NCBI GenBank assembly: GCA_903911085.1
Contig: CAIWCC010000250.1
Span: 1 to 64,000 of the forward strand
Origin: an uncultured Bacteroidales bacterium
GTDB taxonomy: Bacteria > Bacteroidota > Bacteroidia > Bacteroidales > Paludibacteraceae
Direction: 5' to 3'
DNA: 64,000 nucleotides
Position 1 is the stretch's first letter. Each line of letters starts with the position of its first letter. Position numbers and translations under genes: made by a program. A model generated the notes under the pieces. That model was not told the origin of the DNA, made no database searches, and was given only the letters and a program-made list of their open reading frames with translations. Below are positions 1-64,000 of this stretch, one piece after another.

Positions 1-1
1 G

Positions 2-1009
2 ACGCCTAATGATTTACGCGAATTTGAGCGTCCTGCTCGTCAACGTTCTTCACAGTATTTGGAACCAATGATGGAGCTTTTCGAGAAAGGCGCATTGGCT
101 GGTGGCGATTTATTATCTATCGAAAGTACTGGTGGCAAAGAAGTGTCGGACGATGCACTGATGAACTGCGACATAAAAACCATCATGTTTGCATTGTCGG
201 TTTTGGGTGTGCGTGACATGCAATTTTTGTGGAAAAAAATTGTGGATGTAGCCAACAAGCATGGAAAAATTGCTGCAGGCGATTCTGCTTGCGGTTTTGC
301 CAACACGGCAATGGTTTTGGCTGAGAAAAAATATATTCCTAAAGTTTTTGCTGCATTGGTTCGTGTTATTTCGGTGGTTCGTTCTATCGTTGCCATGGAA
401 GAAGGTGCCGTTGGACCCGATAAAGATTGCGGTTACGAAGGACCTTTCTTGAAAGCAATTACCGGAATTCCTATTTCGATGGAAGGTAAAACTGCTGCTT
501 GTGCACATCTGAGCCCTATTGGTAACATAGCTTCTGCTTGTGCCGATTTGTGGAGTAACGAATCTGTTCAGAATATAAAATTATTGTCTGGAATGGCTCC
601 TACAGCCTATATGGAACAGTTGGAATACGATGCTCGGTTGATGAATGAAGCTTTGCGTGCCGGTAAATTGCATTGCAGCGTTTTGCAACAGTTATTGGTT
701 GCATCCGATATTTACACCGATCCGCAAGCTCTGATTCTTGCACCCGAAAACGTGATTCGCATTTCTCGCGAACTTGTAAAAGGCGATTCGTATGTGGCAA
801 ATGCAAAAAATGGTGCATTGGTAACTATCGATATCATTGAGGAAGCTGTGGCAATGGGCAAATTGAAACTATCGGATATGGAAATTGGTTATCTGCCTTA
901 TATGCGCGAAGAATTGGAAAGTATTCCCGAAAACGAAAGTGATTTTGTGGAAATGATGATGCCAATTTTAGATCAAAGCAAGTTTATTCCTTCTGAATAC
1001 GGCTTGTAG
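2..1009 (+). CDS. mtaB: Methanol:corrinoid methyltransferase MtaB-like, C-terminal part (5' end outside window)
   Basis: The frame is open from the first base, so about 335 C-terminal residues are present; full-length MtaB is about 460. MtaB moves the methyl group of methanol to the cobalt of a partner corrinoid protein (MtaC) using a zinc ion. Seen here: an acidic SIESTGGKE segment, a GDSACGFANTAMVLA segment with one cysteine, and GKTAACAHLSP with a second cysteine. These match the Glu/Cys/Cys zinc ligands of the family. The Methionine at base 59 is internal and is not the start. The following genes encode corrinoid activation proteins, which fits a B12-dependent methyl transferase. The family match is strong. 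Methanol itself as substrate is inferred, because close relatives may use other methylated compounds. Confidence 0.85.
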   Translation, partial: TPNDLREFERPARQRSSQYLEPMMELFEKGALAGGDLLSIESTGGKEVSDDALMNCDIKTIMFALSVLGVRDMQFLWKKIVDVANKHGKIAAGDSACGFANTAMVLAEKKYIPKVFAALVRVISVVRSIVAMEEGAVGPDKDCGYEGPFLKAITGIPISMEGKTAACAHLSPIGNIASACADLWSNESVQNIKLLSGMAPTAYMEQLEYDARLMNEALRAGKLHCSVLQQLLVASDIYTDPQALILAPENVIRISRELVKGDSYVANAKNGALVTIDIIEEAVAMGKLKLSDMEIGYLPYMREELESIPENESDFVEMMMPILDQSKFIPSEYGL

Positions 1010-1026
1010 AAAAATACCCTAATAAA

Positions 1027-1135
1027 CCCCTAGCCCCTGAAGGGGAACTAAATTAGCTTTGATTTATTTCAAATTATCCATTTAGGAAAGTTTAATTTTG
1101 ATAGTAGTAACTAATTTCCCTTCAGGGGCTAAGGG
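1027..1135. repeat. Inverted repeat with nested GC-rich palindromes
   Basis: The gap between mtaB and the CobW gene holds two arms of about 28 bases (1027-1055 and 1108-1135) that are near reverse complements, separated by about 52 AT-rich bases. Each arm carries CCCCTGAAGGGG or a close variant, itself a small hairpin. The layout resembles the short non-autonomous palindromic repeats scattered between genes in Bacteroidota genomes. It could also fold as a terminator or processing hairpin in the transcript. No transposase is present. Confidence 0.7.
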
Positions 1136-1146
1136 TTCTTTTTTTA

Positions 1147-2082
1147 ATGAATAAAATACCCGTAAATATTATAACTGGATTTTTGGGGGCTGGTAAAACT
1201 ACTGCAATCATAAATTTGCTTCGTCAGAAAACTTCAGACGAGCAATGGGCTATAATTATCAATGAGTTTGGTAAAATATCCATCGATAGTCAAACTCTTC
1301 AATCTTCTTCTGTCGCCGGAAATGTATATGACATTTCCGGCGGCTGTATTTGCTGCTCTGCCAAAGGATATTTCCACGAAAATCTTACCGAAATAATTAA
1401 TACTGGTAACTATTCCAGAATTATTATCGAACCAAGTGGATTGGGTGGGGTAGATATGGTTTCTGAAATTGTGGAATCGAATAACCAGTTAATTTTAATG
1501 CCAAAGATTTGTTTGGTTGACATTCAGCTGATGAAAAATGAGCGCATACAACGTTTGCCAATTTATCGGAATCAAATTACTAAATCAGAAATAATCATTT
1601 TTTCGAAGAGTGATTTAGTAAACAACAAACAGGAAGAGCAGGATTTAATTGATAAATTCAATGAATTTTATCCGAATAAAAATATTCTAGAATATGAATT
1701 AATGTCCATGTTATTAAATTGTTATGTACAGCAAGAATCCGCAAAACATAATTACCGCCTTTTGTCGTCCGAAAAAAATAACTTAGAAGATAGTAATTAT
1801 CAAAAAAAGATGCTTAATTTTGATACCACATTTGTTTTTGATGCCCATAAGCTAGCAAAAATTCTTTGTAAATATCCCGAAATATTGCGAGCAAAAGGTC
1901 ATATTATTACTGAGAATAACAATTGGGTTTTAATTAATTATACGCTTTCCAACTGCCATTTCGAACAATGTGATTCAAAGGAACACAATGAAATTGTGAT
2001 TATTACCGAAATGGCAGATGAAGATTTTTTTCAACGATTGGAAGTGGAAATAAAGCTCGCCACATTGTCCAATATCAATTAA
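1147..2082 (+). CDS. CobW/P47K-family (COG0523) GTPase
   Basis: This is a 311-residue G3E-family P-loop GTPase. The Walker A motif GFLGAGKT lies at about residues 11-18 and the metal-binding CxCC motif (CICC) at about residues 67-70, both hallmarks of COG0523 metallochaperones. Family members deliver zinc, cobalt or nickel to target enzymes or take part in cobalamin metabolism. Its place between a zinc- and corrinoid-dependent methyltransferase and a corrinoid activase suggests that it supplies metal to, or helps activate, the methyltransferase system; that is inference. The gene is followed after 16 bases by the activase on the same strand, so they are probably cotranscribed. The C-terminal CobW_C region is present but diverged. 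Confidence 0.85.
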   Translation: MNKIPVNIITGFLGAGKTTAIINLLRQKTSDEQWAIIINEFGKISIDSQTLQSSSVAGNVYDISGGCICCSAKGYFHENLTEIINTGNYSRIIIEPSGLGGVDMVSEIVESNNQLILMPKICLVDIQLMKNERIQRLPIYRNQITKSEIIIFSKSDLVNNKQEEQDLIDKFNEFYPNKNILEYELMSMLLNCYVQQESAKHNYRLLSSEKNNLEDSNYQKKMLNFDTTFVFDAHKLAKILCKYPEILRAKGHIITENNNWVLINYTLSNCHFEQCDSKEHNEIVIITEMADEDFFQRLEVEIKLATLSNIN

Positions 2083-2098
2083 ACTATTTCAATTTTTA

Positions 2099-3586
2099 AT
2101 GAAAAAACACAACATTCAACTACTGCCTTTAGGTAAAATAATTCAGGTAAACGATCAAACTCCGTTGATTGATGTGTTGCACGAATTTGGAATTGAATTT
2201 CCGTGTGGAGGCAAAGGTACTTGCGGAAAATGCAAGGTGAAGTTATTGAATGGCGAAATTGATGTTTCCGATATTCATCAACAAAAAATTGATAAGTTAG
2301 GTCTTTCATCCGATTGGCGATTAGCATGTTACAGCAATTGCACAAGCGATATAACTTTAGAAATTGAACAATTTAATCATCTAATTCTAGCCGACGAAAG
2401 CGATTTCGATTTCAACGCACTTGCTGGATTTGGCATTGCAATTGATTTAGGTACAACTACTTTGGTAGCTCAGCTGGTCGATTTATCAACTTCCAAGGTT
2501 TTGGCCGTTGAAACCCAACTCAATCCACAAGTAAAATTTGGTGCCGATTTAATTTCCAGAATTCAAGCAGCTTTAGATGGTCATGCCACCGAAATGACAC
2601 GTATTATTCGAGCTTCAATTGGTGCAATGATTGAACTTTTACTTCAAAAACAACCTGTTGCAATTGACAGAATATCAATAGTTGGAAATACTGTTATGCA
2701 GCTCATTTTCAGCAATTGTGACATCACTCCTCTTGCCGAATATCCCTTTAATACCGACAATTTAGGAAAAAAGACTTTTCAGCCAAAAGAACTTGGTTGG
2801 AATTTACAAATAACTGATAATGTGCAGTTTTTTCCTTCCATTGGTAGCTTTGTTGGCAGTGATATACTGGCAGGAATTGCTGCTACCGGATTGCATGTAA
2901 AGGAAGAATACACCGCTTTGATTGATTTGGGAACAAATGGCGAAATTGTGGTTGGCAATAAGCATCAAATTGTATGCGCATCTACAGCTGCCGGGCCTGC
3001 TTTCGAAGGTACAAATATATCGATGGGAATGCGTGCTGTTACCGGAGCTGTGTCGTCAATAAGCTTGATAGACAATCAATTAATGTCAAACATAATTGGA
3101 AATGTAACACCAAAAGGAATTTGCGGAAGTGCGTTGGTTGATGCCGTTGCAATTTTTAGAGCACAGGATTTGATAGGCATGTTTGGTGAAATTAATTCGG
3201 GTGAAGCTACTATTTCAGTGACTGGGAATGTGCATTTAACGCAAAAAGACATCAACGAATTTCAATTGGCAAAAGCTGCGATTGCTGCTGGATTAGAAAT
3301 TTTGTGCAAAACAATTTCTATTCAACTTTCTGATATTCAAAATATTTATATTGCTGGTGGATTTGGCAATTATATTAATATTCAACATCTTGTGCAAACA
3401 GGAATGATAGAATTGCCCGAAAATAAAATTCATAAAATGGGTAATACCGCTTTGATTGGAGCCAAAATGTTTTTATTCTCTAATGAAGAAATTGTAAGTA
3501 CTATACTTACAAAAACTAAACATATAAACTTGGAAAGTGACCCCAATTTTCAAGATATATACGTTGACAAAATGTTGTTTTTATAG
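2099..3586 (+). CDS. Corrinoid activation protein (2Fe-2S ferredoxin plus ASKHA domain, RACo/DUF4445-like)
   Basis: This 495-residue protein has an N-terminal 2Fe-2S ferredoxin domain (about residues 1-95) with the cysteine pattern CGGKGTCGKC and a later Cys in RLACYS. An ASKHA-type ATPase domain follows, with glycine-rich phosphate-binding motifs GIAIDLGTTTL (about 113) and ALIDLGTNGEI (about 277). Such proteins use ATP hydrolysis to drive electrons from the iron-sulfur cluster to the cob(II)alamin of corrinoid methyltransferase partners and restore the active Co(I) state. It is somewhat shorter than characterised RACo proteins (about 630 residues). Its neighbours, mtaB and a MetH-activation-domain gene, support the role. 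The exact partner corrinoid protein is not in the window. Confidence 0.88.
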   Translation: MKKHNIQLLPLGKIIQVNDQTPLIDVLHEFGIEFPCGGKGTCGKCKVKLLNGEIDVSDIHQQKIDKLGLSSDWRLACYSNCTSDITLEIEQFNHLILADESDFDFNALAGFGIAIDLGTTTLVAQLVDLSTSKVLAVETQLNPQVKFGADLISRIQAALDGHATEMTRIIRASIGAMIELLLQKQPVAIDRISIVGNTVMQLIFSNCDITPLAEYPFNTDNLGKKTFQPKELGWNLQITDNVQFFPSIGSFVGSDILAGIAATGLHVKEEYTALIDLGTNGEIVVGNKHQIVCASTAAGPAFEGTNISMGMRAVTGAVSSISLIDNQLMSNIIGNVTPKGICGSALVDAVAIFRAQDLIGMFGEINSGEATISVTGNVHLTQKDINEFQLAKAAIAAGLEILCKTISIQLSDIQNIYIAGGFGNYINIQHLVQTGMIELPENKIHKMGNTALIGAKMFLFSNEEIVSTILTKTKHINLESDPNFQDIYVDKMLFL

Positions 3587-3627
3587 ATTATATACCCATC
3601 CCAAAAAATAAGAAATAATATAATAAA

Positions 3628-4311
3628 ATGAATTGGACATCATTAACCCTTAAACTTTCTGATTTAGAATTAGATAGAAACGAAATCTATTTAAATTTGG
3701 GTTATCATGGCGTAACACCCGAAGAGCATATTATTTTAATGGTTGATGATATTATTTCTCATGCTAATGAAATTTGTCATCCAATTGTAGGTTATGAATT
3801 CTACGAACAAATTAATATTAATCGTCACTTTCTCACTATCAACGACATACCTATGAAAACTGGACATGTAATAGCTGGTTATATGGTTCCAGCTACTATT
3901 ATTGCTGCTTTTGTAGTAACCGCTGGTCAAGAATATGATGACTATTTACATGAATTAAAACAGCAAGGTGATATTGTAACTGAGTTTTTTGCGGATGCTA
4001 TTGGTAGCGAAATAGCCGAATCATCCGTTCGTTATGTTACCCAACTTGTTAATATGAAAGCAGATGAATTGAGACTTATGACAACAAACTCGTACAGTCC
4101 AGGTTATTGCGGTTGGCATGTTCGCGAGCAAAAACAACTTTTTGCACTAATGCCCGAAAACCCATGTGGAATAAAACTCAACGAATCTAGCCTTATGCAT
4201 CCCGTTAAATCCGTTAGTGGTATTATCGGATTAGGTGCGAAAATTGAACCAACTCCTTATGCATGTGATATTTGTGGTATGGTTACATGCTTCAAACGTA
4301 AAGTTAATTAA
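3628..4311 (+). CDS. MetH activation-domain-like protein of a corrinoid methyltransferase locus
   Basis: This 227-residue protein resembles the C-terminal S-adenosylmethionine-binding activation domain of B12-dependent methionine synthase. The NSYSPGYCGW segment and the following KLNESSLMHPVKSVSG correspond to the MetH motifs (RxxPGYP... and KLTES...M.P..SVSG). It ends in a cysteine-rich tail (YACDICGMVTCFKRK) not found in MetH, which may bind a metal or a cluster. Free-standing versions occur in corrinoid methyltransferase clusters, where a role in reactivating the corrinoid is suggested. It lies 41 bases after the activase gene and closes the locus. The exact function is inferred. Confidence 0.8.
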   Translation: MNWTSLTLKLSDLELDRNEIYLNLGYHGVTPEEHIILMVDDIISHANEICHPIVGYEFYEQININRHFLTINDIPMKTGHVIAGYMVPATIIAAFVVTAGQEYDDYLHELKQQGDIVTEFFADAIGSEIAESSVRYVTQLVNMKADELRLMTTNSYSPGYCGWHVREQKQLFALMPENPCGIKLNESSLMHPVKSVSGIIGLGAKIEPTPYACDICGMVTCFKRKVN

Positions 4312-4617
4312 TTGATTTATTTTTGCTTTACAAATTCCAAATCCTTTGATAGTTTTTTATGTTCCGAGAACTCAAGTGAATAATAATTTTATACAGCCAG
4401 AAACAAAATTTGAGAAAAAACATCAAATAACACACCGCCCAAATCCATTATTTCAAGTCAGCGCTCCAAATTAGCCACCAGACCGCACGAATATCACTCA
4501 ACGATTTAGTGTCATTGATGCAAGAAAATTTATAGCTTTTATCAATAATTTGTTTACTTTTGTAGTCAAAATATTTTAAAACTCAAACTTACTCGCTCTT
4601 TTGCAAAAAAATAAATT
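4312..4617. other. Intergenic region upstream of proA
   Basis: These 306 bases contain no open frame with recognisable similarity. The only supported signal is the proA -7 element at the right end. No clear terminator for the corrinoid locus is visible. Confidence 0.5.
4555..4562 (+). promoter_or_regulatory. Putative proA promoter, -7 element TACTTTTG
   Basis: TACTTTTG fits the Bacteroidota -7 consensus TAnnTTTG and lies 55 bases before the proA start codon. No convincing TTTG -33 element is found at the usual 19-base spacing. Confidence 0.5.
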
Positions 4618-5868
4618 ATGTTACAAAACTTATCTTGGCAACAATCTGCACTTTACGCATCACGTTCATTAAATTTAATATCCGACAATATTATTAATCA
4701 AGTATTGCTTGAGTTGGCTAATGAAGCAGTGGCACAAACTGAAACAATATTATTCGAAAACGCCAAAGACTTAGCGGCAATGGACAAATCTAATCCAATG
4801 TACGACAGGTTATTACTAACAAAAGAACGGATAGAAAGTATTGCTGCCGATATTCGTAATGTTGCATCGTTGCCTTCACCATTGGGCAAGCAATTAATGG
4901 AAACATTGCGCCCCAACGGAATGAAAATTTCAAAGGTAACAGTGCCTTTTGGAGTTGTGGGAATCATTTACGAAGCACGCCCAAATGTAAGTTTCGATGT
5001 ATTTTCTCTTTGTCTAAAATCTGGAAATGCTTGCGTAATGAAAGGTGGTACAGATGCATACAGCTCCAATTTGGCAATTGTAACAGTTATTCGCTCTGTT
5101 TTATTCCGCTTTGGACTCGAAAAAGGCATAGTAACTCTGCTGCCTGCTGGACGAGAAGCTGCAGCTGAATTGATGAATGCAGTTGGTACTGTTGATGTGA
5201 TTATTCCTCGTGGGGGAAAAGGGTTAATCGATTATGTAAGAGACAATTCGCGCATACCTGTAATTGAAACAGGTGCTGGTATTTGCCATACTTATTTTGA
5301 TGAATTTGGAGATTTGGCAAAAGGTGCCGATATTGTGTTTAATGCTAAAACGCGTCGAGTAAGTGTTTGTAATGCATTGGATTGCTTGGTGATAAATGAA
5401 AAACGACTGGCAGATTTGCCTGTACTATGCGAGAAATTAGCAACAAAAAATGTTGTCATTTATGCCGATTTAAAAGCTTACACAATTTTGAAAGGTAAAT
5501 ATCCTGATGAATTATTAAAAGAGGCTTCGGACGAAAGTTATGGCATAGAGTTTCTCGACTATAAAATGTCAATTAAAACTGTAGAATCAATATATGAAGC
5601 TGTAGAACATATTTCAAAATTTAGTTCAAAACATAGTGAGTGTATTGTGAGTGAAGATGATAAGCAAATTTTGTTTTTCGACAAAATGGTTGATGCGGCA
5701 TGTATTTATACCAATGTGTCAACAGCTTTTACCGATGGAGCGCAGTTTGGTCTGGGTGCCGAAATTGGTATTAGTACTCAAAAATTACATGCACGTGGAC
5801 CTATGGCGTTGGCTGAATTATGTTCTTACAAATGGATTATCAAAGGTGAAGGTCAAGTAAGAAGTTAA
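4618..5868 (+). CDS. proA: Gamma-glutamyl phosphate reductase (glutamate-5-semialdehyde dehydrogenase)
   Basis: This 416-residue cytoplasmic enzyme reduces gamma-glutamyl phosphate to glutamate-5-semialdehyde with NADPH, the second step of proline synthesis. Seen: the family signature around [16 protein letters not shown] (about residues 105-120), the [11 protein letters not shown] segment, and the aldehyde-dehydrogenase-fold cysteine in the [12 protein letters not shown] region. Its length is normal for ProA. It starts at an ATG with its own promoter-like element upstream. The proB gene is not adjacent in this window, so the gene appears to stand alone between the corrinoid locus and rpmE2. 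Confidence 0.95.
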
Positions 5869-6084
5869 TATCCAATAGATAGCTATTAAAATCGAATGTT
5901 TAGAATGGTGTTTATTGTTTCAAAAAGCCAATGAATCAATTCTACTCCCAGTATATTGACTCTTTTTAAAAAGTTATATTGATAAATCGCTATGGCTATA
6001 CAATTATTTATTAGGATGTTGAAGCATAAAAATAGGCAATTTGCAATATAAACCATTTTTTTCAAATAATATTTATCAAAACAG

Positions 6085-6115
6085 TTGGATAATTAGATGA
6101 AAATTAGTACTTTTG
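6085..6115 (+). promoter_or_regulatory. Putative rpmE2 promoter
   Basis: A TTGG at 6085 and a TACTTTTG -7 element at 6108-6115, about 20 bases apart, fit the Bacteroidota promoter pattern. Transcription would begin close to 6122 and give a leader of about 40 bases ahead of the ATG at 6161. Confidence 0.6.
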
Positions 6116-6160
6116 CAAGCCCAATTAAGAATAGCGAAAAATAAATTAAAACATAAAGAT

Positions 6161-6421
6161 ATGAAAAGCGGAATTCATCCAGAAAACTATCGTCCAGTAG
6201 CATTTAAAGACATGTCGAACGGTGACACCTTTATCTCTCGTTCAACCGTAAATACTAAGGAAACCATCGAAATCGAGGGTATTACTTATCCAGTTGTAAA
6301 AATGGAAATTTCTAGTTCATCACATCCTTTCTATACAGGTAAATCGAAAATGGTTGATACTGCAGGACGTGTTGATAAATTTATGACTCGCTATGCAAAA
6401 CGCATCGAAAGCAAAAAATAA
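6161..6421 (+). CDS. rpmE2: 50S ribosomal protein L31, type B
   Basis: This 86-residue protein begins [15 protein letters not shown], the classic start of type B L31. The longer frame reaching back to 6113 is not used: its first codon overlaps the -7 promoter element, and the family start is at 6161. The protein has no cysteine, so it is the zinc-independent paralogue, which lacks the four-cysteine zinc site of type A L31. It is a component of the large ribosomal subunit near the central protuberance. A strong bidirectional terminator follows. Confidence 0.96.
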
Positions 6422-6431
6422 GTTGTAAATA

Positions 6432-6481
6432 CACCCCATAAAAAAAGCCTCGAACTTAAATTCGAGGCTTTTTTTGTGGGG
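6432..6481. terminator. Bidirectional rho-independent terminator
   Basis: A stem of GCCTCGAA/TTCGAGGC, extended by flanking A and T runs (6441-6475) and an outer ACCCCA/TGGGGT pairing, has U-tracts in both directions. It can end both the rpmE2 transcript and the converging TonB-receptor transcript. Confidence 0.92.
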
Positions 6482-6589
6482 TAATCAATGATTTGAGAAA
6501 CAATGTTGTACCTATAATTTGATTTGGAATCATTTTATAGATACAACTAGTTTTAATTTATTGGTTTTAGTATTACTAAGATCGAGATA

Positions 6590-9022
6590 TTAAAATTTCA
6601 ATGTTACTGAGCAAAGAAAATTTCTACCAGCTTGTGGGAAAAATCGTAAATCGTTGGAGCGTACACCATTAAAATAACACGAGTACCAAGTCCATCCATT
6701 TGATTCGTATTGTTCATTCAATAGGTTGTTTACTAATACGTTAAAGTCTATCGATTTAATTTTATTCAATTTCAATGAATACTTTAAATTCAAGTTGTTT
6801 ACAAAATATGCATGGATTGAACGTGCATCGTCCGATGTATTATCAATAAATTGTTTTCCTACATAATTTGAATGCAAACCACACTCAAAGGATTTGTAAT
6901 TGATAGTAAATATACTGTTACCAATAATATTCGGCGAATAGGCTATGTTGGTTGTTCCAAGATAATTATCCTTACTTGCTAACCAATTCCAATCGATATT
7001 ATTGTCATACATATCTACGCCTTGTTCAGTGAAATTTTTAATTTTATTTTTACTTAATGTCATATTTCCATCCCATTTTAACCAATCTGTAATTTTAGCT
7101 CCTGCTGTAAATTCAATACCAGAGCGATAACTATCTGGAATATTTGACGTTAAAAGCTCTCCAATTTCACTGAGTTTACCAGTAAGAATCAATTGATTAT
7201 CATATTTCATATAATAAAAATTCACTCCTGCGCTAAAACGCGAAGACTGAAAACGATATCCAATTTCAGTATCATAAAGTCGCTCACTAGTAGGTAAATC
7301 TTTTGTACCTGCATCGGTATAATTACTCCTATTTGGCTCCCTATTGGCAATTGAATATGAGACATACAAATCATTATTTGTATTCAATTTATAGGTTAGT
7401 CCAAATTTGGGGTTGAAAAAGTTGAATGGATGAGTTTGTGTAATGTCAGTCATTGCACCCGTTTTGCTGTTGAACTTATCGCTTGTGCCATTCATCGAAT
7501 ATCTTATTATACGATATTGTAAATCAGTCATTAAGTAGATATTTTCCAACACTTCGGCTGTTATTTTTGCATATACATTGGCTTCATCTTTTATTGATTT
7601 ACTTCGATAATACTCATTGGCAATATCGAGGTTTTGAGCATTGCGCGCCCAGACCACATTCCCAAAATGATGACCTACGTAACGACTAGCTGCTCCACCA
7701 AATGAAGCATTCACTTTTTTTGTGTCGTAATTCAATGCCCCAGTTATGCCACCAAACTGATTATCCAACCATTTTTGACGGACTAAATCAGTAGTTTCTT
7801 GTATCACTGTATCAACCATTGCCGGCGTTAAATTATATTTTTTGTAATCTTGATCGGTTTTGTATTCTTCGTAATAACCAATTCCTTTGGTGAAATGCGC
7901 TGTTGTATTCAAATGTAAATTCTGATTCAGCTCTTGTAACCAATGTAGTTGGTAGTGTGTTTGTTTATAATTATCAGTCTGATTATCATAAAATTGAGTT
8001 TTACCATTCATATCCGTATATTTTCCCAATTCGTTATAAGTTCTATTTGTTGAAAGGAGAGTGTCAGCCACTCCATTCCATGCCTGATACGTTTTTTCGG
8101 CGCCCCCAAAAGTTGTAAATTTCACCACGGTTTTATCAGAAAAATATCCAGCAGACAAATAATAGGAATTCATATCTACTTTAGCTCTATCTAAATAACC
8201 ATCTGATTTTACGTTGGAAAGTCGCATGTCGAATGCAAAGTGATTGTTAATCAGACCAGTTCCAATTTTGATGGAATTTTTATTGGTATTGAATGAACCA
8301 ATAGTACTGCTAACTTCAGAATATGGTTTTGTATTTACATTTTCGGTTTGCATATTTATACTTGCACCAAAAGCTGCTGCGCCATTGGTAGAAGTTCCCA
8401 CACCTCGTTGCACTTGAACCGACAAAAGTGACGATGCAAAGTCGGGCATATTTACAAAATATACACTATGTGATTCGGAATCGTTGAGAGGAACTCCATT
8501 TACAGTAATATTTACACGGTTAGCATCAGTGCCACGAATACGAAATCCAGTATATCCAATACCAGTTCCAGCATCCGAATTGGCTACAAACGACGGTGTA
8601 AGTGCCAGTAAATATGGCAAATCTTGTCCTAAATTTCGTTTTGCAATTTCTTTGGAACTCACATCGCTATATGCCACTGCCGAACGGTCATTAGCACGTA
8701 GTGAATTTACTGTAATTTCGTTGATAGAATAAGATTTCGGATTTAATGTGATAATCACATTCTCATCTACGTTTAATTGTTTTACCAATGACTCGAAACC
8801 CACAAACTTTACTACTATTGAATAGCGCTTGTTAGTCAGTTGATTAAACAGGAAAGTTCCCATTTTTGAAGTGGTTTGAACTTGATTGGTGTTTTGTAAT
8901 ACTACGGTAGCCCCCATTAAAGGACTACCATTTTCATCAACCACTTTTCCCGAAAGGGTGTGTTGAGCGATGGCTGAAAAAGCCGAAAACAGCAAAAATG
9001 CTGCGATAACAATTTGTCTCAT
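6590..9022 (-). CDS. TonB-dependent outer-membrane receptor, probable thiamin transporter
   Basis: This 810-residue protein has a signal peptide (residues 1-19, cleaved after SAIAQ), a carboxypeptidase-regulatory-like beta domain (about 20-100, GKVVDENGSPLMGATV), a plug domain (about 115-225, with the FRIRGTDANRVNITVNG region) and a 22-strand type barrel to the C-terminal aromatic residue (VTLKF). It would use TonB energy to import a ligand across the outer membrane. The TPP riboswitch in its leader shows control by thiamin pyrophosphate, and TPP-controlled TonB receptors in Bacteroidota are predicted thiamin importers. It is not paired with a SusD gene. Ligand identity rests on the riboswitch alone. 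Confidence 0.9.
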   Translation of the reverse strand: MRQIVIAAFLLFSAFSAIAQHTLSGKVVDENGSPLMGATVVLQNTNQVQTTSKMGTFLFNQLTNKRYSIVVKFVGFESLVKQLNVDENVIITLNPKSYSINEITVNSLRANDRSAVAYSDVSSKEIAKRNLGQDLPYLLALTPSFVANSDAGTGIGYTGFRIRGTDANRVNITVNGVPLNDSESHSVYFVNMPDFASSLLSVQVQRGVGTSTNGAAAFGASINMQTENVNTKPYSEVSSTIGSFNTNKNSIKIGTGLINNHFAFDMRLSNVKSDGYLDRAKVDMNSYYLSAGYFSDKTVVKFTTFGGAEKTYQAWNGVADTLLSTNRTYNELGKYTDMNGKTQFYDNQTDNYKQTHYQLHWLQELNQNLHLNTTAHFTKGIGYYEEYKTDQDYKKYNLTPAMVDTVIQETTDLVRQKWLDNQFGGITGALNYDTKKVNASFGGAASRYVGHHFGNVVWARNAQNLDIANEYYRSKSIKDEANVYAKITAEVLENIYLMTDLQYRIIRYSMNGTSDKFNSKTGAMTDITQTHPFNFFNPKFGLTYKLNTNNDLYVSYSIANREPNRSNYTDAGTKDLPTSERLYDTEIGYRFQSSRFSAGVNFYYMKYDNQLILTGKLSEIGELLTSNIPDSYRSGIEFTAGAKITDWLKWDGNMTLSKNKIKNFTEQGVDMYDNNIDWNWLASKDNYLGTTNIAYSPNIIGNSIFTINYKSFECGLHSNYVGKQFIDNTSDDARSIHAYFVNNLNLKYSLKLNKIKSIDFNVLVNNLLNEQYESNGWTWYSCYFNGVRSNDLRFFPQAGRNFLCSVTLKF

Positions 9023-9087
9023 AACAATTTATTAATTAGTTAATAATTTGATTTTGAGAGCCTAAAAAAAAGTCTGATGAATATGTC

Positions 9088-9160
9088 TTATTCCCTTCTC
9101 GGCATTATCCGTGCAGGTTCAAAGGGTATGATCTCAGCCCGAAATATTAAGGCACCCCAT
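9088..9160 (-). promoter_or_regulatory. TPP riboswitch (THI element)
   Basis: On the minus strand the leader reads GGGGTGCC, then GGGCTGAGA, ACCCTTTGAACCTG, GGATAATGCC and GAAGGGAA, which are the conserved blocks of the thiamin pyrophosphate riboswitch in the right order and spacing. It lies about 65 bases before the receptor start codon. Thiamin pyrophosphate binding is expected to lower expression of the receptor. Confidence 0.97.
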
Positions 9161-9303
9161 TTTAAATAATTCAAACTGTTTGAAGAGTTTGAAAAGTATG
9201 AAAAGAAAGAATTGTTTGAACCTTTGAAGAATTCAAAACTTAAAATAATTTATAAAAAGAAAGAAAAACAACCCTGGAAGCGGGTCGAATTCCTTTCGGG
9301 GGA

Positions 9304-9311
9304 CAAAGGTA
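9304..9311 (-). promoter_or_regulatory. Putative promoter of the TPP-controlled transcript (-7 TACCTTTG)
   Basis: TACCTTTG on the minus strand fits TAnnTTTG and lies about 145 bases upstream of the riboswitch start. No clear -33 element is visible. Confidence 0.5.
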
Positions 9312-9388
9312 ATGAAAAAAGTTGAAGTTTGTTTCTTTTTTATTCCTTCCAATATCATTTTCGAATTTCAATAATCTAATTTCACCAT

Positions 9389-9555
9389 CTTAGGTAACAC
9401 TGGATGATAGAGTTCCAACTCTGTCAATAATCAGTAATCATCTACTTTTCAGTTTTCTACCATTTTTTTTTCGCAGTTGACAGAATCGGAATTCTATCAT
9501 CCCAAGTGAAATTAGGCAACGCGGGATGATAGAGTTCCAACTCTGTCAATAATCA
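9389..9555. repeat. Triple intergenic repeat (two direct copies, one inverted)
   Basis: A unit containing GATGATAGAGTTCCAACTC and TGTCAATAATCA occurs at 9389-9433 and 9511-9555 with few differences. A shorter inverted copy with one or two mismatches lies at about 9477-9503. The copies can pair to form hairpins. The unit does not code for protein and looks like a dispersed intergenic repeat family. It sits downstream of comM, where it may also act in transcript ending. Confidence 0.75.
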
Positions 9556-9579
9556 AAAAAAGCTCAAATTCTATTAAAA

Positions 9580-11118
9580 TCAACCTGCCCAACCCTCTCT
9601 ATCTAAATTTCGATAATTGATGGCTTCGGCAATATGATTTGATAGGATATTTTCGGATTCATCAAGATCGGCAATAGTTCTTGCCACTTTGATGATGCGG
9701 TCGTAAGCTCTTGCCGATAAATTCAAGCGTTGCATAGCATTTTTAAGTAATTCAGAACTCGATTTATCTGTTTGAGCAAAAGTTCGTTGTTGTTTTGACG
9801 ACATTTGAGCATTGCAATATACACCATCTATATCTTTAAAACGTTGTTCTTGAATTTGTCTCGCTTTCATTACTCTTTCACGTACTTTCTCGCTACTTTC
9901 GGAATCTTTCATTTCTGCAAGTTTTTCAAATGGAACTGGAACTATCTCAATATGAATATCAATACGGTCGAGTAACGGGCCTGAGATTCTACTTAAATAC
10001 TTCTGAACCACACCAGGTCCACACACGCAATCACGGTCGGGATGATTGTAATAACCACATGGACAAGGATTCATAGAAGCCACAAGCATAAAACTTGCAG
10101 GAAATTCAATAGAAAATTTTGCTCGTGAGATACATATTTTTCTATCTTCGAGTGGTTGTCGCATAACTTCCAGCACAGTGCGCTTAAATTCAGGCAATTC
10201 GTCTAAAAATAATACACCATTATGAGCCAAAGATATTTCACCAGGCTGCGGAAATGCCCCACCACCTACAAGGGCTACATCCGATATGGTGTGATGTGGA
10301 CTACGAAATGGTCGTTGTGAAATTAAAGAAGTGTTACTATCAATGTTACCCGCTACAGAATGTATTTTGGTGGTTTCCAACGCTTCCTGAAGCGATAATG
10401 GTGGTAGAATTGTGGGTAATCGTTTGGCTAACATCGATTTTCCTGCTCCCGGAGGTCCAACCATTATGATATTGTGTCCTCCAGCTGCCGAAACTTCTAG
10501 TGCTCGTTTTACACTTTCTTGACCTTTAACATCTGAAAAATCAATTTCCGAAAGGTTCAAATTGCTAAAAAATTCATCGCGGGTGTTTACTATTGTTGGC
10601 TCAAGAGTACTTACTTCGTTAAAAAACTCGATTACTTCTTTGATATTTTCAACACCATAAACTTCTAAATTGTTTACTACAGCAGCTTCACGTGCATTTT
10701 GCTTTGGGAGTATAAAACCTTTGAAACCTTCCTCACGTGCTTTAATAGCAATGGGTAAAATACCCTTTATAGGCTGCAAACCTCCGTCTAAAGAGAGCTC
10801 ACCCATTATCACATATTTTTCTAATTCTTCGGACTTTATGGTGCCTGCACCAGCCAAAATTCCTATTGCCAAGGATAAATCGTAAGCCGATCCTTCTTTG
10901 CGAATATCTGCGGGTGCCATATTTATCACAATTTGTTTACGTGGCATACTGTAACCAGTATACTCAAGTGCTGAAGCAATTCGCTCATGACTTTCACGAA
11001 CTGCATTGTCGGGCAAGCCAACATGCAAAAATCGAATTCCTTGACTAACATTTACTTCAATTGTTACAATAGTGGCATTGATACCTTGTACAGCTGCCCC
11101 AAAGGCTTTTACTAACAT
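9580..11118 (-). CDS. comM: ComM/YifB-family Mg-chelatase-like AAA+ ATPase
   Basis: This 512-residue protein has an N-terminal Lon-protease-like fold domain (about 1-180), an AAA+ core with Walker A GPPGAGKSMLAKRLP (about 220) and Walker B LFLDELPEF (about 305), and a C-terminal Mg-chelatase-related helical domain. The cysteine-rich PCPCGYYNHPDRDCVCGPG segment (about 350-370) is typical of the family. ComM forms hexameric helicases that extend branch migration during integration of transformed DNA; in bacteria not known to be competent the role is less clear. Length and motifs are normal. Confidence 0.93.
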   Translation of the reverse strand: MLVKAFGAAVQGINATIVTIEVNVSQGIRFLHVGLPDNAVRESHERIASALEYTGYSMPRKQIVINMAPADIRKEGSAYDLSLAIGILAGAGTIKSEELEKYVIMGELSLDGGLQPIKGILPIAIKAREEGFKGFILPKQNAREAAVVNNLEVYGVENIKEVIEFFNEVSTLEPTIVNTRDEFFSNLNLSEIDFSDVKGQESVKRALEVSAAGGHNIIMVGPPGAGKSMLAKRLPTILPPLSLQEALETTKIHSVAGNIDSNTSLISQRPFRSPHHTISDVALVGGGAFPQPGEISLAHNGVLFLDELPEFKRTVLEVMRQPLEDRKICISRAKFSIEFPASFMLVASMNPCPCGYYNHPDRDCVCGPGVVQKYLSRISGPLLDRIDIHIEIVPVPFEKLAEMKDSESSEKVRERVMKARQIQEQRFKDIDGVYCNAQMSSKQQRTFAQTDKSSSELLKNAMQRLNLSARAYDRIIKVARTIADLDESENILSNHIAEAINYRNLDREGWAG

Positions 11119-11261
11119 ACTTATATATTTTTCAATTGTTTAATTTTAGATATTCTTGTTGGAAGTTTTTTTAACATATGTTAAATGCACTACGCTTTAA
11201 CACTTCCAATTCACTGCCAATTTTCTTGTAGTTGATTAAACTATTGGTTCTTGTATGTTGT

Positions 11262-12305
11262 TTATCTCAACATTTTTTTTCCAACAAGGCTTTCGAGTGA
11301 GGCTTTTAATGTGAAAACTTGCTCGTTCATTAATTTGCCTTCCGAGAAGTGTAGTTTTATGGCTAATTTTCCGTTAAAAGATTGTGATTGTATTACATCC
11401 AAATACCATTTACTTTCTAAATAATAATTGGAGCGCAAAAATGGATTATTGCTATAAAGTCGTGTACCTTGTTGGTTGTAAAAAACCATGCGTGGGTTGC
11501 CCCAATAAAATGAATTTTGAATGCCAAAACGTTTATAATCAGCATTACATCTCAACACAAGACCAATTGGAGTATGGGTTCCATAATCAATAAAACGGTC
11601 GCGTTCCATGCCTGCTAACACTCCTGCCGAAATTAACAAAGTATCCAAACCTTGACGATTTGAGTAATTTACTCCAATGGATAATTGCCCTAATATGTTA
11701 TCAGTCAGGTGATAATTTTCAGTATTTGGACGCGTGTTTGCAAAATGAAACATATATGATTGCAATTCTGCAAAAAAACGTTTATGCTGTTTGAGTGCAG
11801 AAACACCTACAAAAAAAGTCTCGCGATTGACTGTTGTTTGATGACCATTCCAATCGAGCCAAATATTGAAAAATGAGCTTGAATTTTTTAATTGCCAGAA
11901 TATACCCGACAATGTTGGCTGAAAATATGAAATTGAGTCTTGAAAAAATAAGTCTGAGTAATTATTAAGAAGTTCTGCTCGAGGGAAAACTCCAGCATAT
12001 AGCAATGATTTTGTTGTTTTTTGTTGATAATATGCTATTGGACGAATTATGTCAACAAAGTTTTGAGAGCCAGAAATCTTTAGTAAATCACCACCAATAT
12101 AAAATGCGTGAACTGTATCTTTCGACAAACCTAATTGTGGTGTAAAATGTACACCTGTCATAGTTTGGTCTCTAGTTAATGTAGATTCTATAAATTCTGT
12201 ATTATCAAAAAAATAATTCATTCCTGCTTTCCATTCAAAATTTTGAGCAAAAGCACTTATTTGAATTGATAAAATGAAGACTAATAATGTTTGTCGAATT
12301 GTCAT
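11262..12305 (-). CDS. Hypothetical outer-membrane beta-barrel-like protein
   Basis: This 347-residue protein is not recognised by family. It has a signal peptide (residues 1-20, ending ISAFAQ). The rest shows alternating short hydrophobic/aromatic stretches rich in Tyr, Phe and Trp, as in outer-membrane barrels, and no lipoprotein cysteine after the signal. A CAAAAATA at 12343-12350 (TATTTTTG on the minus strand) may be its -7 promoter element. It lies between comM and pdxA on the same strand but is separated from pdxA by a terminator, so it is probably its own unit. Confidence 0.6.
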   Translation of the reverse strand: MTIRQTLLVFILSIQISAFAQNFEWKAGMNYFFDNTEFIESTLTRDQTMTGVHFTPQLGLSKDTVHAFYIGGDLLKISGSQNFVDIIRPIAYYQQKTTKSLLYAGVFPRAELLNNYSDLFFQDSISYFQPTLSGIFWQLKNSSSFFNIWLDWNGHQTTVNRETFFVGVSALKQHKRFFAELQSYMFHFANTRPNTENYHLTDNILGQLSIGVNYSNRQGLDTLLISAGVLAGMERDRFIDYGTHTPIGLVLRCNADYKRFGIQNSFYWGNPRMVFYNQQGTRLYSNNPFLRSNYYLESKWYLDVIQSQSFNGKLAIKLHFSEGKLMNEQVFTLKASLESLVGKKMLR

Positions 12306-12462
12306 TTTATTATTAAAGAGAATTATGGATTAAAATATTCAACAAAAATACTCATAAATTAATAAGAAATTTACTTTTGATAGTATTTTAATTGTAAATA
12401 TTTGATTTTTTCATATAATTAATTTCACTCCAACAATTTCTGAGATTATTGTGTTTTTTGCA

Positions 12463-12505
12463 AATAAAAAAAATGAGAGAACTACTAATGGTAATTCTCT
12501 CATTT
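12463..12505 (-). terminator. Rho-independent terminator of pdxA
   Basis: An 11-bp perfect stem (AAATGAGAGAA at 12471-12481 with its complement at 12495-12505) and a 13-base loop are followed in the minus direction by a run of T residues. It begins about 20 bases after the pdxA stop codon. Confidence 0.87.
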
Positions 12506-12525
12506 ACAATTAATAATCTATGACA

Positions 12526-13596
12526 CTACTCAACCCTTCCACCGCGTTCTTGGCGATGTTCAACTTTCAAAGGATTGGCGCTAATTTGATCATTTATTAT
12601 ACGGTTCTGATATATATCATAAGCCATATACAACGCTTGGCGGAATGAATCTTCGGATGCTAGATTTTTTCCCGCTAAATCGTATGCTGTTCCATGTGCA
12701 GGCGATGTGCGTATTACTGATAATCCAGCAGTGAAATTTACTCCGCTATCCATCGAAACTGTTTTGAATGGTATCAATCCTTGGTCGTGATACATAGCAA
12801 GAACAGCATCAAATTTATCGAAATTTCCTGAACCAAAAAATCCATCAGCTGGATAAGGACCAACACAAATAATTCCTTGTTTTTCGGCTTGTTTCATTGC
12901 TGGTATAATTACAGTTTGCTCCTCATTGCCTATTACGCCATCATCGCCAGCATGTGGATTTAAACCCAATACAGCTATTCGAGGGCGTATTATTGAAAAG
13001 TCTTTTTTGAGCGATGAATTTAAAACCGTAAGTTTATCAATAATTGCTTTTTCGGTTAATGAGTCCGAAACATTTTTAACTGGAATATGACCAGAAACTA
13101 CAGCCACTCTCATTACATCATTTACTAACATCATCAAAGCTGGAGTTCCTGTTCCAAATTTCTCTTCAAGATACTCTGTGTGACCAGGGAAATGAAATGT
13201 TTCTGATTGAATGTTTTTTTTGTTGATAGGAGCAGTTACTAAAGCATGTAATTTACCATTCGCCAAGTCTTCTGTTGCTCGTTCGAGTGCTTTCAAAGCT
13301 GCTTTTCCAGCTTCTTGGGTTGAAATTCCAAGTTCAACTTTAATTTCCTCGTCCACACAATTTATAATATTTACTCGCTTAAGATTGATTTCTGCGATTG
13401 AATTCACGATATTTAAATTTAAACCTTGTATGTCTAAATTTTTTCGATGATATGATGCTGCTTTCGATGAACCGTAAATAACAGGCACAAAGGTTTCCAA
13501 CATACGTGGTTCTGACATGGTTTTTAGTATCACTTCGTAACCAATGCCGTTAATGTCACCATGTGTAATTCCAATTATAATTTTTTCTGTTTCCAT
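12526..13596 (-). CDS. pdxA: 4-hydroxythreonine-4-phosphate dehydrogenase
   Basis: This 356-residue cytoplasmic enzyme oxidises 4-phosphohydroxy-L-threonine with NAD in the DXP-dependent route to pyridoxal phosphate. Visible motifs are GITHGDINGIGYE near the N-terminus and the three metal-ligand histidine regions FPGHTEYLEEKFG, LGLNPHAGDDG and SPAHGTAYDLAGK. Length is typical of Bacteroidota PdxA. Kinship to phosphate acetyl/butyryl-transferase-like dehydrogenases is expected, but the combination of motifs is specific to the PdxA family. It is followed by a clear terminator and preceded by a long non-coding stretch. Confidence 0.95.
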   Translation of the reverse strand: METEKIIIGITHGDINGIGYEVILKTMSEPRMLETFVPVIYGSSKAASYHRKNLDIQGLNLNIVNSIAEINLKRVNIINCVDEEIKVELGISTQEAGKAALKALERATEDLANGKLHALVTAPINKKNIQSETFHFPGHTEYLEEKFGTGTPALMMLVNDVMRVAVVSGHIPVKNVSDSLTEKAIIDKLTVLNSSLKKDFSIIRPRIAVLGLNPHAGDDGVIGNEEQTVIIPAMKQAEKQGIICVGPYPADGFFGSGNFDKFDAVLAMYHDQGLIPFKTVSMDSGVNFTAGLSVIRTSPAHGTAYDLAGKNLASEDSFRQALYMAYDIYQNRIINDQISANPLKVEHRQERGGRVE

Positions 13597-14111
13597 ATTT
13601 TTTTCTGTTCTTTATTTATTCAATGTCATTTGAGAAATCCAACAGCACTGATTTTTGTTAAATTGATTGCACGTTAAATTGTTAGAATTCAAAACTCTCA
13701 AAACATGAATAATTTGCTTCTTGAATTTACAATTTCACGTGAATAAAACCATTTGTTAATAACGTAGATTGCTTTTAGTTTAGTATGTTTTTACTGAAAA
13801 TAGAGTCATAAAAAAGTATAATGTCTTTTTAGCTTAAGAGCTTATTTTTCCAATTATATTTATGAATTTCTTTTGAACAACTTGTGTAACTCTTACTGAT
13901 TTACAGCAAAATTACTGCTAGACTGTAAGGAAATTTCTGTAGATAAATTAGAATTAAATATCATTTTTATTTCTGATTCAACAGGTAATGTATTGATTGA
14001 ATTGAACTTTCATAAAACTAATTAGCAAAAATTAGATTCTATAAAAATAGTAAAATTGGCGAATTCAAGGTTTTCGGAGTATTCAACAACAAAACTACAT
14101 TTTTTTTTAAT
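13597..14111. other. 515-base AT-rich intergenic region
   Basis: No reading frame with recognisable similarity is found on either strand. Two minus-strand TAnnTTTG matches (13907-13914 and 14090-14097) are possible distant promoters for pdxA, but neither has a -33 partner. The rest is unexplained AT-rich DNA. Confidence 0.4.
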
Positions 14112-17100
14112 TTAATTGTTTGTCGAATTGAAAAACATTAATACTGATTCCATTAATTTCTCTCTATCATTTTCATCTTCAATAGTTTCAAAAGGGAATC
14201 CAAATGCGCAAGTTTTGTAGAAGCCGGAATGAGCCACTGCAGCGCTTAAATTATTTTCGGCATATCTACAAAACGTGAAACTATTATCGCCTAATGGCTC
14301 TATTGCGTCTGGTGATTGAACGAAATAGGACATTAAATTTGGTTGCGTGAAATATGAAAAATCCATTTTCTTGAAATTTCGGAATGGAGAATTTACCACT
14401 TTTACTTTACCACCAACACTTGCCTTTGAAGTTCTGAACTTAATTTTTAAAACATTTTCAAGAAAGTCTTTATCCTCTTTAATTGGATTTTTTCTTTCAT
14501 TTAAATCAGATGCGATATAAGCCCCACTAACTAAAAGATTACCACCTTTAGAACAAAAATTCTTTATAGAGGTTTGCAAAGCTAATGGAAAAGTTTTGAA
14601 TTCTGCTATTTTTTTTGCATTTCCTATAGTTGTTTGCTTTTGTTTACCCAAAATCAAATCTACAATTTTAAATTGGCACATATCAATATCTTCATTTATA
14701 ACACTTTTATAACTACAAGACACAAATGAGAAACCGGCGGCTTTTATTGCTTTACCATGCACGAATGGATAATCAAAGCTATTCCCGGCAATAACTTTTG
14801 TTTCCAAATTGGCATGGCTTGCCCCAAAACCAGGTGCGTCATCATCTTCCCAAGGTTTATTTCGCTTAAAATCATATTGTTTCCCAATTGTACTTATGTC
14901 ATATAAATACGGAACCCCAGCATCTTCATCGTTTAAAAATCCTCCGTATAAACTATCCAAACTGAAACTTACAGGTGCACTTAATCTATCAAAATTATTG
15001 ACAATCAGCACTTCTGAACGATTGCGTGTGGAACGACAAGCTGATAAAATTTCGGACGGAAAACTTTCACCACCACTATTTATTGCAGTTATTTTGAAAC
15101 TGTAAATTTTTCCTGGCACCACATTTATTGTAGTTTTATTTGAATTTACCAAAACGCCATTATCAAAACCACCATCGTCAATTCGTGTGTATAAAATAAA
15201 TTTGTCGGGTTGAGCTGTAGGTTCAGTGCTGTCATTAACAGAATTCCAATGTAGTTCAAGTTTTGATTTTTCCACAAATCGACAACTAAATTGCTCTACT
15301 GGTAATGGTTGTACTACATATTTTACTCTGTTTGCTGACGATAAGTATTTCAACATACCTTTGTAGATTGAGCGACTTACAGTAAAACGAAAGCGAGGGT
15401 CGAGACCATAACGCATATCAGCAAAGTTTTGATGCGAAAGTAATTCCAACAACATAGTTGGCACTTCGGGTACACGCGACTCACTATATGATTTATTCCA
15501 TAAACCACGACGCGACCATTCAGGCGAAAATTTTGTACGAATATCATTAACTATTTGACTTTGAACAATATCTGTCAAATCGCGAGATGACCAACGTGAA
15601 ACTCCATTCTCAAAAATTGTTTTCCCTTCAGAGTTTGGAATAGTACAAATTCCCAAAGTACCAATAATTGAATCGTTTGAAGTGGTTCCAGCATCGGAAT
15701 GAAATGCAAATGCCAAATCAATAGGAACATTTAACCCTGTTTTTGTTTGCGATACCGGTGAGCCTCCTGTTAAATAATTTACCCAATTTCCACGTGATTG
15801 AAAATCGTCAGTATAATCATTTTTCCCTTTACTTTTACTGTAAATACTATCAGGAATTCCTGCCCATTGCAACCAATATCGTGCTGCTTCAGCAAACCGA
15901 GGATATGTGCTTACTTCTGGTTCATTGGCTATTAGCGGAATTGAAAGGTTTTTACCAACTGTTATGCTATCTGAACTTTTTTGATTGAATGTTGAACTGT
16001 TTTCGTATGGACTTCGACCAACATTTCCCATTCCTCCACCAAATTTAACAGCATCTGCAGTAATTAATTTGTCTTCTTCGTTACCTAAATTTGTTAGTTG
16101 AACTTTCCCTTGATTATTCCTTCCTTGATCAAAATAGAAATGACCAAGGTATAACCATGTTCCACCATTCATGGTTTGATTTACTGCAAATTCAGTTTTT
16201 CCTCCTTTGTGAAATACAGTGTAATGTGCATCCGAAGTGCTATTTGCAAGCATTTTATATGAAACATACACCGCATATTGACCAGATTCAGGTATATTTG
16301 GAATCCATTCAATACTGCTCGATTCATCTGCATCAGTTACTGAAGTATTAATACGATATGTACCAAAAGTAAAGGGATTTTGACCCTGAAGATACATTTT
16401 TTGAGTATTTGCAAATCCTGTACCTTCTCCTGTTTTCCATGATTTTTGGTCGTTAAATTCTCTATATCGCGAATCACGACTTTTATTATCATTGTCTACA
16501 ATTATTTCATTCAATTGGGTGTCGCGCTCACGAGGCAGAAATACATTAGCACCAGCATTTCGCAGCATGGGTACTAAAAATGGAAGTACATAAGATTGAG
16601 TATAAAGATCTTCAACAGTTTGAAATACACGTGCTCGCTGCCATTCCCAACGATTTAACTTTTGTTCGTAATGCCAACCGTGACTTTGCCAAAGAGCAAT
16701 GTGACGGTTATTCATGCCATTTTCAATTGTGTTTGGACGTGATAAATTGGTAACTACTGGTTTTGATAGTGTTGGAAGTATAAATCGCCTTTGTTCGTCA
16801 ATATTTTCTGTTCGATAAAAATTAGGTATGTAATCCTCAATTTGCTTATTATCAACCAAGCATACAATTGAATATCCTAAATATTTTGTTGGTAGTGCTT
16901 TTGCAATAGCATTGTAGATGCGTTTTACATTATCTGGACGAAATGGAATATATGCTAATCTGTCAGTCACCGAAAGACTGACTTTATTCGCTTTTTCGTT
17001 GGACGAAAAATTTAGCACTTTAATTCTGCCAACATAAGTGTAGCTATTGGCTATTAAAGTCAAAGAATCAGAGATCTGATTCTCAAAGTTTTTTTGTGCG

Positions 17101-17162
17101 GAATATATTGGATTTGTTGCTAATAGAAATAATACAACAAATATATAAAAGTTATGTCTCAT
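14112..17162 (-). CDS. Secreted amidase-3-like protein with inserted golvesin-type domain and Fn3 domain
   Basis: This 1016-residue protein has a signal peptide (1-22, PIYSAQ). Residues 154-215 and 480-600 resemble the N-acetylmuramoyl-L-alanine amidase (Amidase_3) fold: H161 in WQSHGW, E184 in TVEDLY, H488 in AFHSDAG and E573 in MLLELLSHQNF are in the right order for the zinc ligands and catalytic glutamate. Residues 280-378 form a golvesin/xanthan-lyase C-terminal-like beta domain inserted between the two halves. An Fn3-like domain follows at about 612-710, then an alpha/beta region (about 715-1010) of unknown function. Relatives in Bacteroidota are often named xanthan lyase, which this architecture does not support. 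Cell-wall or glycan amidase activity is inferred. A TATTTTTG at 17182-17189 may be its promoter. Confidence 0.7.
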   Translation of the reverse strand: MRHNFYIFVVLFLLATNPIYSAQKNFENQISDSLTLIANSYTYVGRIKVLNFSSNEKANKVSLSVTDRLAYIPFRPDNVKRIYNAIAKALPTKYLGYSIVCLVDNKQIEDYIPNFYRTENIDEQRRFILPTLSKPVVTNLSRPNTIENGMNNRHIALWQSHGWHYEQKLNRWEWQRARVFQTVEDLYTQSYVLPFLVPMLRNAGANVFLPRERDTQLNEIIVDNDNKSRDSRYREFNDQKSWKTGEGTGFANTQKMYLQGQNPFTFGTYRINTSVTDADESSSIEWIPNIPESGQYAVYVSYKMLANSTSDAHYTVFHKGGKTEFAVNQTMNGGTWLYLGHFYFDQGRNNQGKVQLTNLGNEEDKLITADAVKFGGGMGNVGRSPYENSSTFNQKSSDSITVGKNLSIPLIANEPEVSTYPRFAEAARYWLQWAGIPDSIYSKSKGKNDYTDDFQSRGNWVNYLTGGSPVSQTKTGLNVPIDLAFAFHSDAGTTSNDSIIGTLGICTIPNSEGKTIFENGVSRWSSRDLTDIVQSQIVNDIRTKFSPEWSRRGLWNKSYSESRVPEVPTMLLELLSHQNFADMRYGLDPRFRFTVSRSIYKGMLKYLSSANRVKYVVQPLPVEQFSCRFVEKSKLELHWNSVNDSTEPTAQPDKFILYTRIDDGGFDNGVLVNSNKTTINVVPGKIYSFKITAINSGGESFPSEILSACRSTRNRSEVLIVNNFDRLSAPVSFSLDSLYGGFLNDEDAGVPYLYDISTIGKQYDFKRNKPWEDDDAPGFGASHANLETKVIAGNSFDYPFVHGKAIKAAGFSFVSCSYKSVINEDIDMCQFKIVDLILGKQKQTTIGNAKKIAEFKTFPLALQTSIKNFCSKGGNLLVSGAYIASDLNERKNPIKEDKDFLENVLKIKFRTSKASVGGKVKVVNSPFRNFKKMDFSYFTQPNLMSYFVQSPDAIEPLGDNSFTFCRYAENNLSAAVAHSGFYKTCAFGFPFETIEDENDREKLMESVLMFFNSTNN

Positions 17163-17228
17163 ATTTCTTTATTATGAGTTACAAAAATAATTGCATACCA
17201 AATGCTGTATTGTAGTTAAGTATGGATG

Positions 17229-18257
17229 TTATTCTCCTTTTTCTTTTTCTAATGTCGATAACATTCCACAAGCAGCAAAAATATCTTCACCACGTGTGCG
17301 TCTAATTGTTGATGTAACGCCATTGTTTGTTAAATAATCGCGAAAAAAAGTCATTTTTTCTGCACTCGAACTTTTTAAATTTACTTCGGGAATAGCATGA
17401 AAGCGTATCAAATTTACTCTACAATCAATTCCTCTCAAAATCTTTACTAATTCTACCGCATGACGCATTGTATCATTAATTCCATCGAACAAAATGTATT
17501 CGAACGATACACGACGTTGTTTGCTGAAATCATGTTTCCGCAATTCCTCAAGAACTTTTGCCAATGGATAAGCTTTTTCAATTGGCATTAATTCTAATCT
17601 GTCTTTTTCGAATGGAGTATGTAAACTTATTGCCAAATGACATTGTGTTCGTTCAAGAAAAACTTTTATTCCAGGGATAATTCCAATAGATGAAACTGTA
17701 ATGCGTCGTGGACTCCAAGCATATCCATAATCCGAAGTTAGTATTTCCAACGATCGTAACATTGGCAAAGTGTTATCAAAAGGTTCGCCCATTCCCATAA
17801 AAACCAAATTTGTAAGGGTTTGAGCTTCTGGTATTGACAAAATTTGATTCAAAATTTCAGTTGCTGTAAGTTGTGCAATAAAACCTTGTTTACCAGTCAT
17901 ACAAAACACACAACCCATTTTACAACCTACTTGCGACGATACGCAAAGTGTGGCACGGTCTTCTTCGGGAATATAAACTGCTTCAATAAAATGACCTCCG
18001 CCTGTTTTGAATAAGTATTTTTTTGTTCCATCCTTCGATTCCATTGCCTGAACTGGTAGTGTGCGACCAATTTCATACTTCTCTGCAATCAACATTCTGT
18101 TTTTTAACGAAATATTTGACATTTCTTCAATTGTAAATGCTCGTTTTTTGTATAGCCATTCGCTAATTTGTTTGGCTGTGAAAGACGGCATTCCAAGTTC
18201 GGAAACTATTGTTTTCAGTTCGTCGAAAGTTTTCCCAAGAAGTGATGTTTTATTCAT
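17229..18257 (-). CDS. rlmN: 23S rRNA (adenine2503-C2)/tRNA (adenine37-C2)-methyltransferase
   Basis: This 342-residue radical SAM enzyme carries the cluster motif CKMGCVFC (C-x3-C-x2-C, about residues 108-115), the GMGEPFDN motif for SAM binding and a C-terminal cysteine in IFAACGML that takes part in methyl transfer. RlmN methylates C2 of A2503 in 23S rRNA and of A37 in some tRNAs. Length is normal. A minus-strand TAACTTTG lies 36 bases upstream of the start. Confidence 0.96.
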   Translation of the reverse strand: MNKTSLLGKTFDELKTIVSELGMPSFTAKQISEWLYKKRAFTIEEMSNISLKNRMLIAEKYEIGRTLPVQAMESKDGTKKYLFKTGGGHFIEAVYIPEEDRATLCVSSQVGCKMGCVFCMTGKQGFIAQLTATEILNQILSIPEAQTLTNLVFMGMGEPFDNTLPMLRSLEILTSDYGYAWSPRRITVSSIGIIPGIKVFLERTQCHLAISLHTPFEKDRLELMPIEKAYPLAKVLEELRKHDFSKQRRVSFEYILFDGINDTMRHAVELVKILRGIDCRVNLIRFHAIPEVNLKSSSAEKMTFFRDYLTNNGVTSTIRRTRGEDIFAACGMLSTLEKEKGE

Positions 18258-18292
18258 GATTTCGTTTTGTTTTTCTTGTTTTGAAGGTTTTG

Positions 18293-18300
18293 CAAAGTTA
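18293..18300 (-). promoter_or_regulatory. Putative rlmN promoter (-7 TAACTTTG)
   Basis: TAACTTTG on the minus strand fits TAnnTTTG and would give a leader of about 30 bases. It lies just past the terminator of the upstream gene. No clear -33 element is seen. Confidence 0.55.
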
Positions 18301-18312
18301 CGTAAACTTCGC

Positions 18313-18352
18313 GAAAAAAAAGAAAACGGAATGAAATAGTCATTCCGTTTTC
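18313..18352 (-). terminator. Rho-independent terminator of the PpiD-like gene
   Basis: A 13-bp perfect stem (18322-18334 with 18340-18352) and 5-base loop are followed in the minus direction by eight T residues. Confidence 0.93.
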
Positions 18353-18387
18353 TTCTTTATTTTATGATGAGATTAAGATTCAATTTT

Positions 18388-20502
18388 TCAAAAGAAATTC
18401 AATCTATTATCAGTTATGTCAGCCTTATCTTTTAAATCTTGAATAATCATATAAGGTAACGAGTAGCTCATTCTGCTATTCAATTGCATTGTTTCCATTT
18501 TAACATCAAATGGCTGTGGATTGTCTTGCTTTCCAAATGTACGAATTACATACACACCAGCATTTCCTTTAATTGGAGCAGAAATTTTATTTAAAGTTGA
18601 TACAGAAGCTTTTCCAATAACTGTTGGCTCCATTCCTGCAGCACCAAATTGGTAAGACGAAAAGTTTACTGCATTTGCCACTTTCACAGAATCTTTCATA
18701 CTTGCTGCTAATGCCTCTAATGAAGGGTTTTTAGCTAGTTGAGCTGATAAATTGCTAATCATTAACTCGGCTTTTTTGTCTTTAATTATTTCAGCTTTTA
18801 ATTGGTCTGTTACTTTTTCCAAAGAACGATACCCTTTTTTGTTTACTTCGGTTGTTAAAGCTACTACAAATACAGAACCACAGTCAAACACGTCGGAAAC
18901 ATCATTTTTGTCGCTCTTAAATGCCCATTGAACTATTTTTCGTGATTGAGGTAAATCAGCTACTTTTTCAGTAGTTTGTAATATATCCATTGCTGGGCGT
19001 ACAACATAACCTTTATCTTTTGCTGATTTTTCAAATTTATCCGATGTTAAATTCACCGCAAATTGTTTTGCATCATTATAGATTTTGCTGTATGATTTAC
19101 TGCTAGCAACAACTTTACGCTCTAAAATTGCTAATTTTACTTTTGGACGAGCAGCTGTTTTTTCCATTACTTGCATAATCTGAACTCCTTGAGCATTTTT
19201 AATTGTAAATACTTCATTGGTAGCTTTTAAAAATGCAGTTGTAATTATTTCTTTGTCAATGCCTTGAACGCCGTCTTGCAACCAACCTATTTCACCGCCG
19301 TTGTCAGCTGTTTGTTTTACTGCAGAATATTTTTTTGCCAATGCTGCAAAATCGCCACCTGCATTAATTGCAGCCACTAAACTATCAGCTTTAACTATGT
19401 CTTTTTCTACTAAGAAAATATGGCGTAACTTTACTGAATCGGATTGCATAATGCCCGATTCCATAATACGAGCCATTGTGTAAGTGTCATTTGCAAACAT
19501 TGGACCTACTATATCGCCTGTTTTTCCACCAAATGCAAAAGCTTTTAATGAAGCAGGTACAGTTTGTAATGAATATCCACGTCCAGTGAACATAACATCA
19601 GAATTTGAATTTACCAATCCTACTACATCTGGTGAAGTTTTAAATTCAGCACTTAACTTATTAATCCAAGTTTCAGCTTCTTTATAATCTTCTGGTAATG
19701 GTTTAATTGGAAATGATACATAGCTAATACCACAGTTCGCTTCTTGTTTGTATTGTTCTTTTTGTTTGTTATAACGGTCTTTAATATCGCTATTGCTTAC
19801 TTTCACAGCCGAATCGGAAATTAAAAAGTAAGGTTGTACTACATAAGCCACATTTACACTAGTTTTTTTATCTTGATATGCCATTTTTGCGTCCAAACTA
19901 TTGGCAGTTACAGCTTTAGAAATCAAGGCAGTATATTTTTCTTGCAAAATACTATTTTTTATCGTGTTTTCCCAAAACTTCCAATAACTTTTTGCTTTGC
20001 TAATTTGTTGTTTCATTTCTTCATTAGCTGGAGTTTGTTCCAAGCTATTTAGAAATTGGATTAAATTGGCACGACTAAACTGACCATTTTCTCCTGCAAA
20101 AGAACGACGTTGTTGGATAAGTTGATGAATATTATTGCCTATTAATTTATCTGATAACTCGTCTGGACTAACAGCTAGACCCAATTTTTCAGCTTCAGCA
20201 TTTAAAATTTTCTCATTTACCATGCTTTCCCACACAGAGGTGCGAAGTTGAGCAGTCATTTCTTCATTCAGTTCACTTTTACCAGTTTCGATTTTGTAAA
20301 CTTCGGTCATTTGTTCAATAGCCGCGGAATAATCCTTAATATTGATGTCTTCACCAACTATATTCGCAACAACTTCTCGAGATTTATTAAAATAAGATGA
20401 ACCTGAATTTAGAAAGTCACCCACAATAAAGGCTAATAATGCAAGTCCTACAGCGCCTACCAATAAAATTCCTTTGCTTCTAATTTTGTCTAATACTGCC
20501 AT
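18388..20502 (-). CDS. PpiD-like membrane-anchored peptidyl-prolyl isomerase (SurA_N/parvulin)
   Basis: This 704-residue protein has a single N-terminal transmembrane anchor (about 12-32, GILLVGAVGLALLAFIVGDF) with a short cytoplasmic start, a SurA/PpiD-type chaperone region (about 35-230), a parvulin rotamase domain (about 360-470, with VKLRHIFLVE and NGGEIGWLQDG) and a second, degenerate parvulin-like stretch. It acts in the periplasm as a foldase for exported and outer-membrane proteins. Its length is at the upper end for PpiD but normal for Bacteroidota homologues. It stands alone, with a strong terminator downstream. Confidence 0.9.
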   Translation of the reverse strand: MAVLDKIRSKGILLVGAVGLALLAFIVGDFLNSGSSYFNKSREVVANIVGEDINIKDYSAAIEQMTEVYKIETGKSELNEEMTAQLRTSVWESMVNEKILNAEAEKLGLAVSPDELSDKLIGNNIHQLIQQRRSFAGENGQFSRANLIQFLNSLEQTPANEEMKQQISKAKSYWKFWENTIKNSILQEKYTALISKAVTANSLDAKMAYQDKKTSVNVAYVVQPYFLISDSAVKVSNSDIKDRYNKQKEQYKQEANCGISYVSFPIKPLPEDYKEAETWINKLSAEFKTSPDVVGLVNSNSDVMFTGRGYSLQTVPASLKAFAFGGKTGDIVGPMFANDTYTMARIMESGIMQSDSVKLRHIFLVEKDIVKADSLVAAINAGGDFAALAKKYSAVKQTADNGGEIGWLQDGVQGIDKEIITTAFLKATNEVFTIKNAQGVQIMQVMEKTAARPKVKLAILERKVVASSKSYSKIYNDAKQFAVNLTSDKFEKSAKDKGYVVRPAMDILQTTEKVADLPQSRKIVQWAFKSDKNDVSDVFDCGSVFVVALTTEVNKKGYRSLEKVTDQLKAEIIKDKKAELMISNLSAQLAKNPSLEALAASMKDSVKVANAVNFSSYQFGAAGMEPTVIGKASVSTLNKISAPIKGNAGVYVIRTFGKQDNPQPFDVKMETMQLNSRMSYSLPYMIIQDLKDKADITDNRLNFF

Positions 20503-20685
20503 TTTCTTAAAATTTATTTGTATTTTTTATTTGTTATTATTTCTTTTTATTTGAGGGCACGAATATACAAAAAAAACTCTTATGTCGATGCATTTTTAGT
20601 GTTTTTCTGTGCTTTTTTAAGGATTTGATAAAATATGAGTAATTGTTGATTTGGTATAGCACCTAAATTTGCTTATTCAATTTTA

Positions 20686-21942
20686 CTAGCTATTTCCGAT
20701 AATTACTTTTACCAATTCTATTCTGTTATTTGTGACTTTTATACATTTGATTGTAAACTGCTCAATATTAACAACTTCGTTTATTTTCGGGAAATGCTGA
20801 TGATGGTGTAAAATAAAACCTGCTATAGTCATGTAAGCATCAGAAACTGGTATTTTTAAATTAAATTTAGCATTTGCCATGTCAACTTCTAATCTTCCTG
20901 AGAATAAAAATTCATTCTCGTTAGTTTGTTCTGCTACATATTTACGGTTATCATGTTCATCTTCTATTTCACCAAATATCTCTTCCATTATATCTTCTAA
21001 TGTAACTATACCCGCAGTGCCACCAAATTCGTCGACAACTATTGCAATACTTTTCTTTTGAAGCATAAAAATCTTCATAAGTTTTTGAGCAGCCATATTT
21101 TCGGGTACAATTGGAATTTGATTTATATATTTCTTCCAATCTTTTTGATGTTCAAACATTTCTGAAGCATGTATATAGCCTACAATATTATCAATATCGC
21201 CTTTGTATATTGGAATTTTAGACTTTCCAGTTTCGATAAAAGTTTGCATTAACACATTTACATCTGTTTCGTAATTTAATGCAATTATTTCTGTTCGCGG
21301 AACTGAACAATCACGAAGTTTAACTTTTGAGAAGTCGAGTGCATTTTGAAATATCTTCACTTCATTTTCAAGTTCTTTCTCACTTTGATGATTTTCAAAG
21401 CTTTCCTGAATCAAGAAATTTAAATCAATTCTCGAAAAAACGTTTTCCTCAGTGTTGTGACTTATTTTAATCTTAAAAAGTTTTAAAATACTCATTGACA
21501 GCCAAGTACTGAAACGTGATATTGGATACAGACCGATGTAAAAAACAAACAATAGTCCTGAAAATACACGAAGCCATAAATTGGGATTGATTCTAAAAAT
21601 AGTTTTCGGTAAAAATTCACCCGTAAAAAGTACAACAATTGTTGCAAGTATTGTTTGAACTAAAGTTATTAGAAATTGATTCCCAATAGGTGTCAACCAT
21701 GGCGTAAGTACTTCTGCCATTAATAATCCATACATTACTAAACAGATATTGTTTCCTACCAACATTGTTGAAATAAATTGTTGGGAGTTACGATAAAATA
21801 TTGAAAGTATTGATGACGTAAGATTACGTTGCTTTTTATCCAATTCAAACCGAAGTTTGTTAGATGTAACAAAGGCAATCTCCAGTCCTGAAAAGAAAGC
21901 AGAAAAAAGCAATGTTAGTAAAATGTAAGTTATTATATCCAA
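20686..21942 (-). CDS. CNNM/CorC-family membrane protein (DUF21, CBS pair, CorC_HlyC); GldE-like
   Basis: The protein has a DUF21/CNNM transmembrane domain (about residues 1-170, starting with LLFSAFFSGLEIAFVTSNKL), a CBS pair (about 185-320) and a C-terminal CorC_HlyC domain. Members are implicated in magnesium or cobalt homeostasis. In gliding Bacteroidota the homologue GldE is linked to motility and T9SS, but the sequence alone does not separate these roles. The frame has no ATG near its N-terminus. The TTG at 21984 overlaps a TATCTTTG promoter element, so the TTG at 21942, just before the first membrane helix, is the more likely start; this choice is uncertain. Confidence 0.85.
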   Translation of the reverse strand: MDIITYILLTLLFSAFFSGLEIAFVTSNKLRFELDKKQRNLTSSILSIFYRNSQQFISTMLVGNNICLVMYGLLMAEVLTPWLTPIGNQFLITLVQTILATIVVLFTGEFLPKTIFRINPNLWLRVFSGLLFVFYIGLYPISRFSTWLSMSILKLFKIKISHNTEENVFSRIDLNFLIQESFENHQSEKELENEVKIFQNALDFSKVKLRDCSVPRTEIIALNYETDVNVLMQTFIETGKSKIPIYKGDIDNIVGYIHASEMFEHQKDWKKYINQIPIVPENMAAQKLMKIFMLQKKSIAIVVDEFGGTAGIVTLEDIMEEIFGEIEDEHDNRKYVAEQTNENEFLFSGRLEVDMANAKFNLKIPVSDAYMTIAGFILHHHQHFPKINEVVNIEQFTIKCIKVTNNRIELVKVIIGNS

Positions 21943-21981
21943 AACTATTAATATAAAAATCTGTTCATTGATTATAGAGCG

Positions 21982-21989
21982 CAAAGATA
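21982..21989 (-). promoter_or_regulatory. Putative promoter of the CNNM gene (-7 TATCTTTG)
   Basis: TATCTTTG on the minus strand is an exact TAnnTTTG match about 40 bases ahead of the preferred start. It has no good -33 partner. Its position argues against initiation at 21984. Confidence 0.55.
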
Positions 21990-22189
21990 CAATATTTTAC
22001 GTTGTAACATATTGAATTTTTAAAATAATTGGACTAGAATAATTGTTATTGGGTTGAAAAAATTAATAAAAAGGGTTTGCTGTTGGCCGATAAGTGTTTT
22101 ATGTAAATAGTTTTATTCTATATAATATGCATTAAATGAGAAATATACATATATTTTACAAAAAAAAGAGTTATTAATTAGAGATTGGG

Positions 22190-22220
22190 TTTGCTGTTTA
22201 AAAAAAAAGCAGTATCTTTG
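22190..22220 (+). promoter_or_regulatory. tRNA-Lys promoter (TTTG-N19-TATCTTTG)
   Basis: TTTG at 22190-22193 and TATCTTTG at 22213-22220 are separated by exactly 19 bases, a full match to the Bacteroidota housekeeping promoter. The first tRNA starts 20 bases further on. Confidence 0.88.
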
Positions 22221-22239
22221 CACTCGCTTTTGAAAAAAT

Positions 22240-22312
22240 GATTTAGTAGCTCAGTTGGTAGAGCACATCCCTTTTAAGGATGGGGTCCTGGGTTCGAGCC
22301 CCAGCTGGATCA
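22240..22312 (+). tRNA. tRNA-Lys (anticodon TTT), copy 1
   Basis: The 73-base sequence folds as a cloverleaf: acceptor GATTTAG/CTGGATC, D stem GCTC/GAGC, anticodon stem CATCC/GGATG with loop CTTTTAA, and T stem CTGGG/CCCAG around TTCGAGC. The anticodon is TTT (lysine). The discriminator is A and no CCA is encoded. Confidence 0.97.
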
Positions 22313-22340
22313 CATGTTCGGAAGTAAATACAAAGTTGAT

Positions 22341-22413
22341 GATTTAGTAGCTCAGTTGGTAGAGCACATCCCTTTTAAGGATGGGGTCCTGGGTTCGAGC
22401 CCCAGCTGGATCA
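22341..22413 (+). tRNA. tRNA-Lys (anticodon TTT), copy 2
   Basis: The sequence is identical to copy 1 over all 73 bases, 28 bases downstream and on the same strand. It is probably part of the same transcript, since one promoter precedes copy 1 and one terminator follows copy 2. Confidence 0.97.
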
Positions 22414-22450
22414 CTTAAAAAAACAATAGTTTTATTCAACATTGAGACAA

Positions 22451-22484
22451 ACCATTCTAAATCATTGATTTAGAATGGTTTTTT
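22451..22484 (+). terminator. Rho-independent terminator of the tRNA-Lys unit
   Basis: A 13-bp perfect stem (22451-22463 with 22467-22479) and 3-base loop are followed by a T run. It lies about 40 bases after tRNA copy 2. Confidence 0.92.
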
Positions 22485-22497
22485 GCTTTTATAGAAA

Positions 22498-22808
22498 GTC
22501 AGTAAAAGCCATTATTTTCATCTTGATTATGCAATGACCATAATGTATTGTCCTGCAACGATTTTTTGTCATCTCTATTGTGAATAAAAGTAGTAACCTT
22601 ATAACCATCATATTTATCAAGTCCATTTCCAGTTGCCAACCAAAAACAGCCGAGTTTATCTTGCAAAATATCGAATACTGAGCTGTTTGAAAAACCTTCT
22701 TTCTGCGAAATCTGTTGAAAATTAACCTAAGTATTGGGCGTTGCTGCATAAGCCTGAGAGATGGTTAATAACATGGAAATTTTCAATACAAAAGGATTTT
22801 TTTTTATA
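22498..22808 (-). pseudogene. Remnant of a hybrid two-component sensor (HTCS) N-terminus
   Basis: On the minus strand one frame reads a signal-peptide-like stretch (LKISMLLTISQAYAATPNT), a TAG stop at 22727-22729, then VNFQQISQKEGFSNSSVFDI and, a little further, GCFWLATGNGLDKYDGYKV before stopping at 22498. This is the first Reg_prop repeat that begins the periplasmic propeller of HTCS regulators of polysaccharide loci. Intact HTCS proteins have about 1300 residues; here only about 75 residues of sensor remain, with an in-frame stop and no start codon in frame. It is a decayed fragment and cannot work as a regulator. Confidence 0.8.
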
Positions 22809-22869
22809 AAGTAGCATGTTGCACAAGGATATGATTATCGCATTAAATATAAAAAAAATTTTTATAGTA

Positions 22870-22938
22870 TTTTGGAAAAATAAAAGGAAAAATACACCCG
22901 CCAAACCTCCTATCTTTCTGACAGCTGAGTGGCGGGTG
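22870..22938 (-). terminator. Probable terminator downstream of the Fn3 gene
   Basis: A 9-bp GC-rich stem, CACCCGCCA/TGGCGGGTG (22895-22903 with 22930-22938), has a 26-base loop and is followed in the minus direction by a T-rich tract. The loop is long, so efficiency is uncertain. Confidence 0.5.
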
Positions 22939-23008
22939 AAATTGATAATATCTTGCGATAGTTTTTTTAAATAGGGTCTAAATCTATTTCAGATTAAAAT
23001 GGATTATA

Positions 23009-26000
23009 CTATTGATTCACAACCTTTCTTGTCCAGTTTTTAGAACCTGATTCAATTTGAATCGAGTACATGCCAGTTACTGGAAGTAGTATTTCAATTG
23101 AACTGTTATTTAGCACTTTATTGGCAATTATTCTGCCAATAGCATCAACTACCCGAACTGAAGCACTTCCGATTAAATTATTAATTATTAGTTTTGAATT
23201 ATTAACTATAATTTGAGGTCCATTTGTTTCTGTCTCCATCACATTCCCGGTTGAAATGCGTTGCGCTGTTATTACAAAACGTGCATTATCTGTTCCGGCA
23301 GCCGCAGTGAAACTGTAATCGGCAATCAATAAATCTGTCATGGTGGCAGGGCTAGTGGCATAGTCTGTAAGTATCAATTTCGATAAACTGGGTGCTTGTG
23401 TTGAATTCAAGCTTATGGTGGTGTTTCCTGCATTTTTAGTGTAAATTCCTAAAGGTAGATTATTTACACTATTCATTGGTAATGCATTGAAAGCATAGTT
23501 AATACCATTGAGCTGTGTATAAACCTGTGGCTTATCTGTTCCTGTTCCTATCCATTTTTCTAGATCATATCCAATCTCATAATCGTTGCTCAAATTATTA
23601 TCCATGGTCAACAAGGTATAATCTGTACCGGTATTAGTGGTAAGATTGAGTTGCACCTTATCCCACGCATAATCAGTAGACACCAAACTTCGAATGGTTT
23701 GACGACCAGCAGTATTAAATGTAATTCCGCTACCAGCAAGTCCACTACTAGCTTGGATAAAATAAGCCGACATGGGATTAATGTTGGGTACTGAAGTTTG
23801 AGTATAGGGAGTATAGGTGCTTGTTCCATCATAAACATAAATGTTGTAAGCAGTTGCTCCAGATGTGTAGGATTCATTTGAACCATCCTTTCCAACAAAC
23901 TGGCTCAAATAGGGCTGTCCTATCAAGTTCCAACCATGATTGGTGCTTGATATATTTCCTGCATTATTTGCTGCCACTGTTATTTTTCGGTTAGTTGGTT
24001 CAGTTGATACTTCTGCTTTAATGAGTGGAAAGGATAATTCGGTTGCAGGTTTTAAGTTTGCTAATCCGAAAATATAACCTTGATATTTATTTAGTTTTAA
24101 CGTTGGATCAGCTGTAACATCGTCAGCTGTAATCGAAATCCAGTTGTCTCCAGGACCAGAAGTTCCCCGTTTTGCACCATCGTAATACTTGATAAACCAA
24201 TCGATACCTAATATTCCAAGTGGAGTATTAGTTGCGGTTATCTGTGCTATTGTTACATCCGATGGGAATGCCATAAAATACCACTTTTTGTCATCTATGG
24301 TTCGCAGGTATTTGATTGCGCCGGTTACTGCCAATGTTCCACTACCAATATTGGCACTAAATGAATTTGTGCCATTGGCTTTAAGGAGTAAATCGCCGGT
24401 AATTGATAATGTATTCGTACCCGACAAATCGAGTTTTGCATCAGAAGCAATGGTTACACTATTTACAGTTGGACTCCCGTTGACAGTTAATGTAGAACCA
24501 CTTACAGCAATATCACTAACTGGAGTTAAGTTTAAGTCGCCTGAATTAGTAGGTGCATCTATTGCAATAATATTGGCTGTAGCCGAAGGAGTTACTGACC
24601 CAGAGGCTACGCTTGCAGCGCCATCTCCATTAGTGTTTACGGACTTTAAAATAACACTGACTGATTGGGCATTAGTTAAACCTCTAATAACAATCGGATT
24701 AGTTGTTGAGTTTGCAGATGTAAAACTCGAACCACCATTTATTGAGTATTTATAATCTGTAATTGATGAACCCCCATTTAGTGCAGGTGCAGTAAAATTG
24801 ACAGCCACACTTTGATCTCCGGCCGCAACTGATACAATTGACGGTGCATCCAAAATTGTTGCACCCGTAGCAGAGCCTGCGGCAGAGTAGGAATAAGAAG
24901 CATCGTAATTTACTAAATCAACTACTGTATAAACTAGAACCTGATAGGTGTTATTACTTGTCAAGCCTGATATAGAAACGCTGCTTCCATCTCCATTAAA
25001 TACGCAATATGCAGCGGCATCATTTTGAAAAGTAGTTCCTGATCCGAGAACATTACTTGCGGTATAGGATGTTGGAGAATTGGTCAGTGCACCATTTGAA
25101 ATAGAATTTCCCGCTTTCAGAAATACTAATGTACTGTGACGTGTAGGAGCGTATCCCGCTGGTAAAGTCCATGAAATTGTAGCAGTTGTTTCTGTTGTTG
25201 GATTAAGCGAAACGCTGGTAACAGGACTTGGTGTAGTAGCGTAATTTAGATTTGCTGGAGTACCTGATGTTTTATAATTTATTTGAACACCACTATTGGT
25301 ATATGGAAAAACTTTATAAAAATATGTTGTTCCCGGAGTCATATTGGTAAAGCTACTCATTCCTGTGGCACTTTGTGGTGCTATTTTTACATTTGCAACA
25401 CTGCTTGTAAAAGCTGTTACATCACTTTGATCTGTACCGTCGACAGGATAAGGCACTGATGAAAGTGCTTTAGAAACAACCATATAACCATCGGGAGCCT
25501 GACTTCCTGAAACAGAAGGAGTCCATGTTAATGAAATAGAAGTTGATGAAACGTTTGATACAGCCAGATTTGTTGTATAACTTATTGCTTCTTTTTTATA
25601 CATAATTGCGCTAGCAGTTGCTCCGGATGAATACGAATATGTTCCATCTGAATTGCTGCTATTATAAACTGTAATTATCATCACATAATAGTTTGCACCA
25701 GTTGTCATACCCGACAAAGAAACACTAGTTCCGGTGCCTTTATATACGCAATATGCGCTGGCATCTCCTTGATAGACAGTCCCTGTACTGCCTGAAACCA
25801 TATTTGAACTTGCAATATAAGTGCTTGCTGCATTTATTGGTGTGCCAACTGTTATTGCACTGTTGTATTTTACAAAAACAAGTGTAGTGTGATTAACTGC
25901 ATCAAAACTTGCCGGGTTTGTCCAAGACAGGTTGGCTGTGAATGTCGTTGAATTAAATGGCGGTGTCGCATCTGGAAAAGTAGGAGTAAATGAAACTCCA

Positions 26001-28147
26001 GTAACCGCAGCAGGACTTGTAGCAACATCCAATGCCGGAGCAGAAGTAGTATTAAAGCTTATCTGAGCACCAGAATTAGTATATGAATATATTTTGTAAT
26101 GATACAAAGTTCCTGCTGTTAAACCCGTGAAGCTCGAGACGGGACTGGCACTTGCTTTTACATTGGCTACACCTCCAGTGAATGCAGTTACATCCGATGG
26201 GTCGGTTGCATCAACCGGATCAGAAACAGTTCCCGTGCTCATTTTTATTAAATATCCATCAGGGGCTTGAGCACCTGTTACTGCCGAAGTAAAAGTCAAA
26301 GGTATAGCTGAAGAAGTTACTGCACCTTTGGCAAAGTTTGTAGCCTGATTGGTAGGCTTCGGTTTACTTGACAAAGTGGTAAATCTTTGCTGCATTCCAT
26401 AAGTGGTATGTGTACCATTAGTTGCATACGCCCTTAAATAATAAGTTACGCCTGCAGATAGACCGGTAATATTACTGGTAAAAGAACCAGATGTTGCATT
26501 TTCAGTTGTTGTTGAATTAGCGGTAGTCGGATTCTGGGAAGTACTATAACAAACTCCACTTGCTGTGATTGTACTACCACCATTCCACACGATAGTACCA
26601 CCACTTGTAGCTGAATTATCTGATATTGGTGTTACATCGGTTGTAGTTATTATCGGCACAGCCTCATAAGCACCAGAAGCAGGGTTTGTAGCAGTTGAAA
26701 AATGATAATCCGATTTGTCTTTAGCAATTCCGGTTGTTGTTGTAGTTGCTCCTTTTGCAATTAAATAAGAACTTGAGTTTAATCGCCAATCGGCTTGATT
26801 AATAGCCGTAAGTTGTGTACCGTCAGATTGATACGAACCAATTATATTGCTACCAGAATTTAATGGTGGATTTACAAATTGAGGGCCATAAGTAGCTGTT
26901 GCATTGGTTGTACTTAAATCGGATAAATTATTGCTAAAAGTACTTGAACCTGAGCCAACCCATGTCCCAGTTGCAGCAAAATCCATTACATTATTTGACA
27001 CTACAGTGCCCGCACCCTGCCCCCCACTGCCTGCTGCTGAATTCATACTAACGACTGTTCCATTATTTTGATTATTCCAAAACACGTTGTTGTATACGTA
27101 GTGAGCCTGAGTTGTATTATTTACAACAAACATTGCACTATTACAATTGGTCAACTTATTATTGGCAATTATATTGTTTACCCACTTATCGGTGGTAGTG
27201 TTATTGCTGAAGTTCAATACTCCCAAAATACTTGAAGATGCAAGTGTAGTTATATTTCCTGTATTTGTATAGCTTATTTCATTATTATATACCAAACAAT
27301 CATTTATAGTTGCTGATTGATTTGCAGTAGTTGTTGTTACCACATTAATAATTAGCCCTCTTATATAAGCCCCTGTAAAAGTGGCTGTTGCAGAACTTGA
27401 AATATTAGCAGTATTATTGCGAAACACACATCTCGAAAGCGTTGAATTTACAGCTGTAGTGCTAAAATTAAATTCGAAAATCGGTGCAATTTTAGCTTGA
27501 TAATTTCCTGTAATATTTACTGTGACCGAATTTTTTTCAATCAAACAATCTTTAAAATCGCCCATACTTTTTATCAAACATCCTCCGGGACTGCTACTGC
27601 TAATACTATTGTAAGTAAGCGTACTTCCCGAAAAAATACAATTTTGAACTACTCCTCCAATAGGATTAACAAATGAAGATGTATTGGCATTGCTCTTTGT
27701 TGCTGTATTCGAAATCGAAAGCCCATCAAGCAAGGTAGAGGCAACAAGATTAATTGCGTTACCTCCCGAATATGTACTAGAATAGATAGTTGGACATTTA
27801 AACTCCCACGATTCAATAATACCATTGCCATCTTTATCAACCAGTGTTCTGTTAGTAGAGGTTCCGGAATTTTCAGCATCGCAACTAAAATAATAGTTTT
27901 CGGCCTTCAAAGTCCAAAAGCTACCCGACGAAATGGTGATTCCACCGAGTGCTCCTTTTATATAAATGTTATCAGCACCTCCAACAGCATTGGCAGCACT
28001 TTCAGCTGCAGAAATTGTATTAAAGGCATCGGACCATGATCCTCCAAGACCGTTAGTTCCTTTCGAGGTATCAACAAAATAGGTGTTGGCATTGGTAGTA
28101 AATGAAATTGCCACAAGGCAAAGCAATAGTGTTGTTAATTTTTTCAT
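23009..28147 (-). CDS. Giant secreted beta-helix / multi-Fn3 protein with T9SS C-terminal domain
   Basis: The gene encodes 1712 residues from the ATG at 28147, where a signal peptide (MKKLTTLLLCLVAISF...) begins; the frame runs 23 codons further upstream but those do not resemble a secreted start. Domains are a right-handed beta-helix module (about 22-510) with an EF-hand-like loop DKDGNGIIESWE (104-115), about six Fn3-like domains (about 510-1200), a beta-rich region (about 1200-1630) and a C-terminal sorting-type domain ending in RKVVNQ. It is probably a surface or released glycan-binding protein; no catalytic residues are identified. It is transcribed as a single gene behind operator site 1. 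The Fn3 repeats resemble one another in pairs, suggesting internal duplication. Confidence 0.8.
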   Translation of the reverse strand: MKKLTTLLLCLVAISFTTNANTYFVDTSKGTNGLGGSWSDAFNTISAAESAANAVGGADNIYIKGALGGITISSGSFWTLKAENYYFSCDAENSGTSTNRTLVDKDGNGIIESWEFKCPTIYSSTYSGGNAINLVASTLLDGLSISNTATKSNANTSSFVNPIGGVVQNCIFSGSTLTYNSISSSSPGGCLIKSMGDFKDCLIEKNSVTVNITGNYQAKIAPIFEFNFSTTAVNSTLSRCVFRNNTANISSSATATFTGAYIRGLIINVVTTTTANQSATINDCLVYNNEISYTNTGNITTLASSSILGVLNFSNNTTTDKWVNNIIANNKLTNCNSAMFVVNNTTQAHYVYNNVFWNNQNNGTVVSMNSAAGSGGQGAGTVVSNNVMDFAATGTWVGSGSSTFSNNLSDLSTTNATATYGPQFVNPPLNSGSNIIGSYQSDGTQLTAINQADWRLNSSSYLIAKGATTTTTGIAKDKSDYHFSTATNPASGAYEAVPIITTTDVTPISDNSATSGGTIVWNGGSTITASGVCYSTSQNPTTANSTTTENATSGSFTSNITGLSAGVTYYLRAYATNGTHTTYGMQQRFTTLSSKPKPTNQATNFAKGAVTSSAIPLTFTSAVTGAQAPDGYLIKMSTGTVSDPVDATDPSDVTAFTGGVANVKASASPVSSFTGLTAGTLYHYKIYSYTNSGAQISFNTTSAPALDVATSPAAVTGVSFTPTFPDATPPFNSTTFTANLSWTNPASFDAVNHTTLVFVKYNSAITVGTPINAASTYIASSNMVSGSTGTVYQGDASAYCVYKGTGTSVSLSGMTTGANYYVMIITVYNSSNSDGTYSYSSGATASAIMYKKEAISYTTNLAVSNVSSTSISLTWTPSVSGSQAPDGYMVVSKALSSVPYPVDGTDQSDVTAFTSSVANVKIAPQSATGMSSFTNMTPGTTYFYKVFPYTNSGVQINYKTSGTPANLNYATTPSPVTSVSLNPTTETTATISWTLPAGYAPTRHSTLVFLKAGNSISNGALTNSPTSYTASNVLGSGTTFQNDAAAYCVFNGDGSSVSISGLTSNNTYQVLVYTVVDLVNYDASYSYSAAGSATGATILDAPSIVSVAAGDQSVAVNFTAPALNGGSSITDYKYSINGGSSFTSANSTTNPIVIRGLTNAQSVSVILKSVNTNGDGAASVASGSVTPSATANIIAIDAPTNSGDLNLTPVSDIAVSGSTLTVNGSPTVNSVTIASDAKLDLSGTNTLSITGDLLLKANGTNSFSANIGSGTLAVTGAIKYLRTIDDKKWYFMAFPSDVTIAQITATNTPLGILGIDWFIKYYDGAKRGTSGPGDNWISITADDVTADPTLKLNKYQGYIFGLANLKPATELSFPLIKAEVSTEPTNRKITVAANNAGNISSTNHGWNLIGQPYLSQFVGKDGSNESYTSGATAYNIYVYDGTSTYTPYTQTSVPNINPMSAYFIQASSGLAGSGITFNTAGRQTIRSLVSTDYAWDKVQLNLTTNTGTDYTLLTMDNNLSNDYEIGYDLEKWIGTGTDKPQVYTQLNGINYAFNALPMNSVNNLPLGIYTKNAGNTTISLNSTQAPSLSKLILTDYATSPATMTDLLIADYSFTAAAGTDNARFVITAQRISTGNVMETETNGPQIIVNNSKLIINNLIGSASVRVVDAIGRIIANKVLNNSSIEILLPVTGMYSIQIESGSKNWTRKVVNQ

Positions 28148-28201
28148 AATGTATTTAATTTTAATATTGATTTTTTTGATTTGAAAATAAAGAATCAGAT
28201 G

Positions 28202-28267
28202 CAAAATAAAGGACATTAACCGAGAATCAATTTCGTTGAGGTTGAAAGATATTTCACTGTGGTTGAA
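28202..28267 (-). promoter_or_regulatory. Operator site 1 and -7 element (upstream of the Fn3 gene)
   Basis: Read on the plus strand, two units of TTTC-N6-GTTGAA start at 28231 and 28252 (21-bp period). The first TTTC lies 33 bases after the GATG that leads into GCAAAATAA. On the minus strand the -7 element is TTATTTTG, one base off TAnnTTTG. The same layout occurs at 40971-41036 and 58263-58328. It is likely an activator-binding promoter. Confidence 0.8.
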
Positions 28268-28302
28268 TTTAATTAAACAGCTATAAAATAAGCCATTAAA
28301 CG

Positions 28303-28344
28303 CATTAAAATCCTGCCAAAACAGTATTCGACAGGATTTTAATG
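28303..28344 (-). terminator. Probable terminator downstream of the GH29 gene
   Basis: A 13-bp perfect stem, CATTAAAATCCTG with its complement (28303-28315 and 28332-28344), has a 16-base loop. The T tract that follows in the minus direction is weak. Confidence 0.6.
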
Positions 28345-28398
28345 TGTGTTTAGAGTAAATAAATATCAGAAATTCGAATTAGTACTTCATATGAATTA

Positions 28399-29967
28399 CT
28401 ATTTAAACTTTATGCAAAATGCTACAACTTTGTAAACTGGCAAATTAGTCGGTTTTTTAATCACAAGTGCATCATTTTCCTGTTTCCATTGAATTTTTTC
28501 CTTACTTCCAAGCATAGATACTGAAGCCACTTTTTGTGAAGATATTTTTGAACCCTTGCCCAACGATTTAAGCTGAATGTCGGCCATAGGCTTTTCCATA
28601 CAAAATGCATACAAATCGCCATTTTTAGTTGTATAACGGATGTCAGTTGGTTGATATTTTCGTACGTCTTTAACGCCTCCAAAAGTTCCTTTTTCCTGTT
28701 TTCCGGTTGTTGTCGGTCCCTCTCCATAGACCTTCCATGGTCGTGTTCCATAAATTGCTTCTCCATTGTCTTTTGTCCAATTGGCAATTTCTTCCAAAAT
28801 ATTAATTACGTCCGCCTCTAAATCACCTTCAGGGGTTTGAACCACGTTTATTAATAAATTACCGTTTTTGCTTACAATATCCACCAGCATTTGAACCACC
28901 TCGTTAGCCGTTTTGTATTTCTGCCCAGTGCGGTAAAACCAATCACCAATTGAAGTGTCGGTTTGCCATGGAAATTCGCTAATTGAATCAAGTACACCTC
29001 GCTCTACATCCTGTGCAAAACGCCCTTTCGACGGTTCTTTACAATTGTAAACCGCTTGAAGTTTACCTTTGTTTGCGGCAATATTGTCATTGTAATAGTG
29101 CGCAATAAGGCTGCGACCGACATTATTTCTAAATGGCAAGCCACAATCAGAATACAATAAATCGGGCTTGTACATATCTACAACTTCTTTTATCCTGTCG
29201 TACCATTCACGCTGCCAACTTGGGTTTACAGTCATCCAACCAAAGTCTGTTGAATCAGCTTTATCATGGTATAAATCTGCGTATTTCGGGTCATTGCCAT
29301 CATAGGGAATACCCGCTTTGTCACCTGTTTTGTCAGCACCATGTGCCGTTTGAAACCAAGTGTAGCTTGCAGCAAGGTGTTCGGAAATACCAAAACGTAG
29401 ATCTTCTTTTTGTGCCGCTTGTTGCCAAAGAGCCACTACATCTTTTTTGGGTCCCATATTTACTGAATTCCATTTCGGATGTAGTTTTGAATTCCACAAA
29501 AAGAAATTATCGTGGTGCACGCCCATACTCACAAAGTACTTGGCACCCACTTTTTTGTACAACTTCATCAATTCTTCCGGATTCCAACGCTCCGCTTTCC
29601 ATAATGGAATTATGTCTTTATAGCCTGTTACTGAGGAATGACCATATTTTTTGACGTGATCCTTATACTGTCTTGAATCTTCAATTTCTGTTTTATTTTT
29701 CCTTTTATCCACAAATCCTGCACTAATATACATGTTACGAGCATACCAATCGCCTTCGCGTGGAACAGCTTGCGGACCCCAATGTGCCCAAATTCCGAAT
29801 TTTGCATCTCTGAACCAGGCAGGATATTGATATTGTTGCAATGACTCATCTGTTGGTTTAAATTTGCCTTCAGCAATAGGCAGATTATTTGTTTGAGCTA
29901 CAGTATTAGTAACAATAAAACCTAAAATAAACAATAAAACTTGGATGGAAAATGATTTTTTTTTCAT
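28399..29967 (-). CDS. GH29 alpha-L-fucosidase
   Basis: This 522-residue protein has a signal peptide (1-25, ending NTVAQ) followed by a GH29 TIM barrel: KFGIWAHWGPQAVP near residues 56-69, HHDNFFLW (151-158), and PDLLYSDCGLPF with D274 as the likely catalytic nucleophile. A small C-terminal beta domain ends the protein and no T9SS domain is seen, so it probably acts in the periplasm. It would release fucose or a related sugar from glycan side chains. It follows the esterase gene by 37 bases and is probably cotranscribed with it. The enzyme family is clear; the sugar linkage is not. Confidence 0.9.
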   Translation of the reverse strand: MKKKSFSIQVLLFILGFIVTNTVAQTNNLPIAEGKFKPTDESLQQYQYPAWFRDAKFGIWAHWGPQAVPREGDWYARNMYISAGFVDKRKNKTEIEDSRQYKDHVKKYGHSSVTGYKDIIPLWKAERWNPEELMKLYKKVGAKYFVSMGVHHDNFFLWNSKLHPKWNSVNMGPKKDVVALWQQAAQKEDLRFGISEHLAASYTWFQTAHGADKTGDKAGIPYDGNDPKYADLYHDKADSTDFGWMTVNPSWQREWYDRIKEVVDMYKPDLLYSDCGLPFRNNVGRSLIAHYYNDNIAANKGKLQAVYNCKEPSKGRFAQDVERGVLDSISEFPWQTDTSIGDWFYRTGQKYKTANEVVQMLVDIVSKNGNLLINVVQTPEGDLEADVINILEEIANWTKDNGEAIYGTRPWKVYGEGPTTTGKQEKGTFGGVKDVRKYQPTDIRYTTKNGDLYAFCMEKPMADIQLKSLGKGSKISSQKVASVSMLGSKEKIQWKQENDALVIKKPTNLPVYKVVAFCIKFK

Positions 29968-30004
29968 TTAATAAATAATTTAAAGTAAATAAATAAGTGC
30001 GTAA

Positions 30005-33000
30005 TCAGAAAACAACCTTTTGAATTTTTGTACCGGCTTTATCTGTAAGCGAAACTAAAAACATTCCTTGAGGTAGCGTTATTTTTTCCTGAAATCTTGC
30101 AGGAATAGTTTTAATACAAGTGCCTGTAAGTGTATAAATGCGAACTAACCCTACGCCACTAAATACCAAACTGCCATCGATAAGTTTTGCGAAATTATCC
30201 TGAGTAGAATGGATTGATGGAGTTGAAGAAATGGACGCAAACTCATAGGCTCCAACAGCGGGATTTGTTGTTGTGGCAAAGTTATTACCAGCTTTATCGG
30301 TAGATATTCCTGTAGTTGCTACTGCAGCTCCTTTTGCAATCAGATACGAACCATCATTTAGGCGCCAGTCGGCCAATTCAATCGAACCTGCTGCTGAGTT
30401 TCCGATAATTGTTGTAGGATTTTTAAATAATGGAGCTTTAGCACCAGTATTCAAAGTACTTAAGTCCAAAAGATTATTGGTATATGTGAGAACTGTTCCC
30501 CAGTTTCCTAATGAAGGACAATCTTGTATATTGTTCGAAACTACCGTATTTGCATTCTGAGCAGCACTTGAACTTAACCCAACACAAGTCGTAGTTCCAG
30601 ATGAAGTTATTTTATTCTGATTATTCCAAAACACATTGTTGTACACAAAGTGATAAATAGATGCATTTGAGAAAACATTCATGGCACTTTTCATGTTGGT
30701 CAGTTTGTTATTGGCAAATGTACAGTTAATGTATCTCCCGTTTGTAGTATTGTTCGAAAAACTTAGACTTCCTGCCACAGATGCCCTGTCGGCCACAGGA
30801 TATGTAGCATTCCCTGTATAACTGAACTCGTTATTATATACCACACAATTGCTGAAATTAACAAAAGCAATAGGTGTTGAGTATACGGTTGTAAAATTCA
30901 ATGCCATTCCTTTCAGATATGTCATATTTGCATTAGCGGCAGAATAATCGAAATTTGCGGTATTATTACGTATAACACAGCCCGATACATTTACATCGTT
31001 CGTTGTAACCGCGTTAGCTTCAATGATTGGCGTAAATTTCAAGTCGACAGTGGCTGAAACATTGATGATGTTCTTCTCGAACAAACTATTTTTTAGAGTT
31101 CCTGACACTTTAGTCAGACAGCCACCATTTTGAATACTACTAAATGCAGTATATGTAAGATTTGAGCCCGAAATCACACAGTTTTGAGCAGTTGCACCTG
31201 CGGGACAAATTAATGTAGTAAAACCTGCATTTGTTCTCGTTGCTGTATGTTTTATGGTAAGTCCATCGAGTACTGTTGATGATATCAATGTGGGGCCATT
31301 TCCGATATTTGTATTAGTAAGAACAGTTGGATATTTGAATTCCCACGGTTCAATAATTCCATTTCCGTCATTGTCGTTCATAGGTCTATCGGATGGAGAA
31401 ACTTCTGTTCCACCGCAACTAAAAAAATACTTTTCGGCTTTTAATGTCCAGTTGGAACTAAGATTAAACGCTGTGCCTTTTACAAAAACACTATCGGCAT
31501 CAGCATTTAAACTTGCAGCTGTTTCGGCTTCAGCAATTGTTTTGAAGGCTTTTGTCCAGCTTTTGCCATCGCCAGAAGTGGTAGCAGACAAATCCACATA
31601 ATAATTATATGATGCAGGTGTTGGATTTACATCTGCAGTTTCGGAAACAATAAAGTAATTGAAATTACAATCGCCCGACTCTATAACTAGTCTCAAATCC
31701 TGATTTCCAGACGATAAAGTAGCTGGAATACAATAAGATTGAAAAGCAAGTGTTGTTCCGGTATAGGTTGCCGGCAAATTAACACTACCTGTCAAATTTA
31801 CTCCATTTACTTCGAAATGAACTTTGGTTGTACTTAATGCTGCATATTTAACTTTCAAGTAGTAGGTTTTTGAAGTAGGGATAGTTACCGCGTAATCTAA
31901 CCATTCGCCCGCAGCAGTAAAATTAACCATGTATCCACCTTCGGGACAGTTGGCAATATCTACATTTTCATCAGTTCTACAAACTCCACCAATATTTCCG
32001 GGAGTTAAATCATGATATGCAATACCTTCACCACCTTTATTAAAATTTTCAACTTGAATGTTTGTATTTATGGCAGCAGGCGTTCCAATCAAATAAGCTT
32101 GTTCGGTGATACCAGTACATGTAACTGTACAACTAGCGGTAAAACCCTGGTCGACCGATTTGGCAGTAATTACAGTTTCACCCTGACCTACAGCAGTAAC
32201 TACGCCATTGATAACGTAGGCTATACCTGGTTTACTTGATGACCACAAAATAGAAGTATTTGTTGGGTTGCTTGGTGTTAAAGTCGCGCTAAGACTAGCT
32301 GTTTGACCCACAGGAACAGATACAGTTGCAGGTGAAATATTTAAAGATGTAACATTTACCTTGGCAGCTCCGGCTGTAAGGTTTGGAACGTTATACACCT
32401 GATCGGCAGCATTCAGTTTATAATAAAATGCCACACTAAAATTAAATAACGGATATGGTTTGTCGTAAATACTGGTTCCATCTGCTGCTTTTGGTTCGTA
32501 TATAGGCGACCTTAAAGTAGTAGCCGATGCATCGCGTTCATATACAAATATATTATCGACCTTTTTATCTAAATCAATATAATTCAACGTGGCTGTATAT
32601 GGGTCGCTGTCGCGTAAATTTCCCTTGCCCTGACTAATGCCCGAAGCAACTCCTGCATAAACGATTTCAACATCGCCTGTCAGACTAGAAGCACTTGTTA
32701 AATCGACACAATCACCATTTATTACTACTGAACTCAATGTAACTTTTGTTCCATTCAAATAAATCTGAAATCCATAATCGGTAAATTTGGGCACCAAATT
32801 GGTTTCAAATACCAAAGGTAAAACTGGTACCAGAAACTTCACTGTTATTGTTTTTGGGTCGGCAGTTCGTGAAATTTGAAGTGGCTGAAGTGGTTTAAAA
32901 GTCTCACCCTGTATTTTTGTTTTATAAAAAACCTTTCCCAACATTTCGCCATACCATCTGCTTCCATTTGGGTCGAGATGTCCACCTCTATCGGGCATAT

Positions 33001-33793
33001 TATAAACTGGGCCAGCACAAACAATATCATCGCTTTCGTTTGATGCCTCCAACTGTGCCATACCAATTTCCATTGTCTTGCCTTTGGTATAATTCTTTCC
33101 GGTTTGGTAAGTTATAAACAAAGGTTTATCGCTTTGGCCATAGGTTGTAATAATATCATTCTGCATATTATTTTTAAGCGTTAATAAAAGTGACTTATAC
33201 CTGGCTTTGTTGCCTGTAAATGTCCCTCCGCTTGTTAACCCATCGGTAGCAGATAAAGCAATAGGAAGATCGGAATAATTAAACTCGCCTTGCATCCAAA
33301 ATAATGCCGGGCAATGTACATTCTTTGTGATATTGTAAGCTGAAGTAATCGTTTTTATAAATTGATTATTATACAAAGTTGGATTATAATATTCTTTCGA
33401 TAACTCCTCTATTTTCATACCTGCACTTCCACACGAAGATGCAATATATTTTTTGCCACCACCGTATTTTAGTTGCAGATGATTTGCCACGCTTACAATC
33501 GGACATTCGCAAGTCATCATACTTGCCGTTGTTTTTGGTTCTGCAGCATGTCCATCAGGAGCCATATTTGAAATTAACGGACTAAGTATTGTTGATGACG
33601 TATTCCCGTAATTTATCCAAACCTGACTACCAATCATGTAATTATTAGTCACAGCTGTTGTTGACAAGGGTGGCCATGACTGCATGCCGGTTGATAAACT
33701 TTGACCGTATATAATTAGGTGCTCGTAAGTTTGTGAAAAAGCACCAGTTGTCAAAATAAAAAAAAGAAAAAGCGTTTTTAGAGTTTTGTTCAT
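30005..33793 (-). CDS. Multidomain SGNH/SASA-type carbohydrate esterase with Ig-like, CBM6-like and beta-helix modules
   Basis: The gene encodes 1262 residues from the ATG at 33793 (signal peptide MNKTLKTLFLFFILTTGAFSQ); the upstream Met adds nine codons that spoil the signal. In order: an SGNH esterase domain (about 22-290) with YGQSLSTG (nucleophile Ser block), FWMQGEFN and GGHLDPNGSRW (Asp/His block); a linker beta region; a BIG2-type Ig-like domain (about 490-570); a CBM6-like domain (about 590-730); a beta-helix module (about 740-1180) with DNDGNGIIEPWE; and a T9SS C-terminal domain. It probably removes acetyl groups from a polysaccharide. GH29 follows and GH16 precedes it on the same strand. 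Confidence 0.82.
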   Translation of the reverse strand: MNKTLKTLFLFFILTTGAFSQTYEHLIIYGQSLSTGMQSWPPLSTTAVTNNYMIGSQVWINYGNTSSTILSPLISNMAPDGHAAEPKTTASMMTCECPIVSVANHLQLKYGGGKKYIASSCGSAGMKIEELSKEYYNPTLYNNQFIKTITSAYNITKNVHCPALFWMQGEFNYSDLPIALSATDGLTSGGTFTGNKARYKSLLLTLKNNMQNDIITTYGQSDKPLFITYQTGKNYTKGKTMEIGMAQLEASNESDDIVCAGPVYNMPDRGGHLDPNGSRWYGEMLGKVFYKTKIQGETFKPLQPLQISRTADPKTITVKFLVPVLPLVFETNLVPKFTDYGFQIYLNGTKVTLSSVVINGDCVDLTSASSLTGDVEIVYAGVASGISQGKGNLRDSDPYTATLNYIDLDKKVDNIFVYERDASATTLRSPIYEPKAADGTSIYDKPYPLFNFSVAFYYKLNAADQVYNVPNLTAGAAKVNVTSLNISPATVSVPVGQTASLSATLTPSNPTNTSILWSSSKPGIAYVINGVVTAVGQGETVITAKSVDQGFTASCTVTCTGITEQAYLIGTPAAINTNIQVENFNKGGEGIAYHDLTPGNIGGVCRTDENVDIANCPEGGYMVNFTAAGEWLDYAVTIPTSKTYYLKVKYAALSTTKVHFEVNGVNLTGSVNLPATYTGTTLAFQSYCIPATLSSGNQDLRLVIESGDCNFNYFIVSETADVNPTPASYNYYVDLSATTSGDGKSWTKAFKTIAEAETAASLNADADSVFVKGTAFNLSSNWTLKAEKYFFSCGGTEVSPSDRPMNDNDGNGIIEPWEFKYPTVLTNTNIGNGPTLISSTVLDGLTIKHTATRTNAGFTTLICPAGATAQNCVISGSNLTYTAFSSIQNGGCLTKVSGTLKNSLFEKNIINVSATVDLKFTPIIEANAVTTNDVNVSGCVIRNNTANFDYSAANANMTYLKGMALNFTTVYSTPIAFVNFSNCVVYNNEFSYTGNATYPVADRASVAGSLSFSNNTTNGRYINCTFANNKLTNMKSAMNVFSNASIYHFVYNNVFWNNQNKITSSGTTTCVGLSSSAAQNANTVVSNNIQDCPSLGNWGTVLTYTNNLLDLSTLNTGAKAPLFKNPTTIIGNSAAGSIELADWRLNDGSYLIAKGAAVATTGISTDKAGNNFATTTNPAVGAYEFASISSTPSIHSTQDNFAKLIDGSLVFSGVGLVRIYTLTGTCIKTIPARFQEKITLPQGMFLVSLTDKAGTKIQKVVF

Positions 33794-33871
33794 AATGAAA
33801 AGTATACGAATGAATAACAATTTTGTAAAGAGTTAAATCCTAAAACAAATAAATGTTGTATTTTAAACGCA

Positions 33872-33891
33872 ACCCCGATAGCTATCGGGGT
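33872..33891. repeat. 20-bp perfect palindrome between the GH16 and esterase genes
   Basis: The segment centred on GATAGCTATC with four-C and four-G outer arms is perfectly self-complementary. It could form a hairpin about 50 bases after the GH16 stop codon. No T run follows, so it may be a processing or stability element, a weak terminator or a dispersed repeat. Confidence 0.6.
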
Positions 33892-33942
33892 GTAAAGTCA
33901 CTAGGAAGCAAATTAATGTTTGATTTACAATAATTTGTTTTT

Positions 33943-35460
33943 TCAAAAAATAAATTTATGGCTACCTACAAGTAGTCCATTCACACTCAAAACTGCAATA
34001 TACAATCCTTGTTTCATGGATGAATTTGAGAGTGAATAGATTTGCTTACCAGCCTGTACCGAACTTTCGTTCAATACTTTATTGATTAGCAAACCTGACG
34101 CATTGTAAACAGAAAGTGTAATTTTCGATGGAGACTGAACTTCAAAGATTGCATTTATTTCAGCTTTCGACGCATTAGATACAACATGAAATAGATTATT
34201 ATCAGTCTTTTGGCTATCAACTCCTGTTAATGTTTTTTGCTCAAACAGTACCGCATCTGCAATTGTGTATCCAATGGTATTGGCAAAAATCTTCACATAA
34301 TTGCCTGTGCCTTTGAGCAATAAATATTTCCCCAGAAAACACCATACACCATTATTTTTTGTTTGATCCACTTTACTTGTTGTAGTACCTTCTCCGTGTT
34401 GTATCTCTATGGGTGCAGCAGTTGGACGATTTGTACCTGCTGTCCATTTCATAAAAATACTATAGTTACCATCTATAGGTATATCAGGCGTCCATTTTGC
34501 CCATTTCAAAGAATCAGCAGTTGCAGTACCATCTGTCAAATAATTTGAACCTTGAAAACCAGCGGTGTAAGCACTTGAAGTCCAAGGAGAATCGAAAGTA
34601 CATCTAGCATCCGTATTATCAACAATAATAATTGGATTAGCCATATTTGGTGTAACAGTAGTTGTATCTGGAGGATTCACTGGAGGATATACCGGGTTTA
34701 ATAATTTGTAATACCGCACATAATCGAAGATAGCAGCCGAAGGCAGTTTGGTGTCATCAACGGCAGTTGTACTACCTAAATAGGAGGCAATCGTAGTGAG
34801 CCAAATATTAGAGTCGTTATGCTTTTGTGTAGAAGCATCAACGGTTCGAACCAATTGTCCTTCGAAATAAAAATTAATGACAGACGGCGTAAATTCACAA
34901 CCCCATGTATGAAATTCGGCAGACAAATTTGGTGTTGAAACATTTTTAGCACCTACATAGGTGTGCGTACCTAGCCAATTATGTAAATTGGTTGAATAAC
35001 CTGTTTGGTTCTTCGAATCATTTTCGCAAACGTCAATTTCCTGATAAGCATTTTTTGTACCTGAGCCACCAGCACCATCGAATCCCATCATCCAAAATGA
35101 AGTATGCCAACCAGTTCCCGTCGGTATTTTGAATCGACTTTCGTAGTAACCGTATCTGAAACCGGCTTTGCTAATTACTCCTGCACCAGTATAATTCATT
35201 GTGCCAACGGTCTTTTTTTCTACATTCAAGTACAAATATCCATCATGCATTGACACATTTTCCGGCAACTGTGTACTCCAATGCTTGCTGTCGGTTCGGT
35301 AATTCCATTTATTGATATTAAGTGCCGTACTATCAAAATTATCTTCGAAAACCAGCTCACAATCACCAATTCCTGGACGGGTGATAATGGTTTGTGAGAA
35401 AGCATAAGTGATAACTAATTGAAATAGAGCAAAAAGTAATATAAGAAATACATTTTTCAT
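33943..35460 (-). CDS. GH16 glycoside hydrolase with golvesin-type domain and T9SS C-terminal domain
   Basis: This 505-residue protein has a signal peptide (1-23, ending AFSQ). The GH16 jelly-roll (about 30-255) contains the intact catalytic motif EIDVCE (E141 nucleophile, D143, E146 acid/base) and the aromatic segment SFWMMGFDGAGG. Residues 275-405 form a golvesin/xanthan-lyase C-terminal-like domain (WTPDIPIDGNYSIFMKW and IADAVLFEQ), and a T9SS domain ends the protein (GSHKFIF). GH16 enzymes cut beta-1,3 or beta-1,4 linkages in laminarin, agar, porphyran, carrageenan or related glycans; the substrate cannot be read from the sequence. No clear promoter was found in the 324 bases upstream. 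Confidence 0.9.
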   Translation of the reverse strand: MKNVFLILLFALFQLVITYAFSQTIITRPGIGDCELVFEDNFDSTALNINKWNYRTDSKHWSTQLPENVSMHDGYLYLNVEKKTVGTMNYTGAGVISKAGFRYGYYESRFKIPTGTGWHTSFWMMGFDGAGGSGTKNAYQEIDVCENDSKNQTGYSTNLHNWLGTHTYVGAKNVSTPNLSAEFHTWGCEFTPSVINFYFEGQLVRTVDASTQKHNDSNIWLTTIASYLGSTTAVDDTKLPSAAIFDYVRYYKLLNPVYPPVNPPDTTTVTPNMANPIIIVDNTDARCTFDSPWTSSAYTAGFQGSNYLTDGTATADSLKWAKWTPDIPIDGNYSIFMKWTAGTNRPTAAPIEIQHGEGTTTSKVDQTKNNGVWCFLGKYLLLKGTGNYVKIFANTIGYTIADAVLFEQKTLTGVDSQKTDNNLFHVVSNASKAEINAIFEVQSPSKITLSVYNASGLLINKVLNESSVQAGKQIYSLSNSSMKQGLYIAVLSVNGLLVGSHKFIF

Positions 35461-35784
35461 AAATTGTGATTCTAAGAAATTTCTGGTTGATTAATTTAAT
35501 TTCAAGTTGAACGATGCTGATTTTTACTAACTTATAAAAATATGATTATCGTGCTCACAATCAGTTAATTAATATACTTATGAACCTTTGAATTACGTAA
35601 AAAAAATAATGTTGATTGCCAAATGAAAAGGTATGTGTCGGGATATTTTGATTATAGCCATTAAATAATGCATAATTCACCATTAATTATATGCCGACTA
35701 ATCGATGGTGGTATGGGTGGATTTGAACAAAAAAGGACTTTACTTCTATTCGGGAAATAAAGTCCTTCCTCGAAATTAACAATA
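35461..35784. other. Intergenic region between GH16 and the beta-helix operon
   Basis: The stretch of 324 bases holds the terminator at 35728-35767 and otherwise AT-rich DNA without coding similarity. No TAnnTTTG element is found on the minus strand, so the promoter of the GH16 gene is not identified. Confidence 0.45.
35728..35767 (-). terminator. Terminator of the beta-helix operon
   Basis: A stem of GGACTTTA/TAAAGTCC (35735-35742 with 35758-35765) and a 15-base loop are followed in the minus direction by a run of T residues. It lies just after the stop codon at 35785. Confidence 0.85.
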
Positions 35785-37785
35785 CTACAACGCTACTTTT
35801 TGAACAAAAGCACCTTTTTCAGTATTCGCTTTTATGATATAAATACCCGATTGTAAGTGAATTTTCTGACCTGCAACTGCTTGTATGGATTGAATCAATT
35901 TGCCCGAAACAGAAAAAACCTGTATTGCGGTAGTAATTTCTGAAATAATTCCATTAGCAGTGGGAGTTAAAATGTGTTGTGTGGTAGCAGCTTCGTTAAG
36001 CACTGTCGGAACATTTGTTACCGATACATTTAATGTCACTGGTGTGGCTGCATTGTAGAATGCATTTGCGGCTTGCGATGCTGTAATAGTAGTATTTCCG
36101 GTGGCAACCAAGGTCATATTGCTGCCAGTTACAGTAACAATATTTGGATCAGCAGGGGTATATACAAGCGGTGCACCATAAGTTGCATCGGAATTTGAAG
36201 TTGCAGTAAGTGTAGCATTTGAATTCAGCCCTGTAAGGGTTTGACTCCAGGTGATTACCGGTGTCAGTTTCACAAAATCATACGCCCCAGAAGCTCTTGG
36301 GGTTGCAAATGTATTTCCAGCTTTGTCTGTTGTCAATGCATCCAATGGGCTTGCAGGAACAGTTCCTTTTCCTGCAAGATATGAACCAAGATTTAACCTC
36401 CAATCGGATTGCGAAATAGCCGTCAAATCTGAACCTGAAGAGAATGATGCTGATGCACCGATTGTGTTATTTGCAGTTTTAAACTGCGGACCAGTTGTTG
36501 CCGTCGTGTTTGTTTTACTTAAATCAGTCAGGTTGCCTGTATTTGTCAAAGCTGTTCCAAAGTTCCCTCCCGGCCCAACATCCATCACATTATTTGAGTA
36601 TACAGTACCAACATTCTGGTTGGAACCTGAAGCGACGCTCACATTTGAGGTAACGCTTGTAGCAGATATAGTATTCTGATTATTCCAGAAAACATTGTTA
36701 TAGACATTATGGATAGCGAAATCAGGAGAATTTCCTCCAACATACAAAGCCAAACAGCCATTTTTTAGATTAGTTGATTTGTTGTTGGCAAAGGTGTTGT
36801 TAATCCAATTATTTGTAGTATTACTGCCTGAAAAAATAAGATTAGCTGCAATGCAAGCATTTGGCGTAGTTTTAAAAGTTGCATTTCCGTTAAATGTAAT
36901 TTCATTGTTATGAACTACACAATCGCTTATTGTTACCGTTGATTTTGTGCCTGCAGTATTAGACGCTCCTGCATTACTTATATTCAAGACCATTCCTCTT
37001 AAATAACTACATGCTGAGGAAGTAGCACCAGTGTAGTCAATTGTAACCTTATTATTTCGGAATACACATCCGCTAATAGAAACTGTGGTTGAAGTACTGG
37101 GCAAATTCACATCCAATATCGGGTATATTTTCAAATCAGTTGAACCCGAATTTGTCATTGTTATTGATACCGTGTTTTTATCAAAAAGTGAGTTTTTTAA
37201 AGTACCAACGTTTTTTATTATACATCCACCAATTTGAGCAGTTGCCGTACCCGGATAAGTCAAATTGCTACCCGTAAAAACACAATTCTGAATAGTTCCT
37301 CCAATTGGATTAACACAAGCACCTCCAGTGCCATTCGTTCTCGAAGACGTATGGGTAATGGTTAGCCCATCAAGCGTTGTAGAAGCTACCAATGTTACAG
37401 CTGAAACATTTAACGTTGCATAGGTACTTGAAAACACGGTCGGATATTTAAATTCCCAAGATTCAGTGATTCCATTTGCATCGTTGTCATTTGGCGTGCG
37501 AACAGTTAAAGTACCAGTGTTTGCAGGGTCGCAACTAAAATAATAGTTTTCTGCTTTCAATGTCCAGCTACCACCAGTTGTAATGGTGACACCTCCTTTG
37601 ATATAGATGTTATCAACACCCGCATTACCATTTGCCGCATTTTCAGCTTCAAGTAAAGTTTTATAGGCATTTTCCCAAGAGTCTCCTGCACCAGAAGCAC
37701 CTTTGGTCGTATCCACAAAATAATCGGATGCAGTAACTGCCATTGTCATTGTGATGCTAAGCATCAAAGTTAAAATTTTTTTCAT
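35785..37785 (-). CDS. Secreted right-handed beta-helix protein with EF-hand-like loop and T9SS domain
   Basis: This 666-residue protein has a signal peptide (1-20), a beta-helix module (about 21-510) with EF-hand-like loop DNDANGITESWE (100-111), an Ig-like beta domain (about 512-590) and a T9SS C-terminal domain (about 600-666, ending FVQKVAL). Asn-rich turns such as VFRNNK, VVHNNE and VFWNNQN mark the coils of a pectin-lyase-type fold. No polysaccharide-lyase active site is evident, so binding or a new enzymatic role is equally possible. It is the last of three tandem paralogues, starting 10 bases after its neighbour, with a terminator downstream. Confidence 0.8.
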   Translation of the reverse strand: MKKILTLMLSITMTMAVTASDYFVDTTKGASGAGDSWENAYKTLLEAENAANGNAGVDNIYIKGGVTITTGGSWTLKAENYYFSCDPANTGTLTVRTPNDNDANGITESWEFKYPTVFSSTYATLNVSAVTLVASTTLDGLTITHTSSRTNGTGGACVNPIGGTIQNCVFTGSNLTYPGTATAQIGGCIIKNVGTLKNSLFDKNTVSITMTNSGSTDLKIYPILDVNLPSTSTTVSISGCVFRNNKVTIDYTGATSSACSYLRGMVLNISNAGASNTAGTKSTVTISDCVVHNNEITFNGNATFKTTPNACIAANLIFSGSNTTNNWINNTFANNKSTNLKNGCLALYVGGNSPDFAIHNVYNNVFWNNQNTISATSVTSNVSVASGSNQNVGTVYSNNVMDVGPGGNFGTALTNTGNLTDLSKTNTTATTGPQFKTANNTIGASASFSSGSDLTAISQSDWRLNLGSYLAGKGTVPASPLDALTTDKAGNTFATPRASGAYDFVKLTPVITWSQTLTGLNSNATLTATSNSDATYGAPLVYTPADPNIVTVTGSNMTLVATGNTTITASQAANAFYNAATPVTLNVSVTNVPTVLNEAATTQHILTPTANGIISEITTAIQVFSVSGKLIQSIQAVAGQKIHLQSGIYIIKANTEKGAFVQKVAL

Positions 37786-37794
37786 GATATTAAT

Positions 37795-39531
37795 TTATTT
37801 AATTATTATTTTTTGCGAATAGTTTCCAGTACTTGTTTGTATAAATATTAAATATAGTCCTGATTGAATTTTTATTTCTTCCCCTTGTTGTACTTTATTT
37901 TTAAAAATCAATTTTCCGATAGTATTAAATACAGAAATTGTTCCCTCAGTATTACAGCTTATTTTTTGAATTCCTGCATTAACAATGTCTGATTTGAGTC
38001 TGATATCAGAAAATCCAGAGGGTCCGTTGTAATCATAAGCACCAATCGATCTTGGAGTTGAAAAAGAATTTCCTAAAAAATCTTTGGTTCTAGTAGTTAA
38101 TGCAACTCCTTTAGCAATTAGATAAGAACCCAGATTGAGACCCCAATTGGCGTGTGCAATAGCAATTGAATCGGCGCTACCTGCTGTACGATTTACACCT
38201 TGGAAGATGGTAGGAGCTTTGAAATTCGGACCTTTTGCATCGGCATTTAGTGCATTTAAGTCGATTAAATTGTTTCCAATCCATCCATTAACCGTGTTTG
38301 CCGGTCCACCTGATGTGTATGCATTATTTATTACCCAACCAATATTTAAGCCTGTTGCAAAAGTACTGAGTGTCTGTAGATTTTTGTCGCCCAGTTCGTT
38401 TTTGTTGTTCCATAATACGTTGTTTATCACATTGGTAAATTTCGTAGCTGACGAATTGGCATAAAGTGTAGAACCACCCATATTGGTAAGCTTATTATTT
38501 GCAATAACACAGCCAACAATAGAGTCGGAAGCAACTGGTGGTGTTCCTACATATCCCATTTTTATCAATGCACCGTTATAGGCAGTTGCAGCCCACTGAT
38601 TACCGGTGATATTTGCCGAATTATTATCGTACAATGCTTCATTATTGTAAATCAACGTATTGTTCATAGTAACATCGGTACCGGTGGTAGCTGTCTTAAT
38701 CGAAATAACAGCACCTTGAACAGAATAAGTTGCTAAAGCAGAAGAAGCTGCACCCACAGCCTGAAATGTCACTTTGTTATTTCTGAAAACACAACCATCA
38801 ATTGTTCCTTTTTGTATCTGCACAATTGGTCCCAGAGTTGTTGTTGCTCCACTTGCAAAACCAACATAAACCGTATTTTTTTCTACCAGGCAATTTTTGA
38901 CTGCACCAGCTATTACGTCTATTATCACACCATTTAGCGATGTTGTAGGAATGGATGGGAACTGCACATTGCAATTGTGAATTGTTACATTTTCAAGAAT
39001 GGCATTCGACGACATCATTTTAATAACCTGATAAGTTTTAGTATTATCGTTTGGTCGAACAGTTCCAGTTTGTGTAATTGTGAAACCATTGAATGTATTT
39101 TTATAAGAGTTAGTAGTATTTGAAACCGCAACTGCCGAACTTCCGGTTGCATCGAATGTTGATGTGATTTTTGAAGGAAATTTAAACTCCCAAGGTTCGA
39201 TAATTCCGTTTCCGTCCTTATCTTCAAGTGGGCGTTGGGATATGTTAATTTCTATTCCCTCAAATCCGCCATAAAGATTATCGAGATCAGCTGAAATTTT
39301 TGAACCTGTAGGATAATTACCTCCTTTTACAAAAATATCATCAACTGTGACATCATAAGGAGCTGTTTTTGCTTTGGCTATTGCTCCAGTTAAACTTTTC
39401 AGTGCGGTACTCCAGCTCAAACCGTCGTTGTTGGTATCGTTACCATTGATATTATCCACGTAAAATGTGGTTGAATAAGCTGTTACATAACAAAAAAGTA
39501 GCAACATAAGCATTAATGTATTTTTTTTCAT
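37795..39531 (-). CDS. Secreted right-handed beta-helix protein with EF-hand-like loop and T9SS domain
   Basis: This 578-residue protein has a signal peptide (1-20), a beta-helix module (about 22-500) with EF-hand-like loop DKDGNGIIEPWE (104-115) and a T9SS C-terminal domain (about 510-578, ending YSQKIIIK). It follows the first paralogue by 44 bases and overlaps no gene. It is more diverged in the early coils than its neighbours (YGGFEGIEINISQRP in place of the YYFSC segment), a form shared with the beta-helix part of the PL8 fusion at 50424. Function is unknown; a substrate-binding or lyase-like role is inferred from fold and context. Confidence 0.8.
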   Translation of the reverse strand: MKKNTLMLMLLLFCYVTAYSTTFYVDNINGNDTNNDGLSWSTALKSLTGAIAKAKTAPYDVTVDDIFVKGGNYPTGSKISADLDNLYGGFEGIEINISQRPLEDKDGNGIIEPWEFKFPSKITSTFDATGSSAVAVSNTTNSYKNTFNGFTITQTGTVRPNDNTKTYQVIKMMSSNAILENVTIHNCNVQFPSIPTTSLNGVIIDVIAGAVKNCLVEKNTVYVGFASGATTTLGPIVQIQKGTIDGCVFRNNKVTFQAVGAASSALATYSVQGAVISIKTATTGTDVTMNNTLIYNNEALYDNNSANITGNQWAATAYNGALIKMGYVGTPPVASDSIVGCVIANNKLTNMGGSTLYANSSATKFTNVINNVLWNNKNELGDKNLQTLSTFATGLNIGWVINNAYTSGGPANTVNGWIGNNLIDLNALNADAKGPNFKAPTIFQGVNRTAGSADSIAIAHANWGLNLGSYLIAKGVALTTRTKDFLGNSFSTPRSIGAYDYNGPSGFSDIRLKSDIVNAGIQKISCNTEGTISVFNTIGKLIFKNKVQQGEEIKIQSGLYLIFIQTSTGNYSQKIIIK

Positions 39532-39575
39532 GATATAAATATTTAATTATTAGACATTTAAACTTCAGTTTTTTT

Positions 39576-40940
39576 TTATTGTGCCTTTTTATTGTTGATA
39601 TATGATGCGGGAAGTATATTCCAGTCTGCTTTTGCTGCGCTATCGTCTTCGGGTATTCCACAAAGTGTAGTTGGGCGTTTAAATGCCGGACCATTTTTGC
39701 CTGTATTCGATTTGCCTAAATCGGTAAGATTGTTTTCAAATATAAGTTCTGAACCCCAGTTGCCTGCCGTTTTTACGTCCATAATGTTGTTGTTAACAAC
39801 GGTGCCTTTATTTTGATTTGACGATGACGATAATGCTATTAGTTTTGTTACTTCGGTAGAACTCATCGTATGCATATTGTTCCAAAAAACATTATTTACA
39901 ACTTTATATTGCATTGGACCATCCGGTTTTCCGTTAGAAATAACAAGCAAAACCGCATTTCGTGTGTCTGTAAGTTTGTTCGAAGTAAAAGTACAGTTTT
40001 CGAACGAAACAAATGAATTACTAGCTGAATAATTCAAGCATCCTGCCACTGAAGCATTTTCAGCAATCGGACTTTTATCGTTGCCAAAATACACAAAATC
40101 ATTATTGTAAACTAAGCAGTTTTTTACAACAGCTTCGGCTTTGGGTGTGGAAGTACTTGCCGATACATTGATAGCCAATCCTCTGATATATTTGCAAGTA
40201 GAAGTTGTTGAACTGTTGTCGATTTTTATTTTATTGGCACGAACTACACAACCAGAAACTGTTGCCTTATTAGCATCGGTATTAAGTACCAAATCAATGA
40301 TTGGAGAAATTTTTGTATCGGCTGCTATCGATGCCGAAATGCTGTTCTTTTCGAATAAACAGTTGTTTACTGTTCCCTGCGACTTAACAATGCAACCTCC
40401 ATTGGCTATTATCATACCCGTATAAGTGAGATTACACTCCGAAAAAATACAGTTTTGAACTGTTCCGCCCACAGGTGCAATGATGGTAGACATATTGGCA
40501 TTACTGCGTTCTCCCTTGTGTTGAATGGTAAATCCATCGAACAATGCCGTTGCTGCATAAATGGCCGTATTGTTATAGTTGACCTTATAAATGGTTGGTG
40601 TTTTAAATTCCCATGCATCAATTATGCCATTTCCGTCATTGTCCTTCAATGCCCGTTGACTTGGTTTTGATTCAGTCCCTTCGAAACTTCCATAATAATT
40701 TTCATTACCCATTTTCAATACCCCATTGGCAGTAATGGTTCCACCTTTAATAAAAATATCATCAACCTGGGAATTGCTCGAAGCCAATGTTGTGGCTGTG
40801 GTAATTGATTTCACGGCTGTTTTCCATGAATTTCCGTTATTCGTATCTAACCCATTTGTTGGGTCAACATAAAATGTAGCTGCACTAGCAAAAAGAGAAA
40901 AAATAGCAAATACCATCAAGAATGTAAAATGTTTTTTCAT
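39576..40940 (-). CDS. Secreted right-handed beta-helix protein with EF-hand-like loop, no T9SS domain
   Basis: This is 454 residues from the ATG at 40940, where a signal peptide begins (MKKHFTFLMVFAIFSLFASA); the frame's earlier Met at 41009 lies in the operator region and is not credible. The module is a beta-helix with EF-hand-like loop DNDGNGIIDAWE (100-111). The protein stops at INNKKAQ, where the paralogues continue through a GAYEY-like segment into the T9SS sorting domain. It therefore lacks the usual export tail and may stay in the periplasm. It is the first gene of the three-gene operon behind operator site 2. Confidence 0.78.
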   Translation of the reverse strand: MKKHFTFLMVFAIFSLFASAATFYVDPTNGLDTNNGNSWKTAVKSITTATTLASSNSQVDDIFIKGGTITANGVLKMGNENYYGSFEGTESKPSQRALKDNDGNGIIDAWEFKTPTIYKVNYNNTAIYAATALFDGFTIQHKGERSNANMSTIIAPVGGTVQNCIFSECNLTYTGMIIANGGCIVKSQGTVNNCLFEKNSISASIAADTKISPIIDLVLNTDANKATVSGCVVRANKIKIDNSSTTSTCKYIRGLAINVSASTSTPKAEAVVKNCLVYNNDFVYFGNDKSPIAENASVAGCLNYSASNSFVSFENCTFTSNKLTDTRNAVLLVISNGKPDGPMQYKVVNNVFWNNMHTMSSTEVTKLIALSSSSNQNKGTVVNNNIMDVKTAGNWGSELIFENNLTDLGKSNTGKNGPAFKRPTTLCGIPEDDSAAKADWNILPASYINNKKAQ

Positions 40941-40970
40941 TTGGATTTTTTTTTTGAGATTAATTTGATG

Positions 40971-41036
40971 CAAAGTTACGCAATGAATGCTATGTTTATT
41001 TTCGTTCACGTTGAAAATAATTTCATTTAAGTTGAA
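40971..41036 (-). promoter_or_regulatory. Operator site 2 and -7 element (upstream of the beta-helix operon)
   Basis: Two units of TTTC-N6-GTTGAA (plus-strand reading) start at 41000 and 41021, a 21-bp period. CAAAGTTA at 40971-40978 is an exact minus-strand TAACTTTG -7 element. The first TTTC is 33 bases from the GATG before it, as at sites 1 and 3. This is the best-preserved copy. The site lies between the stop codon at 41049 and the start at 40940. Confidence 0.85.
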
Positions 41037-41048
41037 AACAGAATTATA

Positions 41049-42932
41049 TCATTCAATACCAATTAAAAGAGATTTAAAACCTTTGATTTCAATTTCTTTT
41101 TCGGGCATTAAAAATACCCGAATGGTTTGACTGGTATTTGGAGGTAAGGTTACTTCAAATCCCATAAGTGAAACGTTCGGATTTTGAGATTCATATTCTT
41201 TTGAAGGCGTTGCTGGTTTGTAATAGGTTTCCAGATTCGTTACTCCTTCAACTAGCATATAAAGTTTTTTACCTTGGTATGTGAGTAAAAGTTTATTTTT
41301 CGAGACTTCCACCAACTTAGTTGCTTCGGTAGTCATATTCCAGCGAAGTTTTACCAGTTTATCTCCAGTAGTAATTTTATCTTCTACCACCACGTATGAT
41401 TTATCAACCAATTCCACACTTCTCAAGGCTTTTTTTACCGAATTAGAATAAAGTGAGCTTAAATCCGAAACTAATCCCATAAAATTTTCTTTCTCCAAAT
41501 AACTTTCTATTGTTGCACTCCCATTTACCAATTGCTTTTCGTTATTAATTGTCAATGTGTTATGCACAAAATTATTTAGCCTGTAAACATCCCAACGCGA
41601 GCTATTTTGAGTCATATTCCACAAATCGACCCCGGCAGCTTCAATCTGAGTATAACTTTGCATGCCCAAATCCAGACCCCATCGCACGCCGTTAGCTTCG
41701 AAATAAAAGGAACCCCCATCCATGTGAGCGTGATTTGCCGATGGCGAACCGCCCTTAAACCCAAGATAAATAGAATTTTTATCACCCCACGAACTGCGCA
41801 TAACTGCAACTGGAATACGACTTTGGGTTAACCACATCAACTCTTTCGGCTCTGCAGGGTTGGACAAAGATGCTTCGGACGACGCACCCCAAATCAGTGC
41901 TAAAGGGAAAAGCCTGTCACGTAAATACTTTTTATTTGTATCACTTTCATAAAGCTTTTTCTGATTGTAAAGCAATGCCGGATTCTTGGTTTTGGAATAA
42001 AACCAAAATACTGCTGGTTCAAAACCTATTTTGGTTCCTACATCCGAATGACAAAACGGATTCAACCTCGGCGAAACCATAACCTGAGAAAAGATACCTG
42101 TTTTCATAAAACCTGGAATAGCAGATAGTCCGAAATCGGTATGATAAATTTTCTCCATAGCGGCTAAGAAAAAAGTGTTGAACGTCGTTCCGTAGCTCCA
42201 ATACCCAATACCTTCTGGGTATGCACCATCCGGACTATATTCATTCATAGAAATAGGCAAGGTTTTTATGGCACGGTTTAAAAGTTGAACCGATAAAGCT
42301 GGATTTTCTTCGTAAACTGCCAAAGCTCCCATAGAAATACCCGTATTACACACTTGATTCCAGTTATTACTGTTTCGTAACCAACTATTGTTCGTTTTTA
42401 ATGAAGACATTAAACCTTTGGAGATAATTGCTTCTTTAATTGTAGTTTTTGATTGATCAGATAATTGATTAAAATTCCAATCATAGCCAATGGCCATTGC
42501 CAATGTCATTTCGGCAACATCCAGATAATGATTTGGATTCCAATCGGAAAATGACGCTATCTGAAGCATTTCGGCTTCTGCTCTATCAGAATATCTCTTT
42601 TCGCCTGTCATGCGGTATGCATAACTAAGAAAAAATATGCGTTGTAAATTGCTTCGAGAAATATTTAATAGCCTTCTGCCTTCAAAAATTCGGTCATTAA
42701 GTGGTAAGGTTATAATTCTGTCGGCTTCTCTCAATACCGAAGCATGCATTTCGCTCCAATATACATCTTTTCTGATGTTTTTGAGTAATTCTTTTTCTTC
42801 CCCTTTGAGTAAAAGCAACCGGGGATGATTGGGAATTTTAGTTGCAATAGAAATCGAGTCTTTTGACAATTGACTATTGGCAGTTATGCAAATTGAAAAA
42901 ACAAGAAAGAAAATGAGTTTGTAAGATTTCAT
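41049..42932 (-). CDS. Heparinase II/III-fold polysaccharide lyase, subfamily unassigned
   Basis: This 627-residue protein has a signal peptide (1-20, ITANSQ), an alpha/alpha toroid (about 30-345) and a C-terminal beta-sandwich carrying the heparinase II/III motif SANHAHMDGGSF (H401). Candidate catalytic residues are Asn in SNNWNQVCN (190-195), Tyr in YPEGIGYWSYG (238-248) and H401, the Asn/Tyr/His pattern of this superfamily. It differs clearly from the heparinase II gene at 58488. It may act on uronate-containing oligosaccharides released by the PL8 enzymes. It closes the six-gene lyase operon and has no T9SS domain, so it is probably periplasmic. Confidence 0.85.
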   Translation of the reverse strand: MKSYKLIFFLVFSICITANSQLSKDSISIATKIPNHPRLLLLKGEEKELLKNIRKDVYWSEMHASVLREADRIITLPLNDRIFEGRRLLNISRSNLQRIFFLSYAYRMTGEKRYSDRAEAEMLQIASFSDWNPNHYLDVAEMTLAMAIGYDWNFNQLSDQSKTTIKEAIISKGLMSSLKTNNSWLRNSNNWNQVCNTGISMGALAVYEENPALSVQLLNRAIKTLPISMNEYSPDGAYPEGIGYWSYGTTFNTFFLAAMEKIYHTDFGLSAIPGFMKTGIFSQVMVSPRLNPFCHSDVGTKIGFEPAVFWFYSKTKNPALLYNQKKLYESDTNKKYLRDRLFPLALIWGASSEASLSNPAEPKELMWLTQSRIPVAVMRSSWGDKNSIYLGFKGGSPSANHAHMDGGSFYFEANGVRWGLDLGMQSYTQIEAAGVDLWNMTQNSSRWDVYRLNNFVHNTLTINNEKQLVNGSATIESYLEKENFMGLVSDLSSLYSNSVKKALRSVELVDKSYVVVEDKITTGDKLVKLRWNMTTEATKLVEVSKNKLLLTYQGKKLYMLVEGVTNLETYYKPATPSKEYESQNPNVSLMGFEVTLPPNTSQTIRVFLMPEKEIEIKGFKSLLIGIE

Positions 42933-42982
42933 ATTTTTTATATAATTGCAAGGTGACGATTATTAATTGTTTACGTTGGTTG

Positions 42983-44176
42983 TTAATTAGTGAGATTGTT
43001 TTTTTTCCTTATTAAGTTTGTTAGTGATTCATACTTTGTTAATGTTTCTGGTGTTTTTCCAGATACTTCAAAAACTGGTTTCAAACTTCGACCTTCAATA
43101 TTATATGGAATTTTGGTACCTGAAATATCTAACAAAGTAGGAAACAAATCGGCATTCGTACAATATATATTTGAAACAGAATTTGTTTTAATTTTCACAG
43201 GATAACGAATTATAAGTGGAGTTTTCAGTTGTTTTCTATTTATATTTAAAGTAGTATTGGATGAACATATAATAATAGTATTGTTTAATTCACCTGTGTC
43301 TTCAAGGTACTTAATTAATCTCCCAATATTTTCATCTAAGGAGAGCATAGTTGTTAAATAATCTCTAAGATATTGCTGGTACTTCCATGTATTTAGACTG
43401 TTGGGTGATGATTTTAGCAATTTAATAGTTTCATTCCTTTTGGAGTTAACTACCATAAAACTTGATTTCTGACTGGGAGTCATCCTATTTAAATTTTCAG
43501 GTATTGCAGCTTGACTATTAAAATCTTTTTGTATTGAACTTTGATAAAGAGGTTGCAAAACAGGGAAAATAGTGTTTTCAAAAAGTCCTAAATGTCGAGT
43601 TGCAGGAATACAATTCTTATCAGTAGCATTAAAATTAAAAAATAATGCATAGGGTTTTTTAGTATCTCTAGTTTTTATAAACCTGATGGCTTTATTGGTA
43701 ATTATATCAGCTACATAACCATTTTCGCGTCTAATTTTACCATTTTCGTTAAAGTCAGGATTGTAAAAGTCATCTGGATTTACTAAAAGATTTGTAAAGT
43801 CAAAGTTCATTTTTTTTGTAGCTAATGTCCATTTGCCAATCAAGGCAGTTTGATAATTGTTTTGACGCAATAGATTTGATAATTCTAATGAGTTAGTATG
43901 GTCACTACTATTTGCATTTAAAATTGTTTTGGTCGAAAAACAATTGTCAAACCTCAAACCTTCATTGGCTAATTGATCCAAGTTGGGAGTTTGTATAAGG
44001 TTTCCACCATAGCAACTTAACAACTCGATGGGAAGATCGTCTACCATTATTAATACAATATTGGGACGGTTTTCTTTTCCTGAAAATAGAAATAGAAAGC
44101 TGATAGTTGCTAATAATGCAATTATTCCAACTGAAATGCAGGTAAAAATTACCGTTGATTTTTTTTTAAAGTTCAT
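42983..44176 (-). CDS. Catalytically degenerate sulfatase-fold protein
   Basis: This intact 397-residue frame has an N-terminal membrane or signal segment (about 8-31) and a sulfatase fold starting RPNIVLIMVDDLP with the two calcium-ligand aspartates (D46, D47). The formylglycine motif CxPSR expected after residue 85 is absent: CFSTKTI runs straight into LNANSSDHTN. The usual GKWHL is GKWTL (T117 for His), the APH-type metal motif is ATDKN, and the SDHG/SDQG motif near residue 304 is SSNTT. The alignment to sulfatases is otherwise continuous (SCYGGNLIQTPNLDQLA; RDYLTTMLSLDENIGRLIKYL). It is unlikely to hydrolyse sulfate esters. It may bind sulfated glycan, or may be a decaying gene that is still open. 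Confidence 0.8.
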   Translation of the reverse strand: MNFKKKSTVIFTCISVGIIALLATISFLFLFSGKENRPNIVLIMVDDLPIELLSCYGGNLIQTPNLDQLANEGLRFDNCFSTKTILNANSSDHTNSLELSNLLRQNNYQTALIGKWTLATKKMNFDFTNLLVNPDDFYNPDFNENGKIRRENGYVADIITNKAIRFIKTRDTKKPYALFFNFNATDKNCIPATRHLGLFENTIFPVLQPLYQSSIQKDFNSQAAIPENLNRMTPSQKSSFMVVNSKRNETIKLLKSSPNSLNTWKYQQYLRDYLTTMLSLDENIGRLIKYLEDTGELNNTIIICSSNTTLNINRKQLKTPLIIRYPVKIKTNSVSNIYCTNADLFPTLLDISGTKIPYNIEGRSLKPVFEVSGKTPETLTKYESLTNLIRKKNNLTN

Positions 44177-44191
44177 AGGTATTGGCGTTTA

Positions 44192-47140
44192 TTATGTGTT
44201 TGCTTTTAGGCTGATTTTGTAACTTTTACCATCAATTACTTTCAGTGCAATTTTAGTTGTGTTATCTACATTTGTTAATGTTACATTTTGATTTTCTCCA
44301 TCGAGTGTAAATTTACCATTAAGAATGATTTCGTAATTAAACGATTTACTAGGCACTTTTTCAATTTCATGGCTAAGTGTTTGTAGTGAAGTTGAGTTAG
44401 GACGATGCATGTCGGGGTCGCTCACAACTAATGAAAATTTAGAATTCCCCAATTCTTGAAACATGACAAGTGAAGGAATATTGACCTGTTGAACCGGACT
44501 GTCATTTAATAATAACGTTTTATTAAAAATCGCATATCCCCAAATTTTTTCAGTCAGCATTTTTACAATATGTGCTACTTCATCCTGACGAATAATGCTA
44601 ACGGGACAGGTTTTTGCATTGGAGAATTTCTTTTCCTGAGCATCGGTGCCTTGAAGCAACATAAAGTAAGAATAAGATTGATTCTGAGGTGCAAATCCGT
44701 GATTAATAACAGCTACAGCCATACTGTCTTTTTTTATTACATCCACTTTTCCAGTTTTTACAATAAAGCGGTTTCCTATATTATCTTGAATAACAACATT
44801 TTCAAGGTCTGTTCCATCTTTTTTCAACAGTTTACCATTTACTTTTAGTATTTCTCCTGATTTTAGCTCCTGCTGAAATAGAGTTGTTTCGGTTCGCACT
44901 GATTTAGCACTATCGCTTATATTGCTACCTAAACACACTAAAACATTTCCAAAATAAAATACGGATTTATTAGCATAAAACGTTTTATCAAAAGCATTAT
45001 CATGCAATTGCATCGAAAAAACAGAAACGGAATCATTCATTACTGCACCACCTAAAAAACTTTTGTCAGAAAAACTTCTATGAATACTTTTTGAATTAAA
45101 CATTAATTCAGAAGCTGGTAAATACTTGGTGGTGGTTCCTGGTATGCGACTCCAATCCCAATCCGCTGATGCATACTTATTGTTCCGACGTTTTGTAATC
45201 ATATCTGTATATTCCAACTGACCATAACTGACATATCGTCCGTATAAATTGTCTGATGGAAGTCCTGATTCATAATCCCAAATATATTTACTAAAGCCTT
45301 TTAGACTGACATGACACGTGCTGTTTCTGTTAATCATTAAACCTGAATAAGGAAGAAACAAGCATGTTTTTGGGTCTGGTTCAGCGGTTACTTTCAATGC
45401 ATTTGCCTGTAGGCATAATTCGGTTTCACCCAATGTGGTACGCAAACAAATTTCAGTATTAGCTCGTGCAATTGCATCTTTTAATAGAGAAGCTGCAGGT
45501 TTCCATAACCGTCCGAAAGCTGCTAACAATTCGCTGTCAGGCTTGTCTTTCGACAAAGCCAGATAGGCATACGCAGCCACGTTGTATTGCAAAGTAGCAG
45601 TTCCGGTGGGAAATCTTCCCGAAACACCTACCGGCACATCATAAACACTTGCAACTGTGCGGAATGTAAGCAGACAGCTTTTTAAAGTAGAAAAAACGGA
45701 TTCGGACAGGGCATAAGGAGTATCATGTAAAAGATAATATGTTAGTGAAGCTACATACAATGCTTCGGGATAATACGCACTAAAATAGGGATTTGCGTGA
45801 TGATAACCGGAAAAATCGGGTTTAAATGTTTCGGTTAAACCTGGTGCAATTGAATAGGTATTGTTTAAATAAGTAGTTAATAATTTTAATGCTGCCACTC
45901 GCTTGTCCTGATTTGGTTGCATCAAAGCAAAGTTTAATTTTGCAACGACAAGGGCACGAATATCATCCGCATTTTCCCCTTTCTTTTCAAATTTGACATC
46001 TGTAAGTCCAAACTTTCCCATCCAATTAAGTGTGTTCAATTCCCTTGTTAATCTTGTCGAATCGAGCTCATTTCTCATTAAAAACAAAGAATGAAAATAT
46101 CCTGCACTTCTCAATTTCTCAAAATTCAAGCCTCCCAAAGCACTTCCATCAGCCCAACCCTGATCGTTGAACCAATCCAATATATTTATGAAACGACTTT
46201 TGCTTAGCTCTGTTTTATTCATTCGGTAATCGTAAGCAAGTGGCAGCATACAACCAGACATTATATCCTTAAATTTCCGAATCTGAATACCGTCAATTTT
46301 TGTTGACATATAATCCGGAAAAAGTCCTGCTCCTGAAACTGTACCATCCTTTTCAACAGCTAGATTAAGGTCTGCTGTATTGCGGGTTAAACCAAATTTA
46401 ATTTGTCTTTCAACGGCAATTTTTCGGGAAATAAATTCGGGCGATGAACTGTATTTATCGGTAGAAAGATACCAATTTTCTAATCTTTTGATAATTTTGT
46501 CAGCCGCATCAATTTCTGTTGTTGTAGCTTTTTTTACTGAATCTATATTACCGCTGGGTCGCATTCCTTTAAAGTCAGGCATTAACGTATTCTGAACCAC
46601 ATCGTATTGTGCATCAGACATCCTATCCCATTTAATATTTTTCTGATATTCAAGATAATCGAAATAAATCAATCCACTTCCTACGGCCGGAGCCTGAACT
46701 TTCATTTTTGTCAATGTTGATTTGTCATGATTCATATCATTCACAAAACCAGCTAATAAACAACGCCAACCTTTGAAATTCAACTTAAAATCTAGATGAC
46801 ATTTTTCCTGATTTGCATTATTCAAAAAAGAAAATACTAATTTTGAGTCTGTTGGTTTTGTATTGTAAATCCACAAATAAATTCCCCCGGAATTCGTTTT
46901 TGAAATTGACAGCAAATCATTTGAAGCATCAACATTAATTGTTGATCCGGCATTCCATGACCAACTAAGAGATTTTGAACCAAGTTTGAATTTTGAAGTT
47001 GAAGGTTCAAGATTACCAGAGTTTACCGACCAAGTTGTTGGTAATAAACCATTTTCGAAAGAATATATCTGAGCTTCTAATTTTGCAGTAAAATTTAGTA
47101 AAGCACATGGCAGGAGAAAGGAAAGAATTTTTTTATTCAT
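44192..47140 (-). CDS. Chondroitin ABC lyase-like protein (PL8 type), without T9SS domain
   Basis: This 982-residue protein has a signal peptide (1-23), an N-terminal jelly-roll (about 25-170, SFENGLLPTTW), an alpha/alpha catalytic toroid (about 190-590) and a beta-sandwich to the C-terminus, the architecture of Proteus and Bacteroides chondroitin ABC lyases. Catalytic candidates are His in GYHHANP, a Tyr nine residues on in AYYPEAL, Arg in SGRFPTG and Glu in IWDYESGLP. It ends at KISLKANT and lacks the T9SS tail of its three paralogues. It starts one base after the stop of the preceding lyase gene. Elimination of hexosaminyl-uronate bonds in chondroitin or dermatan-type chains is inferred. 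Confidence 0.87.
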   Translation of the reverse strand: MNKKILSFLLPCALLNFTAKLEAQIYSFENGLLPTTWSVNSGNLEPSTSKFKLGSKSLSWSWNAGSTINVDASNDLLSISKTNSGGIYLWIYNTKPTDSKLVFSFLNNANQEKCHLDFKLNFKGWRCLLAGFVNDMNHDKSTLTKMKVQAPAVGSGLIYFDYLEYQKNIKWDRMSDAQYDVVQNTLMPDFKGMRPSGNIDSVKKATTTEIDAADKIIKRLENWYLSTDKYSSSPEFISRKIAVERQIKFGLTRNTADLNLAVEKDGTVSGAGLFPDYMSTKIDGIQIRKFKDIMSGCMLPLAYDYRMNKTELSKSRFINILDWFNDQGWADGSALGGLNFEKLRSAGYFHSLFLMRNELDSTRLTRELNTLNWMGKFGLTDVKFEKKGENADDIRALVVAKLNFALMQPNQDKRVAALKLLTTYLNNTYSIAPGLTETFKPDFSGYHHANPYFSAYYPEALYVASLTYYLLHDTPYALSESVFSTLKSCLLTFRTVASVYDVPVGVSGRFPTGTATLQYNVAAYAYLALSKDKPDSELLAAFGRLWKPAASLLKDAIARANTEICLRTTLGETELCLQANALKVTAEPDPKTCLFLPYSGLMINRNSTCHVSLKGFSKYIWDYESGLPSDNLYGRYVSYGQLEYTDMITKRRNNKYASADWDWSRIPGTTTKYLPASELMFNSKSIHRSFSDKSFLGGAVMNDSVSVFSMQLHDNAFDKTFYANKSVFYFGNVLVCLGSNISDSAKSVRTETTLFQQELKSGEILKVNGKLLKKDGTDLENVVIQDNIGNRFIVKTGKVDVIKKDSMAVAVINHGFAPQNQSYSYFMLLQGTDAQEKKFSNAKTCPVSIIRQDEVAHIVKMLTEKIWGYAIFNKTLLLNDSPVQQVNIPSLVMFQELGNSKFSLVVSDPDMHRPNSTSLQTLSHEIEKVPSKSFNYEIILNGKFTLDGENQNVTLTNVDNTTKIALKVIDGKSYKISLKANT

Positions 47141-47141
47141 C

Positions 47142-50100
47142 TTATTTTATTATTATCAATTGTTTTAAACTTTCTTTTGAATTATTGACACGAACAATAA
47201 ATACCCCTTTGTTTAAATCTCCTAAATTTAATACGTAAGGAGTTTGTATATTTGAAATCAATTTAATTAATTTACCTTCAGACGAATACAAATTTACGTT
47301 GACAACCTGAGTATCCTTCGATAAAATCATGAAATTATTTTTAATTTCGGTATTAGTAAGTTGTAATGATGTGAGTGGATGAATGGTATTCAAGTTTGTT
47401 GAAATACACTTTAATCCAATCGAATAGCTTTTACCATCAATAACTGCTAGTGAAATTTTTGTAGTATTACCAATATTTGTCAACGCAACTGATGGATTTG
47501 AGCCATCAAGTTTATACAAACCATTCAAAATTATTTCATAATTAAATGAAGCACTTGGCGTGTTAACAATAGTTGAGCTAAGTTCATTTGACTCAGTTGC
47601 ACTTGGTCTGTGCATATCCGGATCGCTCACAGATAATTTGAACGTAGTGCTGTCAATAACCTTGAACATAACCAAAGAGGGAGTATTTACCTGATTGACA
47701 ATAGAATCATTTAATGCAGTATTTTGATTGAAAATGGCATAAGCATATACTTTGTCATCGATTTTTTTCACTATATGCGCCACATTGTCCTGTCGAACAA
47801 TTTTTACAGGGCAAGTAGTTTCTGTTTTGTATTTTGCTTCCTGAGCATCTGTGCCATTAAAAATAGTGAAGTACGAATAACTTTGATTTTGGGGCGCGTA
47901 ACCATGATTGATGACTCCGCTATAAATGCTGTTTGCTGATGAAACATTAACTGAACCTGATTTTACAATGAACCTGCATCCCAGATTATCTTTGATGGTG
48001 GGTTTTGAAACGTTAGTCAAATTGGTGGAAAATGGAGTACCGTTTACAGAGATTGATTCACCTGTACCAAGTAATTGTTGAAACAAGGTTGTTTCGGTAC
48101 GATTGCTATTATCTCCGTTTCTGATATTGCTACCCATAGCAAGGATAACATTCCCACAATAAAAAACAGATTTATTGGCATAAAACGTTTTGTCGAAGGC
48201 AGTGTCATGAAGTTTGAATGAAAAGATAGAAGTGGAATCATTCAAGGTTACTCCACCTAAAAATGGATCTTCGGAGAAGTTTCGATACGGTGTACTTGAA
48301 GCGTATGTCAAAGCTGCACTGGAGAGATATTTTGTTGTTGCTCCCGGAATTCGACTCCAGTCCCAGTTTGCATTTGAATAATTATTATTTCTTTTATTCG
48401 TTAACAAATTAGTGTATTCCACCTGACCGTAGCTCATGTATCGTCCATAAAGATTATCGGTTGGAAGACCGGATTCATAATCCCAAACGTATTTATTAAA
48501 TCCTTTAACTGTTAATTGCATGGATGCATTCCGATTTATTATTAATCCGGAATATGGCAGGTATAAAGTGGTTTTGGGAGCACTTTCAGCCGGCACTTTC
48601 AACGATGTACCAAGAGCAGCTGCCTGTAAGCAAAGTTCAGCTTCTCCCATGGATTGTTTATAACATATACTGATACCGGATTTAGCAAAATCGTCTTTTA
48701 ATGGAGATATTGTTGGTTTCCACAATCGTCCGTAAGCTGCCAGTAAATCATTATCAGGCGTGGTTTTAGACATAATCAAATAAGCAAAAGCAGGCAATAT
48801 CTCGTCAAGATACTGAGTACCATTCGGAAACCTTCCACAAGCAGCCGTTGGCGAGTCATACAAACCACATGCAAGCCGATAAGTCAAACAGCAATTCTTC
48901 AACGTTGTATAGGTTGTTTCGGAAAGTTGGTAAGGCGTGTCATGCAACAGATAATAAACCCAACAAGCACTATAAAGTGCATCTGGGTAATATTGGCAGT
49001 AATAGGTCCCATTATGATGATAACCTGAAAAATCAGGTTTAAATGTTTCTGCAAATCCAGGCGCAATTCCAAAAGCATTGTTAAAGTAAGAAGTTAATGC
49101 TGTCAATGCTGCTACTCTTTTATTTGCATCGGTCTGCAACAAGGCAAAATCGAGTTTAGCAATACACATGGTTCGTATTTGATCGGCATTTTCGCCCACA
49201 ACAGTGAAGGGCATATTTACATTTCCCCACAAACCCAGCCAGTCGAGCGTGTTCAACTCACGTGCTAAACACGTGGCATCCAATGCGCCTCGCATTAGAA
49301 ATAACGAATTAAAATAACCAGCACTGTTAAGCTTTGAACCCATTAATCCACCTTGTGAACTTCCGTCAGCCCAGCCCTGGTCGTTAAACCAATCAATTTG
49401 ATTCAGCCAGCGCGTTTTGCTCAAAGCTGTATTATTCATACGATAATCATAAGCCAACGGAAGCATTGTTCCTTTCATTACATCCAGAAACTGCATCACA
49501 GATACGCCATCAATTGTAGCATCAGAATAATCAGGATAAAGTCCGGGACCTGTTACAACTCCGTCAGAACCAACTGATAAATTTAATTCACCGGTTGTAC
49601 TTTTTAACGCATTGGTTATTGTTGTTTTCACAGCATTTTTCCTATTCACAAATTCAGTGGCAGATGGGAATTTGTTAGCCGATAAATACCAGTTATCCAG
49701 TCGTTTGATAATAGTATCGCCCCATGAAACCTGAATTGGTGTAGCCGTTGGAACTGTTCCAAAGTTACCGTAAGACCGGATTCCTTTAAAATCAAATACT
49801 GATGAACTTTGTGTTATATTGCATTGTGCATCAGACATCCGATCCCATTTTACCGCTGTCTGAAATTCCATATAATCCAAGTAAATAATGCCGGTGCCAG
49901 TAGATGGAGCGGTTATGGTCATTGATGTCAGCGCTGTATTATCATGCTTCATATCCGCCACATAAGCAGCTGTTATACAACGCCATCCTTTGAAGTTCAA
50001 TCCAAAATTGATACTACATTTTTGCGTTCCTGAACTATTCATAAACGCAATGACGAGGTTTGAATTAATGGCTGCGAAATTATAAATCCAGAAATAAATT

Positions 50101-50357
50101 CCGCCTGATTTATTAGTAGAACCTGAGGCTAAGGATGTTGGAGCACTTACGCTAATTTTTGAGCCGGCATTCCACGTCCAACAGAGTGATTTGGTTCCTA
50201 ATTTATATTTAGCAACCGATGTTAACAAAGTCCCTGAACTAACCGACCAGTTTGATGGAACGATGCCATTCTCAAATGAATAAATCTGAGCCTGTAGTTT
50301 TGCTCCAGTATTTATTAGAACTATGAATAGGAAAAATTGAATTATTTTTTGTTTCAT
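47142..50357 (-). CDS. Chondroitin ABC lyase-like protein (PL8 type) with T9SS domain
   Basis: This 1071-residue protein has a signal peptide (1-24), a jelly-roll, catalytic toroid and beta-sandwich (to about 985) as in its neighbours, then a T9SS C-terminal domain (about 1000-1071, ending KQLIIIK). Catalytic motifs are intact: GYHHNGTYYCQYY, CGRFPNGT and VWDYESGLP. The conserved SDPDMHR near the end matches the TPDLNMTR segment of the Proteus enzyme. The T9SS tail predicts export to the cell surface or medium, where it would cut long chains. It is third in the operon driven from site 3. Confidence 0.88.
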   Translation of the reverse strand: MKQKIIQFFLFIVLINTGAKLQAQIYSFENGIVPSNWSVSSGTLLTSVAKYKLGTKSLCWTWNAGSKISVSAPTSLASGSTNKSGGIYFWIYNFAAINSNLVIAFMNSSGTQKCSINFGLNFKGWRCITAAYVADMKHDNTALTSMTITAPSTGTGIIYLDYMEFQTAVKWDRMSDAQCNITQSSSVFDFKGIRSYGNFGTVPTATPIQVSWGDTIIKRLDNWYLSANKFPSATEFVNRKNAVKTTITNALKSTTGELNLSVGSDGVVTGPGLYPDYSDATIDGVSVMQFLDVMKGTMLPLAYDYRMNNTALSKTRWLNQIDWFNDQGWADGSSQGGLMGSKLNSAGYFNSLFLMRGALDATCLARELNTLDWLGLWGNVNMPFTVVGENADQIRTMCIAKLDFALLQTDANKRVAALTALTSYFNNAFGIAPGFAETFKPDFSGYHHNGTYYCQYYPDALYSACWVYYLLHDTPYQLSETTYTTLKNCCLTYRLACGLYDSPTAACGRFPNGTQYLDEILPAFAYLIMSKTTPDNDLLAAYGRLWKPTISPLKDDFAKSGISICYKQSMGEAELCLQAAALGTSLKVPAESAPKTTLYLPYSGLIINRNASMQLTVKGFNKYVWDYESGLPTDNLYGRYMSYGQVEYTNLLTNKRNNNYSNANWDWSRIPGATTKYLSSAALTYASSTPYRNFSEDPFLGGVTLNDSTSIFSFKLHDTAFDKTFYANKSVFYCGNVILAMGSNIRNGDNSNRTETTLFQQLLGTGESISVNGTPFSTNLTNVSKPTIKDNLGCRFIVKSGSVNVSSANSIYSGVINHGYAPQNQSYSYFTIFNGTDAQEAKYKTETTCPVKIVRQDNVAHIVKKIDDKVYAYAIFNQNTALNDSIVNQVNTPSLVMFKVIDSTTFKLSVSDPDMHRPSATESNELSSTIVNTPSASFNYEIILNGLYKLDGSNPSVALTNIGNTTKISLAVIDGKSYSIGLKCISTNLNTIHPLTSLQLTNTEIKNNFMILSKDTQVVNVNLYSSEGKLIKLISNIQTPYVLNLGDLNKGVFIVRVNNSKESLKQLIIIK

Positions 50358-50423
50358 TTGAAATATGAAAAGTTCGTTCGTTTCAAAACAATTGACAGAT
50401 TGTTATATTGTTAAATGTGTGTG

Positions 50424-53400
50424 CTAAATTGTAACTTTATGTACACTCTGTTCATTTTCACCAATCAATTTGATAATGTAAATACCCGGATATAGATTTA
50501 TTTTGTTTCCAACTTTTGATATCGTTTTCTTGATTAGTAATCCGGAAACAGTATAAATTTCAACTTTAGAGTCTATTATAACAAGGATTCCATCAGGTTT
50601 AACGATAAAACCATTAAGTTCGTTCTCCGACAAATACTGAGATGTGGGTGAAAGTCCGGTTGGTGAAATATATTCATACGCTCCTACTGTACATGGATTA
50701 AGAAATGGATTTCCAGACAAATCATTGATAAAAGTCGTTGTAACTCCCTTTGCTATCTGATACGATGTTGAATTTGGTTTCCAGTTTGCTTTCTCTACAC
50801 TTCCATCATTAAGACAGCCTATTAATCCGGTTGGTCTAATAAAACCCGGGGCGTTTTGCACTCCAATATTTTCATTTCCCAAATCAAAAAAATTATTTGT
50901 GGTATATCCGGCAGTAGTATAAGTTCCGGTATTTCCGGCATTTGTAATATTATATCCAATCCTTCCTGACGAAATTGTTGCTGAAAGTGTAAGATTCTTA
51001 ACAACACCAGCACTTTGATTATTCCAAAATAAATTATTGAGTACTGTATGAACCAATGAACCTATTTTAGAAACCGTAAGACCAGCATTTGGCATACCGG
51101 TTACTTTGTTATTTGCTATTGTGCAATTGATAATGGAGTCGGACGACAAACTGGTTGAAAAGCCATTTGCACCGATAATGCAACCATAGGTCAAGGTGGC
51201 AGTAGATGTTCCACCACCTCCGGTATATGTGGCTTCATTATTGTAAATCAAACAATTACTAATTGTACTAATTGATGAAGGGTTGGTGCTTCCTGTTATA
51301 TTCATTATCATTCCTTTTCCATAATCGGTTAGTCCTGCCGTTGAAGAAGTAGCCTCAACCACCACATTATTGTTTCTAAACACACAACCATTTACTCTCA
51401 CCCCAGAAATAGCATCCATAATTGGAGAAAACTGTTTATTACTGGTACTTGTTATATTTACTGTGACTTTATTATTTTCAATTAAACAATTCTGAATCAA
51501 TCCCTGAGCTTTAAACAGAATACCACCAAGCGTGCTTGTACCTGTAGATAAATTAAGGTTGCAGTTTTTTACAATATTGTTTTGAAACACGCTGTTAGGG
51601 TCACAATTAACGGTAGTCATAGTATTTGTTGAATTTGTAGCCGAATGTGTAACGGTAAAGCCATTCAATGTTGATGAAGTTAAAGACAAAGCATTACCGT
51701 TAAAATTACTGCTAATAACCGTAGGGTACTTAAATTCCCAAGGTTCAATTATTCCATTTCCATCACTATCAATAATTGGACGCTCATTTATTGAAGTTTC
51801 TGTACCCTGAAATCCTCCGTAATAATTCTCCCCGCTTAAGTTAAGTGTTGACGTTGAATAGGCAATTGTACTTCCACCTTTGATAAAAATATTATTATAA
51901 CCCGGAAGGGAATTAGCTAAGGCAGTTGCAGCAGCAATACTTTTTACGGCTGTTTGCCAACTACAACCGTCATTTGCATCGTTACCAGATTGATAATCAA
52001 CATAAATAGGCTGACCCGAAACCAATGGTTTTAGATTAACTGTATACGTTTTTCCTTTACTGACTATTACTGATATTGTTGTATTTGAAGTACCATAGCT
52101 TAGTTTAATCCCTGAACTCAGTCCATTCGGCATGTATAATCCAGCAATAGTTATCTGATAGTTAAATACGGTGCCTGTATCAGTTTTTTGCGAATTTGAA
52201 AGTGCATCACTGCCGGCAGCAGTTTGGCGATGCATATCAGGTTCACTTAGCTTTAAGGAAATTGCTCCTTGAGCTAGATTTTTAATCATAACCAACGATG
52301 GTGCATTTACTTGTTGTATAAATGGATCATTTAAAGCTAAAGTATGATTAAAAATTGAATAAGCTATTATATTTTGCTCTTTTTGCATCACAATATGCGC
52401 CACCGAATCCTTTCTAACTATTGTTAAAGGTGTGGTTGTGACATTACTGTATTTAGTTACCTGAGCAGTGGTTGGTTTCAGCATCATATAATACTCGTAG
52501 GTTTTATTGGTTGGAGTTTTACCATGATTAATATACGAAGTGAATAAATTCCCGTTTTTCACCATATCAACCGTTCCATCTTTTACGATGTAACAATTTC
52601 CTATATTGTCATTAATTACCGGATTAACAAAGCCAGATTGACTTGTTGTACAGGCTGTATTATTAACTTTCATGGTTTCGCCTGACAGCATTAATTGCTG
52701 AAACAAAGTAGTCTCTGTCTGATTGGCTGTGGATATATTGCGTATGTCTGAGCCTAAACAAACCAAAGTATTTCCAAAACAAAAAACAGATTTATTGGCA
52801 TAAAATGATTTATCGAAACTATTGTCATGCAGTTTCATTGAGAACATAGAAGTAGAATCATTCAAAGCTATGCCACCCAAATAAGGGCTGTCAGAAAAAT
52901 TCCGTGAGGGTGTTGAGCTGTAATAAATTAAATCCACCGAATCCAAATGTTCAACGGTAGTACCCGGAATTCTGCTCCAGTCCCACGAAGAATCAGTAGC
53001 TGCGTCATTTTTTCTTCCGTCTGCCAACGAAGTATATTCTATATGTCCGTAATTTAAATATCGTCCGTACATATTATCATTTGGCGAAATGGATTCATAA
53101 TCCCAGATATATTTGCTGAAACCCTTAATCGATACGTGATTGACCGGATTACGACTTATTAATAGTCCTGCAAAGGGCAAATATAATTGTTTCCGCTGGC
53201 TTGGTTCTGCCGGTATGGCTAACGATGCCGCCTTTAAACAGAGTTCTGTTTCACCCAACGAAGCTTTATAGGTTATGTCAGTAGCAACGCGAGTCATATA
53301 TGAGTTGAGAACTGAATTGGTTGCAGGTTGCCACCATGCACCAAATGCAGCTAAAAGATCTGCATCCGGAGTGGGTTGCGAAAGTGCTAAGTAAGCAAAT

Positions 53401-54959
53401 GCGGGTACAAGCTGCTTTCCAAAATCAGTTCCAAGAGGAAACCGCCCATTTGCGGACATGGGCACATTATAATTTGCGGCTATTGTTCTATATGTCAACA
53501 AGCTATTTTTCAATTGTTGGTACACAGCATCCGACAAAGCATAAGGTGTATCGTGTAATAAATAAAAGCTCAGACACGCTTCATAAAGAGCATCCCCATA
53601 ATAAGCTCCCATATATACTCCACCATGAGCATAACCGGTAAAATCTGGTTTAAAGCAATCCAAATATCCTCCGGTAGGCAAAAAAGCCTGATTACAATAT
53701 GAACTCAAAGCACTCAATGCAGCTACTTTTAGTTGTGGATCGGTTTGCATTAATGCATAAATAAACTTGCCGATTAATACTGATCGCATATCATCAACAG
53801 CTCTTGGACCTCGTATAATAGGAATTAATACATCTCCAAAAAGGCTGTACCATTTTACTGTATTCATCTCCCGTTGTAATCGAACAGGATCTAATGCATT
53901 TCGCATCAAGAATATAGAATGTAAATATCCACATGTACGAGCAATATTCTGAAAATAAAGAGAACCAAGTCCACTTCCGCCAGCCCAACCCTGATCATAT
54001 AAATAATCATAAACATTGATAAGTGCATTTTTACTTGCAGCAGTTCCATTCATGCGATAATCGAGTGCTAAAGGAATTGGCAAATTAGAATTTACACCTT
54101 CAAAATCAGAAATGGGTTTGCCATCAATAATTGAAGGCGATTGACTTGAAAAAAGTCCACTTCCCAACATTGTTCCATCTGTCTGAGACGTTAAATTTAA
54201 GTTGGTGAAGTTTTTTTGAGAGTCACTTATCCATTTTGTAACTGAGTTTTTTCTGCTGTTGTAAACCGAAGAATTTTTATATGTGCCTTTACCCATCTCC
54301 CAATTTTCCAATCTAGTAGTAACAGAGTCAGCACCGGCTAGTTGAGCGATACTTGGACTTACTACCGGTGTAATATTTGTATTGTACGCCAAAAGAAAAT
54401 TACACATTAGTGAAGATTGAGACACAGTATATTGTGTGTCAGAAATGCGCGACCAATCAACAGATGACTGAAATTCAAGGTAATCAAAATAAATTGTTCC
54501 ACTTCCGGTGGAAGGAGCAGCCACTGACATGGTTGAAAGTTTCGACCTGTCATGTCCCATATCAGAAGCAAAAGTTGAAGTAAAACAGCGCCATCCCTGA
54601 AAATTGAGGTTGAAATTTTTGGTACATTTTTGAACTCCTGAACTGTTGTAAAAAGTAAATATCAAGGTTTGAGTAGAAGCTGTAGTATTATAAATCCAAA
54701 GCAAAATTCCACCACCACCGGCTGTTGAAGCTGTAGACAATCCAGTTGGATTTAAAGCACTAAAAACATCATTTGCTTTCCATTCCCATTTAAGCGAAGT
54801 TGTGCCAAGCTTATATTTTGATGTTGAGGATTGTAATTTACTCAGTGAAGCAGTCCAGTTTGTTGGCACTAAACCATCCTCGAAGGAATAAATTTGTGCT
54901 TTTATAGTGAATAAACCACTAATTATTGGGAATAGTAATATGAGAATTAATTTCTTCAT
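50424..54959 (-). CDS. Fusion of chondroitin ABC lyase-like (PL8 type) and beta-helix module, with T9SS domain
   Basis: This 1511-residue protein has a signal peptide (1-21), a PL8-type lyase (about 22-985) with GYAHGGVYMGAYYGDAL, NGRFPLG and IWDYES motifs, then a complete beta-helix module (about 1000-1430) with the EF-hand-like loop DSDGNGIIEPWE, and a T9SS C-terminal domain (ending HKVTI). The first catalytic-region histidine of the GYHH motif is Ala here, but the second, likely catalytic, is kept. The junction lies right after the beta-sandwich (KTYTVNLKPL), at the point where the paralogue at 44192 ends. This directly links the beta-helix module to chondroitin-type substrate breakdown. 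Confidence 0.88.
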   Translation of the reverse strand: MKKLILILLFPIISGLFTIKAQIYSFEDGLVPTNWTASLSKLQSSTSKYKLGTTSLKWEWKANDVFSALNPTGLSTASTAGGGGILLWIYNTTASTQTLIFTFYNSSGVQKCTKNFNLNFQGWRCFTSTFASDMGHDRSKLSTMSVAAPSTGSGTIYFDYLEFQSSVDWSRISDTQYTVSQSSLMCNFLLAYNTNITPVVSPSIAQLAGADSVTTRLENWEMGKGTYKNSSVYNSRKNSVTKWISDSQKNFTNLNLTSQTDGTMLGSGLFSSQSPSIIDGKPISDFEGVNSNLPIPLALDYRMNGTAASKNALINVYDYLYDQGWAGGSGLGSLYFQNIARTCGYLHSIFLMRNALDPVRLQREMNTVKWYSLFGDVLIPIIRGPRAVDDMRSVLIGKFIYALMQTDPQLKVAALSALSSYCNQAFLPTGGYLDCFKPDFTGYAHGGVYMGAYYGDALYEACLSFYLLHDTPYALSDAVYQQLKNSLLTYRTIAANYNVPMSANGRFPLGTDFGKQLVPAFAYLALSQPTPDADLLAAFGAWWQPATNSVLNSYMTRVATDITYKASLGETELCLKAASLAIPAEPSQRKQLYLPFAGLLISRNPVNHVSIKGFSKYIWDYESISPNDNMYGRYLNYGHIEYTSLADGRKNDAATDSSWDWSRIPGTTVEHLDSVDLIYYSSTPSRNFSDSPYLGGIALNDSTSMFSMKLHDNSFDKSFYANKSVFCFGNTLVCLGSDIRNISTANQTETTLFQQLMLSGETMKVNNTACTTSQSGFVNPVINDNIGNCYIVKDGTVDMVKNGNLFTSYINHGKTPTNKTYEYYMMLKPTTAQVTKYSNVTTTPLTIVRKDSVAHIVMQKEQNIIAYSIFNHTLALNDPFIQQVNAPSLVMIKNLAQGAISLKLSEPDMHRQTAAGSDALSNSQKTDTGTVFNYQITIAGLYMPNGLSSGIKLSYGTSNTTISVIVSKGKTYTVNLKPLVSGQPIYVDYQSGNDANDGCSWQTAVKSIAAATALANSLPGYNNIFIKGGSTIAYSTSTLNLSGENYYGGFQGTETSINERPIIDSDGNGIIEPWEFKYPTVISSNFNGNALSLTSSTLNGFTVTHSATNSTNTMTTVNCDPNSVFQNNIVKNCNLNLSTGTSTLGGILFKAQGLIQNCLIENNKVTVNITSTSNKQFSPIMDAISGVRVNGCVFRNNNVVVEATSSTAGLTDYGKGMIMNITGSTNPSSISTISNCLIYNNEATYTGGGGTSTATLTYGCIIGANGFSTSLSSDSIINCTIANNKVTGMPNAGLTVSKIGSLVHTVLNNLFWNNQSAGVVKNLTLSATISSGRIGYNITNAGNTGTYTTAGYTTNNFFDLGNENIGVQNAPGFIRPTGLIGCLNDGSVEKANWKPNSTSYQIAKGVTTTFINDLSGNPFLNPCTVGAYEYISPTGLSPTSQYLSENELNGFIVKPDGILVIIDSKVEIYTVSGLLIKKTISKVGNKINLYPGIYIIKLIGENEQSVHKVTI

Positions 54960-54976
54960 TTTAAAATTTAATATGT

Positions 54977-57900
54977 TTATTTTACTAATATTTTTTGATT
55001 CAATACATCAGACGAATTGTTAATGGAAACAATAAAAATTCCATTCTTAAATCCATTAATATCTAAAGAATAAGGTGTGGATACATCGTGTAATGATTTC
55101 GCTATTTTACCATCCAGTGAATTTACAGTTATATTTACATTTTTATTGTCTTTTGATGTAATTATGTAATTATTTATCGTGCCACTTCCTGACATCTGTA
55201 AGCTCTTGTTTGAGTCTAAAGAATCTACTCCTGTTGATACACTTTTTAATCCGATTGAGTATGATTTCCCATCAATCGCTGTTAGTGCCAATTTGGTTGT
55301 GTTTCCACTAATAGTAGCTGTAACAGCTGTGTTTGTGCTATCAAGCTTAAATAAACCGTTTAAAATAATTTCATAATTAAATGACGAAGTAGCTGTATTA
55401 ACTATAGCATCTGTTAATGCATCTGTATCTGTACCACTGGCTCTATGCATATCAGGGTCGCTTACTGACAATTGGAATGTTGAACTGTCAAACACTTTAA
55501 ACATTATCAAAGACGGCGTATTTACTTGTTTAATCCACGAATCGTTCATTTGCAATGTTGAATTGAAAATAGCGTAACCCCACACATTCTCATCTGTTTT
55601 TCGGACAATATGCGCCATATTATCTTGTCGAAGAATACTAACTGGGCAAGTAGCCGAATTACTGTATTTTGCTTCCTGTATACTGTTGCTTTGAAGCAAC
55701 ATATAATAAGTATAAGTCTGATTTGTTGGTGCATAACCATGGTTTATAACCGCATTGTAAATGCCGTTTGCATTGGATACATCCACAGTACCTGTTCTAA
55801 CAATAAACCGATTGCCAATATTATCCTGAATTATTGGTTGAGTCAAATTAGATTGATTTGTTGTCACATTATTTCCATTTACTTTTATGAATTCACCCGC
55901 ATTTACAACTTGCTGAAAAAGAGTTGTTTCTGTGCGTACTGCATTGTCATTGCAGTTAATATTACTGCCAACGCAAACCAATACATTTCCAAAATTGAAT
56001 ACAGACTTATTAGCATATAAAGATTGGTCAAACGCATTATCGTGTAATTTCATCGAAAAAAGTGACGTAGAATCATTTAAAGAAACACCTCCTAAAAAAG
56101 GATCATTTGAAAAATTACGATAAAGATTAAATGCAGTATAGGTAAGCTTTGATAATGGTAGATATTTAGTAGTTGTGCCCGGAATGCGATTCCAATCCCA
56201 GTTAATATTATCGTAATTATTATTACTTCTTCCAGTAATTAAATCTGTATATTCTAATTGTCCGTAACTCAGATATTTACCGTATGGATTATTGGTGGCA
56301 TCGCCTTCAAAATCCCAAATATATTTACTAAATCCTTTCAGCGAGATATGGTGGTTTGTGCTTCGATTAATCATTAATCCTGAATACGGTAAATACAAAG
56401 TGGTTTTTGGTGCATTCTCAGCGGTAACTTTTAATGAAGCTGCCTGAAGGCATAATTCTATTTCACCTAAGGAAGATTGATAACATATATCTGTGGCTGA
56501 ACGACTTATAAAATCTTTCAATGGAGAAACTGTTGGTTTCCACAAACGACTAAATGCTGCCATTAATTCATTGTCGGGTGTACTTTTTGACAATGCTAAG
56601 TATGCAAAAGCAGGAAGAATATCATCTAATCTGGTTGTTCCGGTTGGAAACCTACCAGAGCAGCTTACTGGCACATCATATTCAGAGGCAATTATCCGAA
56701 AGTTGAGCAAACAATTTTTCAGGATTGAATAGACCGAATCAGACAAAGCGTATGGTGTATCGTGCAACAAATAATAAACCCAACAGGCTGAATATAAAGC
56801 TTCAGGATAATACGCACTTAAGTAAATGCCTAAATGGTGATAACCCGAAAAATCGGGTTTAAATGTTTCGGCAAAACCAGGTGCTATCGAAAATGCATTA
56901 TCAAAATATCCTTTCACAGCCGTTAATGCTGCAACACGCTTATTTGCATCGGGTTGCAACAATGCATAATCTAATTTGGCAATACACATCGATCTAATTT
57001 GATCGGCATTTTCGCCAGGAACTAAAAAAGGCATATTTGCATTTCCCCAAAGTCCAGCCCAGTTTAAATTGTTTAATTCTCTGTCTAAACGTGTTACACC
57101 CAATTCATTCCGCATCATAAATAACGAATGAAAATATCCTGCGCTTCGAAGTTTTTCAAATCTTAGTGTTCCAAGAGCACTTCCATCAGCCCAACCTTGA
57201 TCAAAAAACCAATCAATCTGATTTAACCAGCGAGTTTTGCTTAATGCTGTTTTATTTAGTCTGTAATCGAAGGCTAAAGGCAACATTGAACCGGTTTCGA
57301 CATTGCTAAATTTCCGTATGGTTATTCCATCAATATTTTCATCTGCATAATCGGGATATAGTCCAACTCCGGTAACTGTTCCATCAGTTCCAACAGAAAG
57401 ATTCAAATCGCCAGTATTATGAGTCAGTGCGTAATTTATTTGGCCATTCAATCCACTTTTTCTGCTAATTGATTCCGATGCTAATGGATATTTATTGGTT
57501 GATACATACCAGTTATCGAGTCTTTTAATAATTGTATCAGCAGCTGCAATTTGAGTGGTAGTTGCCGTTGGAACCACACCAAAGTTGCCATTTTTACGAA
57601 CCGCCCAATAGTCCACCAATGTTAAACTGTTTGAAGTTCCCAAGGAGTATTGTGCATCGGACATTCTATCCCACATTACAGACGTAATAAACTCAATATC
57701 ATCAAAATAAATTGTGCCAATGCCTGTAGTCGGCGCCTGAACAGTCATATGAGTTAAAGCCGATTTATCGTGTTTTAAGTCTGCTACAAAGGCTGTGGTG
57801 ATGCATCTCCAACCTTTAAAATTTAGGTTGAAATCCAAATGGCATTTTACTTGATTTGAACTATTGAGAAACGAAAAAATGAGTGTAGAAGTGCTTGGAG

Positions 57901-58174
57901 TTGTATTATATATCCAAAAATATATACCGCCCGAACTATTTGTTGAAGCTGTTGATAAACCAGCTGGGGTGCTGACCGTTACTTTCGAACCGGCATTCCA
58001 CGTCCAACACAACGATTTAGTTCCGAGTTTATATTTAATTGTAGAAGACTGCAATGTACCCAACGTAGTTGACCAGTTTGTTGGCACCAAACCATCCTCG
58101 AATGAATAAATTTGAGCTTTTAATGAAATTGAACTGACAATTATTGAGAATAAAAATAGTACGAGTTTTTTCAT
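54977..58174 (-). CDS. Chondroitin ABC lyase-like protein (PL8 type) with T9SS domain, first gene of the lyase operon
   Basis: This 1065-residue protein has a signal peptide (1-20), an N-terminal jelly-roll (22-165), an alpha/alpha toroid (about 190-580), a beta-sandwich (about 590-985) and a T9SS domain (about 1000-1065, ending NQKILVK). Candidate catalytic residues are H446/H447 in GYHH, Y456 in AYYPEAL, R508 in SGRFPTG and E623 in IWDFEG. ETTLFQQ and INHGYAP match conserved beta-sandwich segments of chondroitin ABC lyases. It leads a six-gene run (to 41049) with gaps of 1 to 66 bases, all behind operator site 3. Confidence 0.89.
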   Translation of the reverse strand: MKKLVLFLFSIIVSSISLKAQIYSFEDGLVPTNWSTTLGTLQSSTIKYKLGTKSLCWTWNAGSKVTVSTPAGLSTASTNSSGGIYFWIYNTTPSTSTLIFSFLNSSNQVKCHLDFNLNFKGWRCITTAFVADLKHDKSALTHMTVQAPTTGIGTIYFDDIEFITSVMWDRMSDAQYSLGTSNSLTLVDYWAVRKNGNFGVVPTATTTQIAAADTIIKRLDNWYVSTNKYPLASESISRKSGLNGQINYALTHNTGDLNLSVGTDGTVTGVGLYPDYADENIDGITIRKFSNVETGSMLPLAFDYRLNKTALSKTRWLNQIDWFFDQGWADGSALGTLRFEKLRSAGYFHSLFMMRNELGVTRLDRELNNLNWAGLWGNANMPFLVPGENADQIRSMCIAKLDYALLQPDANKRVAALTAVKGYFDNAFSIAPGFAETFKPDFSGYHHLGIYLSAYYPEALYSACWVYYLLHDTPYALSDSVYSILKNCLLNFRIIASEYDVPVSCSGRFPTGTTRLDDILPAFAYLALSKSTPDNELMAAFSRLWKPTVSPLKDFISRSATDICYQSSLGEIELCLQAASLKVTAENAPKTTLYLPYSGLMINRSTNHHISLKGFSKYIWDFEGDATNNPYGKYLSYGQLEYTDLITGRSNNNYDNINWDWNRIPGTTTKYLPLSKLTYTAFNLYRNFSNDPFLGGVSLNDSTSLFSMKLHDNAFDQSLYANKSVFNFGNVLVCVGSNINCNDNAVRTETTLFQQVVNAGEFIKVNGNNVTTNQSNLTQPIIQDNIGNRFIVRTGTVDVSNANGIYNAVINHGYAPTNQTYTYYMLLQSNSIQEAKYSNSATCPVSILRQDNMAHIVRKTDENVWGYAIFNSTLQMNDSWIKQVNTPSLIMFKVFDSSTFQLSVSDPDMHRASGTDTDALTDAIVNTATSSFNYEIILNGLFKLDSTNTAVTATISGNTTKLALTAIDGKSYSIGLKSVSTGVDSLDSNKSLQMSGSGTINNYIITSKDNKNVNITVNSLDGKIAKSLHDVSTPYSLDINGFKNGIFIVSINNSSDVLNQKILVK

Positions 58175-58487
58175 TTAATTGTGATTTTTCTTTTAACACA
58201 CTTTTAAGAGTCTATATTACTTGAGTTTCTAAAGATTCTTATTTGTGATTAAATTGGATATGCAAAAATAGTTATGTTACTTCACAATTAATTTCGTTCT
58301 GGTTTAAAATAGTTTTATTCTCGTCTAATTTTGAATTAAATAGTAGGTTCTACCACTTTTTGTGTGGGTTGATATTTTAAAGCCAAATTACGGCTATTTT
58401 TATTTTTTTGGTCAGTGTTAAATCACACCTATACGATTCAAGTCGGAATCAATTATACTTTATTTCTTAAGAGTTGAAATTTTGAAA
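58175..58487. other. Intergenic region with the lyase-operon promoter
   Basis: These 313 bases contain operator site 3 (58263-58328) and otherwise AT-rich DNA without coding similarity. No clear terminator for the heparinase II gene was found, so read-through into the lyase operon is possible. Confidence 0.5.
58263..58328 (-). promoter_or_regulatory. Operator site 3 and -7 element (upstream of the lyase operon)
   Basis: CAAAAATA at 58263-58270 is an exact minus-strand TATTTTTG. The direct repeat starts at 58292, again 33 bases from the preceding TATG, with units TTTC-N6-GTTTAA and TTTT-N6-GTCTAA at a 21-bp period. The second unit is weaker than at sites 1 and 2. The -7 element ends about 90 bases upstream of the start codon at 58174. 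Confidence 0.75.
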
Positions 58488-60812
58488 TTATCTCAAAAAC
58501 TTGTATTCCCCAGCCGTTCCTTCAAAGTAGAGAACTCCATCATCACTTCTAACAACAACTGCCGGTTGTAGAACCTTGCCATCTTTTAGAATTCGCCAAT
58601 TACCTGTCAAAAGGTCTGTTAATACAAACTTAAAGTTGCCATTCCCTTTTACTGAAATTCCAAAGGTTCGATCAATAATCCTAAAATCTTTGCTAAAAGT
58701 GATAATTCTATCAGCAATTTGTACACCTACAATTTTTTCAGCATCGATGCGTTGGACATCATGTAGATTTTGGGTTGAATTGTCGGAAATTTGCATCACG
58801 TTGAGATAATAATCCTCAAAAGTTGGTTTCTTTGGCGATATTTCAATTCGCCAAGCACCACGTTCATTTGCCTCATCATCACCGAGTCTGGGATCATTCG
58901 GATAATTGGTTCCAAACACCCAGAATTCTTTGCCTTTCCCCCCAACAGAAGTAATTTCGGCATTAGTCATATTGGGTAATAAAACGGTATTTTGCAACAT
59001 TCCGTTATCACCGTTTAGGGTTCTTTTAATGGTAATTTTGTTGCCTGAAATTTCGGGTTCTTCAATACTATGTAATAACCAAAATTTCTTAAATTCAGAA
59101 TTAGAAGATACTACTTTGTCAAACACAATTAAAGCAGCAGGTATTTTCGCATCTTTGAAGTTTAAAAATACAAATGAACGCTTAACTTCTTTTATTTTGG
59201 CAGAATAAGCATCGGTAATATCACCTTTCAGATATGAATATTCTGGTGTTTGAGCATTTGGTCCAAAACCATTTGCCAGTACTTTTCCTGTTTTGAAATT
59301 TCCGGTAAGAATATCATTCAAATCTTTTGCTTGATGCCATTCAGTTCCAGGCAATCGCTGACCTCCATCGTTGGCAACAAATTTGGATTGAAAAGCTCCA
59401 CCATATTTGGAAGAGGGAAAAATTTCGGTTGAATCGTAAATCAACAAACTATTATGAGCAATGGTACGCTTGAAAAAGTTTTTGTTATGTGGACTGTTGT
59501 AGCCTTGGTTGCCGCCCGATGAACCCTGATAAGTTCCAGCATCGATAGCCAACGGACCTTTGTAATAAATTTGAAAAGCACCAGCATCATTGTGAGCGTG
59601 ATTCACAAAATTATATTCATTTATTTTCATCTCGGCTATTACACTTTCGTCTCCCCAACCGGTACGTGCAATCATTGTTCCAAAAGGAGTTCCCGAATAA
59701 CAGCTCAATGGCAAATCATCCGTTTTTTTTGCTCCTAAATTTGTATCTCTCCAAAGAAATTCAAATAATTTAGACTGATTTTCAACTTTCCCATCCAATA
59801 TAAATTCATAATTAAGGTACTCATCTTTGTAATAACTTCCTGCGAGCATAGCAGGCAAACCATAGGTAGTTTTACGTTTTCGATTGTAATTCACGTCACC
59901 TCCGGGCATAACTTGTCCATCGGGGCGACGTTTATAAATCATATCGTATAATACAAATTGTTGCGCGGGATTATATACATTTCCTGCACCCATCCTATCG
60001 AAAATCCAAAGCGGAAATAAATCGCATGTAAACCGGATATTCAGGTACGACATTCCCTGATGATGAGCATGACCTTGATAAAACCAGTTGCGAGCAGGAA
60101 GCATTTTATCGAAAAAAACTTCGGCTGCAAGGTTATACATTTCAGGAAATTCATCATAAATGGCTATTCCTACCGACAATAAATCGCGCATAATCATAAA
60201 TTCGCTGGGATGACCAACAATTGCATCGTTTTTTACAGGCGGATAATGACACTCAAGTGTTTTTGCCTGGCCAATAAAAGCATTTACAAACCGTGTTTTT
60301 TCAGCCGGTTTTAATTGGTCGTAGCACCAATCATATACAATTGCACCGCTAACCATCAATCGCCCAATTCCACGCGAAATATCGCTTATTTGTTGAGGAT
60401 ATCTGGCTCGTTCAAGAGTGTCAATTATCATTGTGATAGCTTCACGCGCCAACTTTTTATCCTTGGTTACTAAATAATTCAATGCTTTAAGTTCTACTCT
60501 ATCCAACAGACCCTTGGGATCGGAATAATATTTTGATTCTTTCTCAGCGGGCATTTCCGATGGTTTTCTATCTTCTTGCATTTTGGTAAGATCGTCCCAA
60601 ACTTTTTTTAATGCCGGATTATTCATGCGTGCAGGCAATTCGGCAACATGTTGCAACCGCAAATAAAGTCGTGGGTGAACCTTGGGTGGAACAGGAATTG
60701 AAATACCATTTTGTTTTTTCCACACTACATCCGATTGTAGCTGCGCAAACACCTTGAATGGCATAAGAATTAAAAGTAAAAAGACTGTTTTGAAGCAATA
60801 GCTATGGCTCAT
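58488..60812 (-). CDS. hepB: Heparinase II (heparin/heparan sulfate lyase, PL21)
   Basis: This 774-residue protein matches Pedobacter heparinus heparinase II (772 residues) along its length as I recall that sequence. It has a signal peptide (1-24, FKVFAQ), an alpha/alpha domain and two beta domains. The catalytic residues of the known enzyme (H202, E205, Y257, H406) correspond to H201 and E204 in [11 protein letters not shown]256 in HHQGMSYLN and H405 in VNHAHNDAG. It cleaves both heparin and heparan sulfate by elimination. It starts 5 bases after the GH39-type gene and is surely cotranscribed with it. There is no T9SS tail, so it is periplasmic. Confidence 0.94.
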
Positions 60813-60817
60813 TTTGT

Positions 60818-62413
60818 CTATAATTTTACTAGATTAATAAAATATACATCATTTTCGTTGAGTGGAAGCTGATAACTAAACTTTTTATCGCTTTTCACTT
60901 CCACTATATCATTTATAAAAGGAGCGCCGGAATTGATTTCATTAATAGTTTGTACTTGTTTTTTTGTCAATTGTGCTGGTCGGCCCATTTGTAGATAAGT
61001 AGTATAAGCATCATTGCTTTTATAGCCCACTTTTGTAACTTTAAGTGCATATTTACCTTCAGCTACATTTGCCAACTGATATTTCAATATGCCTTTTTCT
61101 TTTGACGGTAAATCACGGATATAATATTTCTGATTTGAAATGCTGTCACCCTGTCTTGATAGCGTAAAATCCCAAATCAATGCCTGTATATTTCCATTTG
61201 CACTTTTACAAACCCATGAAGCAGTATCTTTATTTTGAAGCTCAGTATTTCCGAGTTGATTCAAAAACTGATATGAAAAATAAGCTGGCTTTTTAATGGA
61301 TTGGTAATTAAGCAATCCAAATCCTCCGTGAAAAGGTGTGGCACGCGGACCCATTTCTTCAAAAATATCAGTAAATACCCAGTATGACATAGAGTTAGCA
61401 TAATCCTCAGTTCCTTTTAATTTGTCCAAAATAAATGCTGCCGAATGATAAGCGTCATGAACATTATCTTCTGAGGAGGGTGATGTGCTCCATTCTGTGT
61501 AATGTAATTCAAGATTCGGCATCGTTGATTTCTTAATTTTATTGTACGAACCTATTACATTTTTAGTAATCGCTTTCGTATTTTGAATCATAAACCGTTG
61601 CGTAAATCCATTATCGTCAACAAGTCCTTTAGTTACAGCATAATCGTGGGTCGACACAAAATCAATCGGACAGTTCGATTTCTGGCAATAATCAATCATT
61701 TCTGGAATCCAGCCATTGCCTGCTGTTGCAGGTCCGCCAACTCGGTATGCAGCCGAAACACTTTTTACGGCTTTTGCAGTATAATCGTACAGTTTGAAAT
61801 AATCTTCCATGCTACCCGCAAAAAAGTATTTCAGGTTGGGTTCGTTCCACACTTCAAAATACCATGTTTTTACTTCATTTTCACCATAACGTTCGGTAAA
61901 ATGCTGTGTCAGCGCTTTTATAAAGTCGTACCATTTTTCGTGTGATTTTGGTGGTGTCACATTTCCCTTCCACCAAAAGCATGTTTTATCACTGCTTGCC
62001 AACGCTTTGGGCATAAATGACAATTCCACAAAAGGTTTCACATCGATACTCAATAAGAAATCATACAGTTGGTCGATATACTGCCAGTTATAAATAGGAT
62101 TTCCGGCTTTATCTTCAAAATATACGCCCATATCATCGTGAAGCAAACCATGCATGCGGATGTATTTAAAACCGCAATCTTTTTTGGTTTTGCGTAATTG
62201 TTCCTGCCAGTCTGCTCGAAGTCCTTCGTTGGCACGTCCAGCACCAATACATTCACGCCAAGCGGTTTTCATGTCACCTTTGACAAGATTTACATCTGCT
62301 GTTACAGACCTGAAAACGGGTTCCTTTAAATTTTTCTTTTGAGCAGAAATCAATCCTGTTCCAATAAGAATTGCAAATAAAAGTGATAATCGAGTTAATT
62401 TCATGTTTTTCAT
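60818..62413 (-). CDS. GH39-type glycoside hydrolase (beta-xylosidase/alpha-L-iduronidase family)
   Basis: This 531-residue protein has a signal peptide (about 1-24, GLISAQ), a TIM barrel (about 35-385) and a C-terminal beta domain. Catalytic glutamates are visible: E191 in VWNEPN (acid/base) and E307 in LHYTEWST (nucleophile), the GH39 pattern. GH39 contains both beta-xylosidases and alpha-L-iduronidases. Next to heparinase II an iduronidase-like role on heparan or dermatan fragments is attractive, but this is inference from context. A downstream in-frame Met (62404) is a possible alternative start. The gene is followed after 5 bases by heparinase II. Confidence 0.82.
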
Positions 62414-62448
62414 AAGATTATTTTAAATTGTTATTTTCTAGTTTAAAT

Positions 62449-62661
62449 TCATAGAATTTCAGTACTGCAGATTGAACTTTTCATATAAAAATCGTAACCT
62501 ACCCGAATAATATCAGGGTCGGCTAAGTCAACTGTCAAAAGTGGGTTGGTAAAAGTTCCATCTCCATTATCGGAAGATAATAATTGAGCGGTCATTTACC
62601 CTGTTACTTTGGAGACAAACGTTACTGAAATTAATAGCAATACATAAACAATATTCTTCAT
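62449..62661 (-). pseudogene. Remnant of a GH43-type glycoside hydrolase
   Basis: On the minus strand, a signal peptide (MKNIVYVLLLISVTFVSKVTG) ends in a TAA stop and the same frame continues with QLLSSDNGDGTFTNPLLTVD and LADPDIIRVGYDFYM, then stops at 62449. The GDGTFTNP and DPDIIRVGYDFYM pieces are the N-terminal signature of GH43 enzymes, including the catalytic-base aspartate region. Only about 50 residues of a protein usually over 300 long remain. It fills the gap between the GH39 and GH63-like genes and is not functional as an enzyme. Confidence 0.8.
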
Positions 62662-62721
62662 AAATGATTTCGAATCTCTAAATATAAATCGCAAGTTCAA
62701 TAAATTATTGAAAAATTGGAG

Positions 62722-64000
62722 TTATCTAATTGGTTTAACTACTCGTGTTACAACCTTGTTTTCGGAATTGAGAACAATCTGAATCAAATTGTTTTTATCA
62801 ACATGTTGTGAAAACGAATAAATTTTCCCCATAATTGAAATATCTTTGATTTCAAATTCCTCTGTTGTAAATGGATTAAAACTAAATTTACCATTATCGT
62901 CAATCTGAATTCCTAAATAAAACTTCATGAATGGATCTATCCACGAACTGTGAAAATAATCGACATAACTCCGAAAACGAGCTCCATCAGTTGGTCGATT
63001 ATGTTCAATCACACACGGAACACTTTTATCTCCATAAGGATAATGCAAATCTGCCCATTTATTAAAGAAATCAAGCCATTTCAATTTCATATCTACTGTT
63101 CTGGATGTTAAAGCAGCAGAACCCAATGCCTCGCACATAAAACCATTGGTAAAATGCCATGTTGGACCATTCCAACAACAATCGTAGTCATGCGGTTTTT
63201 CAACTGATGATTGTGCTGGTCCGGTAATACTGTTGCCCGACCAATACATCGGGCAAGTTTTAGAAACCGACGCCAAAGGAAAATCGGACCAAAACCATGC
63301 AGGATCAAAAAACTTATCAAAACTCCTCAAAAAGCTTTTTTCGTGAACCATTCCCCACATAAATGGCATGAAACTATCGTAACACGGCGATTCCAGTGCT
63401 AATTTGTAATTTTCGGGATTTGCCGAATAAAACAAACCAAATTTTTCATCCCAATGCTTTGTTTTTATGGTAGTAAGCATTTGCTCGGCTGATTCTTTAA
63501 AATATTGAGCATCAGCTTTTTTGTTGAGAACTTTTGCCATGTTCGAAGATGCATAACTGTTGGCAATTGTAAGCATTGCTTTGTCCAACCGTACTATCGA
63601 AGTCATTTTTGTACCAAACAATTTCTTCCCTTCATAATCCTGCCGCCAATCCCATTTTTCGGGAGTAAATTCATAAAAACTTGGTTGATATTCAGCTCCG
63701 GTAGGCCAGCTGCCAGTTTGAACGGGTAAAATTGTTTTATTCTTCTTATCAATATCGCCGTTTGTAAATTGTTGAACAGAGTTATATATGCTATCTAAAA
63801 ACTGTTTGTCGGGATAGTGTAAATATAAATCCCAAGCAGATTTTGGTGTAAACTGAATGTAATTATCAAAAAGCTTTCCCTGATTTTTCCAGTTTAGTAA
63901 ATCATTTTCAGCCATTTCGGGCGATTTTGCCCATTTTGCATCACTTACATGAAGTGGAATTGATAATCCAACGGTACTTCCAAACCAACTTCCAAACGGA
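62722..64000 (-). CDS. GH63/MGH1-like (alpha/alpha)6-toroid glycoside hydrolase, C-terminal part (5' end outside window)
   Basis: The frame stays open to the right edge, so at least 425 C-terminal residues are present; the Met at 63915 is internal. Motifs such as SGNSITGP, CCWNGPTWHFTNGF, the preceding EYQPSFYEFTPEKWDWRQ and the late PTDGARFRSYVDYFHSSWIDP are typical of the helical-toroid hydrolases related to GH63 and mannosylglycerate hydrolase. It ends in a small beta domain (about 60 residues). The substrate is unknown. It is probably the upstream member of the GH39/heparinase II transcription unit, separated from it by the GH43 remnant. Confidence 0.65.
   Translation of the reverse strand, partial: PFGSWFGSTVGLSIPLHVSDAKWAKSPEMAENDLLNWKNQGKLFDNYIQFTPKSAWDLYLHYPDKQFLDSIYNSVQQFTNGDIDKKNKTILPVQTGSWPTGAEYQPSFYEFTPEKWDWRQDYEGKKLFGTKMTSIVRLDKAMLTIANSYASSNMAKVLNKKADAQYFKESAEQMLTTIKTKHWDEKFGLFYSANPENYKLALESPCYDSFMPFMWGMVHEKSFLRSFDKFFDPAWFWSDFPLASVSKTCPMYWSGNSITGPAQSSVEKPHDYDCCWNGPTWHFTNGFMCEALGSAALTSRTVDMKLKWLDFFNKWADLHYPYGDKSVPCVIEHNRPTDGARFRSYVDYFHSSWIDPFMKFYLGIQIDDNGKFSFNPFTTEEFEIKDISIMGKIYSFSQHVDKNNLIQIVLNSENKVVTRVVKPIR

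Follow-up and report, generated by a model that had tools for sequence, protein, structure and literature searches.

In the available part of PMC3878776, the motifs of hybrid two-component sensors with an AraC-type output (HTCS) are described as direct repeats with a mean distance of 21 bp, and in the open-licence literature, as far as the available excerpts extend, nothing closer than this paper was found for the operator of a glycosaminoglycan HTCS. HTCS_Hya (BT3334 of Bacteroides thetaiotaomicron; chondroitin sulfate/hyaluronan) is a closely comparable system in gene content and repeat spacing, and shares with the present locus an HTCS with AraC output, PL8 lyases, GH88, SusCD and sulfatases (PMC6994673, available text) as well as direct repeats about 21 bp apart (PMC3878776). 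The response of the P-BT3332 reporter to chondroitin sulfate is stated in the accessible part of PMC9845299 to require BT3334. The present locus was found to be larger than that of HTCS_Hya: its PL8-type paralogues number four, and it also contains heparinase-like genes, the genes of unit 2 and a sulfatase-like protein from which the active-site segment is missing.

The closest solved relative of the present HTCS sensor was 4a2l (566.9 bits), which we take to be BT4663, the HTCS_Hep of heparin/heparan sulfate. The HTCS_Hep regulon is described, in the excerpted text of PMC3878776, as having direct repeats ahead of two operons and of a distant lyase gene. In contrast, the operator of the present locus was not found with the HTCS relatives of heparinase-type loci (in G271, G232 and G518). 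The spacing is also that of AraC of Escherichia coli at araI1-I2, where 17-bp half-sites with a 4-bp spacer form a 21-bp direct repeat beside the promoter, as in the operator described here. AraC is a soluble sugar sensor acting at a sigma-70 promoter, whereas in the present system the HTCS is a membrane protein and the promoter is of the Bacteroidota -7/-33 kind. The regulon is a further case of the HTCS regulons already described.

Operator sites and -7 elements

The window was the whole stretch of 64,000 nucleotides, and coordinates above 64,000 lie to its right on the same contig. The tandem operator, with two 17-bp repeats at a 21-bp period, was found on the minus strand at 28231..28268 (site 1), 41000..41037 (site 2) and 58292..58329 (site 3), each followed by the presence of a minus-strand TAnnTTTG-like -7 element at 28202..28209 (CAAAATAA on the plus strand; 5 of the 6 specified bases), 40971..40978 (CAAAGTTA; 6/6) and 58263..58270 (CAAAAATA; 6/6), respectively. 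Read on the plus strand, the element is CAAAnnTA, the decisive part of the spaced segment, and at all three sites the distance from its C to the first TTTC is 29 bp. The match to TAnnTTTG at -7 is that of a sigma-ABfr promoter, and the single mismatch at site 1 was as given in the sequence-only reading, as was the distance of exactly 33 bases that separates, at all three sites, the start of the segment from the first TTTC. A fourth operator was found at 84513-84550 (site 4), right of the window, with an operator-only search; its -7 element lies equally far away, and the leading GATG/TATG of sites 1-3 was missing.

The consensus TTTC-N6-GTTGAA-N5-TTTC-N6-GTTGAA was found to be exact at sites 1 and 2, which were also the only positions of the window with at most 3 mismatches (0.03 predicted from shuffles). 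The sequence-only reading had placed this tandem at three sites and was thus correct for two of them, whereas site 3 was found to contain GTTTAA, TTTT and GTCTAA, i.e. 4 mismatches at the 20 consensus positions. Conservation supports site 3 as a probable weak copy of the operator. HTCS regulon operators are marked by direct repeats whose half-sites are about 21 bp apart, and such a repeat was therefore present, in degenerate form at site 3. The 21-bp spacers and the flanks between operator and -7 element were found to vary among sites, with the operator and the -7 element kept in several genomes. By-eye inspection of the four sites found no TTTG at about -33, as had been claimed, and the position was occupied by the operator edge (GAAA), which fits the expectation of an activator model.

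A composite pattern that combined operator and -7 element and was derived from the four sites gave four matches with at most 2 mismatches in the 6.25 Mb of the genome, all of them in the locus (0, 0, 1 and 1 mismatches; site 4 at 84484-84540). The promoter count is therefore four, and of the predicted three-operon regulon the regulon was supported while the number was raised by a promoter before the SusCD operon. With at most 3 mismatches, one further match was found on contig C99, giving 5 genome-wide against 1 for the reversed-pattern control, so that the many unrelated matches named beforehand as a refutation did not appear; the operator search also matched C201 at 3 mismatches. A matrix built from six sites of other genomes gave the four sites the highest scores on the contig (33.7, 29.3, 27.4 and 23.9; next-best 11.8), with maxima of 9.4-23.1 in 20 random contigs, site 3 being barely above the highest of these (23.9 vs 23.1). 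The leave-one-genome-out matrix agreed (33.5, 33.2, 31.7 and 21.9; next 13.6), with 33.5 at site 1, 31.7 at site 2 and 21.9 at site 3.

Genes downstream of the operators

All genes of the window described here were found on the minus strand. Unit 1 contained the Fn3-containing gene (23009..28147), whose start is probably 28147, since the -7 element is downstream of the ATG at 28216. Unit 2 contained a first gene with ATG start at 40940 (39576..40940), followed after a 44-bp gap by a second (37795..39531) and then a third gene (35785..37785). The earlier beta-helix label of this group was not confirmed, as the one protein tested, that of the first gene, had no Pfam match. A 324-bp gap separates the third gene from the GH16, CBM35 and GH29 genes, and co-transcription with these is therefore only possible.

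Unit 3 contained a PL8-type lyase (54977..58174) with Pfam Lyase_N, Lyase_catalyt, Lyase_8 and Lyase_8_C matches, followed by a second, Pfam-supported PL8-type lyase (50424..54959) whose C-terminal region resembles the unit 2 proteins (shared BLAST relative in G192), and by two PL8-type paralogues assigned by similarity only (47142..50357 and 44192..47140). These were followed by a sulfatase-like protein (42983..44176; Pfam Sulfatase), which looks inactive on alignment with two relatives, as the active-site segment is absent, and by a heparinase II/III-like protein (41049..42932). The tail of the unit 4 directon contained a heparinase II-like gene (58488..60812) and a GH39 gene (60818..62413), and, given a 308-bp gap upstream of GH39, its co-transcription is no more than possible. 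The directon enters the window from the right (62722..64000), with its promoter, GH88 (83233-84435), SusC, SusD and the HTCS gene right of the window, and site 4 precedes the GH88-SusC-SusD operon. The presence of PL8 lyases, GH88, SusCD, heparinase-like enzymes and the sulfatase-like protein is that of a glycosaminoglycan locus, the substrate being predicted from gene content.

The HTCS gene of the locus

The HTCS gene (84536-88591), whose 3′ end overlaps the site 4 operator, was found to encode in a single chain a periplasmic Reg_prop/Y_Y_Y sensor, followed by HisKA, HATPase, receiver and AraC-type HTH domains. The receiver contained SHIP in translation, corresponding to the S/CHIP motif that is linked to phosphorylation-dependent binding in the available part of PMC11253607. 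SusC- and SusD-like genes, identified by sequence, accompany the gene, and no operator was found in front of the HTCS gene itself. It was the sole HTH_18 match on the contig; the whole genome contained 46, of which 42 were over the cut-off. A genome_contigs scan with the HTCS returned only distant relatives, with 24-30% identity for the nearly full-length ones.

Conservation in other genomes

The operator was also found in comparable loci of the own genus and of two other families. G182 and G192, with an HTCS 62-63% identical to that of the present locus, carry it at 0-2 mismatches, and it was present at 3 mismatches or via the matrix in G194 and G152 (HTCS 42% identical). In the own genome, G182, G377 and G272, the operator precedes GH88 right beside the 3′ end of the HTCS gene; in G192 it precedes GH88 with that 3′ end close by. 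Between HTCS and GH88 of G152 and G194, only below-threshold candidates were found (10.0 and 8.3) with a 5/6 -7 element at 29 bp. The composite search within the genus also gave 3-mismatch matches in G200, G160, G190, G144 and G188.

Composite matches were found in 4 of the 393 genomes of the order and in none with the reversed control. With two candidates scored per genome, the HTCS group was defined at 984 bits or more and contained 8 genomes of the order, the next group reaching at most 701. All four genomes with a composite match hold this group; with the own genome excluded, the 3 composite genomes were all among 7 holders in 392 (hypergeometric 3.5e-6). Operator conservation upstream of orthologous genes thus accompanied an orthologous regulator, with four holders negative: in G271, G232, G518 and G221 no such operator was found within the 28-40 kb examined. 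It was likewise not found in the 20 kb examined at the HTCS copy on C11 of G468. On this comparison of genomes, operator and HTCS group tend to occur together, with exceptions. Identity of the DNA-binding domain to the own one was rejected as a discriminator, being 61-63% in the four operator-negative holders vs 62-65% in the operator-positive G152, G194 and G468_C8.

The operator-only search was found to be unspecific (at 3 mismatches, 31 matches in 28 of the 393 genomes against 10 for the reversed pattern), and claims outside the genus were therefore made with the composite pattern or matrices alone. Among 21 operator-like loci inspected, the -7 element was present in G377 and G272 and in 0 of 18 others, the remaining one (L215) being too close to the locus end; 18 of these 19 loci lay inside long open frames of at least 272 codons. 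The 22 second-tier HTCS loci, each of about 6-7 kb, contained a GH88 neighbour in one case (L173) and PL8 in none.

Distance between operator and -7 element

The spacing was found to be conserved in relatives, as the sequence-only reading required: the -7 element lay at 29 or 30 bp from the operator in 17 of 19 newly found sites, at a background of 1.4% per offset. The binomial value of 4.9e-25 is a rough guide only, since the sites are related by descent. Six of the 19 had been first seen with a pattern containing the -7 element, and with these omitted the proportion was 11/13.

It is conceivable, at slightly under an even chance, that HTCS dimers on 21-bp tandem repeats in general take the place of the -33 element in Bacteroidota promoters, at a near-invariant 29-30 bp from -7, with any half-site letters. 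At 19 other HTCS loci of the own genome, 6 of 75 windows before TAnnTTTG matched themselves at 11 or more of 17 positions at lag 21 and 0-3 windows did so at each of 15 other lags, a post hoc count of few cases. The outcome of a position scan of these loci was broad: lag 21 peaked at 18-32 bp spacers and formed another patch at 57-71, and for lag 22 there were 5-6 windows at 42-50 bp. Two genomes of one genus, G232 and G518, contained a related 21-bp tandem, TnTCA-N6-ATTGAA, before a heparinase-like gene, in a search that required lag-21 repeats. The lag-21 excess and this different tandem were counted in favour of the general rule.

Discussion

Very probably, the sites serve an activator and form the operators of a single HTCS regulon, within a polysaccharide utilisation locus of glycosaminoglycan type, and the neighbouring HTCS is most likely the switch that turns on these clusters, which degrade animal-type sugar chains. 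The HTCS would sense lyase products in the periplasm and become phosphorylated, and its AraC-type output domains would bind the two 17-bp repeats head-to-tail, 21 bp (two helical turns) apart. As the promoter-proximal operator edge lies 21-22 bp upstream of TAnnTTTG, about where -33 is expected, the dimer, once bound, would keep polymerase on a promoter that lacks an evident -33. The responding units would be four in number, namely the Fn3 gene, the genes of unit 2, the operon of the PL8 lyases and the one with GH88 and SusCD, and no alternative regulator would be involved. The earlier observation was partly confirmed and its interpretation supported: the guess of an AraC-type HTCS, with binding itself presumed, agrees with the HTCS in the locus, its overlap with site 4, its HTH_18 domain and the co-occurrence of its group.

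It is unlikely that another AraC-family protein, or an HTCS from elsewhere in the genome, binds these sites while the neighbouring HTCS controls something else. The many HTH_18 matches of the genome and the absence of the operator from some HTCS-group genomes would allow for it, but the composite search by itself reached other-family genomes holding this same group, and in four genomes the operators lie directly beside this HTCS gene or overlap it. That the repeats are sites of an ECF sigma factor or of another polymerase-associated element, and not of an activator, is very improbable: the 38-bp tandem exceeds the length of a sigma -35, and only two small ORFs (ATG start, 50-200 aa, without extensive overlap by longer ORFs) were found at 22000-89500, both left of the genes and outside the locus proper. 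ECF sigma/anti-sigma pairs are one of three control types proposed for such loci in the available part of PMC3878776, but the -7 element is of the primary sigma type in that of PMC7366714.

Repression by the HTCS through these operators, for which BT2391 is a precedent in the excerpted PMC11253607, is also hardly probable, since the operator stops short of the -7 element and leaves it and the start uncovered, and the SHIP motif is one that the same source links to phosphorylation-dependent binding. The chance is smaller still that the similarity is a functionless leftover of promoter duplication with paralogous genes; the PL8-type and unit 2 genes are indeed duplicated in the locus, but spacers and flanks diverged while operator and -7 element were kept. 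ECF control, repression by the HTCS and duplication of promoters were all rejected on this evidence.

Regulation by the neighbouring HTCS, as read from sequence alone, would place four promoters of a large locus of glycosaminoglycan type under a single sensor. The analysis provides an operator open to direct testing and a promoter geometry that is conserved beyond the family. The geometry could help to assign promoters to the dozens of AraC-type output domains of the genome, and if the general distance rule were true, HTCS-controlled promoters would be readable directly from DNA.

Operators and the fourth promoter

The tandem operator (TTTC-N6-GTTGAA) that the sequence-only reading had placed at three promoters was found to be exact at site 1 (28231-28267) and site 2 (41000-41036), whereas site 3 (58292-58328) was off at four of the 20 positions. 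At up to three mismatches, sites 1 and 2 were the only matches in the window (0.03 expected). When the entire genome (269 contigs, 6.25 Mb in total, 97.89% complete) was searched for the operator only, at up to three mismatches, the matches were sites 1 and 2, one at 84513 with two mismatches and one on contig C201 with three. The reversed pattern used as the control gave 5 and 8 matches, one figure per strand, so three-mismatch matches of this pattern are weightless on their own. The site at 84513 was found to contain CAAAAGTA at the identical 29-bp offset, though the -7 element had been left out of the search. The four operators of this genome consisted of TTTCGTTNNNGTTKAAA-N4-TTTYAHYNNNGTYKAWW, two 17-bp units with a 21-bp period, and the C of CAAAnnTA (the reverse of the -7 element TAnnTTTG) was present 29 bp before the first TTTC at every site, the single mismatch read earlier in the -7 element of site 1 being borne out by the sequence. 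The composite pattern (operator and -7 element at a set distance), built from the four sites, recovered them at 0, 0, 1 and 1 mismatches, followed by one three-mismatch match on contig C99 in the rest of the genome and one match for the control. Of the predicted three-operon regulon, the position of the sites upstream of three units stood, but the promoters number four, the extra one at 84513.

Transcription units and gene content

All four units were found to be transcribed leftward, their extents being predicted from the intergenic gaps. Unit 1, the Fn3 gene, occupied 23009-28147. Unit 2, from 40940, contained three genes earlier labelled beta-helix, followed after a 324-bp gap by GH16, CBM35 and GH29 genes; a Pfam scan of its first gene, the only one of the three scanned, gave no match. 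Unit 3 (58174 to 41049) contained six genes, four of PL8 type (two by Pfam and two by similarity). Unit 4 contained fifteen genes from 84435 down to 62722, no gap between them exceeding 79 bp, followed by a 308-bp gap and then GH39 and heparinase II-like genes. The mechanical starts at 28216 and 41009 are probably wrong because both lie upstream of the -7 elements.

The sulfatase-like protein at 42983-44176 (397 aa) was found to lack the S-x-P-S-R active-site segment kept in its G192 and G152 relatives as well as a later alignment stretch, and is probably catalytically dead. The PL8-type lyase at 50424-54959 resembled the unit 2 proteins in its C-terminal part, and one G192 protein matched both. 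Four adjacent paralogues of a small lyase-like protein were present at L005:5741-9031 (contig 68741-72031), the one scanned matching Pfam PF14099.

Candidate regulator gene beside the fourth site

The fourth operator (84513-84550), right of the window on the same contig, was found between a GH88 gene (83233-84435, minus strand), followed by SusC and SusD genes with a 17-bp gap each, and a hybrid two-component sensor (HTCS) gene (84536-88591, minus strand), whose stop codon it overlaps. The HTCS contained Pfam matches to sensor propeller repeats, Y_Y_Y, HisKA, HATPase, receiver and AraC-type HTH domains, and was the sole one of the genome's 46 HTH_18 matches on this contig.

The stop-codon overlap was also present in G182, and the operator began 7 and 4 bp past the end of the HTCS match in G377 and G272, respectively. 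The leave-one-genome-out matrix scan found no operator ahead of the HTCS gene of this genome. A weaker operator (G468:C8:29903, within L204; score 22.1) precedes the HTCS gene itself in G468, which suggests autoregulation there. In the output-domain alignment, the HTCS of this genome, G377, G272, G182 and G192 were one residue short before the second recognition helix (GM-SPTYF or GF-TP); the other eight aligned members kept that residue (GFNTPSYF and similar).

Distribution in related genomes

A comparison with 200 genomes of the family placed the closest relatives of the HTCS in G182 and G192 (62-63%, partial) and in G152 and G194 (42%), the next full-length relatives among the matches listed reaching at most 33%. 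Searching 48 genomes of the genus with the operator only gave three matches in G182, six in G192, four in this genome, one in G184 and two for the control. Three of the four lay in the locus, site 3 being missed because it is too degenerate; the remaining one, on contig C228, and the G184 match each fell within a long open frame. The composite search matched nine of the 48 genomes, only this genome, G182 and G192 at up to two mismatches; of the six others, the one examined (G194) fits. The G152 sites came from a matrix and, separately, from a motif scan of its HTCS contig. Across 393 order genomes, the composite search matched this genome and, at three mismatches, G468, G377 and G272 of two other families (control, none). 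The HTCS group was present in eight of the 393, including 4/4 of the composite-operator genomes, with identities of 50% in G377 and G272 and 39% in G468, in every case on the contig that carries the operator; a second G468 copy (40%) was on a separate contig from the operator.

The leave-one-genome-out matrix (18 contigs, cut-off 13) recovered 19/19 training sites and added one site each in G377 and G272, ahead of GH88 and adjoining the HTCS, and one in G468 ahead of an HTCS copy. Otherwise, scores above 13 came from one match on the contig studied (13.6) and from two true sites echoed on the opposite strand (13.7 and 15.2). Two degenerate operator-like sequences in HTCS-GH88 gaps, L123:15781 (G152) and L016:3884 (G194), scored 10.0 and 8.3 in a separate matrix scan, below the cut-off, and contained a CAAA-type -7 element with 5/6 bases at 29 bp.

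All scores stayed below 13 in the stretches covered of G271, G232, G518, G221, G468:C11 and G194:C134, and four of the eight order genomes holding the HTCS group (G271, G232, G518 and G221) were without the operator in the stretches scanned. The stretches of G271, G232 and G518 contained heparinase-like genes and no PL8 match, and that of G221 contained a PL8-like gene. In G232 and G518, of one genus, a search asking for lag-21 repeats found a different, related 21-bp tandem (TnTCA-N6-ATTGAA kind) before a heparinase-like gene (L196, G232:C62:140133; L197, G518:C6:29484), a pattern that would fit joint divergence of operator and glycan specificity in these HTCS group members.

Distance between operator and -7 element

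The distance was assessed at 19 sites, the three of the earlier reading excluded (one in this genome, three in G182, six in G192, two in G152, one in G194 and two each in G377, G272 and G468). The predicted conservation of the spacing in relatives was upheld, 17 of the 19 containing at least 5/6 CAAAnnTA bases at 29 or 30 bp; the exceptions were a G377 site (4/6 at 29 bp) and a G468 site (5/6 at 31 bp). The background rate in intergenic DNA from the same contigs was 1.39% per offset, giving a binomial value of 4.9e-25, a guide only because the sites share descent. Without the six sites first found by a pattern containing the -7 element, 11/13 kept the spacing; a few others had surfaced through such an expression and were recovered later by operator-only searches. 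The -7 element was present in 0/18 testable chance-like operator matches.

At 19 other HTCS loci of this genome, 6/75 windows immediately upstream of TAnnTTTG showed a self-match at lag 21, versus 0-3 at other lags. The position scan of these loci gave a broad lag-21 signal, and lag 22 also signalled further upstream. A lag-21 tandem ahead of TAnnTTTG as a general HTCS rule is a lead and not a result.

Relation to known systems and proposed mechanism

By class, the system is an HTCS regulon, a kind already described for B. thetaiotaomicron in the text of PMC3878776. The chondroitin locus of that species contains parts of like kind, and its susC promoter reporter requires the HTCS (PMC6994673, PMC9845299). 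No printed statement of a fixed operator-to--7 distance was found, and none is present in the portions of the PMC3878776 text that were covered.

For 16 HTCS motifs of B. thetaiotaomicron, direct repeats two turns apart are described, fitting two AraC-type domains on one face (PMC3878776). The primary sigma factor is described as using TAnnTTTG at -7 and TTTG near -33 (PMC7366714). Two AraC-type domains would likewise bind the present direct repeats, two turns apart, on one DNA face. The operator edge sits about where the -33 TTTG would, as for an activator touching polymerase.

The sensor probably responds to an unsaturated product of the lyases. Its best-scoring relative of solved structure was 4a2l, which we take to be the heparin-sensing BT4663, while the genes of PL8 type would suggest chondroitin or hyaluronan. 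More than one glycosaminoglycan may be handled by the locus.
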